From Phycisphaerae bacterium (lineage in GTDB: Bacteria; Planctomycetota; Phycisphaerae; Sedimentisphaerales; Anaerobacaceae): a stretch of 34,666 bases of DNA. Shown here one piece after another: positions 1 to 34,666 of this stretch (position 1 is the stretch's first letter; the number at the start of each line of letters is the position of its first letter). The stretch spans positions 1-34,666 of the forward strand of contig JAUXAL010000046.1 in NCBI GenBank assembly GCA_030619925.1. Reading direction: 5' to 3'. The translations under genes and the position numbers were made by a program. The notes under the pieces are model-generated. The model did not search any database. It had not been told where the DNA came from and saw nothing but the letters and a program-made list of their open reading frames with translations.

Positions 1-62
1 AGTAAGAGCGTAGTCGGTTCGGGGACGGAGACGACACGGAAGCCTATAATATGCTACAACTC

Positions 63-231
63 ACGCTTCATTTATGGCAGATAACGCTTCATCTGTGGCA
101 AATCACCCTTCATCTGCGACATATTAAGCCTTATTTATTACTGATAACGCTTTATCTACGATAGATTAAACTTCATATATGGCATATCACACTTACTTTG
201 TTATAGCTAAAGCCTACTATAAGCTCTATTC
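63..231. repeat. Degenerate 21-bp tandem repeat array
   Basis: About eight units of a degenerate 21-bp motif, best read as ACGCTTCATCTRYGGCAKAT, begin near 63, 84, 105, 127, 147, 168, 189 and 210. The first three are nearly identical and later ones decay. There is no spacer between units, so it is not CRISPR-like. The stretch 1-344 holds no convincing gene; the open frame at 250-522 is the antisense of the permease 3' end. The function is unknown: it could be a decaying minisatellite or a set of binding sites. Confidence 0.6.
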
Positions 232-344
232 TAACAAATTTTATTTCCTTTGCACAACTTCATCTGGGAAATCCGGGATAATATCGCTACCGCCAATAAA
301 ACAACAATGTCCTTCAGCATAGCATTCTCCCCTTTCACCTTAAA

Positions 345-1670
345 TCAAAAAACAGTCTTCAAACACTCAATTATAGCACCTAATCTGTCCAGCGTTAAAA
401 ACAGCATAGACAAAGCCGCAACAATCCACATTGCCGCCTTTATATCTCTCGCCCTGCCCGATATTATTTTTATGAGGGTAAATGAGATAAACCCGAACGC
501 CAGTCCCGTACTGATACTGTAACTCAAAGCGATCATTACCATTATGATAAATGCAGGGAACGCTTCTTCTAAATTCGTAAAATCTATTCTTTTAATTTCT
601 TTCATCATAAACAGGCCCACCATAATAAGCGCCGGCGCCGTTGCGTATTCCGGCACTATTCCCACAATCGGCACAAACAATAGCGCCAGCAGGAATAAAA
701 CACCGGTAACTATCGAAGTTAACCCCCTCCGTCCGCCTTGCTCGATGCCGGATGCCGATTCAATATACGAAGTGGTTGTTGATGTCCCCAGTACAGCACC
801 AATCATAGTTGCAACGGCGTCGATTCCCAGTAACCTGTCCAGCCCTTTTATTTTGCCCTTTTCATCGACCATGTTTGCCTGGTGGCAGCACGCTACCAGG
901 GTCCCGACACTGTCGAACATATCCATGAACATCAGGGTGAAGATACTTCCGAAGAAGCCCCATCTAAGAGCACCGAGAATATTCAACCGAAAGGAAATCG
1001 TCCATATATTCAAATGCAATGAGATAAACTGTTCCGGCAGCTCTATCTTTTTAAGTACGGCCGCCAGAGCGGTTGAAGCCAGAATTCCGATGACAAGACC
1101 GCCACTCATTTTCTTCATTTCAAAGAAAATCATTACCAGCAGACCAAAAAGACCTATGAGAACTGTCGGCGTTAAAGGCCCTGCTTTTACGAGTGTATGC
1201 TCATCGCTGACCACTATTCCCAGCTTGGTCAAGCCGATGAATGTAATAAACAGACCTATGCCGACCGCAATGGCGGAAATAAGGGATGCCGGTATTGCTT
1301 CTACAATCCTTCTTCTAAGTCCCAATAGAGTCAGTATCAGAAACAAGCATCCGGAGAGAAACACGACCCCCAATGCGGTCTGCCAGTCCATCTTCCCGGA
1401 GGTGACCAGATAGGCAAAAAAGGCATTGAGCCCCATCCCCGGCGCCATAGCTATAGGGGCCTTCGCAAATATCCCCACGATTAGAGTGGCGACGGCGCTG
1501 ACTATGCAGGTGACAGCTATCAGGGCATTTCTGTCCATTCCCGCGGAGCTTAGGATCAATGGATTGACGAAAATGATATACGCCATTGTAAGAAATGTTG
1601 TCACCCCCGCCACAAATTCGATTTTGACGCTGGTTTGTTTTTCCCGCAGTTCGAAATATTTGTCGGCCAT
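345..1670 (-). CDS. NCS2/AzgA-type adenine/guanine/hypoxanthine permease
   Basis: A 441-residue inner-membrane purine nucleobase:cation symporter of the AzgA/PbuG branch. The N-terminus (MADKYFELREKQTSVKIE) and the following FVAGVTTFLTMAYIIFVNP segment are typical. PMAPGMGLNAFFAY and the later GTSTTTSYIESASGIEQGG match the conserved substrate-binding loops, and about 12-14 hydrophobic segments are visible. The frame stays open upstream to 1745, but those 25 extra residues come from a heptanucleotide repeat, so the ATG at 1668-1670 is preferred; GAGGGG lies just upstream. It lies 74 bp downstream of a nucleosidase whose product would be adenine, which suggests joint purine salvage. The exact base specificity cannot be read from sequence. 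Confidence 0.88.
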   Translation of the reverse strand: MADKYFELREKQTSVKIEFVAGVTTFLTMAYIIFVNPLILSSAGMDRNALIAVTCIVSAVATLIVGIFAKAPIAMAPGMGLNAFFAYLVTSGKMDWQTALGVVFLSGCLFLILTLLGLRRRIVEAIPASLISAIAVGIGLFITFIGLTKLGIVVSDEHTLVKAGPLTPTVLIGLFGLLVMIFFEMKKMSGGLVIGILASTALAAVLKKIELPEQFISLHLNIWTISFRLNILGALRWGFFGSIFTLMFMDMFDSVGTLVACCHQANMVDEKGKIKGLDRLLGIDAVATMIGAVLGTSTTTSYIESASGIEQGGRRGLTSIVTGVLFLLALLFVPIVGIVPEYATAPALIMVGLFMMKEIKRIDFTNLEEAFPAFIIMVMIALSYSISTGLAFGFISFTLIKIISGRARDIKAAMWIVAALSMLFLTLDRLGAIIECLKTVF

Positions 1671-1683
1671 TATTGACCCCTCG

Positions 1684-1799
1684 ATGTCATATGTCGTATA
1701 TCGTATGTCGTATATCGTATATGGACCATCGTTTTTACCCCTCACTAACGTTCGGGGCTCTGTCTTCTGACTTCTGTCTTCTGACTTCTGTCTTCTGAC
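1684..1799. repeat. Composite repeat: GTATATC heptads, linker, TTCTGTC heptads
   Basis: Two short heptanucleotide arrays flank a linker. At 1684-1718 about five units alternate ATGTCGT and ATATCGT. At 1758-1799 six units alternate TTCTGTC and TTCTGAC. The linker contains ACCCCTCACTAACGTTCGGG. The same three parts recur in the same order and orientation at 4974-5099. Here the second array codes the last residues of the nucleosidase, and the first fills the gap before the permease start. Confidence 0.75.
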
Positions 1800-2647
1800 T
1801 TATCCAAAAGGCTGATTATCTCAGCAACCAGGCCGGCGGAGTTCTTAGCCGCGACCATCTGGAACAGCTGCTTATCCAGCACGGCGCCCTCATCGGCCTT
1901 ATCGCTGATACTTCGTATCACAAGATGTGGAATTCTCCGTTGATAGCAGATTTGAGCCACCGCCGCGCCTTCCATCTCCACCGCATCGGCTCCGAGCTGC
2001 TGGCGCAATTCAGCACACTTTTCGGGTGAAGCGACGAAAACATCCCCCGTCACAACAATGCCCTTTATAATCCTTGGCAGTCTTTCTCCCGCAGTTGTCC
2101 TTATCATTTCAAGTTCGAGCTGCCCGGCTGCTATTTCAGCCAGTTCCAAAAGGCGCTCATCCGCAGGCAAGAAAACGGGATTGCGCCAACCGTCGAGAGG
2201 GTTCATAGCTCCTCTATAGTCAAAGCTCTGCGGCGTCAGTACCCCCATGTCGTGATGAGCAATTTCCGCAGCTATCACTATATCTCCGGGCCAGAGCTGC
2301 GGGTTTATCCCGCCGGCAATACCTGTAAAGAGCAATTCGCTCGGTTTGAAGTGCTCTATCAGCAGGGTAGCTGTCATAGCGGCGTTGACCTTCCCTATGC
2401 CCGTCCACGCGATGACCACTCTTTTACCGTCCAATTTGCCACTGACAAATCTAATTCCTTCGATTCTCCGTTCCTGTGTGTCTGTCAGCTCATCCTCAAG
2501 CAGGGTGATTTCTCTTTCAAACGCCCCCAATATTGCTGTAATCGGTTCGGAACTTATTTCTCTTACTTCTCGAACAGGTGAGCTACACGAACTGATCGCC
2601 AGAGTGACTAATACGCAAACAACCGTTCCAATTCTGTTATGCCTCAT
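1745..2647 (-). CDS. MTA/SAH nucleosidase with lipoprotein signal
   Basis: A 300-residue 5'-methylthioadenosine/S-adenosylhomocysteine nucleosidase family protein, which hydrolyses MTA or SAH to adenine plus the thioribose product. The fold signatures are AILGAFEREI (catalytic Glu region), TGIAGGINPQLWPGDIVIA, VEMEGAAVAQ (substrate Glu) and RSISDKAD (catalytic Asp). Unlike the usual cytoplasmic enzyme it starts with a signal peptide and lipobox (TLAISSC, Cys about residue 21), so it is predicted to be a membrane-anchored lipoprotein outside the cytoplasm. The last about 18 residues (DKSEDRSQKTEVRRQ...) are written by a TTCTGAC/TTCTGTC heptad array and are probably not part of the fold. The purine permease follows downstream. 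The family could include other purine nucleosidases. Confidence 0.85.
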   Translation of the reverse strand: MRHNRIGTVVCVLVTLAISSCSSPVREVREISSEPITAILGAFEREITLLEDELTDTQERRIEGIRFVSGKLDGKRVVIAWTGIGKVNAAMTATLLIEHFKPSELLFTGIAGGINPQLWPGDIVIAAEIAHHDMGVLTPQSFDYRGAMNPLDGWRNPVFLPADERLLELAEIAAGQLELEMIRTTAGERLPRIIKGIVVTGDVFVASPEKCAELRQQLGADAVEMEGAAVAQICYQRRIPHLVIRSISDKADEGAVLDKQLFQMVAAKNSAGLVAEIISLLDKSEDRSQKTEVRRQSPER

Positions 2648-2681
2648 TGGACTTTTTCTCCAAATTTACGCGATTGAAAAC

Positions 2682-2711
2682 TGCGAACGAGAGGCTTCAA
2701 ACCTCCACGTC
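2682..2711 (-). pseudogene. tRNA-Leu 3'-end-like fragment
   Basis: Thirty bases match the 3' end (acceptor and T-arm) of the intact tRNA-Leu at 4885-4914 at 26 positions, in the same orientation; the match ends after CCTCCACGTC. There is no D-arm or anticodon arm here, so it is a remnant. Together with the intact tRNA it brackets the DUF362-dockerin gene. Confidence 0.6.
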
Positions 2712-2739
2712 ATCCCGGAGTTGCAGATTAACATCATAC

Positions 2740-4653
2740 CTAATTCTTTTGCAGCCAAAAGTGCGGTAAAATTGCGAAGTCTACAAGATTAATCTCTCTG
2801 TCATCATTCAGGTCGCATGTAGGGTCGTAGTCCGACCCTGCAACCGCATCTGAGCTCAGCCGGCTTGCGGCCAATGGCTCCAAATCCAACGCATCAACGG
2901 TACGGTTTTTATCGATATCACCGGCAAGTGGTATCCGTGGCTCAGAGCAGATAAGTTCTATTCCCCCTGCCATGTTCGGGTCAAGGTTTCGAGAATATTC
3001 TTTGTCCAAAGGATTGTTCCAGTGCTCATGGACTCCCAGACTATCCAGGGGTATTCCGTTAGCTTCCGGATCATAGATAGTACCTGAGCAGGGATCGTTG
3101 GCCAGAGCCGCCTCATGTAAGTAATCATCAATGGCCCCGCGTGCCCTTCGTCTGCCTCCCATATTATCGGCAAACTCCGCTCGCAAAAAATCCAGCGCTA
3201 CCGAATCGATGGCGACCATATCCTGTGACATCAGAATGCTTGAAGGATAATCGTTATTGAACGGAGTATTTTGCCATTGGGTCGGCCGGGAGCTGGAACC
3301 ATGCCAGGGAAAGCCCCACAGGCCATCTAAGATAAAAAGCATGGTTTTACCTCCCAGGTGCTCGTGCCCCATCAAATCCACTAAAACCCGGTAATGTCCC
3401 GACTCGGGGGTGTACTCGTTCAAGAGCATATGGTGCGCATCATTCTGCCTTCCGCCGCCGGGTCGGCGACAAAAGCTGCCATACCAATTCTTGGCACAAA
3501 GGGTTACTCCCGCTGCGCTATGTCCCTTCATTACCCCCAGGTTAATTACATAGTCCGCTTCCACAAAAGGCATGGGCAGCCTGTCAGGGGGTATCGCGCG
3601 GGGCGGATTGGATTTGTCGTTTATGTTGCTGTAATGAATCAGCGGTTCCCTTGACGGCAGGACGGGGGGACGACGAGGATCCGTATAGCGGTAGTCACCC
3701 CTATCCGTGTAAAAATTGGTCACCAGATAGTGGACATTCGGAAAAAGACTGTAACAGCGATCGAAGGTTTTGTTGGTAATGTATCGGGAAGAATCACATA
3801 TCGTTATACATTCCTGCGGAACACCTGCCTCATAGACCAGCTGTTTCAAGAGGCCCACAACTACCTGGGGAGACTGGTCGGCGTAATTGACCTCATAGTC
3901 CAGTTTTCTTTGCTCAACATGGCTGGGCTTAATGGCAATCTTTTGCCCGCTACTATAACCGACATCACCCCTGCCGCGCGTCAAATTAAAGTGCCGAAAC
4001 AGACTGTCCCATCCGGCTGAATCGGTTTCTTCTCCCGCCAGCCAGCGGATGCAATTGGACATCATTTCATCCACCGCCGCCTGGTCGGTGTGATTGTCAT
4101 CCCAATAAAAAATATCCGTCCGGTTGTTCCATTGGGTTTTCCAATTGGTGGCATCAGGATTGTGGGCCCAGACGACCCGGCCGGGGTAAATCCCTTTCGC
4201 AATCCCCATAGGGCTGTTGGGCGGATCGGCCGGAACAAAGGTTTCTGCCAAGGCTTCCCGCGAATTAATACTGATGGTAAGCCAGGCCGCCATCAGGCTA
4301 ATACATATGCACAAGCCGGCTAAAAAATAGCGTGCCTGGCTCGCTTGTTTTTTTGCCTTTCTAAATGCCAGGATTATGACGCCGCCGCCAAGGATATAAC
4401 CAAGAAAACCAGAGGCCAAGGGAAATGCCGCCCGCTGACATGGATAACTCGCACGGCTTGGTTTGGGGATTACCCTTATCAAGAACCAGACCAAGGCCAA
4501 AAAACCGGTAAACAGCCAGAGCCATTTCATCCGAACAAGATTACCGGCTGGACGAATGACTCTTGCGGCCCGCCGAAGGCGGGCATGATCATGGCCGGCG
4601 CTGCCGGCCCGGGAACGATGAGGGCATGGGTGTTGCGTACCGTCAGATGACAT
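2740..4653 (-). CDS. Membrane DUF362 protein with C-terminal dockerin-like domain
   Basis: 637 residues. After a charged leader come three hydrophobic segments (about 42-60, 74-97 and 105-127), then a DUF362 domain (about 150-540) with KIAIKPS, DYVINLGVMKGHSAAG, LCAKNWYGS and MVAIDSVALDFL. The C-terminus (about 575-637) is a dockerin type I-like pair: GDIDKNRTVDALDLEPLA and CDLNDDREINLVDFAILPHFW, two calcium-loop repeats common on exported planctomycete proteins. DUF362 proteins are linked to Fe-S or redox roles but have no settled function. The ATG at 4653 has an ideal AGGAGG six bases upstream. A second ATG at 4530 (MKWLWLF) would drop the 41-residue leader, which carries the dispersed palindrome (AGSAGHDHARLRR). 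I prefer 4653 because of the ribosome site. Confidence 0.8.
   Translation of the reverse strand: MSSDGTQHPCPHRSRAGSAGHDHARLRRAARVIRPAGNLVRMKWLWLFTGFLALVWFLIRVIPKPSRASYPCQRAAFPLASGFLGYILGGGVIILAFRKAKKQASQARYFLAGLCICISLMAAWLTISINSREALAETFVPADPPNSPMGIAKGIYPGRVVWAHNPDATNWKTQWNNRTDIFYWDDNHTDQAAVDEMMSNCIRWLAGEETDSAGWDSLFRHFNLTRGRGDVGYSSGQKIAIKPSHVEQRKLDYEVNYADQSPQVVVGLLKQLVYEAGVPQECITICDSSRYITNKTFDRCYSLFPNVHYLVTNFYTDRGDYRYTDPRRPPVLPSREPLIHYSNINDKSNPPRAIPPDRLPMPFVEADYVINLGVMKGHSAAGVTLCAKNWYGSFCRRPGGGRQNDAHHMLLNEYTPESGHYRVLVDLMGHEHLGGKTMLFILDGLWGFPWHGSSSRPTQWQNTPFNNDYPSSILMSQDMVAIDSVALDFLRAEFADNMGGRRRARGAIDDYLHEAALANDPCSGTIYDPEANGIPLDSLGVHEHWNNPLDKEYSRNLDPNMAGGIELICSEPRIPLAGDIDKNRTVDALDLEPLAASRLSSDAVAGSDYDPTCDLNDDREINLVDFAILPHFWLQKN
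4569..4609 (-). repeat. Double-hairpin palindromic element, copy 1 (in N-terminal coding leader)
   Basis: On the minus strand it reads GGCCGGC-AGC-GCCGGCC, then a TGATCA core, then CCCGCC-TTC-GGCGGG (41 bp). It is translated as AGSAGHDHARLRR near residues 16-28 of the DUF362-dockerin protein if that starts at 4653. Confidence 0.9.
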
Positions 4654-4659
4654 AAGAAA

Positions 4660-4665
4660 CCTCCT
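4660..4665 (-). promoter_or_regulatory. Shine-Dalgarno AGGAGG for the DUF362-dockerin gene
   Basis: AGGAGG on the minus strand, six bases before the ATG at 4651-4653. This decides the start in favour of the long leader carrying the palindromic element. Confidence 0.7.
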
Positions 4666-4711
4666 GCGAGTCTGTCTTACAGTCTTTATTCACATCTCCT
4701 GCGATGTTTTT

Positions 4712-4740
4712 ATTCTACCATTTCAATCCATTTTATACAA
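4712..4740 (-). promoter_or_regulatory. Candidate sigma70-type promoter
   Basis: On the minus strand TTGTAT (4740-4735), a 17-bp spacer and TAGAAT (4717-4712), about 60 bp upstream of the DUF362-dockerin start. The rest of 4741-4884 shows no gene. Confidence 0.4.
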
Positions 4741-4884
4741 GAATGTTAGTAGCTAAGAATATATGTGAAGGCCGGTGTACCGTTCAAAGTCGTGCATTTT
4801 TTCGCCGGAATTTTCACTCAAGGGGACAATTGATGGAGCCGAACGCCGGTATGTGTTCGTCGCAAGTTCTTGACAATAAAGCAA

Positions 4885-4969
4885 TGCGAGCGAGAGGACT
4901 CGAACCTCCACGTCCTTAATGGACACCAGGACCTAAACCTGGCGCGTCTGCCAATTCCGCCACGCTCGC
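4885..4969 (-). tRNA. tRNA-Leu (anticodon UAG)
   Basis: The minus strand folds as a class II tRNA: acceptor GCGAGCG pairing with CGCTCGC, D-arm with AATTGGCAGACGC, anticodon stem CCAGG/CCTGG around loop TTTAGGT (anticodon TAG), a long variable arm (GTCC...GGAC) and T-arm GGTTCGAGTCC. The length is 85 nt including the discriminator A. CCA is not encoded. Confidence 0.95.
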
Positions 4970-4973
4970 TTCT

Positions 4974-5099
4974 CGTATTGCGTATATCGTATTGCGTATG
5001 TCGTATTGCTTACCTTGCGATGCCATCCTTCGTTTTTTCTTTTACCCCTCGCTCACGCTCAGGGCTCTGTTTTCCGTCGGATGTCATTTGTCTTCTGAC
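4974..5099. repeat. Composite repeat, second copy (heptads, linker, TTCTG-type remnant)
   Basis: Five heptads alternate CGTATTG and CGTATAT/CGTATGT at 4974-5008. A linker with ACCCCTCGCTCACGCTCAGG follows at about 5044-5063, then a degraded TTCTG-type tract (CTCTGTTTTCC, TTGTCTTCTGAC). Order and orientation match 1684-1799. It lies between xseB and the tRNA and reaches the last codons of xseB. Confidence 0.65.
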
Positions 5100-5314
5100 G
5101 TCTCTTCCTTGGTTATCTTCTCAATCCGCTTCTCAGCTTTCTGAAGTATTGTCCTGCAGTGCTTAATCAGGGCCATTCCTCTTTCGTACTGCTGCAGGCT
5201 GTTCTGCAAAGGTATTTGGCCTTGCTCTATCTTACCCACAATGTTTGTGAGTTCTTTTATCGCCTCTTCAAAGCTCAATTTGCTGAGGTCATTTTTCCGC
5301 TTCTCGCCCGCCAT
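5084..5314 (-). CDS. xseB: Exodeoxyribonuclease VII small subunit
   Basis: A 76-residue protein of the usual size for XseB. LSFEEAIKELTNIVGKIEQG followed by LQQYERGMALIKHCRTILQKAE is the family signature: two helices that bind the large subunit. With XseA it forms the cytoplasmic exonuclease that degrades single-stranded DNA to acid-insoluble then acid-soluble oligonucleotides. It lies 44 bp downstream of xseA on the same strand and is almost certainly co-transcribed. The last residues (EETSEDK) overlap a dispersed repeat tract, so the C-terminus may have been altered. Confidence 0.95.
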   Translation of the reverse strand: MAGEKRKNDLSKLSFEEAIKELTNIVGKIEQGQIPLQNSLQQYERGMALIKHCRTILQKAEKRIEKITKEETSEDK

Positions 5315-5358
5315 TTCTTTTCCTTTTATAAGTAATCTGTGTAAATCCGTGTTTCTTT

Positions 5359-6708
5359 TTACTTTTTTGTTACCTTACTTTCAATCAAATTCTCATCCGT
5401 AAGTTCTGTAATTAAATAGTCCCCGACCCGGATATCCTCCAAAGTTCTTACCAGCAAGCCTGTCTTTTTGTTGGTGGTAATACTGTATCCCCGCCGCAGG
5501 ACCGATTTGGGATTCAGCCCTGCCAGCCGATTCGTCTGCGCTGTAAGCTGCATCCGGCAGTCATTAACAATTGCCTTTATCGCTGCATTTGTCCGATTTT
5601 TCAAATTATTCAAATCAACCGCTTTCTTTCCTAAGAGCCGGTGCGGCTCAATCCTGACAATCTGCTCATAACTTGCCGACAGCTTGTATTGTGCCGCAAC
5701 CAGCAGCTCCCTTATTGCCTCTGCCAGCTCTGCGGCCAGCTCGTCCAATTGCTGCTCGGCATTTTGGACGAGCAAAAATGGATTTCTAAATACCGCATTA
5801 GCCAAAATCGTCTGCAAATTCTCACCGCACAATTCCAGTTTCGCTCTTGCTTTAGAAGCCAGGCTTTTCTCAAAGTAAGCTAATCGTCCCAGAACTTCCT
5901 GCATATCCGGGACTGCTGTAACACCTGCTTTTGTCGGCGTCGATGCCCTGGCGTCGGCCACGAAATCCGCAACCGTGACATCAACCTCGTGCCCAACCGC
6001 ACTTATAACCGGTATTTGGGAGGCGAAAATCGCCCTGGCCAGAACCTCCTCGTTGAAGGCCCATAAATCCTCCAACGACCCGCCGCCTCTGGCGACAATC
6101 AAAACGTCGAGTTTAAGCTCTTTATTGCGTCTGTTTATGTCTCGCAACGCAGCCGCGATTTTCTCCGCCGCCCCTTCGCCCTGCACCGGTACCGGATACA
6201 GAAACAGCTTCACGCAGGGCCAGCGGTTACGAATGCTGTCGATTATATCGTGCACCGCCGCCCCTGATTCGCTGGTCAATATCCCTATCCTTTCCGGATA
6301 CGCCGGCAGCACTTTCTTATGCACATCGTCAAAAAGTCCCTCGGCTCGAAGTTTTTTTACCATCTGCTCGAAAGCCAGCTGAAGTGCCCCAACGCCCTCC
6401 GGCTCGAGCTTATCAACATAAAGCTGATACTTGCCTCCAACTGTGTAAACATCGATATGACCTGTCGCTAACACCGCCATTCCGTCCTCGGGCGAAAATC
6501 TGACAATCCTGAATTTACCCGCCCACATAACACACGGCAGTATTCCGCTTTCATCTTTCAATGAAAAATAGCAGTGCCCGCTTGAATGAACTTTCCAATC
6601 ACTTATTTCGCCTCTGACTATCAGCCGCGACGGCAGCTTCTCCTCGAGCGCTACTTTGATAAGCGAATTAACCTGGCTGACCGTATATATTTTCCTTGTC
6701 TTCTGCAT
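5359..6708 (-). CDS. xseA: Exodeoxyribonuclease VII large subunit
   Basis: 449 residues, normal family length. An N-terminal OB-fold (about 1-105: YTVSQVNSLIKVALEEKLP, VRGEISDWKVHSSGHCYFSLKD) binds DNA. The catalytic core follows, with LPAYPERIGILTSESGAAVHDI, VIVARGGGSLEDLWAFNEE and VISAVGHEVDVTVADFVADARASTPTKA, all hallmark XseA motifs. A coiled-coil C-terminal half ends with LNPKSVLRRGYSI, also diagnostic. It acts in the cytoplasm with XseB, encoded just downstream. Nothing is truncated or unusual. Confidence 0.97.
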   Translation of the reverse strand: MQKTRKIYTVSQVNSLIKVALEEKLPSRLIVRGEISDWKVHSSGHCYFSLKDESGILPCVMWAGKFRIVRFSPEDGMAVLATGHIDVYTVGGKYQLYVDKLEPEGVGALQLAFEQMVKKLRAEGLFDDVHKKVLPAYPERIGILTSESGAAVHDIIDSIRNRWPCVKLFLYPVPVQGEGAAEKIAAALRDINRRNKELKLDVLIVARGGGSLEDLWAFNEEVLARAIFASQIPVISAVGHEVDVTVADFVADARASTPTKAGVTAVPDMQEVLGRLAYFEKSLASKARAKLELCGENLQTILANAVFRNPFLLVQNAEQQLDELAAELAEAIRELLVAAQYKLSASYEQIVRIEPHRLLGKKAVDLNNLKNRTNAAIKAIVNDCRMQLTAQTNRLAGLNPKSVLRRGYSITTNKKTGLLVRTLEDIRVGDYLITELTDENLIESKVTKK

Positions 6709-6733
6709 CTATCGCACACAACCACCCGCTCAG

Positions 6734-9001
6734 CTATTGAATCAGAACCGCCCAATAACCTCGTGATGGGCACCGCAAATTTAGCTTGCTCTTACCTTCA
6801 ATGCGTCGGGGCCCCGACCATTGAGACTTCATTATATCCAGCCATCGAACCATAGCCGGCTTGTTCAGTGAGCTGATATCCAGAGTTACTTCACCGCCAT
6901 CCGTGAAATAGACCGCGTATTCGGTGCCCGGATTTGCCAGACAGTAGGCTTCGTTAGGTTTCCTGTCCGAAAGCAAATCATTGTGAGGCGCACATGTGAA
7001 GACGTCCATCCTCTCTGTAAGCAGCCGCATACTCCGGATATTCGCCTGCGCCTTTTTACCCAGTCCCAGCCCTGAATCCGGACGATGGAACCGGGATGAC
7101 GCCATACCGCCGAATATATTGCGCCAGAACCTTTCGGCGCCGTCTCTGTCGTTGCCGAATCTGCCGGTATCGGCCCCGTAGATTTTCACGTTGTTCAGCG
7201 GGCGAATATTATCGGCTATTCGTGTCCGCTGACGCTGCGCATTGTCCCAGTGCGCTTGTCCTTTTTGATGGTTGTTCTGCGAGATGTCCACAAACGAATA
7301 AGTTTCCGGATGGTCAAATGTCGGATTATGCTGTGTGTGGGCCAGGTCCCACTTGTCCCACATCTCCGTGGTATGGACCATAACACCGGCGGCTTTGGCC
7401 TTTGCCTTGATGTATTGCGACCAGTATTTGCCCCATTGCGGCGTTACCGATGTTTCGTTGTCCATACAGAACAGGATGTTGCTGAACTTCAGCGAGTAGG
7501 AAAGCATTTTGTCAACGAACCGCCGCTGATATTTGAGCACGGTTTTCTGGTTGAGTTCGGCCGGCACCGACCAGAAAAAATTGTTCTCCGTGCGGGTCGG
7601 GTGAGTGTCGACCTGCTCGGGCAGCCCTGTCTGCTCAGCGGTGTAGTTGATGTTGTTCTTCGGGTTGAACGGATTGACCGCCCAGTTGTCGCGATAATAG
7701 TCGAAAGTGGCCCAGACCTCTATCTGCACGATAATGTCCCGCTCGCGGGTCAGTTTAAGGAAGTTCTCGAACCTCCGCCAGTATTCGGCGTTCCACTGGT
7801 CCAGGTCGTATTTGGCGTTCATTTTTTTGAACGGCCAGACATTGCCCTGGTCCCGGCTGGACATGGTGTTGCGCACGTAGTTGCCGCCCACGGATTTGAG
7901 CAGGTCGAGATGCTCTTTCAAACCCGGAATCTGAAAGAGATTGTCGTCTTTGGTACCGCCCAGCAGCAGTATCGGCTTGCCGTTGTACTGCCAATATGCC
8001 GGATTTGGCCCATAAATCTCTATCCTATGCCGTTGTTTGCTTCTCTGCGTGGAACCTTCGAGAACACCGAAACGCTTTTTTTCGCCAAATGTACCGGTGG
8101 TGTAATATATTCCCGCAACCTTGTCAATTACGCTGGTTCCCGGCGGAAAGGAGACCTTGAACATATCTGGGGTTGTCTCAATGTTTACCCTTAAGGATTG
8201 GACGTGAAACCTGTAGAGTCTATACCCGTTTCTATCATTGATCTCTTTAGTGGCCTGCTCTGGGTACCATATTTTGCCAGTATCGGTTTCAACGGAACCG
8301 ACCTTTGTAACGATGATGCTCCTGGTATACCCCGGCCGGCTGTGCCTCTCAAATCTGATTGGCAGTCCACCTTTGTCGGCTGCGAACCAGCCAGTTGCGT
8401 AAGGCTTTGATTTACCAGGAGAGAATGAATCCACAACGTGGCACCATTCGCCGCTAACTTGCTCAAGTTGTGGGCGCACAGAAGACTTGTCTGAAACAAA
8501 ATACCGTATGAACGGCTTGTCGGGGTGTTCGTGTGGTTGAAGCCTGTGAAGCTGCATGTAGCCCCAAAGCATACTCATTTGTTCTCCGGGTAATGATATC
8601 CTACCAGGAGTAATGCTCCCCGTTTTAGTTACGGGGCCATACCGCATGGTAACCGAACCATCAAAAGCATCTTCTGCTATAATAGCTGTATCAGTAAAGC
8701 CGTTGGGGTCATGGGTCCAGCGGACATAATATTTCTCGCATGTTTCTTCTTCGATAGTCTCAGTTGTGTCGAACCGTACATATGGTGGCATCTGACCTGA
8801 TTTATTTTCTATTTTTTCTATCACGTTAGTATAAAGAACATGCCAATTATGAATTTTAGAATACATGCTCTCATATAGGTCCAATAGTTCCTCAGCGCTG
8901 AGATAAGCTTGTCTCGAAGGTTCCGCTGCCAAGGAGGATGTTGATATGAGTAAACACATAGCCAATACAAAACTTGATGGGGATATAATGTTCTTGGTCA
9001 T
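6734..9001 (-). CDS. Exported protein: lipoprotein-carrier-like domain fused to glycosidase-like domain
   Basis: 755 residues from the ATG at 9001, which has AAGGAG upstream and begins a clear signal peptide (MTKNIISPSSFVLAMCLLIS...LAAEP). The longer frame to 9130 lacks these. Residues about 25-330 (LSAEELLDLYESMYSKIHNW, later WYPEQATKEI and FKVSFPPGTSVID) resemble the LolA/outer-membrane lipoprotein-sorting type beta domain seen in many planctomycete exported proteins. Residues about 340-680 look like a (beta/alpha)8 glycoside hydrolase: NPAYWQYNGKPILLLGGTKD, LDLLKSVGGNYVRNTM, ILFCMDNETS (candidate acid in NE) and VKIYGADTGRFG. The C-terminal about 60 residues resemble a beta domain (EYAVYFTDGGEVTLDIS). 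Substrate unknown. The domain calls are by eye; the fusion is read directly from one uninterrupted frame. Confidence 0.7.
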   Translation of the reverse strand: MTKNIISPSSFVLAMCLLISTSSLAAEPSRQAYLSAEELLDLYESMYSKIHNWHVLYTNVIEKIENKSGQMPPYVRFDTTETIEEETCEKYYVRWTHDPNGFTDTAIIAEDAFDGSVTMRYGPVTKTGSITPGRISLPGEQMSMLWGYMQLHRLQPHEHPDKPFIRYFVSDKSSVRPQLEQVSGEWCHVVDSFSPGKSKPYATGWFAADKGGLPIRFERHSRPGYTRSIIVTKVGSVETDTGKIWYPEQATKEINDRNGYRLYRFHVQSLRVNIETTPDMFKVSFPPGTSVIDKVAGIYYTTGTFGEKKRFGVLEGSTQRSKQRHRIEIYGPNPAYWQYNGKPILLLGGTKDDNLFQIPGLKEHLDLLKSVGGNYVRNTMSSRDQGNVWPFKKMNAKYDLDQWNAEYWRRFENFLKLTRERDIIVQIEVWATFDYYRDNWAVNPFNPKNNINYTAEQTGLPEQVDTHPTRTENNFFWSVPAELNQKTVLKYQRRFVDKMLSYSLKFSNILFCMDNETSVTPQWGKYWSQYIKAKAKAAGVMVHTTEMWDKWDLAHTQHNPTFDHPETYSFVDISQNNHQKGQAHWDNAQRQRTRIADNIRPLNNVKIYGADTGRFGNDRDGAERFWRNIFGGMASSRFHRPDSGLGLGKKAQANIRSMRLLTERMDVFTCAPHNDLLSDRKPNEAYCLANPGTEYAVYFTDGGEVTLDISSLNKPAMVRWLDIMKSQWSGPRRIEGKSKLNLRCPSRGYWAVLIQ

Positions 9002-9194
9002 AATACAGCTCCTTATTTTTTTAGCAGCTTTCCTGTACTGCTGATTATAAGTCCAAATCGCCAAATCATCAATTCCCAATCCGCTCGGCCCCAATACATG
9101 GCTGCCCGTCAATGCTACTCTACGAAGCACGAGTGGCCGGTTCGAACTGACCCAGGCGTTGCCGGGCTTTTAGGGCGAATTGCGGATAATTTCC

Positions 9195-9224
9195 TTGACT
9201 TAGGGGGTCTAAATTTGATAAAAT
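9195..9224 (+). promoter_or_regulatory. Candidate promoter for the C39-like gene
   Basis: TTGACT, an 18-bp spacer and TAAAAT end 33 bp before the proposed start at 9258. The divergent gene starts at 9001; the rest of 9002-9194 shows no gene. Confidence 0.5.
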
Positions 9225-9257
9225 ACTCGTGATGAAAAGTGTGTAGCTTGCAGGAGG

Positions 9258-10094
9258 GTGGAGAAGATAAATCCCTGGTTTGAAACTACAGGTGTTGTCC
9301 TGGTAGCCTTGTTGGGCGTTTTTCTTGGTAGAGTCTTTTCAGGTTTTCGAAGACCCTACTGGGTATTGGGCCATTTTATCGGCTTTGTGCTAATCGTGAT
9401 ACTGGCTCTGGCCAGGTACTATAATGTGCTGTACTTTATCCGGCCTTTCTCCTGGGTTACAACCGGGCGGGTCCAATTCGTGATTTTATCTTTGGCCGTT
9501 ACAATGGGCCTGACCACTCCGCTATCTCGTCTCTCTCACAGATACGAGAAGCTCCTGGTTTGCATCTTGATGGCTGTGGTTGTAACTTGGTTTTGCGTTT
9601 TGCCCTTTCTTGTTCCTGCTTTGATTAAAGACCATCTCTCGAGCCTCACAACAAGGTTTGATTCCAACGGTATCTGCCTTCAGACTACAAGCTACACCTG
9701 TGGCCCGGCTGCGGCGGTAACGGCTCTTGGAAAATTAGGCTTATCCGCCGACGAGGGAGAAATGGCTGTACTTTCTTACACCAGCCCGGTCGCAGGCACC
9801 ATTCTGTCTTGCCTTTCCTCGGCTGTTCAAAATCGCTACGCTGCTGACGGTCTAAGATGTCAGTACCGTCGCTTCGACTCGATCGAGCAGCTAAAGGATG
9901 CAGGCATTACGTTAGCTGTGGTCAGAAACGCATTTCTCCTGGACCACTGCTTGACTGTCCTCGAAGTCTCGGACCATACAATCACTGTTGCCGACCCGGT
10001 TATAGGCAGGAGGGTGATGCCCCATAAGCAGTTCGAGAAAATCTGGCGATTTTCCGGCATCGTCTTTAAGCGGGACTCTACACAGAGTATCTAA
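9258..10094 (+). CDS. Membrane-anchored C39-like cysteine protease
   Basis: 278 residues. Four hydrophobic segments (about 12-27, 37-53, 72-88 and 100-122) precede a C-terminal domain with the peptidase C39 pattern: LQTTSYTCGPAAAVTAL (Cys148), LLDHCLTVLEV (His230) and ITVADPVIGRR (Asp246). C39 domains cleave double-glycine-type leaders or act as bacteriocin-processing-like proteases; the target here is unknown, as no ABC transporter or leader peptide lies beside it. The start is uncertain: the GTG at 9258 abuts AGGAGG (9252-9257) with no spacer. No ATG lies nearby in frame, though an ATA at 9267 has ideal spacing. The true N-terminus could be a few residues shorter. Confidence 0.75.
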   Translation: MEKINPWFETTGVVLVALLGVFLGRVFSGFRRPYWVLGHFIGFVLIVILALARYYNVLYFIRPFSWVTTGRVQFVILSLAVTMGLTTPLSRLSHRYEKLLVCILMAVVVTWFCVLPFLVPALIKDHLSSLTTRFDSNGICLQTTSYTCGPAAAVTALGKLGLSADEGEMAVLSYTSPVAGTILSCLSSAVQNRYAADGLRCQYRRFDSIEQLKDAGITLAVVRNAFLLDHCLTVLEVSDHTITVADPVIGRRVMPHKQFEKIWRFSGIVFKRDSTQSI

Positions 10095-10198
10095 TATGGT
10101 ATTGGGCCGCTTCGAATATCACCCGGTTGCTTGGGCCATGGTTTGAGATAGTTTCTAAAATCAGCCGAGTTGTTCCTGAAATGACTTTCCGTGCACAA

Positions 10199-10391
10199 CC
10201 CCGCACCAATCTAAAGTTATAAGTGAACTAAAGTGAGCTAAAGTGACATGTAAGTGTCATTCTGAGCGAAGCGAAGAATCTGGTCAACGAAAAAGAGATT
10301 CTTCACTTCGCTGCGCTGCGTTCAGAATGACAGCTAAAGCTGTCACTTTAGGCACTTTACACTTTAGGCACTTTACACTTTAGGTGCGGGG
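10199..10391. repeat. 193-bp inverted-repeat element carrying a nested GTCATTCTGAG repeat
   Basis: The ends are inverted: CCCCGCACC at 10199-10207 against GGTGCGGGG at 10383-10391. They continue as CTAAAGTGAGCTAAAGTGAC on the left and GTCACTTTAGGCACTTTACA on the right. The centre is a different repeat at 10256-10331. The same outer arms recur at 11784-11992 around another centre. No coding capacity; it looks like a non-autonomous mobile element. Confidence 0.75.
10256..10331. repeat. GTCATTCTGAGCGAAGCGAAG-type dispersed repeat (inner cargo)
   Basis: An imperfect inverted repeat starts GTCATTCTGAGCGAAGCG and ends CGTTCAGAATGAC, with AAGAATCT and AGATTCTT inside. This sequence type is recognised as a dispersed extragenic repeat in many bacterial genomes. 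Here it lies inside another inverted-repeat element. Confidence 0.8.
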
Positions 10392-10404
10392 CCACCCGAA
10401 TTGC

Positions 10405-10457
10405 ACATTTTTTTCACGAGCTGTGACATACCGTTGTCACAGTGTGGGAAAAAATGT
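10405..10457. repeat. Inverted repeat / hairpin
   Basis: TGTGACA (10422-10428) pairs with TGTCACA (10435-10441). Outer arms ACATTTTTTTCAC and GTGGGAAAAAATGT extend the dyad. Intergenic, function unknown. Confidence 0.5.
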
Positions 10458-10483
10458 AGTCGAGTCCTTTGGGACAGCCTACT

Positions 10484-10537
10484 CTTTACTTATCGTTTGC
10501 GGAATGGCGAATATCGCCAACGAAACAGATAGTAAAG
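10484..10537. repeat. Inverted repeat with central GGCGA-ATA-TCGCC hairpin
   Basis: CTTTACTTATCGTTTG on the left is imperfectly complementary to AACGAAACAGATAGTAAAG on the right, with a short perfect hairpin in the middle. It abuts a copy of the double-hairpin palindrome. Confidence 0.5.
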
Positions 10538-10540
10538 TCA

Positions 10541-10580
10541 GCCGGCAGCGCCGGCCTTGATCAGCCCCGCCTCCGGCGGG
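10541..10580 (+). repeat. Double-hairpin palindromic element, copy 2 (intergenic)
   Basis: GCCGGC-AGC-GCCGGC, TGATCA at 10558-10563, then CCCGCC-TCC-GGCGGG. The second loop is TCC rather than TTC. It lies downstream of both flanking genes. Confidence 0.88.
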
Positions 10581-10620
10581 CCGGCCGAGCTAAATCCTGT
10601 AGGGGGGGTGGCTCGGCCGG
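10581..10620. repeat. 10-bp perfect hairpin next to palindrome copy 2
   Basis: CCGGCCGAGC (10581-10590) pairs perfectly with GCTCGGCCGG (10611-10620) around a 20-base loop containing a G7 run. Confidence 0.6.
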
Positions 10621-10658
10621 ATTGCATATAATGCCTTGCTCAAACCGAGCATTTGCTT

Positions 10659-10696
10659 GGGACCCCATTTCGCAATACTTCGCGAAATGGGGTCCC
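10659..10696. terminator. 15-bp perfect hairpin at the 3' end of the YhaM-like gene
   Basis: GGGACCCCATTTCGC pairs exactly with GCGAAATGGGGTCCC around an 8-base loop. It begins four bases past the stop of the gene ending at 10700. No long T tract follows, so it may stop transcription or protect the 3' end rather than act as a classical terminator. Confidence 0.5.
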
Positions 10697-10699
10697 TTG

Positions 10700-11662
10700 T
10701 CATTCGATACGTTTTCTGTAAAGCCGGGTCTGCAAAGCGCTTTTCCAGGCGGTCCAGTTCGAATCGCTTAGCTCGTTGTCGATCGCCGCGGTTACCTGGC
10801 TCATCTTGGCGTCCAAATCGTCGATATAGTAGACCATAAAGGCTTCAGCCGTCGCCGGCAGCTTTGGCGAGCCGAAATCATATTGGCCGTGGTGCGACAG
10901 GGTAATATGGCCGAGAGCATCCAGGACCGTTTGCTCAATCTGCGTCCCCTTGGCCTTCAGCGCATCGGCCTTTTGATTTATCATAAGAAGGCTTTGTACG
11001 ACATGGCCGATTAGCTGCCCCGAATCGGTATATGAAAAGGCCATATCGTACGTAAGCTCTTCGGTTTTGCCGATATCGTGAAGAAAAATTCCAGCCAAAA
11101 CCAGGTCTGCCTGCACGTTCGGATACAACGGCAATATCGCAACAGCCACACGCAGCATACTGTGAGTGTGCTCCAGCAGCCCGCCGATATAACTATGGTG
11201 GAGCTTCATCCCACCGGGCGCATTGCGGAATTTCTCCATCAGCTCGGCATCGGCCAGAAACTCTCCGGCCAGTGCCTTTAACTGCGGATTTTTTATCCGG
11301 CCTACTATCTTTTTTACCTCCTCGAACATCTGCTTTGTGTCTTTGTCCGTTCGCGCAAGAAAGTCGTCTATGCGGACCTTGCTTGCATCGACGATGCTGA
11401 TGTTATTTATGATGATTTGCAGGTTGTTTTGATAAAGCTCGCTTCTGCCCTGTACGTGGACAAAGCCGGGTTTCGGCAGCGCTTTGTAAATCGTTTCGGT
11501 CGCCTGCCACATCCGCCCGTTCAGTTGCCCGCTGCTGTCCGAAAGGAACATCGCTATATATAAATCGCCCCGCGTTGTGCTTCGCAGAATTGGGTCTCTT
11601 ACTATATAGATATCGTCGATGGCCTCTCCCGGCCCGATTTCATTGATGAATTTGTGTGCCAT
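10700..11662 (-). CDS. YhaM-type 3'-5' exoribonuclease (OB fold + HD domain)
   Basis: 320 residues, typical of the YhaM/CBF1 family. Residues about 1-95 form an OB-fold nucleic-acid-binding domain (YIAMFLSDSSGQLNGRMW). The HD phosphohydrolase core has LHHSYIGGLLEHTHSML (His155/156, His165), GIFLHDIGKTEEL (His195-Asp196) and LSHHGQYDFGSPK, the metal-binding residues. The family removes nucleotides from the 3' ends of RNA and single-stranded DNA in the cytoplasm. GGAG lies about eight bases before the ATG. It is a single-gene unit between two repeat-rich intergenic regions. Confidence 0.9.
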   Translation of the reverse strand: MAHKFINEIGPGEAIDDIYIVRDPILRSTTRGDLYIAMFLSDSSGQLNGRMWQATETIYKALPKPGFVHVQGRSELYQNNLQIIINNISIVDASKVRIDDFLARTDKDTKQMFEEVKKIVGRIKNPQLKALAGEFLADAELMEKFRNAPGGMKLHHSYIGGLLEHTHSMLRVAVAILPLYPNVQADLVLAGIFLHDIGKTEELTYDMAFSYTDSGQLIGHVVQSLLMINQKADALKAKGTQIEQTVLDALGHITLSHHGQYDFGSPKLPATAEAFMVYYIDDLDAKMSQVTAAIDNELSDSNWTAWKSALQTRLYRKRIE

Positions 11663-11760
11663 TGTTCACTCCATATTTGATACTTGTCTGACGACAGTCA
11701 AGATTCCTTGTTTGATATTGGTACCGTAATGATATTGCCTAAGCAGCGTTTATGCAAGCC

Positions 11761-11774
11761 CCGTTAGAAATTCT
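11761..11774 (+). repeat. Solitary end of the CCCRTTAGAAATT element
   Basis: CCCGTTAGAAATTC matches the inverted terminus of the 96-bp element at 27371-27466. No matching opposite end was found nearby, so this is a solo or degraded copy. Confidence 0.5.
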
Positions 11775-11783
11775 ATGGTGACA

Positions 11784-11992
11784 ATCTAAAGTTATAAGTG
11801 AGCTAAAGTGAGCTAAAATTACCCAGTTGTAGAAGCTTGTTTGTCGGTGTCGAAGCTGGTATCGAAACTGGAAGCTCGATATTGGATGCTCGAGTAGAAG
11901 CGAGTTTCGAGCTTCTATGACAAGCATCGATACGAGCATCGACAACCTTAAACGAAAGTTACACTTTAGGCACTTTACACTTTAGGCGCAGG
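11784..11992. repeat. Second copy of the CTAAAGTGAGC...CACTTTAG inverted-repeat element, different cargo
   Basis: Left arm AATCTAAAGTTATAAGTGAG and right arm ACACTTTAGGCACTTTACAC match the arms of the 10199-10391 element. The centre here is unrelated: a TCGA/GAAGCT-rich tract (about 11835-11940) with repeated TCGAAGCTGG, GGATGCTCGAG and CGAGCTTC motifs that fold on themselves. No gene lies in 11663-12135. Confidence 0.7.
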
Positions 11993-12135
11993 ACAACCCG
12001 CAGCATAAGCCGCAATTGGCCAAACATGAATTATACTTGCAGCCATGCCCATTTTGGGCTATAAACGTGTGCTTTTTAGAGTGAGTCTTGTTTTTCACGA
12101 AGCGTCATTTACAGACTACAAAATCAGAGGTAACA

Positions 12136-14835
12136 ATGATACGTCAACTACACCACAATAATAACAATGCTCGCGGGAACTTAAGCTCAAGGCCGACAAC
12201 ACAATTTTTGACTTTTGCATTTGTGACTTGCGTTTTTGCTTGTAGTGGGGCGGCACAGGACTTTGTTCCTTTCGTGATTCCCGCAGAGCCGGATGCCAAT
12301 TCGCCAATGGCAGTCACATCCTTTGAGCCGATTGAGACCGACTCCGCCCGCCTGGTTGCGCGGTCCGGACACTTCTATCGCGGCGACCGGCCCGGCAGCG
12401 CCGGGTTTGATCAAGCCCGCCTTCGGCGGGTCCGCCTCTGGGGTGTCAATCTGTCATTCGGGGCGAATCTGCCCAAACATGAGGATGCCCCGCACGTTGC
12501 CGGACGTCTGGCTGCGGCCGGTGTCAACGCCGTCCGATGTCACCATATGGACTCCGCTCAGTGGCCTCGTGGGCTATGGAACGCCCAGGACGGTAAAACC
12601 ATTACTCCGGAGGCCCTTGACAGACTTGACTATTTTATCGACCAGCTTGCTCGTCATGGAATCTTTGTCAATATTAATCTTCACGTTGGCCGAGCGCACA
12701 GCCGGTATCTTGGCCTGCCGGAAGCCAACCGCCAATACGATAAAATCTCCAATATCTTCACGCCTGAACTGGTTGACGCTCAGAAGAAGTACGCCCGCGA
12801 CCTCCTGGCCCATGTCAACCCGTATCGCAACGTTCGTTACGCCGATGACCCGGCTGTGGCCATAGTCGAAATTACTAATGAAAACAGCTTCTTTATGTGG
12901 GCCAGTGAGGAGACGCTGCGGACACTTCCTCCGTATTATGCGGAAATTCTGCAGAGCAAGTTCAATACGTGGCTGACCGGCCGCTATGGTTCAGATGATA
13001 ATCTGCGCACAGCCTGGTCGCAGGGGGCTGGCCCGCTTGGTGGGAACCTTTTAAGCAACGGCAATTTTCAGACAATTACCCCGGGCATAGGTGTGCCAGA
13101 GAACTGGCGCCTGGAGCAGCATTCCGGATGCAAAGCTTCCGTTTCGCCGCATCGCCGGTTCAGAGATGCGCTTCGCATCGAGATTACCAGGGCTGATGAG
13201 ACTCAATGGCACCTCCAGCTTAACCAGGGGTCTCTGGCCGTAGAGGCAGGGCAGTACTACACTGTCATCTTTGAAGCTGCCAGTGATATGCCTCGCCTGA
13301 TTGGCTGCAACGTCGGCCAGGCGCATAGCCCCTGGAACAATCTCGGGCTTTCAAGACAAGTGGAATTGGGCCAGGAGTGGCAGACGTATCGTTTTGGCTT
13401 TGTTGCCAAGGCTGACGATGACAACGCTCGGATTAATTTTGCCTTCAGCGGCAGCACAATACCGTTCTACCTTGCCAACGTGGAGTTTCGGCCCGGCGGC
13501 AGAGTGGCAATGTACGGAGATGAATCCATCCAGGCCGGTACGGTTGCTCTATTTGTCGACAGTGAGACACCGGCCCGTACCCTCGACCGGATGTGCTTCC
13601 TGGCAGAAACGGAAAAGGCATACTTCGATGATATGCGAGGGTTCATCAGAAATGACCTGGCTTCCAAAGCGCTTGTAACCGGCACGGTTGTCTTCGGGCC
13701 GCTGGGTCTGTATGCGCAAAGCGATATGGATTTCATAGATACCCACGCTTATTGGCAGCATCCGCGGTTTCCGGGAAGGCCGTGGGACCGCAATAATTGG
13801 GTTGTTGAACAAAAACCGATGACCGATTACCCCGCCGAGGCGACGCTGTTTCAATTGGCTGCCAGACGCCTGGCCGGCAAACCCTTTACAGTCAGCGAAT
13901 ACAACCACCCTGCTCCGCTGGATTCTCAAGCCGAGTGTGTCCCTATGATAGCTTCATTTGCTGCCGCCCAGGACTGGGACGGCGTGTGGCTATATACGTA
14001 CTCGCATACTTCCGACAGTTGGGATAGAGAGTACCTAAATAGCTATTTTGATATCGACACAAACCCGGCCAAGTGGGGATTCATGCGAGCGGGCACAGCT
14101 ATCTTTCGTCACGGCGGAATCGACCCTTTTGGCGATTCTCTGGTTGTTTCACTCACTGATACTTTGGATACGGTACCATCGCTGGCTAACTTGCACCTCA
14201 AACATGATCGGGACATGTTCGCTGTGCTTTCTGAGCAGGCCGGAATCAGCCGGGATGATTTGCTCAAAGCCAGGTTGTTCGCGAGTCTTGATAATGAAGT
14301 AGAACCTCAAGAATTATTCGGGCCTTCGGCCAGGCTGGACTGGTCTGTCGAAGATGGAAAAGGTGTTTACATCGCGCGTGGTCAATGCGCATCGGTTTAT
14401 ACCGGCCATGCCGAGAGGTTTGAAGAAGCCCCGGCAGCGCCGGGTTTGATCAGTCCCGCCTTCGGCGGGGGAGGACAAATTACTATTGCCGGGCCGGAGC
14501 TGGTGTCGATATCTGTGACCGCGTTGGATGGAGCGCAGCTGGATTTGAGTCGAAAGATTCTCGTTACCGCTTGCGGGCGGTGCGAAAATACGGGTATGGG
14601 GTTTTCCAGGGACCGCCGCACAGTCGGGACGAACTGGGGCAGCTCGCCCGTCCGAATCCAGGCGGTTAAAGGGACATTGGCCTTGCCTGCGGGGCAGTGG
14701 ATATGTCACGCCCTCGGCCCTGACGGTTTGCCAGGTTCGCAAGTGCCTGTCCTGTATGAAGCTGGCGAAAATATTCTGCAAATGGAACCGCAGTATAAAA
14801 CTATGTGGTACCTGCTGACGCGGCGTACAGAGTAG
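12136..14835 (+). CDS. Exported GH5-like glycoside hydrolase with internal carbohydrate-binding domain
   Basis: 899 residues from the ATG at 12136 (AGAGG upstream), with a signal peptide ending near CSGAAQ. A cellulase-like (beta/alpha)8 domain has RLWGVNLSFGANLP, VNAVRCHHMD, IVEITNENSFF (candidate acid/base Glu249) and FTVSEYNHPAP (candidate nucleophile Glu588). Between them, about 305-455, lies a CBM4/9-like beta sandwich (LLSNGNFQTITPGIGVPENW ... FYLANVEFRPGG). The C-terminus has a further beta domain. Two copies of the dispersed palindrome interrupt it in frame: residues 86-98 (PGSAGFDQARLRR, between GDR and VRLWG) and about 766-778 (PAAPGLISPAFGG), read in different frames. Substrate unknown; the adjacent GH50-like enzyme and sulfatase suggest a sulfated algal glycan. 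Confidence 0.82.
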   Translation: MIRQLHHNNNNARGNLSSRPTTQFLTFAFVTCVFACSGAAQDFVPFVIPAEPDANSPMAVTSFEPIETDSARLVARSGHFYRGDRPGSAGFDQARLRRVRLWGVNLSFGANLPKHEDAPHVAGRLAAAGVNAVRCHHMDSAQWPRGLWNAQDGKTITPEALDRLDYFIDQLARHGIFVNINLHVGRAHSRYLGLPEANRQYDKISNIFTPELVDAQKKYARDLLAHVNPYRNVRYADDPAVAIVEITNENSFFMWASEETLRTLPPYYAEILQSKFNTWLTGRYGSDDNLRTAWSQGAGPLGGNLLSNGNFQTITPGIGVPENWRLEQHSGCKASVSPHRRFRDALRIEITRADETQWHLQLNQGSLAVEAGQYYTVIFEAASDMPRLIGCNVGQAHSPWNNLGLSRQVELGQEWQTYRFGFVAKADDDNARINFAFSGSTIPFYLANVEFRPGGRVAMYGDESIQAGTVALFVDSETPARTLDRMCFLAETEKAYFDDMRGFIRNDLASKALVTGTVVFGPLGLYAQSDMDFIDTHAYWQHPRFPGRPWDRNNWVVEQKPMTDYPAEATLFQLAARRLAGKPFTVSEYNHPAPLDSQAECVPMIASFAAAQDWDGVWLYTYSHTSDSWDREYLNSYFDIDTNPAKWGFMRAGTAIFRHGGIDPFGDSLVVSLTDTLDTVPSLANLHLKHDRDMFAVLSEQAGISRDDLLKARLFASLDNEVEPQELFGPSARLDWSVEDGKGVYIARGQCASVYTGHAERFEEAPAAPGLISPAFGGGGQITIAGPELVSISVTALDGAQLDLSRKILVTACGRCENTGMGFSRDRRTVGTNWGSSPVRIQAVKGTLALPAGQWICHALGPDGLPGSQVPVLYEAGENILQMEPQYKTMWYLLTRRTE
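12391..12430 (+). repeat. Double-hairpin palindromic element, copy 3 (inside GH5-like CDS)
   Basis: CCCGGC-AGC-GCCGGG, TGATCA (12408-12413), CCCGCC-TTC-GGCGGG. A 39-bp unit (12391-12429) adds PGSAGFDQARLRR. Deleting it leaves GDR-VRLWGVNL, the expected strand. Confidence 0.93.
14430..14469 (+). repeat. Double-hairpin palindromic element, copy 4 (same CDS, other reading frame)
   Basis: CCCGGC-AGC-GCCGGG, TGATCA (14447-14452), CCCGCC-TTC-GGCGGG. It is translated as PAAPGLISPAFGG, a different frame from copy 3, again adding 39 bp without disrupting the gene. Confidence 0.93.
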
Positions 14836-14862
14836 CCCCGCCCTGATTGAATGGAGAGGGTT

Positions 14863-14892
14863 CCCCAAAACGCATTATTTAGCGTTTGGGGG
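14863..14892. repeat. Hairpin between the GH5-like and GH50-like genes
   Basis: CCCCAAAACGC pairs with GCGTTTGGGG (one bulged A), with loop ATTATTTA, just before the next start at 14905. It could act as an attenuator or processing site. No T tract. Confidence 0.45.
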
Positions 14893-14904
14893 CCCCAGAG
14901 TATA

Positions 14905-17073
14905 ATGAAGAAGAAAAGCTTTTTCTTGAGCTTCATAGTTGTCGTTTTAGGCTCGGCTTTCACGATGACGGTTGCGTTGTGTGCTGCAGAAGAAGCACCC
15001 CGCCATGCGGAGCTGGTTCTTTTTGATTTTGGCGAGGGCTTCGACGTCGGCGAAGTTATAACGAATGACGCCAAAGTCACCTTGTCCGAAGTCGGGACGC
15101 TACGCATCGAAACCGGCCACAACAAACCATGGCCTGGCGTTACTCTGAAGGCACCACTTGGAAAATGGGACCTATCGAAGTACGAGTATGTATACATGGA
15201 CGTTACGAACATCGGGACCGAACCGGTTACAGTTTACTGCCGTGTGGACAACCCCGGCGCCGATGGCAGCGAGAACTGCGTGACTGATAGTATCGCTCTG
15301 AATCCGAAGGTGGCCGGAACACTCATGGTACGCTTGTTTCCTACACCCTGGCGGCTTTCTGAGCCGGTCGAGCTGATTGGCATGCGAGGGGCACCGATGC
15401 ATTCCGGTAAGGTCGATGCCTCCAATATCGCCCAGTTGCTTGTATACGTTCGCAAGCCCGCCACGCGAATGGCGGGCAAGCCCGGTATCGACCACACCTT
15501 TGAGATTAAAAACATCCGCGCGGCCGGCCACGTTGAGCTGCTGGATGCAAAGACTTTCTTTCCCTTCATCGACGAGTTCGGCCAGTTCATCCACATGGAT
15601 TGGCCGGGAAAGACGCACTCTTTGGAAGAGCTAATCGCGCACGGAAAGGCTGAGGAAAAGGACCTCGCCGCTCATCCCGGCCCGGCTGACCGCGACCGGT
15701 ACGGTGGCTGGATCGCCGGGCCTGAGCTTAGGGCTACCGGTTTTTTCCGCGTACAAAAGTATCGGGGCAAGTGGTGGATGGTGGACCCGCAAGGCCGACT
15801 GTTCTGGTCGCACGGCATTGATTGCGTCCGCAGTGCAAACGCCACACCGATTACCGACCGCGAACACTATTACCGCAATCTGCCCGAGGCTGACTCACCG
15901 TTTGCGAAATTCTACGGCACGGGTAGCTGGGCCCCACACGGGTATTACAAGGACCATTCGCCCTATAAGACGTACGACTTCAGCCAGGCCAACTTCTTGC
16001 GGAAGTACGGCCGGAATTGGGAAAAGGCCCTTGCTGAGATAACCCACCGCCGGCTAAAAAGCTGGGGAATGAATACCATTGCCAACTGGTCGGATAGCAG
16101 TATTTACCTGATGCGCAAGACGCCGTATGTGTGTACGGTCAGCTACAGTGCCAAAAGACTGGAAGGCTCGGAGGGCTATTGGGGCAAGTTCTACGATGTG
16201 TTTGACCCGAGTTTCCGGCAGGCGCTGCGAAGGCAACTTGCATCGGAGAAAAGCAAAACCGCCGGCGACCCGTGGTGCATCGGCTACTTCGTGCACAACG
16301 AGCTGAGCTGGGGCGACGAGGTGTCGCTGGCGGTGGCGACTTTGATTTGTCCTGCTGACCAGCCAGCCAAGAGGGTTTTTGTTGATGACCTCAGGACCAA
16401 GTACAAGACTATCGACAAGCTCAATGCCGCCTGGGATACGAGGCATAAAACGTGGGAGATTCTGCTGCAAAGCCGGCAGGCCCCGGACAAAAAGAAAGCC
16501 TGGGCGGATCTGACGGCTTTCTATACCAGGACTGCTGAGACTTACTTCGGGACCATCCGCGAGGAGCTCAAAAAAGTTGCGCCGGACCAGCTCTATATGG
16601 GCTGCCGGTTCGCCTGGGTGAACGACCGGGCGGCGCGAGCGGCGGCAAAGTTCTGTGACGTCGTCAGCTACAACCGTTACAGCTACAGCGTCGAGGAGCA
16701 CCGCCTGCCGGACGGCATCGACAAGCCGGTAATCATAGGCGAGTTCCACTTTGGAGCGCTGGATCGTGGTATGTTCCACACAGGGCTAAGGAAAACAGCT
16801 AACCAGCAAGACCGCGCCGCCAAGTACAAAAGTTATGTCCGTGGAGCGCTGCGGAATCCGTATATAGTCGGCACGCACTGGTTTCAGTACAAGGACCAGG
16901 CGACGACCGGGCGCGGCGACGGCGAAAACTACCAGATTGGCTTCATTGACGTCTGCGACAAGCCTTATCCCGAGATAGTCCAGGCCTGCCGCGAAGTTGC
17001 CCGCGGAACGCGGGATGGTTCGAGCCGGCCGGTGGCCGGCAGCCTGTATGAATTTCGGCTCAAGAGTAAGTGA
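14905..17073 (+). CDS. GH50-like (beta-agarase family) exported glycoside hydrolase
   Basis: 722 residues from the ATG at 14905, which begins a signal peptide (MKKKSFFLSFIVVVLGSAF...). The upstream frame to 14851 lacks one. Residues about 30-205 form a galactose-binding-like beta domain (VELLDFGEGF-type start to HTFEIKNIRAAG). The catalytic part opens with YGGWIAGPELRATGFFRV and KWWMVDPQGRLFWSHGID, typical of GH50 agarases. FVHNELSWG gives candidate acid/base Glu466 and VIIGEFHFGALDRG candidate nucleophile Glu613. Family members cut agarose or related galactans; the exact substrate is inferred. A separate CCCGCC...GGCGGG hairpin sits in the coding sequence at 15456-15477. The stop codon is followed at once by palindrome copy 5. 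Upstream GH5-like and downstream sulfatase genes point to a glycan-degradation set. Confidence 0.82.
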   Translation: MKKKSFFLSFIVVVLGSAFTMTVALCAAEEAPRHAELVLFDFGEGFDVGEVITNDAKVTLSEVGTLRIETGHNKPWPGVTLKAPLGKWDLSKYEYVYMDVTNIGTEPVTVYCRVDNPGADGSENCVTDSIALNPKVAGTLMVRLFPTPWRLSEPVELIGMRGAPMHSGKVDASNIAQLLVYVRKPATRMAGKPGIDHTFEIKNIRAAGHVELLDAKTFFPFIDEFGQFIHMDWPGKTHSLEELIAHGKAEEKDLAAHPGPADRDRYGGWIAGPELRATGFFRVQKYRGKWWMVDPQGRLFWSHGIDCVRSANATPITDREHYYRNLPEADSPFAKFYGTGSWAPHGYYKDHSPYKTYDFSQANFLRKYGRNWEKALAEITHRRLKSWGMNTIANWSDSSIYLMRKTPYVCTVSYSAKRLEGSEGYWGKFYDVFDPSFRQALRRQLASEKSKTAGDPWCIGYFVHNELSWGDEVSLAVATLICPADQPAKRVFVDDLRTKYKTIDKLNAAWDTRHKTWEILLQSRQAPDKKKAWADLTAFYTRTAETYFGTIREELKKVAPDQLYMGCRFAWVNDRAARAAAKFCDVVSYNRYSYSVEEHRLPDGIDKPVIIGEFHFGALDRGMFHTGLRKTANQQDRAAKYKSYVRGALRNPYIVGTHWFQYKDQATTGRGDGENYQIGFIDVCDKPYPEIVQACREVARGTRDGSSRPVAGSLYEFRLKSK
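15456..15477. repeat. Short hairpin inside the GH50-like CDS
   Basis: GCCCGCC (15456-15462) pairs with GGCGGGC (15471-15477) around an 8-base loop. It codes KPATRMAGK within VYVRKP...IDHTFEI and may be a half-size relative of the dispersed palindrome. Confidence 0.4.
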
Positions 17074-17074
17074 G

Positions 17075-17115
17075 CCCGCTGAAGGCGGGTATGATCGAGG
17101 CCGGCGCTGCCGGCC
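17075..17115 (-). repeat. Double-hairpin palindromic element, copy 5 (just after a stop codon)
   Basis: In reverse orientation it reads CCCGCT-GAA-GGCGGG, TATGATCGA, then GGCCGGC-GCT-GCCGGCC. It starts one base after the stop of the GH50-like gene. Confidence 0.88.
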
Positions 17116-17140
17116 CCCAGCCGTATAAAATATTTGCAAA

Positions 17141-17229
17141 CCCGCCAACGGCGGGTATGATTATGGCCGGACTTCGGCGAGCTCAGTCAAGCCGCGCGTA
17201 TTATCATGGCCATCGATGCTGGCCGGCCA
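17141..17229 (-). repeat. Double-hairpin palindromic element, copy 6 (interrupted)
   Basis: CCCGCC-AAC-GGCGGG, TATGATTAT and GGCCGG start as in copy 5. The second hairpin is then split by about 50 bp (CTTCGGCGAGCTCAGTC...ATTATCATGGCC) before GCTGGCCGGCC resumes. This looks like a nested insertion. It ends 13 bp before the sulfatase start. Confidence 0.55.
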
Positions 17230-17242
17230 ATGGGAGGTATAA

Positions 17243-18712
17243 ATGAATCGACGTGAATATCTGAAACTCGTAGGTCTTGGGGCCGCGGCGCTGGCCGTGC
17301 CGGGATGCGCAAGCATCTCTAAACGACTTGCAGGCAATGGGGCGCCCAACATCGTCCTGATCGTTTCTGATGACCAGGGTTACCATGACTTAGGTTGCTA
17401 CGGCGGGACCGAAGTTAAGACGCCTAACCTCGACCGCCTGGCCGCCGGTGGGGTTCGGCTGACAAACTTCTACGTCACCTGGCCGGCCTGCACACCGTCA
17501 CGAGGCAGTCTCCTCACAGGCCGCTATCCGCAGCGCAATGGTACCTATGATATGTATCGCAACTACCTGGTCGATCATGACCACCTCTACAGTGAACACG
17601 AATACGCTGTATCGTTTGAGATGATCGGCGGAATGGACACCCGCGAGGTGCTCATCCCCCGCGTGCTCAAACGGGCCGGTTACACCAGCGGCATCTTCGG
17701 TAAGTGGGACCTGGGGCAGCTGCATCGTTTTCTTCCTCTTCAACGAGGCTTTGACGAGTTTTACGGGTTCACCAACACCGGTATCGACTATTGGACGCAC
17801 GAACGCTACGGCGTGCCGTCGATGCGCCGCGGCAACAGGCCGACCACCGAAGATAAAGGCACGTACGCCACTGACCTGTTCCGGCGCGAGGCCATACGTT
17901 TCATTAGGAAGGCAAAGGCCGGCAGCGCCGGCCATGATCAGACCCGCCTTCGGCGGGGTCCGTTCTTCTGCTACGTGCCGTTCAACGCCCCACACGGCGC
18001 CTCCAATCTCCAGCGTCCGCGTCCGGGTGTGCAGGCGCCGCTTGAGTACATACGCAGGCACTACGGTCAGTATGACCCAAAAGACGCCAGCTCCCGCAGG
18101 GCCAAACGTATTCGGTACATGGCCGCTATCACGTATATGGACGAGGCGATCGGCCAAATCCTGCGAGTCCTGGCCGAGCACGACCTGCAGGACAATACTA
18201 TCGTCATCTTCTTTTCCGATAACGGCGGCAGCGGAAGCACGGCGGACAACGGTCCACTGCGGGGCGGCAAAGGATGGATGTTCGAGGGCGGAATCCGTGT
18301 ACCCTGCATAGTGCGCTGGCCGGGCGTAATTCCGGCAGGGACGGTCTGCGATGAGTTTCTGACCGCAATGGAGATATTCCCAACGCTCTGCGGGGCCGCG
18401 GGGGTCCGCCCGCCCCAGGGTGTGGTCCTTGACGGCTTCGACATGACTGCGGTCCTGGCCGGAAAACAAAAATCGTCTCGGAAAGAAATGTTCTGGCAGC
18501 GCAGGGCTGACAAAGCCGCGCGGGTCGGAAACTTCAAATGGGTAGAGTCATCACGCGGCTCGGGACTGTTCGACCTTTCCAGGGATGTCGGTGAACAGCA
18601 TGACCTGTCAAAGGAAAAACCCGATGTGTTGAGCAAGGTCAAGTCACGTTTTGCAGCATGGAAGAAACGCATGGCCGATGCCGAGCCTCGCAGACCGTTC
18701 CGGGACTTTTAG
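17243..18712 (+). CDS. Exported type I sulfatase (formylglycine-dependent)
   Basis: 489 residues with GGGAGG seven bases upstream. The N-terminus (NRREYLK...AVPGC) combines a twin-arginine-like motif with a lipobox at Cys22. Metal-binding APNIVLIVSDDQG (Asp43/44) and CTPSRGSLLTGRYP (Cys83, matured to formylglycine) are the sulfatase signatures. GKWDLGQLH and the later FFSDNGG complete the active site. It would remove sulfate esters from carbohydrates outside the cytoplasm. A palindrome copy adds AGSAGHDQTRLRR at residues 226-238, immediately before the core strand GPFFCYVPFNAPHG; the family normally runs straight from the lysine-rich helix into this strand. An anaerobic or aerobic formylglycine-generating enzyme must be encoded elsewhere. 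Confidence 0.93.
   Translation: MNRREYLKLVGLGAAALAVPGCASISKRLAGNGAPNIVLIVSDDQGYHDLGCYGGTEVKTPNLDRLAAGGVRLTNFYVTWPACTPSRGSLLTGRYPQRNGTYDMYRNYLVDHDHLYSEHEYAVSFEMIGGMDTREVLIPRVLKRAGYTSGIFGKWDLGQLHRFLPLQRGFDEFYGFTNTGIDYWTHERYGVPSMRRGNRPTTEDKGTYATDLFRREAIRFIRKAKAGSAGHDQTRLRRGPFFCYVPFNAPHGASNLQRPRPGVQAPLEYIRRHYGQYDPKDASSRRAKRIRYMAAITYMDEAIGQILRVLAEHDLQDNTIVIFFSDNGGSGSTADNGPLRGGKGWMFEGGIRVPCIVRWPGVIPAGTVCDEFLTAMEIFPTLCGAAGVRPPQGVVLDGFDMTAVLAGKQKSSRKEMFWQRRADKAARVGNFKWVESSRGSGLFDLSRDVGEQHDLSKEKPDVLSKVKSRFAAWKKRMADAEPRRPFRDF
17917..17957 (+). repeat. Double-hairpin palindromic element, copy 7 (inside sulfatase CDS)
   Basis: GGCCGGC-AGC-GCCGGCC, ATGATCAGA, CCCGCC-TTC-GGCGGG. It adds 39 bp in frame (residues 226-238) in the same frame as copies 1 and 3. 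Confidence 0.94.
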
Positions 18713-18773
18713 CCGGCCATTACCCGCTGGCCCGACTATCCGAAAAACGCCGACTATCACAGTGAGGGAAAAT

Positions 18774-20180
18774 ATGCGACTGAAATTACAGTTTCTCGGT
18801 GCGGCTCAGAATGTTACTGGTTCTCGACACCTATTGCAGGCCGACGGCACTCGAGTTCTCGTAGATTGCGGACTCTATCAGGAACGGCAGTTGAGGGCAA
18901 GAAACTGGGAGGCGTTTGCCGTGCCGCCCGGCAGTATAGATGCTGTCCTTTTAACTCACGCACATCTGGACCATTGCGGCCTGCTGCCGAAGCTGGTTCG
19001 AGAGGGATTCAAAGGTAAGATATACTGTACCGCCGCCACCGCGGAGATTGCGCAGATAATATTATTGGATTCGGCTAAGATTCAGGAAGAGGACGCTAAG
19101 TATAAGCGCAAGAGACATAAGCGGGAAGGTCGAAAAGGCCCGTATCCGGAGGTCCCGCTCTATACCACCGAGGACGCTGAGGCGTGCTTGCCACTTTTTG
19201 AGCACGTCACATACCGCAAGTCCATAGATATTGGCGATGAGGTAGAAGCGACTTTTTATGACGCCGGTCATGTCCTTGGCTCTTCGATTATAAGGGTAAA
19301 GGTACGACAGGAGGGCCGGGAAAGGATAGTTTTGTTCTCTGGTGACATCGGCCGGCCTGACAGGCCTATCGTATGCGACCCAACTGTTTTTCGCAGAGCT
19401 GACTACGTTTTTATTGAGTCCACCTATGGCGACAGGGTACATCAGGGACCTGAAGATACAAAGAAAATGATTGGTGAGGTGATAAACTCAACGATAAAAG
19501 CCGGGGGTAATATCATCGTCCCAAGCTTCGCTCTCGAACGGTCCCAGGAGGTTCTATATTATATAAACGAATTATTACTTGAGGGAGCAATACCACAATT
19601 AAAGATTTTCCTGGACAGTCCGATGGCTACGAGGGTTACCAGGGTTTTCAAGCGTCACGCCGAGTTGTTTGATGAGGAGATGACTGAATTTGTCAAGCGG
19701 CATAAATCACCTTTTGACCTGCCGGGATTGGAACTGGCAGGCAGGGCCGAGGAGTCAAAGGCAATTAACCGTATAAAAGGGCCGGTTATGGTTATAGCAG
19801 GGTCCGGGATGTGCACCGGCGGCAGAGTAAAGTATCACCTGGTCAATAACATCTCCAGGCCGGAGTGTACGATAATGTTTGTGGGGTATCAGGCAATCGG
19901 CACGCTCGGCAGACGAATTGTTAATGGTGAGAAAAAAGTCAGGATACTCGGCCGGGACTATCAGGTCAAAGCCAGAGTGGTTCGGATACACGGTTTTTCA
20001 GCCCACGCGGACAGGAATGAGCTGCTCGAATGGTTGAGAGAATTGGAAGCTCCTCCCAGGAGGGTCTTTGTCGTGCACGGCGAGGCCGAAAGCGCCTGTA
20101 GCTTCGGCGATTACGTCAGAGAGCAAACGGGATGGGAGGTGACTGTTCCAGCCTATCGGGACCAGGTTGTCCTCGATTAG
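18774..20180 (+). CDS. Metallo-beta-lactamase/beta-CASP RNA-processing nuclease
   Basis: 468 residues from the ATG at 18774 (GAGGGA upstream). The longer frame to 18651 overlaps the sulfatase and lacks family sequence. FLGAAQNVTGSRHLL, LTHAHLDHCGLLP (HxHxDH zinc motif), DAGHVLGSS and LFSGDIGRPDRPI are the metallo-beta-lactamase core. ESTYGDR, PSFALERSQEVLYYI, GSGMCTGGRVKYHL and VRIHGFSAHADRNELLEWL are the beta-CASP and C-terminal motifs of the CPSF73/YSH1-like bacterial clade. The family cleaves RNA endo- or exonucleolytically in the cytoplasm. It lies 61 bp after the sulfatase, possibly by read-through only. Confidence 0.93.
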   Translation: MRLKLQFLGAAQNVTGSRHLLQADGTRVLVDCGLYQERQLRARNWEAFAVPPGSIDAVLLTHAHLDHCGLLPKLVREGFKGKIYCTAATAEIAQIILLDSAKIQEEDAKYKRKRHKREGRKGPYPEVPLYTTEDAEACLPLFEHVTYRKSIDIGDEVEATFYDAGHVLGSSIIRVKVRQEGRERIVLFSGDIGRPDRPIVCDPTVFRRADYVFIESTYGDRVHQGPEDTKKMIGEVINSTIKAGGNIIVPSFALERSQEVLYYINELLLEGAIPQLKIFLDSPMATRVTRVFKRHAELFDEEMTEFVKRHKSPFDLPGLELAGRAEESKAINRIKGPVMVIAGSGMCTGGRVKYHLVNNISRPECTIMFVGYQAIGTLGRRIVNGEKKVRILGRDYQVKARVVRIHGFSAHADRNELLEWLRELEAPPRRVFVVHGEAESACSFGDYVREQTGWEVTVPAYRDQVVLD

Positions 20181-20335
20181 CGTTTCGTATTGGGTATCTT
20201 GTACCGCGTGACAGGCGTACGGAAGTTTTGGTCAAATTCCTATCTACAGAACGTTTGCAGGAGCTTCTGAACGCAGAAATTGCACATTTTCGCGCATTTT
20301 AATCGAAAATTTTCTGACATCTTGTAATATTGTTC

Positions 20336-20365
20336 TTGACGGGAAGGGGGCTAATGTGCTATAAA
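20336..20365 (+). promoter_or_regulatory. Candidate promoter of the LamG gene
   Basis: TTGACG, an 18-bp spacer and TATAAA, about 340 bp before the start codon at 20709, implying a long 5' leader. Confidence 0.5.
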
Positions 20366-20419
20366 AAATATAGGTGAAGTCGGAGAATTAAGGTGATTTC
20401 AGCACATTAATCGATATTC

Positions 20420-20530
20420 TCAAGAAAGGAGGGTAAAGTCAAGCTCCATGCAGTTGCGCCGTGCAGGCGCAAAGTTCGGTGATGGCCTTTGTTGCCTGTT
20501 TTGTTGGAAGTTGTTTGAGACAGGCCCAAA
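20420..20530 (+). promoter_or_regulatory. Candidate structured 5' leader, possibly GEMM/c-di-GMP-I-like
   Basis: Begins about 50 bases after the predicted promoter. It contains GGAGGGTAAAGTC, then a perfect stem TTGCGCC-GTGCA-GGCGCAA (20454-20472), then GGCGCAAAG and GGTGATGGCC. An alternative fold pairs CC-A-TGCA with TGCAGG, leaving CGCAAAG after the stem, as in c-di-GMP-I riboswitches (conserved ACGCAAAGCC). The GNRA loop of that class is missing, so the class is a guess; the compact structure and its position are what is seen. Confidence 0.3.
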
Positions 20531-20589
20531 AACAGGAACTAAGAATTCAGAAGACAAAAGTCAGAATTAAAAACTATCGTGTATCCTAC

Positions 20590-20624
20590 ATTCTGTTTTC
20601 TGTATTCTGTTTTCTGTATTCGGT
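20590..20624. repeat. TTCTGTA/TTTCTGT heptad repeat in the LamG leader
   Basis: ATTCTGT and TTTCTGT alternate for about five units. A weaker tract of the opposite sense (GAATTCA, GAAGACA, AAAGTCA at about 20547-20571) lies just upstream, so the two could pair. Confidence 0.6.
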
Positions 20625-20652
20625 GCTTGTTGAAAACGACCCCAACAAGCCG

Positions 20653-20675
20653 GGTTTTGGTGTGTAGCCAAAACC
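20653..20675 (+). promoter_or_regulatory. 8-bp hairpin before the LamG ribosome site
   Basis: GGTTTTGG-TGTGTAG-CCAAAACC is a perfect stem followed by an AT-rich stretch and a T6 run, then AAGGAGGATTATT and the ATG at 20709. It could act as an attenuator or translation control structure. Confidence 0.4.
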
Positions 20676-20708
20676 TAATTATATTAACTTTTTTGAAGGA
20701 GGATTATT

Positions 20709-23504
20709 ATGTGTAGGAAATTAATTTTCGTTTCTTTTGTTTTTGTGCTGGGTTTGGCTCTGACCGGTACAGCCAATGCCCAAGATCCTAATCTTGCCGG
20801 CTGGTGGAAGCTTGATGGTGACGCTCTTGACTCCTCCGGTAATGGCCGTAATGGCACAGTCATGGGTGATGCGCTCTTTGATATTGGTGTGTATGACCAG
20901 GCCGTGGTTCTTGATGGCATTGATGACTACGTCAACATTGACGGCTGGAAGGGCATCTGTATTGACCCCGCTGACCCAAATAGTGTCCAGCCGGCATTCA
21001 GTATCAGTTGCTGGTTCAAGACCATCGGCAATGGCGAGTTGGTAACCTGGGGCACTAGCTCCGGCCGTCAGAGACTCTCATACCGCATTAATGGCGGTAG
21101 AATACGCACTGAGCACGGCAGCGGCAATCTGCAGGGTGACATCACCTGTAACAACGATGAGTGGCACAACTTTGTGTTGACTGTGGCCGAGGGTGCTGCG
21201 CTCCTGACTCCGGAGACCCTACTCTGGCTGGACGGCGCGGTGGACGTTAGGGCTTCAACGGACGGTGACCCGGATACGTACAATCTCACGCCCACTGCAG
21301 ATGTCAGCATAGGCCGTCGTGCGGACAACGAGAGCAGGTATTTCCCAGGGTCGATCGACGATGTTCGCATCTACGATAGAGTACTGACGGAGGCTGACAT
21401 AAGAGGGTTAATGGGTCTACTGCAGTCCTTCGCTCCCGACCCAGTCGATGATGCCCTGCTCGATGTCACGGTAGTCACCCTTAAGTGGATGTCCGGACCC
21501 TTCGCGGCCTCACAGAATGTATACTTCGGAACTAATCTTGATGATGTTGCCGCCGGTACCGGCGATACATTCAAAGGTAGTCAGACTGAGACGTCTTTCG
21601 ATGTTGGCGTTCCCGAAGCGCTTGTCCCCGGCACCAGATACTACTGGCGAATCGATGACGTTGAGGCTGACGGTACTACGATACATACCGGCGACGTCTG
21701 GAGCTTCTTTATTCCTCCGTTTAATGCGTATGATCCTGAGCCGCCTGATGGTGCTACGTTTGCGAGAACAGACCTGCTCCTTACCTGGATGCCGGGCCTG
21801 CAAGCGATGACGCATGATGTGTACTTCGGCGAGAATTTAGCCGATGTAAGTGATGGCACCACGCCAACAGCCTCCGGGCCAGATCCAAACTATGCGACCG
21901 GCCCCCTGGCAAACGATACTACTTACTACTGGCGTGTCGATGAGAACGATGGCGTTGCTACCCATAAAGGTGACGTCTGGAGCTTCACGACGATGCCCGC
22001 GGTACCTGTTACTGCCGAGCCGAACCTTGTCGCCTTGTGGACATGTGATGAAGGTCCCGGTGCTATCACTGCTGTCGACCAGGCCGGCCACGGAAATAAT
22101 GGCGTCCTCGGAAATGGCACGCAGTTCGTAGCCGAGGGGAAGGTCGGCGGAGCGCTTAACTTCGACGGCATAGATGACTACGTGGCCATTGAAAACATAC
22201 TTTACAACAGTACCGGTCATACGGAAGTGAGCGTCTGCGCCTGGATTCGCACCAGCAGCGCTGCCAACCAATCGATTGTCTCCTTTGACCGCAATGAGTA
22301 CTACCGGCTGCAGATTGGTGGCGAAGCCGGCGGTGACGGTCTGTTAGGTTGGGAAGTGATGACCGATACCGGCCAGGTGGATACTCAAGATGCTGCTAAC
22401 TGGCCTGCCAACACCGGGCTCGTTAATGACGGGCTGTGGCACCATGTAGCCGGAGTGTTCGACAACGGCACGCTTACCATGTATATCGACGGTAGGCCGA
22501 AGGAACCGTATGTCGGGGGAGCCACCTTCGGAAGTGGAAATGCACGCTACGGCTTCCTTGCTGATGGCTCCGAGGCAGAAGGATTTGACGGCGCACGGAA
22601 CGCCACACCCATTCCCTTTGACGGCGATATGGACGAGGTCTGCATCTACGACAGGGCACTGAGTGAGGCCGAGATAGTGGATATGGCCATTGGTGGTTTA
22701 GAGGCCTGGTCACCCGTTCCTCTTAATGGTACCACAGGGGTTGGGGCAACACCTACCCTTAGCTGGTTTGCCGGAGCAAATACCGCCAGTGTGGATGGGC
22801 ACGAGCTGTACATCAGCACCGATGTTAATGCCGTGACCAATCGTACTGCTGAGAAGGTTGTCTTGAGCGAGGCGAGTTATGCTGTCACAACCCCGCTTGA
22901 CCTGGGTACCCACTACTGGGCTGTTGATCAGGTTGATGCTGATGGCGTTACGAGATACGCAGGCGCAACCTGGAGCTTCACAGTAACCGCGATTATCACG
23001 GTAGCCCCAATCGAAAAGCTGGATGCTATAGCGAATCCCGTGGACGGGGTCACGCTAATTGCGCCACTTATGATCAACGGGATACCTACGAGTGAGATGG
23101 TCCTGGGGACTACTACCGCTGATTTTGAGAAACACCCAGATCACCCAGCAGCGGATGCGGATAACTTCGATCTGACCACGTACGCCAGTTTGGATGAGGC
23201 CACTGTAGTAAGGACCGTATTTGCTGTGCCCGTGACCACTATCTTCATACTGGAAAGAGGCGCCAACGATAGTGGCTTCTTCCAGCCGATCGATGCCGAT
23301 GGCAATCCGATCAGCGCTGCAGTGCCATTCACCGCGGCTGACTTCCAGTTCGAGAGCACGGACACCCTGCAGATCCAGGGTCAGAGCGTTGGTGGCACGG
23401 TCATTACGGCCGAAGTGCCGATTAGCGGTCTTGAGATCTACCCGCCGACTGACGGCGTCTTAGGCATTGACCCGGCGAGTGTTTCAGCTATCCCTGCGCC
23501 GTAG
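20709..23504 (+). CDS. Large exported LamG-domain protein
   Basis: 931 residues with strong AAGGAGG and a signal peptide (MCRKLIFVSFVFVLGLALTG...ANAQ). Two concanavalin/LamG domains lie at about 25-230 (AGWWKLDGDALDSSGNGRNG, VDDVRIYDRVLTEADI-type ends) and about 440-660 (LVALWTCDEGPG ... DEVCIYDRALSEAEI). Three fibronectin-like modules with the motif VYFGTNLDDV / VYFGENLADV / LYISTDVNAV lie between and after them. The about 165-residue C-terminal domain (APIEKLDAIANPVDG onward) is not recognised. No PEP-CTERM, sortase or dockerin sorting signal is visible at the end. Such proteins bind glycans or mediate surface attachment in planctomycetes. The 340-base leader suggests post-transcriptional control. 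Confidence 0.85.
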   Translation: MCRKLIFVSFVFVLGLALTGTANAQDPNLAGWWKLDGDALDSSGNGRNGTVMGDALFDIGVYDQAVVLDGIDDYVNIDGWKGICIDPADPNSVQPAFSISCWFKTIGNGELVTWGTSSGRQRLSYRINGGRIRTEHGSGNLQGDITCNNDEWHNFVLTVAEGAALLTPETLLWLDGAVDVRASTDGDPDTYNLTPTADVSIGRRADNESRYFPGSIDDVRIYDRVLTEADIRGLMGLLQSFAPDPVDDALLDVTVVTLKWMSGPFAASQNVYFGTNLDDVAAGTGDTFKGSQTETSFDVGVPEALVPGTRYYWRIDDVEADGTTIHTGDVWSFFIPPFNAYDPEPPDGATFARTDLLLTWMPGLQAMTHDVYFGENLADVSDGTTPTASGPDPNYATGPLANDTTYYWRVDENDGVATHKGDVWSFTTMPAVPVTAEPNLVALWTCDEGPGAITAVDQAGHGNNGVLGNGTQFVAEGKVGGALNFDGIDDYVAIENILYNSTGHTEVSVCAWIRTSSAANQSIVSFDRNEYYRLQIGGEAGGDGLLGWEVMTDTGQVDTQDAANWPANTGLVNDGLWHHVAGVFDNGTLTMYIDGRPKEPYVGGATFGSGNARYGFLADGSEAEGFDGARNATPIPFDGDMDEVCIYDRALSEAEIVDMAIGGLEAWSPVPLNGTTGVGATPTLSWFAGANTASVDGHELYISTDVNAVTNRTAEKVVLSEASYAVTTPLDLGTHYWAVDQVDADGVTRYAGATWSFTVTAIITVAPIEKLDAIANPVDGVTLIAPLMINGIPTSEMVLGTTTADFEKHPDHPAADADNFDLTTYASLDEATVVRTVFAVPVTTIFILERGANDSGFFQPIDADGNPISAAVPFTAADFQFESTDTLQIQGQSVGGTVITAEVPISGLEIYPPTDGVLGIDPASVSAIPAP

Positions 23505-23663
23505 CTGGATAGAGATGGAACTATTGTGCAGGCAGGATGTACTTCGACGAGATGAGACTGCAGCCTGCGCCGGCTTTGGAGGCCGAGGAACCTGCAGCTC
23601 AAGAATGATTTGAGCGACGGGCAGAGTGGCCTTGGGCCGGCAGGGCTTAACGTTTAACTGGAT

Positions 23664-23702
23664 TTCCGGGCCTATGCTGCTTGATGCGGCATAGGCCCGG
23701 AA
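23664..23702. terminator. 14-bp perfect hairpin between convergent genes
   Basis: TTCCGGGCCTATGC pairs exactly with GCATAGGCCCGGAA around an 11-base loop. It lies between the LamG stop (23504) and the tatC stop (23735), so it probably ends transcription from both sides. No other feature is seen in 23505-23734. Confidence 0.75.
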
Positions 23703-23734
23703 TTAGTGCAAATCTACTGCTCTATCGTCCGTCA

Positions 23735-24511
23735 TCACTGGTTGTTCTGTGCTCTTTTCTTTCGTTCCGCAACGTAACTCAGCAATATGCCTAATTCAAA
23801 CAGCAAATACAACGGTATTCCGAGAGTTATTTGAGAGATTATGTCCGGCGGAGTGGCCATAGCCGCTGCTACGAATATGCCAAGCAGAACAAATTTTCTT
23901 GACCTGCGCAACCCCTTGACTGAGACCAAACCTGTTTTGTTTAAGAAGAAAATAGCTACCGGGGTCTGAAATGCAATGCCAAAAACAAGCATCAGCATGG
24001 TTACAAAAGATATGTAGTTCGCGAAAGTAAAATTGGAGCTGACGCCGAGGACTCTCTCGTTGAACTTCACAAGGAAACCAAGCGTGAGCGGCGCCACTAC
24101 CATTATGAAGAACAAAGCCCCTGTCACAAATAGTGCCGCCGAAAAAGGTGCCGCCATGTGAACATAACGTTTTTCATTCGGATAAAGTCCAGCGGCGACA
24201 AACATCCATAACTGATAGAAGACCCACCATGATGATAGTATCAGACCTGAGATTAAAGCAATTTTTATGTAGCTGATGATACCATCGGCAGGAGCAAGGG
24301 TCTGCAGACGGGCACCTTCGCCCATGACCCCGATATATGGTTCTTCTATAAAGGCTATTATTTTTGAACAGAAAACAAGGCAAATGACCGCACCGACCAC
24401 CAGCCCGACCAGGGCACGAATCAGGCGCATCCGCAACTCCTCAAGGTGGTCGCCCAGACTCATAGTGCTATCGAGGGGGTCTTGTTTCTTCTTCTTTTTG
24501 GTCTTGCCCAT
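23735..24511 (-). CDS. tatC: Sec-independent translocase subunit TatC
   Basis: 258 residues. After a very lysine-rich start (MGKTKKKKKQDP) come STMSLGDHLEELRMRLIRAL, the conserved TatC opening with the Glu and Arg that contact the twin-arginine signal. Six membrane segments follow, with LIEEPYI-like (FIEEPYIG), FKVALISG-like (YIKIALISGLILSSWWVFYQLWMF) and FVAAGLYPNEKRYV. It is the substrate receptor of the twin-arginine pathway in the inner membrane. It lies 45 bp downstream of tatA on the same strand, and Tat substrates are encoded in the divergent operon. Confidence 0.96.
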   Translation of the reverse strand: MGKTKKKKKQDPLDSTMSLGDHLEELRMRLIRALVGLVVGAVICLVFCSKIIAFIEEPYIGVMGEGARLQTLAPADGIISYIKIALISGLILSSWWVFYQLWMFVAAGLYPNEKRYVHMAAPFSAALFVTGALFFIMVVAPLTLGFLVKFNERVLGVSSNFTFANYISFVTMLMLVFGIAFQTPVAIFFLNKTGLVSVKGLRRSRKFVLLGIFVAAAMATPPDIISQITLGIPLYLLFELGILLSYVAERKKRAQNNQ

Positions 24512-24556
24512 TTCAATCTGTAAGGCGAGTCTGAAGAAACTTTCAGCTCAGGCATG

Positions 24557-24826
24557 TTAGCTCATGGTCTCGGATTCGTCCAGACCGGCGGCGTCCTTGA
24601 CCTCTTTTACTACTTCGTCCTTAAGCTCCTTTACGTCACTAACCAAATCATCCTTGGTTTCTTCTACTTCGCGAACTCCCTTCTTGAACTCGGTCAGACT
24701 CTTACCCAGACCGCGGGCAATCTCGGGCAGCCGTCTGCCGAATAGAAGCACCGCGATAATAAGAATAATGACAAGCTCAAAGGGACCGGGCGTCCAAAAC
24801 CCCAGATATTGCATATATTCAGTCAT
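24557..24826 (-). CDS. tatA: Sec-independent translocase pore subunit TatA/TatE family
   Basis: 89 residues. One short N-terminal membrane helix ([15 protein letters not shown]) is followed by the amphipathic helix [20 protein letters not shown], the hallmark of TatA. A charged, coiled-coil-prone tail ([20 protein letters not shown]) follows. GGAG lies eight bases before the ATG, and a near-consensus promoter lies at 24857-24886. The N-terminal extension of about ten residues before the helix is slightly longer than in E. coli. It could serve as TatA and TatB together, since no tatB is visible. Confidence 0.94.
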
Positions 24827-24856
24827 TTTATAGTCTCCTTATTCATCTATCGCAGT

Positions 24857-24886
24857 ATTATAACGCGAGATGAGCTGCTTTGTCAA
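24857..24886 (-). promoter_or_regulatory. tatA-tatC promoter
   Basis: On the minus strand TTGACA (24886-24881), an 18-bp spacer and TATAAT (24862-24857): both boxes are perfect consensus. It starts about 30 bp before tatA. Confidence 0.75.
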
Positions 24887-24909
24887 TAATAACAATGCAC
24901 TAAATTTAA

Positions 24910-24938
24910 TTGATACAAACACCAACACAAAGTATAAT
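24910..24938 (+). promoter_or_regulatory. Promoter of the DUF6599-DUF362 operon
   Basis: TTGATA, a 17-bp spacer and TATAAT, divergent from and 23 bp away from the tatA promoter. Transcription from here excludes the upstream ATG at 24870 and supports the start at 24987. Confidence 0.75.
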
Positions 24939-24986
24939 CCATCCCGGTTTCAGGGTCAAGTAAATTACTTTTATTTGGAGTTGGCT

Positions 24987-26042
24987 ATGTGTTCAGTGCT
25001 ATGCCTAAATAAACGTCCTCGTCTCGGTGAAGGCCGAGGCCGTAGCGGGGTCGAATCCGCCATAAGTATCCTTCTATTAACGGTTCTTCTTCTTATCGGC
25101 TTGGGGGTATTCATAAGGCAATTCGATGTTGATATGGGTCGATTCGGCATTGATACAACCACCGCAGGCCTATTATTGGAACAAACAGAACCAAACACGC
25201 AGGAACCGGCCTTAGACGCCCTGATGCCTGATGGATTCAAAAAGCTCTCAGAAACCGAAACGTATGACGCCGGAAATCTTTATGAAAAGATCAATGGCAA
25301 AGCCCCTTCTTATACCGAATCCGGCTTTGAAAAATTGTTTACCCAGCGATTTATAAGTAAGGACAACGAGAGTTTGTGGATGGAGCTTTTTGTTTTTGAT
25401 ATGGCTGCCATCAGAAATGCGTTTTCGGTTTACAGCGTACAAAGAAGAGCGGATGCGGATATTCTCTCGCTTTTCCATCCATCGTTCGGCTACAGGACTG
25501 ACAATGCCCTGTATTTCGTCCACGGAAAATATTACGTAGAATTGATCGGTTCGGCCGAATCGACTCGACTGTTTAAGGCGATGACAGAGATTGCAGGAAA
25601 TATTACGAGCAAACTGAAAGTTGGTGAAGTTGAGCAGATAGCTGAGCTGAGTTTATTTCCTGACGAGAATGCTGTCCTCGGCAGCGATAAATTGTACCTG
25701 GCAGATGCCTTTGGCTTTGACGGTTTGACCGATATTTTTGTCCGTCGATATAAGCTCGACGACGAGACCATTAGCGCTTTTCTTAGCAAACGCCCCGACT
25801 CCAAGAAGGCTGAGGTAGTCGCAGAAAGCTATCGTAACTTTCTGATTGAAAATGGTGCCACAACAAGGAAGGCAATCAATAAAACTCTCGAAGGCAAAGT
25901 CCTGGATTTCTATGACACGACTGAAATTGTGCTTTCGACAGGGCCTTTCGTTGTAGGCATTCACGAAGCTGAAAATCAGCGATCGGCGGAAGAATTAGCA
26001 GTCAAACTTATTGACAAACTCAGTACCAGCAAAAAACGGTAA
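24987..26042 (+). CDS. DUF6599 family membrane-anchored protein
   Basis: 351 residues from the ATG at 24987 (GGAG six bases upstream, downstream of the promoter). One membrane segment (SILLLTVLLLIGLGVF, about 30-45) is followed by an extracytoplasmic domain. MPDGFKKLSETETYDAGNLYEKINGKAPSY is the DUF6599 signature start, continuing with LWMELFVFDM and NAFSVYSVQRR. The domain is repeated in weaker form towards the C-terminus (LADAFGFDGLTDIFVRRY). No biochemical role is established. It is translationally close to the next gene (3-bp gap), a Tat-exported DUF362 protein, and this pairing with DUF362 suggests an exported redox or cofactor function. Confidence 0.78.
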   Translation: MCSVLCLNKRPRLGEGRGRSGVESAISILLLTVLLLIGLGVFIRQFDVDMGRFGIDTTTAGLLLEQTEPNTQEPALDALMPDGFKKLSETETYDAGNLYEKINGKAPSYTESGFEKLFTQRFISKDNESLWMELFVFDMAAIRNAFSVYSVQRRADADILSLFHPSFGYRTDNALYFVHGKYYVELIGSAESTRLFKAMTEIAGNITSKLKVGEVEQIAELSLFPDENAVLGSDKLYLADAFGFDGLTDIFVRRYKLDDETISAFLSKRPDSKKAEVVAESYRNFLIENGATTRKAINKTLEGKVLDFYDTTEIVLSTGPFVVGIHEAENQRSAEELAVKLIDKLSTSKKR

Positions 26043-26045
26043 AGA

Positions 26046-27038
26046 ATGACTGAGCAAAACGATAAAAATCTCGGACGAAGGCAGTTTCTGACCCGAGCAG
26101 GCAAAGCTGGAATTTCTATTGCCGCCGCTGGTTTAATTTCTTGGCGACTTTATGATAGCCAGGGGCCAAAGACCGGCGTTGATGCCGAATCACTCGTAAC
26201 TTTGCCGGATTTTTCGGTTCCGGACAAAACCGGCCGGACAATAAGCATTGTCAAAGGTTCCGATAGAGTCAAGACCGTCAATAAGGCAATAGACTTGCTC
26301 GGCGGTATAGAAAGATTTGTCAAGCCCGGCGAAACGGTTGCGATAAAGCCAAATGTCGCATTTGCCTCACCGCCGATGCTTGGAGCTACAGCCCGGCCTG
26401 AATTGGTGGCTGAAGTGGTACGGCTGTGCTATAAGGCCGGGGCAAAGCGGGTTACAGTTACCGACAACCCAATCAATGACCCTGCAAGCTGTTTTACATT
26501 AAGCGGTATCGGCAAGGCGGCCAGCCAAGCCGGCGCCAAAGTCGTACTGCCAAAAGACCATCTGTTTAGACATACAACACTCGATGGTGGTAAGCTTATT
26601 AGAAACTGGCCCGTATTTTTTGGGCCATTTGAAAATGTGGACAAATTGATTGGCATCTCGCCGGTAAAAGACCACGCCAGAGCCGGTGCTTCGATGGCTA
26701 TGAAGAACTGGTATGGCCTTCTGGGCGGCAGACGGAACGTCTTCCATCAGGATATCAATACCATCATTGCCGAGCTGTCTATGATGGTAAAGCCAACGTT
26801 GGTGATATTGGACGGCACTGAAGTTATGATGACGAACGGCCCGACCGGAGGTTCAGTCTCAGATTTGAGACGTGCAGACATTTTGGTCGCAAGCACTGAC
26901 ATGGTGGCAGCCGATTCCTACGGGTGCACACTCCTGGACCTGGCGGTCTCGGATTTGCCTTATCTTACAAAAGCCGAAAGGGCCGGCGCAGGAACAACCA
27001 GCTATGAGGCACTCAAGCCGGTATTTGGTGCAGTGTGA
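26046..27038 (+). CDS. Tat-exported DUF362 protein
   Basis: 330 residues. The N-terminus has a twin-arginine signal (GRRQFLTRAGKAGISIAAAGL). The rest is a single DUF362 domain: VAIKPNVAFASPP, LCYKAGAKRVTVTDNP, KDHARAGASMAMKNWYGLLGG and DMVAADSYGCTLL. Unlike the membrane copy at 2740-4653 it has no dockerin and no membrane segments beyond the signal. It starts three bases after the DUF6599 stop, so the two are co-transcribed. The Tat translocase genes are divergent next door, and the ferredoxin and aldo/keto reductase genes follow, which fits an exported redox system. DUF362 has no agreed reaction. Confidence 0.85.
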   Translation: MTEQNDKNLGRRQFLTRAGKAGISIAAAGLISWRLYDSQGPKTGVDAESLVTLPDFSVPDKTGRTISIVKGSDRVKTVNKAIDLLGGIERFVKPGETVAIKPNVAFASPPMLGATARPELVAEVVRLCYKAGAKRVTVTDNPINDPASCFTLSGIGKAASQAGAKVVLPKDHLFRHTTLDGGKLIRNWPVFFGPFENVDKLIGISPVKDHARAGASMAMKNWYGLLGGRRNVFHQDINTIIAELSMMVKPTLVILDGTEVMMTNGPTGGSVSDLRRADILVASTDMVAADSYGCTLLDLAVSDLPYLTKAERAGAGTTSYEALKPVFGAV

Positions 27039-27060
27039 AACCTGCCTTTGGTACAACAGA

Positions 27061-27235
27061 GGACAGAGGACAGAGGACAGAGAACAGAGAACAGAGAACA
27101 GAGAACAGAGAACAGAGAACAGAGGACAGAGGACAGAGGACAGAGGACAGAGAACAGAGGACAGAGAACAGAGAACAGAGGACAGAGAACAGAGGACAGA
27201 GGGCAGAGGACAGAGGACAGAGGACAGAGAACAGA
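27061..27235. repeat. 25-unit heptanucleotide tandem array (GGACAGA/GAACAGA)
   Basis: Exactly 175 bp of in-phase heptamers: 13 GGACAGA, 11 GAACAGA and one GGGCAGA, preceded by CAACAGA. All three forward frames stay open across it, so apparent small ORFs here are artefacts. It starts 22 bp after the stop of the DUF362 gene. Confidence 0.97.
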
Positions 27236-27272
27236 TAATCTGACTTCTGTCAATCTGACTGATGAAGATGAA

Positions 27273-27313
27273 CCCCGGCAGCGCCGGGGTGGATCAGCCC
27301 CGCCTTCGGCGGG
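27273..27313 (+). repeat. Double-hairpin palindromic element, copy 8 (intergenic)
   Basis: CCCCGGC-AGC-GCCGGGG, TGGATCA in place of TGATCA, CCCGCC-TTC-GGCGGG. It lies between the heptad array and the DUF4832 gene. Confidence 0.9.
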
Positions 27314-27343
27314 TCTCAAAATAAAGTCTGAGGAAAAGTTATC

Positions 27344-28858
27344 GTGAGTATCTCACGTTCAATCGCAGGCCCCATTAGAAATTCCAAGATGGGCAAACCC
27401 AACGCCACTGGGCTTGGCCATCCTGCGGAGAACAAGCAGTACCAAAAAGGAAAAATTTCTAACGGGGCAGGCATTTCAATTACAGCTATATTAACCATTG
27501 TATCCTGTGTTCCGGTCTTTGCGCAACGGACGGTTGTTGTTCGGCCAAAGGAAATTGATGAGGTCCTGACAAATCCTGGAATCGGCTTTATGACCTTTCA
27601 GAGATTCAACGGCGATGCGTTAAATGTAGCTAAGAGATGGACCGAGGGCGAGCCCATTGTTTATCAGGAATTTGATGGCAATGTGGAAAACAAAGACTAT
27701 CCGATGACGACAATAGCGTATTTCCGGGTTTATTGGAAGTTCATCGAACCGCAAATGGGCGAATATCGATGGGACTTAATAGATAGAGCCCTCAAAACAG
27801 CCCGGGAGCGAGGCCAGACTCTGATGCTGCGCATAGCACCATACGGGACAGGGGATAAGAATGATGTTCCCGGCTGGTATCGTGCGCTGGTTGGCAAGAG
27901 GAAAAACTTGCCGGTGAGGAAGTGGCAGGTTGACCCTGAAGACCCGCGCTACGTCAAGTATTTCGGAAATATGATAAGAATTCTCGGCAAACGCTATGAC
28001 GGACACCCGGACCTCGAAAGCGTGGACGTTGCGATTGTCGGAGCGTGGGGTGAAGGTGCAGGCTCCGCTCTTTTAACACAGAAAACAAGGCAGGCACTGG
28101 TCGATGCCTATATCGACTCCTTTAAGAAAACACATCTTGTTATGCTTCTCACTGATGAAAAAACAAACAGCTACGCGCTTTCCAGGGCGGATGTCGGCTG
28201 GAGGGTCGATTGTCTCGGAGATATGGGAGGATTTAGTCCCAATTGGTCGCATATGAACGATCGTTATCCGCAGGCAATCATCAACTTCGGCGTGCGGGAC
28301 GCCTGGAAAAAAGCTCCGGTAACGTTTGAGGTGTGCTGGGTGATGCGGCACTGGGAAGATATGGGCTGGGACGTTGACCACATAATCGACGAGTCGCTCA
28401 AGTGGCACATTTCTTCTTTTAACGCTAAATCCTCAGCCGTGCCAAACGAATGGTGGCCTTCGGTCAATAGGTGGCTCAAGAAAATGGGGTACAGATTTGT
28501 GCTTCGCAAGTTTACGTACCCGGCCGAGCTGAATCCAAACAGTAAACTGTCTTTCACGTCGTGGTGGGAAAACAAGGGTGTTGCGCCGTGTTATAAGAAA
28601 TTCCCTCTCGCCCTTCGTCTTAAAAATAATGAAAAAACTGAAATCTTAATAACCGATGCTGATATCAGAACGTGGCTGCCGGGCGACAATCTTTATGACG
28701 ATACGGTTGTGGTTCCATCTTATATGCCTGCGGGAGAATATGACCTGCAAATCGGCATTCTCGACCCGCTGTCCAAAAAGCCCAAAGTCAAGCTTGCCAT
28801 ATCTGGAAAGGAACCGGATGGCTGGTACTATCTTGGAAAAATAAAAATTGGAAATTAG
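27344..28858 (+). CDS. Exported DUF4832-type glycosidase-like protein
   Basis: 504 residues from a GTG at 27344 (GAGGAAA about eight bases upstream). The N-terminal part resembles a (beta/alpha)8 hydrolase: NPGIGFMTFQRF, IAYFRVYWKFIEPQMGEY, LMLRIAPYG and VAIVGAWGEGAGS (candidate acid). The C-terminal about 130 residues match the DUF4832 beta domain (FTYPAELNPNSKLSFTSWWENKGVAPCYKKF). The signal peptide is split: MSISRSIAG, then 32 residues from a 96-bp mobile element plus a duplicated AG, then ISITAILTIVSCVPVFAQ. Without the insert the signal peptide is normal. The export efficiency of the present form is uncertain; translation could also start at the ATG at 27389 inside the element. Substrate unknown. 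Confidence 0.78.
   Translation: MSISRSIAGPIRNSKMGKPNATGLGHPAENKQYQKGKISNGAGISITAILTIVSCVPVFAQRTVVVRPKEIDEVLTNPGIGFMTFQRFNGDALNVAKRWTEGEPIVYQEFDGNVENKDYPMTTIAYFRVYWKFIEPQMGEYRWDLIDRALKTARERGQTLMLRIAPYGTGDKNDVPGWYRALVGKRKNLPVRKWQVDPEDPRYVKYFGNMIRILGKRYDGHPDLESVDVAIVGAWGEGAGSALLTQKTRQALVDAYIDSFKKTHLVMLLTDEKTNSYALSRADVGWRVDCLGDMGGFSPNWSHMNDRYPQAIINFGVRDAWKKAPVTFEVCWVMRHWEDMGWDVDHIIDESLKWHISSFNAKSSAVPNEWWPSVNRWLKKMGYRFVLRKFTYPAELNPNSKLSFTSWWENKGVAPCYKKFPLALRLKNNEKTEILITDADIRTWLPGDNLYDDTVVVPSYMPAGEYDLQIGILDPLSKKPKVKLAISGKEPDGWYYLGKIKIGN
27371..27466 (+). mobile_element. 96-bp MITE-like element with 6-bp target duplication, inside a signal peptide
   Basis: The ends are inverted: CCCATTAGAAATT at 27371-27383 and AATTTCTAACGGG at 27454-27466. 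Identical GCAGGC hexamers flank it (27365-27370 and 27467-27472). The element plus one hexamer is 102 bp, so it keeps frame. A solo end is present at 11761. There is no transposase in the window. Confidence 0.85.
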
Positions 28859-28891
28859 GTGCTCGACTCTCACAGCTCTGAAAGTGTGATT

Positions 28892-30634
28892 ATGAAAATT
28901 GTAACAGTTAGACGGATAAGTCAGACTTTCTTTTTCTCGATGTTTGTCTGGTTCTGTATAGTCAGCACAATAGGTGACAAACTGTGGCAATTGCGAGGTT
29001 GGCCGGTCAACTGGTTTTTGCAGCTCGACCCGTTAGCGGCAATTGGGACGGCATTGACCACGCATACGCTCTACTGGCCGCTCTTGTGGGCGCTGGCTAC
29101 GATTGTATTGACCATTATATTCGGTCGAATTTTCTGCGGCTGGGTCTGCCCCTTCGGCGCACTGCACCACTTTGTGGGCTATCTGGGCAATCGAAAAAAA
29201 TCGGCGGCCCAAAAAATCCAGCTAAACAAATACCGAAAGGCCCAGTGCATAAAATACCTCATTCTAATATTCTTTTTGTTTATGGCTGCGTTTCCATCGT
29301 TAGCCGTTACCTTGCAGACAGGTCTGCTCGACCCCATACCACTTGTAAGTCGCTCTTTTAACCTGTTGTTACTGCCCATTGCTGACAGAACCGCTAACTT
29401 TGTTTCGGTAACGGCGCGCTTTTATGAAGGGGCGTGGCTGATACTTGTGATATTTGCCACGGCGGTTTTACTCAATCTGGTTATCCCGCGATTTTACTGC
29501 AGATTCATCTGTCCGCTCGGTGCATTGTTCGCCATCATCAGCAGGTTCGCCATATGGCGAATCGGCAAGAAACAAAGTGAATGTATCAATTGCAAATTGT
29601 GCGAAAAGTCCTGCGAAGGCGGCTGCGAGCCGGCCGGCAACGTAAGAATAAGCGAATGCGTGCTTTGCTTTAACTGCCGGGAGGATTGTAAGGACGAGCT
29701 AATAGCTTACCAGGCGAGGCCGTCACTGGCAGGCGAAGTTACAGACCCGGATATTTCTCGCAGGGGGTTTGTGCTTTCATTGGCCAGCGGTGTTTTTGCC
29801 GTACCAGCGGTCAGACTGAGCAATAAGCTGGGCAGTAACTGGTACCACAGGGTTATTCGGCCGCCCGGAGTACTGCCGGAAGAAGAATTCTTAAAAAGAT
29901 GTATCAAGTGCGGCCAATGTATGCGGGTATGTCCGACAAATGTTATTCAGCCCGGCGGTATTGAGGGAGGGTTGGAAAATCTCTGGACGCCTGTGCTGAA
30001 CAATCGAATCGGCTCAAGCGGCTGTCAGCTGAACTGCGTGGCCTGCGGGCAGGTTTGTCCGACGTCGGCTATCAGGCCGATTACGCTTTCGGAAAAACAC
30101 GGAGTTGGTGAGTTTGCCGAGGCCGGGCCAATCAGGATAGGCACCGCATTTTTTGACCACAACAGATGTCTTCCATGGGCGATGGATAAACCCTGTATCG
30201 TGTGTGAAGAAAACTGCCCGCTCAGCCCCAAGGCGATTTACACGCAGGAATGTTTCAACACGGTAAGAGACGGCATTTTGACAGTAAAAAAAGTTACTGA
30301 TAATACTATAGAGGTTAAGCAAGCTATTGTACCCGGCAAATTCGCCAGCGGCGATTATTATTGTGCCGTTGAAGATGGCAAACGCAGGAAAATCACTGCA
30401 AATAACGAAAATTCTCTGGAAATCTCTCTTGATGCACAATTCGTAAAAATACTTGTCCCAGGCAACAAAATTGAGGTTCAGGTCCGCTTGCAACAGCCTT
30501 TCGTTGATATCGAAAAATGTATTGGTTGCGGAGTCTGCGAACACGAATGCCCTGTAAGCGGTAAAAAAGCTGTAAGGGTCTCTGCGGAAGGTGAAACAAG
30601 AAGCACTGATAGAACATTATTGCTTAAAGGCTGA
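28892..30634 (+). CDS. NapH/YccM-like membrane polyferredoxin
   Basis: 580 residues from the ATG at 28892 (a GTG at 28859 is possible). Membrane segments occupy about 10-30, 55-80, 110-130 and 185-205. The NapH-like motifs GRIFCGWVCPFGALHHF and FYCRFICPLGALF each carry a CxxxCP pair. Further cluster motifs follow: CINCKLCEKSCEGGCEP with CVLCFNCREDC, CIKCGQCMRVCPTN, CVACGQVCPTSAI, PCIVCEENCP and CIGCGVCEHECPVSGKKA. This gives enough cysteines for several 4Fe-4S clusters. It probably moves electrons across or along the membrane to an exported partner; the next gene, a Tat-exported Fe-S aldo/keto reductase, is the natural candidate. A Tat-like RRGFVLSLASG sits mid-protein (about 288), as seen in some related fusions. 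Confidence 0.85.
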   Translation: MKIVTVRRISQTFFFSMFVWFCIVSTIGDKLWQLRGWPVNWFLQLDPLAAIGTALTTHTLYWPLLWALATIVLTIIFGRIFCGWVCPFGALHHFVGYLGNRKKSAAQKIQLNKYRKAQCIKYLILIFFLFMAAFPSLAVTLQTGLLDPIPLVSRSFNLLLLPIADRTANFVSVTARFYEGAWLILVIFATAVLLNLVIPRFYCRFICPLGALFAIISRFAIWRIGKKQSECINCKLCEKSCEGGCEPAGNVRISECVLCFNCREDCKDELIAYQARPSLAGEVTDPDISRRGFVLSLASGVFAVPAVRLSNKLGSNWYHRVIRPPGVLPEEEFLKRCIKCGQCMRVCPTNVIQPGGIEGGLENLWTPVLNNRIGSSGCQLNCVACGQVCPTSAIRPITLSEKHGVGEFAEAGPIRIGTAFFDHNRCLPWAMDKPCIVCEENCPLSPKAIYTQECFNTVRDGILTVKKVTDNTIEVKQAIVPGKFASGDYYCAVEDGKRRKITANNENSLEISLDAQFVKILVPGNKIEVQVRLQQPFVDIEKCIGCGVCEHECPVSGKKAVRVSAEGETRSTDRTLLLKG

Positions 30635-30662
30635 GTTTTTGGAGGTTCGTACAATTAAAGAA

Positions 30663-31931
30663 ATGCAGAACAAAGTCAATAGAAGGATTTTTTTGAAAAC
30701 CATCGGGGCGGCGGGTTTGGGTTCTGTTCTCGCCGGATGTAAGGGCAAGGAAGAAAAGCAGCCGGATACTGTTGAGGCGGAAGCTCCAGAAAGGGCACAA
30801 GAGCCCGAATACCTACAGGTGCCGAGACGAAAATTGGGCAAAACAGGTGTTGAAGTTCCGTGCCTGTCCCTCGGGACAAACAGACTTGTCGATAGCCAGG
30901 TCCTCCTAAGAGCCGCTCTTCGATGGGGAGTTAACTATTGGGATACCGCTCACAGCTATACCGGTGGAAACAGTGAGCTTACCATAGGCAAACTTCTCTC
31001 GAGGAACCCGGAGGTCCGAAAGAAACTGTTCATTGTTAGTAAGGCATCAAGCGCAAGAACAGTAGCGGATGTGGAAAACCGTCTTCAAACCTCTCTAAAA
31101 AGAACGAATACCGAGTACATCGATTTGTACTACGGTGTGCACGGGCTATCTGACGCTGCGCAGTTGACGGATGAATTGAGGGAGTGGGCCGAAAGTGCAA
31201 AGAAGCGGAAACTGATACGGTTTTTTGGTTTCAGTACCCACAAGAATATTGACCAGAACCTCGTCGCTGCGGCCAAGCTCGGCTGGATTGACGTGATAAT
31301 GACAGCCTACAATTTCCGATTGATGCAGGATTCCAAGATACAGGCTGCTATTGAGACCTGCTATAAAGCGGGCGTCGGCCTTATCGCAATGAAGACCGTG
31401 GCTCTTGACACACGGGAGCGCAGAAGGGTCGAGAAAGGCGAGGAAATTGAAACCGAAGAGGATAAAAAACTGCTCAGACATTTTCTGGAGCAAGGTCGTG
31501 CTGTGGAGCAGGCAAAGATAAAGTTTGTATTGGAAGATGAAAGGATTAGCTCAGCTTGTGTGGGGATGAGTAATATCGCCAATCTAACTTCAAACGTAGC
31601 GGCAGCGCTTGATAAAACCAAGCTCACCCGGGCGGATAGGGAAGCTCTCGCCGAATACGCCCAGGCGACCTGCAGCGGTTATTGTGCCGGCTGTGCATAC
31701 ATCTGTGACTCGGGGCTGCCCGATGCACCTTACATCAGTGATATTATGCGGTATTTGATGTACTACAACAGCTACGGCCGGCACGATGAAGCGAGAGAGC
31801 TTTTCGCTCAAATTCCCGGCAATATAAGAAACAAGCTGCTCGATATGGATTACACCCTTGCCGAAGCTCGCTGCCCGCAGCGTTTACCGATACGCGAGCT
31901 AATCACCGAAGCTGTCAGTGTATTAACCTGA
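30663..31931 (+). CDS. Exported aldo/keto reductase with C-terminal 4Fe-4S motif
   Basis: 422 residues. The N-terminus (NRRIFLKTIGAAGLGSVLAGC) is a twin-arginine signal with a lipobox at Cys26, so a Tat lipoprotein is expected. The aldo/keto reductase fold begins VPRRKLGKTGVEVPCLSLG. The catalytic tetrad is Asp94, Tyr99 (NYWDTAHSYTGG), Lys127 (LFIVSKAS) and His160 (YGVHGL). A C-terminal CSGYCAGCAYIC motif fits a 4Fe-4S cluster, typical of the Fe-S aldo/keto reductase group. GGAGG lies 17 bases before the ATG, farther than usual; an ATT at 30654 has better spacing. It lies directly after the polyferredoxin gene, a likely electron donor. Substrate unknown. Confidence 0.88.
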   Translation: MQNKVNRRIFLKTIGAAGLGSVLAGCKGKEEKQPDTVEAEAPERAQEPEYLQVPRRKLGKTGVEVPCLSLGTNRLVDSQVLLRAALRWGVNYWDTAHSYTGGNSELTIGKLLSRNPEVRKKLFIVSKASSARTVADVENRLQTSLKRTNTEYIDLYYGVHGLSDAAQLTDELREWAESAKKRKLIRFFGFSTHKNIDQNLVAAAKLGWIDVIMTAYNFRLMQDSKIQAAIETCYKAGVGLIAMKTVALDTRERRRVEKGEEIETEEDKKLLRHFLEQGRAVEQAKIKFVLEDERISSACVGMSNIANLTSNVAAALDKTKLTRADREALAEYAQATCSGYCAGCAYICDSGLPDAPYISDIMRYLMYYNSYGRHDEARELFAQIPGNIRNKLLDMDYTLAEARCPQRLPIRELITEAVSVLT

Positions 31932-32020
31932 TTGGCGTTGTCTTAGCCCGGATTCCCCGGAAAATATATGACAATCAGATTAAAATGTGATGCACTTCAA
32001 ACAAAAGGAATGAGACGACA

Positions 32021-33874
32021 ATGTGTAAAATTTATAGTCTTTGGAAAGTTGTTTTTTTCTCTCTGTTTTTGTTTGTGGTTGTTCAGTTGGCCCTTGCGCA
32101 GGATATTCCAGCCTCGCCAGAAGAGCCACAGAGGCCCGCTGTCGTGGCGTTCGTCAACGTGAACGTCGTTCCAATGGATCGCGAGCGAATCCTCCCGCAA
32201 CAGACCGTGATCGTGCGGGCAGATCGGATAAGTGAAATCGGCCCCGTTGATACGACCGACATTCCTGAAGGTGCACTGCGAATCGATGGCCGCGATAAAT
32301 ACCTCATGCCAGGCCTGGTGGACATGCACGTGCATCAAAATTATGAGTACCAGCTAACCCTCTTCATCGCCAATGGCGTTACAACGATTCGCAACATGTG
32401 GGGGATGGAGTATCACCTAAGACTTCGGGAGCAAATCAAGAAGGGCAAGCTCATTGGCCCGACAATCTATACTACCGGGCCACTCATCGATGGTAATCCA
32501 CCTGTATGGCCGGGTAGTACCGTTGTGGAAACGTCCGAGCGGGCGACGCAAGTGGTCGCCGAACATAAGAAGGCAGGATACGACTTCATCAAGGTGTACG
32601 ACCGTCTGTCGCTGGAGTGCTACGATGCCATAATCGAAGCTGCCGCGAAGCATGGGATGCCCGTTGTCGGTCATGTTCCGACTGCTGTTGGCCTTGAGCA
32701 CGTGCTGGCCGCAGGCCAACACAGTATGGAGCACCTTTTCGGTTATAGCGACTTCCTACAGATTGAAGACTCCCCGCCTTGGCAGCAGATAGACGAAACG
32801 AAGATTCCGCATATCGTGCAGACCACCCGTGAAGCAGGCATATGGAACTGCGTTACCCTCGTCGTACTTCAGAAAAGATTGAGCAGCGAGGAGGCGGAGC
32901 AAGAGCGCAAACTGGCGCATATGAAGTACGTACCGCCGACTCAGAAACTTGAGTGGTTTGAGGGTAGACGGTTTGAAGACCAAAACCACAGCCGCAAAAT
33001 GAGGAAGCGAATGACAAAGGCACTGCACGATGCCGGAGCGAGAATCCTGCTTGGAAGCGACACTCCGAATCCTTATGTGGTGCCGGGAATTGCTCTTCAC
33101 CAGGAGTTGCGAAACCTCGTTGATGCGGGCCTGACACCCTACGAAGCCATCAAGGCTGGCACACGCAACGCCGCCGAGTGCCTGGGCGTGCTGAACGAGT
33201 TTGGCACTGTGACCGTTGGTCTGCGAGCGGACTTGCTCCTGGTGGAAGACAATCCCCTTGTAGACGTTGGCAATGCTGCCAGGCGTGCCGGAGTCATGCT
33301 GCGTGGACGCTGGTTCCCGCAATCCGAGCTGCAAGCCATGCTGGACGCATTGGCAATAAAGCACGCCACTGAGGAGAACTCTGATGGTGTCATGCTGCAC
33401 GGACGCTGGTATCCTCGATCCGTGTTGGAGCCTATGGTGGACTGGTACAAAGAAAGGATGGACGCGCAGAATGAAAGTCAGAAGGAAGAACTGGTGGAGG
33501 CAGTCCTTTCGTCAGACCGGATTTTTCTTGCGGGTAACGGGCCGGTAGCTCGTTCCGTTGCCATGAAGCTAATGCAGCCGGGGCTCCAGGTATATGTTGC
33601 CGGAGATGCGACAACGCCGGCGATAGGAAAGGGAGACCTGCTCATGGCGACCTCACGTTTTGGCGAATCGACGACCACCTTTAACATAGCCTCTGCCGCA
33701 AAGAGTTCCGGGGCCGGCGTCGTTCTATTGACCCAACTACCCCCATTTTTTGAATCGAGAATAAGGGATATCTCCGATCTGGTTTTTGTCTTGGGCCCTG
33801 ATTTTGACGAGGCGGCGGGGCTTTTCGTTGATGAGTTGGTCACTCTAATCACCGAGAAAAGGAGGAAGAACTAA
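32021..33874 (+). CDS. Exported amidohydrolase fused to a SIS (sugar isomerase) domain
   Basis: 617 residues. A signal peptide (MCKIYSLWKVVFFSLFLFVV...LALAQ) precedes an imidazolonepropionase-like amidohydrolase (about 40-450): LMPGLVDMHVHQN (metal His103/His105), FIKVYD (lysine), VVGHVPTAVG, HSMEHLFG and LLGSDTPNPYVV. Residues 425-442 (VMLRGRWFPQSELQAMLD) are repeated 32 residues later at 457-474 (VMLHGRWYPRSVLEPMVD). The last about 130 residues match a SIS domain of the 6-phospho-3-hexuloisomerase kind: IFLAGNGPVARSVAMKLM, VYVAGDATTPAIGKGDLLMA and GAGVVLLTQ. SIS domains bind phosphosugars and normally act in the cytoplasm, so the export signal is odd. No frameshift is needed for the fusion. 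Substrate unknown. Confidence 0.82.
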   Translation: MCKIYSLWKVVFFSLFLFVVVQLALAQDIPASPEEPQRPAVVAFVNVNVVPMDRERILPQQTVIVRADRISEIGPVDTTDIPEGALRIDGRDKYLMPGLVDMHVHQNYEYQLTLFIANGVTTIRNMWGMEYHLRLREQIKKGKLIGPTIYTTGPLIDGNPPVWPGSTVVETSERATQVVAEHKKAGYDFIKVYDRLSLECYDAIIEAAAKHGMPVVGHVPTAVGLEHVLAAGQHSMEHLFGYSDFLQIEDSPPWQQIDETKIPHIVQTTREAGIWNCVTLVVLQKRLSSEEAEQERKLAHMKYVPPTQKLEWFEGRRFEDQNHSRKMRKRMTKALHDAGARILLGSDTPNPYVVPGIALHQELRNLVDAGLTPYEAIKAGTRNAAECLGVLNEFGTVTVGLRADLLLVEDNPLVDVGNAARRAGVMLRGRWFPQSELQAMLDALAIKHATEENSDGVMLHGRWYPRSVLEPMVDWYKERMDAQNESQKEELVEAVLSSDRIFLAGNGPVARSVAMKLMQPGLQVYVAGDATTPAIGKGDLLMATSRFGESTTTFNIASAAKSSGAGVVLLTQLPPFFESRIRDISDLVFVLGPDFDEAAGLFVDELVTLITEKRRKN

Positions 33875-33894
33875 GCAAAAGTGGAGACAGCCGA

Positions 33895-33972
33895 ACTCCA
33901 TTGTGGTACGCCCAAGAAAAAGGCCATACTGAAATCGTCGAGCTTTTACTCAAGCACGGAGCAAAGGAATAA
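33895..33972 (+). pseudogene. Ankyrin-repeat gene remnant (last repeat only)
   Basis: In a frame different from the upstream gene, the sequence reads TPLWYAQEKGHTEIVELLLK followed by HGAKE and a stop at 33970-33972. This is one textbook ankyrin repeat. There is no start codon and no further repeat upstream, so it is the 3' tail of a lost gene, beginning right after the amidohydrolase-SIS stop. Confidence 0.7.
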
Positions 33973-33980
33973 CAAGTCTG

Positions 33981-34049
33981 GTAGGGTGGGGCTTGCCCCA
34001 CCTTCAAGAATGTCACGTGCTTTGGTCGGTGGGCTAAAGCCCACCCTAC
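33981..34049. repeat. GTAGGGTGGG...CCCACCCTAC dispersed repeat
   Basis: The outer arms are complementary (GTAGGGTGGG and CCCACCCTAC). Each half also forms its own hairpin (GGTGGGGCTTGCCCCACC and GGTGGGCTAAAGCCCACC). This type of REP-like element is known from many bacteria. Nothing else is seen in 34050-34175. Confidence 0.8.
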
Positions 34050-34175
34050 ATTACCGCGGAGCTTTGGGACGCAGACATCGGCTGGAATTAAGAATGGTGA
34101 CCCCGGAATTAGTAAGTCGTTTTCAAGGGATAATTTCAGTTCTTAATTTTGTTAATCTGTGAAAAAATCCCTGAG

Positions 34176-34496
34176 CTAACTGCTGGTTGTTTTTCGCGAA
34201 AAACCCAGCAGCGATTTGAAGTAATTTTTGAGCCAGCTCCAGTGCAAAATGATATGCACAACCATCAAACTGACAAACAGAACAGCCAGATAAAAATGGA
34301 CATCGCCCCATTCGTGCCGGGTCATTGACCAGAGGTCTTTTATGTGCTCTCTATCGCCGCCGTGGAGGAGCCGGCCGCGTCCGCCTGTGCCGGGCGGCAA
34401 TATGTACTTCATAATAAAGCCGGTAACAGCCAAACCCAGCAGGTCGATAAAGCTGACCAAATCGACAATAAAATTTAGTGTTGTGCGTTTCATCAT
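34176..34496 (-). CDS. DUF4405 small membrane protein (cytochrome b-like)
   Basis: 106 residues. Two membrane segments (about 8-32 and 67-86) with histidines at their ends: TRHEWGDVHFYLAVLFV and VVHIILHWSW. This pattern matches DUF4405, small cytochrome b561-like proteins thought to bind haem. A glycine-rich loop (PPGTGGRGRLLHGGDREH) separates the segments. It stands alone on the minus strand, and the redox partner is not in the window. The start could be either of two adjacent ATGs. Confidence 0.8.
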   Translation of the reverse strand: MMKRTTLNFIVDLVSFIDLLGLAVTGFIMKYILPPGTGGRGRLLHGGDREHIKDLWSMTRHEWGDVHFYLAVLFVSLMVVHIILHWSWLKNYFKSLLGFSRKTTSS

Positions 34497-34529
34497 ACTA
34501 CTACTCTATAACACGTGATTTGCAAGGTT

Positions 34530-34617
34530 GTCATTGCGAGGGCTGCGAAGCAGCCCGTGGCAATCTCTACTTCACGAATGGTTGAGATTGCTTCGTCGCT
34601 GCGCTCCTCGCAATGAC
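34530..34617. repeat. GTCATTGCGAGG-type dispersed inverted repeat
   Basis: Starts GTCATTGCGAGG, contains GGCAATCTC and GAGATTGC as an inner inverted pair, and ends CCTCGCAATGAC: an 88-bp imperfect palindrome. This sequence is a widespread extragenic repeat in bacteria. The last 49 bases of the window show no feature. Confidence 0.85.
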
Positions 34618-34666
34618 ACTCTGCATTTTATTTGTTACAGAGTACTACCATCCGAACAATACGGAC

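Follow-up and report, generated by a model that had tools for sequence, protein, structure and literature searches.

The repeat analysed here is a double-hairpin unit of about 40 nt, first seen in the window (the whole 34,666-nucleotide stretch of contig JAUXAL010000046.1 from a Phycisphaerae bacterium), and it probably represents a family of very short, non-autonomous, putatively mobile DNA elements. Sequence comparisons favour reading it as a mobile, non-autonomous double-hairpin element of restricted lineage, one that would work like the Rickettsia palindromic elements (RPEs) but does not belong to them. Unrelated conserved genes, dnaA and murD included, hold copies in frame. In five host proteins (MurD, DnaA, an acyltransferase, a sulfatase, and a 915-aa protein of the window) the corresponding site is empty in relatives.

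Architecture and abundance of the element

In most copies the core is 39 nt long and runs from hairpin 1 through a linker centred on GATC to hairpin 2. The loop of hairpin 1 is usually a C-ANC-G triloop and that of hairpin 2 usually a C-TTC-G triloop. Folding predicts stable hairpins for the element. An earlier note on the window had placed a very stable C(TTCG)G tetraloop in the second hairpin; the letters CTTCGG are present, but the UUCG tetraloop was rejected, as it is absent from the predicted folds, in which a 6-bp stem is capped by a TTC triloop. GATC is strongly conserved across the copies. Covariation in the stems is strong: in the free alignment both sides had changed in 22 cells, versus 5.8 in shuffles. 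The model-fitted alignment gave 192 cells versus 60.5, counts that are inflated because this alignment retains some double readings from both strands, and the free alignment is the cleaner test. A search for known RNA families in the window matched only a tRNA; four loci searched at a relaxed threshold returned one tRNA and one sub-threshold sRNA match (E 0.17).

Across the 4.0-Mb genome, 46 copies were found at up to three mismatches, versus none for the reversed pattern. A covariance model gave 144 matches at 136 places, after overlaps, mostly one place read on the opposite strand, had been merged. Both numbers are lower bounds, since the model scored only 150 of the 4054 first-look candidates. 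The genome-wide excess on which the earlier note had staked its proposal is thus large. One strict pattern had no match in genome_contigs and viral_contigs, where near records of this genome were possibly left out.

Copies in the window

Eight copies had been claimed, at 4569, 10541, 12391, 14430, 17075, 17141, 17917, and 27273, and all eight places were confirmed. On the element's own strand, those at 4569, 17075, and 17141 are minus and the other listed copies plus. A ninth, decayed copy, beyond the original list, lies at 16996..17042 on the minus strand near the 3' end of a 740-aa ORF (model R2, E 8e-8); it also showed up as a weak member among the direct repeats.

Three copies, all on the plus strand, are inserted in frame in the sense direction. 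Two of them, at 12392..12430 and, in another frame, at 14431..14469, share the 915-aa ORF (12088..14835, plus), whose sole Pfam match is CBM_4_9. The third, at 17919..17957, lies in the 489-aa sulfatase ORF (17243..18712, plus). These had been described as three copies interrupting conserved enzymes; the proteins are indeed conserved, but there are only two of them. A fourth copy taken as coding, with its 39-nt core at 4569..4607 (minus), is doubtful as such: it falls in an N-terminal extension of a 637-aa DUF362 ORF (2740..4653, minus) that is itself uncertain, ahead of the region conserved in relatives, and for 18 of 19 relatives the homology sets in no earlier than residue 28. A weak alignment to relative L348 spans this copy with a net gap of 9.

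The 39-nt core at 10542..10580 (plus) is outside the ORFs accepted as genes. The copy at 17075..17113 (minus) lies immediately beyond the 740-aa ORF and its stop codon, and the decayed copy at 17137..17181 (minus) has its first hairpin broken by another short repeat at about 17170-17195. The copy at 27275..27313 (plus) is immediately 3' of a heptamer tandem array and upstream of the ORF at 27344. One further window ORF sent to Pfam gave no family.

Empty sites and net gain

The insert is absent in 28/28 spanning relatives for MurD, in 35/35 relatives among the matches listed for DnaA, and at 18/18 loci in relatives for the acyltransferase. For the window copies, the insert at 12392 is absent in all 18 spanning relatives, with a net difference of 12 codons in 15; that at 14431 is absent in all 17, with 12 codons in 14; and that of the sulfatase is absent in 7/7 close orthologues, with 12 codons in each. 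The remaining comparisons gave 11 or 13. Homologues carrying the same residues, an outcome that the earlier note had set against its proposal, were not seen among the relatives compared for the five host proteins.

Genome-wide, the net gain was 12 or 13 codons (36 or 39 bp) in 20 of the 38 comparable copies and other than 11-13 codons in 16; some of the latter values come from a homologue that also bears the element and some from poor local alignment. The 39 bp that each copy had been said to add is the length of the conserved core; the net gain is mostly 36 bp for the three window copies and 36 or 39 bp in those 20 copies of the genome. In two genes, an exact 39-nt insert was found relative to a relative, with matching flanks and no duplication.

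Frame, strand, and stops

With ORFs called from length and codon use only, 95 of the 136 copies lie within long open frames, spread over 71 ORFs, and 41 lie outside. A coding copy was defined by its open frame; the count of 95 is therefore partly definitional, and the other 41 serve as the independent test. Pfam was queried with 29 of the 71 host ORFs and assigned a family to 21 of them at E 1e-5. The copies in ORFs are 48 sense and 47 antisense, and all six frames are used; the impression from the window that coding copies always lie in the sense orientation was a small-sample effect. The statement that two of three frames are open is right, and applies to both strands. Thirteen coding copies are in frames that the consensus TGA closes, and 12 of these 13 are without TGATCA, which is partly definitional because an ORF was required.

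Distribution among relatives

Scans of 100 related genomes found the element in 8, its own among them, with matches confined to one family of the class; these scans scored 61 and 15 candidates per genome, so the counts are lower bounds and absence is weak evidence. Three insertion sites are common to other genera, all of the same family. At these shared sites, somewhat fewer changes have accumulated in the element codons than elsewhere in the gene (P about 0.005 to 0.07), which, on the sequences compared, could mean constraint. The dominant subfamilies differ between two genera, and relative G035 has amplified its own, of 49 nt.

Insertion site and flanks

A profile of the flanks of 85 copies revealed a preference. 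No offset compatible with the element length stood out as a target duplication. The largest combined value, 2.85 at offset 58, was one of 24 offsets and was taken as chance. Of the marks of a MITE, a target-site duplication and inverted ends shared with a known transposon, the first was looked for in this way and not seen.

In 80/85 copies (41.8 expected), the bases directly before and after hairpin 1 are complementary to each other. At two empty sites that are clean, the base preceding the hairpin is already present in the relative, so part of the stem may come from the target. A stem base supplied in this way can be likened to IS200/IS605 transposition, where the target is read by guide bases. 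At the acyltransferase site, a different base stands at that position in most relatives, and, against target pairing, the element itself may simply carry the base. A mechanistically new mobile element that selects its target through base pairing, moved by a putative enzyme and with a 39-nt payload readable in frame, is an unlikely interpretation.

Spread of the element and alternative explanations

Under the preferred reading of a non-autonomous mobile element, the repeat would have spread as hairpin-forming DNA, presumably single-stranded at some stage, driven by an enzyme acting in trans. Insertion would favour sites like C-R-G-[G/C] ^ Y-Y-G-G, and a few target bases would often be lost. Within genes, copies would survive only if their net length is a multiple of three and no stop falls in frame, so that each would add about 11-13 tolerated residues.

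A more specific version of this explanation, in which a REP/REPIN-type element is mobilised by a REP-associated tyrosine transposase (RAYT) of its own genome, seems rather doubtful. The genome encodes four Y1_Tnp proteins, one of which clearly matches REP_Tyr_transpos (188.6 bits against a cut-off of 80), and HUH enzymes go well with short, GC-rich hairpins that show no target duplication. However, no element was found in the fetched flanks (11,331 bases) of the four Y1_Tnp genes, and the presence of Y1_Tnp does not track the element: it occurs in 84 of the 100 related genomes versus 8 for the element, and relative G011 has one element match and no Y1_Tnp match. The check for mobilising enzymes that the earlier note had suggested thus tied none to the element, in these flanks or across the 100 genomes. 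A GTAG or CGTC tag is also absent from the consensus built on 35 copies plus their flanks and from the flank profile of 85, and the copies lie mostly within ORFs.

It is improbable that the repeat is a cis-acting functional element (in mRNA stability, transcription, or chromosome organisation) that is retained because it benefits the host. The strongly conserved pairing and GATC, and the slightly slower change at shared sites, would fit such a role, but the copies in genes have no strand bias and use six frames, the sites tested in the five host proteins are empty in relatives, and the element was found in few of the related genomes. That the insert is skipped by the ribosome, as in the precedent of the mitochondrial hop elements, or removed from the product, so that no residues are added, is very hard to credit: the predicted stable hairpins would suit it, but skipping would free the insert from limits on frame and stops, whereas 95 copies lie in open frames (in part by definition) and, in the independent test, only one of the 41 others possibly lies between gene halves.

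Comparison with known systems

The palindromic elements of Rickettsia and Wolbachia are inserted in frame into conserved genes that are unrelated to one another, and occur in intergenic DNA as well; relatives show shared and unshared sites. An RPE measures 105-146 bp or about 150 bp, forms a single long stem-loop, has terminal inverted repeats, and is reported to encode a conserved peptide (PMC2229807, PMC10969869, PMC3767692). The likeness in principle that the earlier note saw is borne out: the planctomycete palindrome is in frame in unrelated conserved protein genes, and the relatives compared are empty there. Unlike the RPEs (100-150 bp, one long stem-loop), it has a 39-nt core with two hairpins, and in place of a conserved peptide it has no fixed frame or strand. 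As had been supposed, no such element described in planctomycetes was found in the open literature, most subscription papers being outside its reach.

REPs inside genes are described for several species, Opitutus terrae of the same superphylum among them (PMC3733652). REPs and REPINs share with our element short GC-rich hairpins with paired changes and some intragenic copies (PMC3733652, PMC3116915). In contrast to REPINs, it is not two inverted copies of one unit; no flanking RAYT was found for it, and its copies are not mainly extragenic, 95/136 of those found being in ORFs.

The double-hairpin elements of Allomyces mitochondria and related hairpin repeats of fungal mitochondria are described as two adjacent hairpins that vary in copy number between relatives, lack a flanking duplication, and occur also in genes (PMC2800124). 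Two adjacent hairpins without flanking duplication recur in the planctomycete element, a resemblance of architecture only, and the Allomyces elements are mitochondrial. The element can also be likened to the very small mobile repeats of cyanobacteria, which are very short and dispersed; we know of no enzyme of their own.

The element is a clear bacterial case, beyond Rickettsia and Wolbachia, in which a putatively mobile repeat has extended the reading frames of many ordinary proteins; DnaA and MurD, both essential in well-studied bacteria, are examples. A unit of about 40 nt that enters genes in both directions, can usually be read through, and has empty homologues available forms a natural series of in-frame insertions. 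This series bears on how proteins tolerate new segments, and the element itself on the spread of hairpin DNA where no transposase is obvious.

The second short repeat, inside the copy at 17141, was found at six places in the DNA searched, that one included (up to four mismatches).

Copy Number and Structure of the Element

The window is one entire contig (C8) of a genome of 4.02 Mb in 141 contigs that is 92.8% complete. Its DnaA has its nearest homologues in Planctomycetota, many of them labelled Phycisphaerae or Sedimentisphaerales, with a best identity of 73%. All eight copies that the earlier note had reported in the window are present (starting at 4569, 10541, 12391, 14430, 17075, 17141, 17917 and 27273), and a ninth, decayed copy is located at 16996-17042.

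We searched the genome for the core CCGGCAGCGCCGG-NNN-TGATCA-NN-CCCGCCTTCGGCGGG with up to three mismatches. This pattern matched 46 copies, 24 on one strand and 22 on the other; the same search with the pattern read backward as a control gave 0 matches. A covariance model built from 35 copies had at least 144 matches (E cut-off 0.1) in at least 136 distinct places; these counts are lower bounds, with 150 of 4054 candidates scored, and the weakest matches are fragments or doubtful. Contig C91 (36 kb) contains 14 copies, up to four of them in one 1201-aa ORF, so the density along the genome is uneven.

The element consists of a linker between two hairpins, each with a triloop closed by C-G. Of the 85 main-length copies, 76 have AGC, AAC or ACC as loop 1, 70 have TTC or TCC as loop 2, and 74 contain GATC in the linker. 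The stems covary: both sides were changed in 22 cells of a free alignment (shuffle mean 5.8) and in 192 cells of a larger, model-fitted alignment (60.5 in shuffles). The tested strands are predicted to fold both as RNA and as DNA, with RNA z-scores of -0.9 to -3.3. Among the variants are copies of 48, 49 and 51 nt, as well as some in which other short repeats interrupt a hairpin.

Further short repeats of about 36, 24-26, 30 and 33 nt occur within element hairpins or free-standing (contigs C84, C92, C135, C24, C54, C62, C83 and C126; window 17170-17195). One longer subfamily, in which the first loop is of the GAA type and the linker is CTGGACTGGATCA, had 11 matches in the DNA examined and was seen on contigs C13, C21, C30, C65, C72, C74, C87, C102 and C106.

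Copies inside Genes

Copies were counted as coding if they lie within an ORF that is 150 aa or longer and has coding-like codon usage; by this definition 95 of the 136 are coding, spread over 71 ORFs (one copy in 53, two in 13, three in 4 and four in 1). Under a stricter criterion, a coding signal in the 120 bases on both sides, 32 of the 136 pass. Coding copies are oriented 48 sense to 47 antisense, and 13 use the two frames that the consensus TGA closes. One of the 41 non-coding copies, partial and with weak coding scores, possibly lies between two gene halves.

A Pfam scan of 29 host ORFs gave matches in 21; the families include MurD, DnaA, 2-oxoacid dehydrogenase acyltransferase, ROK kinase, sulfatases and a terminase-like protein. 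The terminase-like gene is phage-type (contig C54, locus L105, 2597-4129) and carries its copy in frame; the homologue in G035, a relative from another genus of the family, lacks that copy.

Empty Sites and Distribution among Relatives

In five host proteins the inserts are missing from the relatives compared. The 13 codons in the acyltransferase are absent from 18 of 18 relatives' loci, the 12 codons in DnaA from all 35 relatives listed, and the MurD insert from all 28 spanning relatives (29 compared); MurD has 20 extra codons in all, eight of which adjoin the element. In the window, the inserts at 12391, 14430 and 17917 are absent from 18/18 spanning relatives, 17/17 spanning relatives and 7/7 close orthologues, with a net difference of 12 codons in 15, 14 and 7 of these, respectively.

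Genome-wide, for 38 of the 95 coding copies the DNA examined contained a homologue that spans the site with an identity of 45% or more. The net gain relative to the best homologue is 12 codons in 13, 13 codons in 7 and 11 codons in 2; the remaining 16 have other values, partly at sites where the homologue carries the element too. Compared with G035, the terminase-like and ceramidase-like genes each differ by an insert of exactly 39 nt, with flanks that match and without duplication. In most of the remaining clean comparisons the target has also lost about three bases, judging from our reading of the alignments.

Three element sites are common to other genera of the family, one each with the genomes G013, G035 and G003; at the site shared with G013 the element is present in two loci. 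The element codons at shared sites are somewhat less changed than the remainder of the gene (P 0.005 to 0.07 per comparison). At one position of orthologous genes, G035 (locus L361, 6121-6167) and our genome (C91, 5146-5193) carry copies in opposite orientations with different stems; either the site was hit twice or an inversion occurred. In the part of G035 examined a different subfamily dominates, its stems carrying paired changes.

Element matches occurred in 8 of 100 related genomes (own included), all 8 in the window's family; the 39 genomes from other families had 0. A class-wide search found matches in 6 of 398 genomes, again only within this family.

Target Preference and Possible Mobility

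Copies are preferentially flanked by C-R-G-[G/C] before and Y-Y-G-G after, the outer positions being weaker outside ORFs. In 80 of 85 copies the base preceding hairpin 1, which may be part of either the element or the target, is the complement of the one following the hairpin. A search for target duplications at the copies gave none. Together with strand neutrality and the private insertions, these features fit a non-autonomous mobile element that would be recognised by its hairpins; within genes, selection would leave only frame-keeping inserts.

As candidate enzymes, the genome encodes one clear REP-associated tyrosine transposase (RAYT) and three weaker Y1 proteins. The flanks examined around these four genes contain no element copies, and the Y1 proteins do not correlate with the element across relatives.

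The element works like the Rickettsia palindromic elements but lacks their size and conserved-peptide features. It also resembles REPs and REPINs; however, their tag is absent, no flanking RAYT was found beside it, and, unlike them, it is mostly intragenic. Closest in architecture are the mitochondrial double-hairpin elements. We found no earlier description of the element in the open-access literature searched.

Other Repeats and Features in the Window

Tandem arrays of 7-base units (ACAGAGG, TCGTATA and similar) lie between genes at 27028-27270, 1673-1734, 4959-5006 and 10341-10398. Elsewhere in the genome such arrays extend into reading frames, and one (contig C3, locus L076) contains an element copy. 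The 30 bases at 2682-2711 are 87% identical to the end of tRNA-Leu (4885-4969); the DUF362 gene thus has a tRNA on one side and a tRNA fragment on the other, an arrangement resembling the outcome of site-specific integration.
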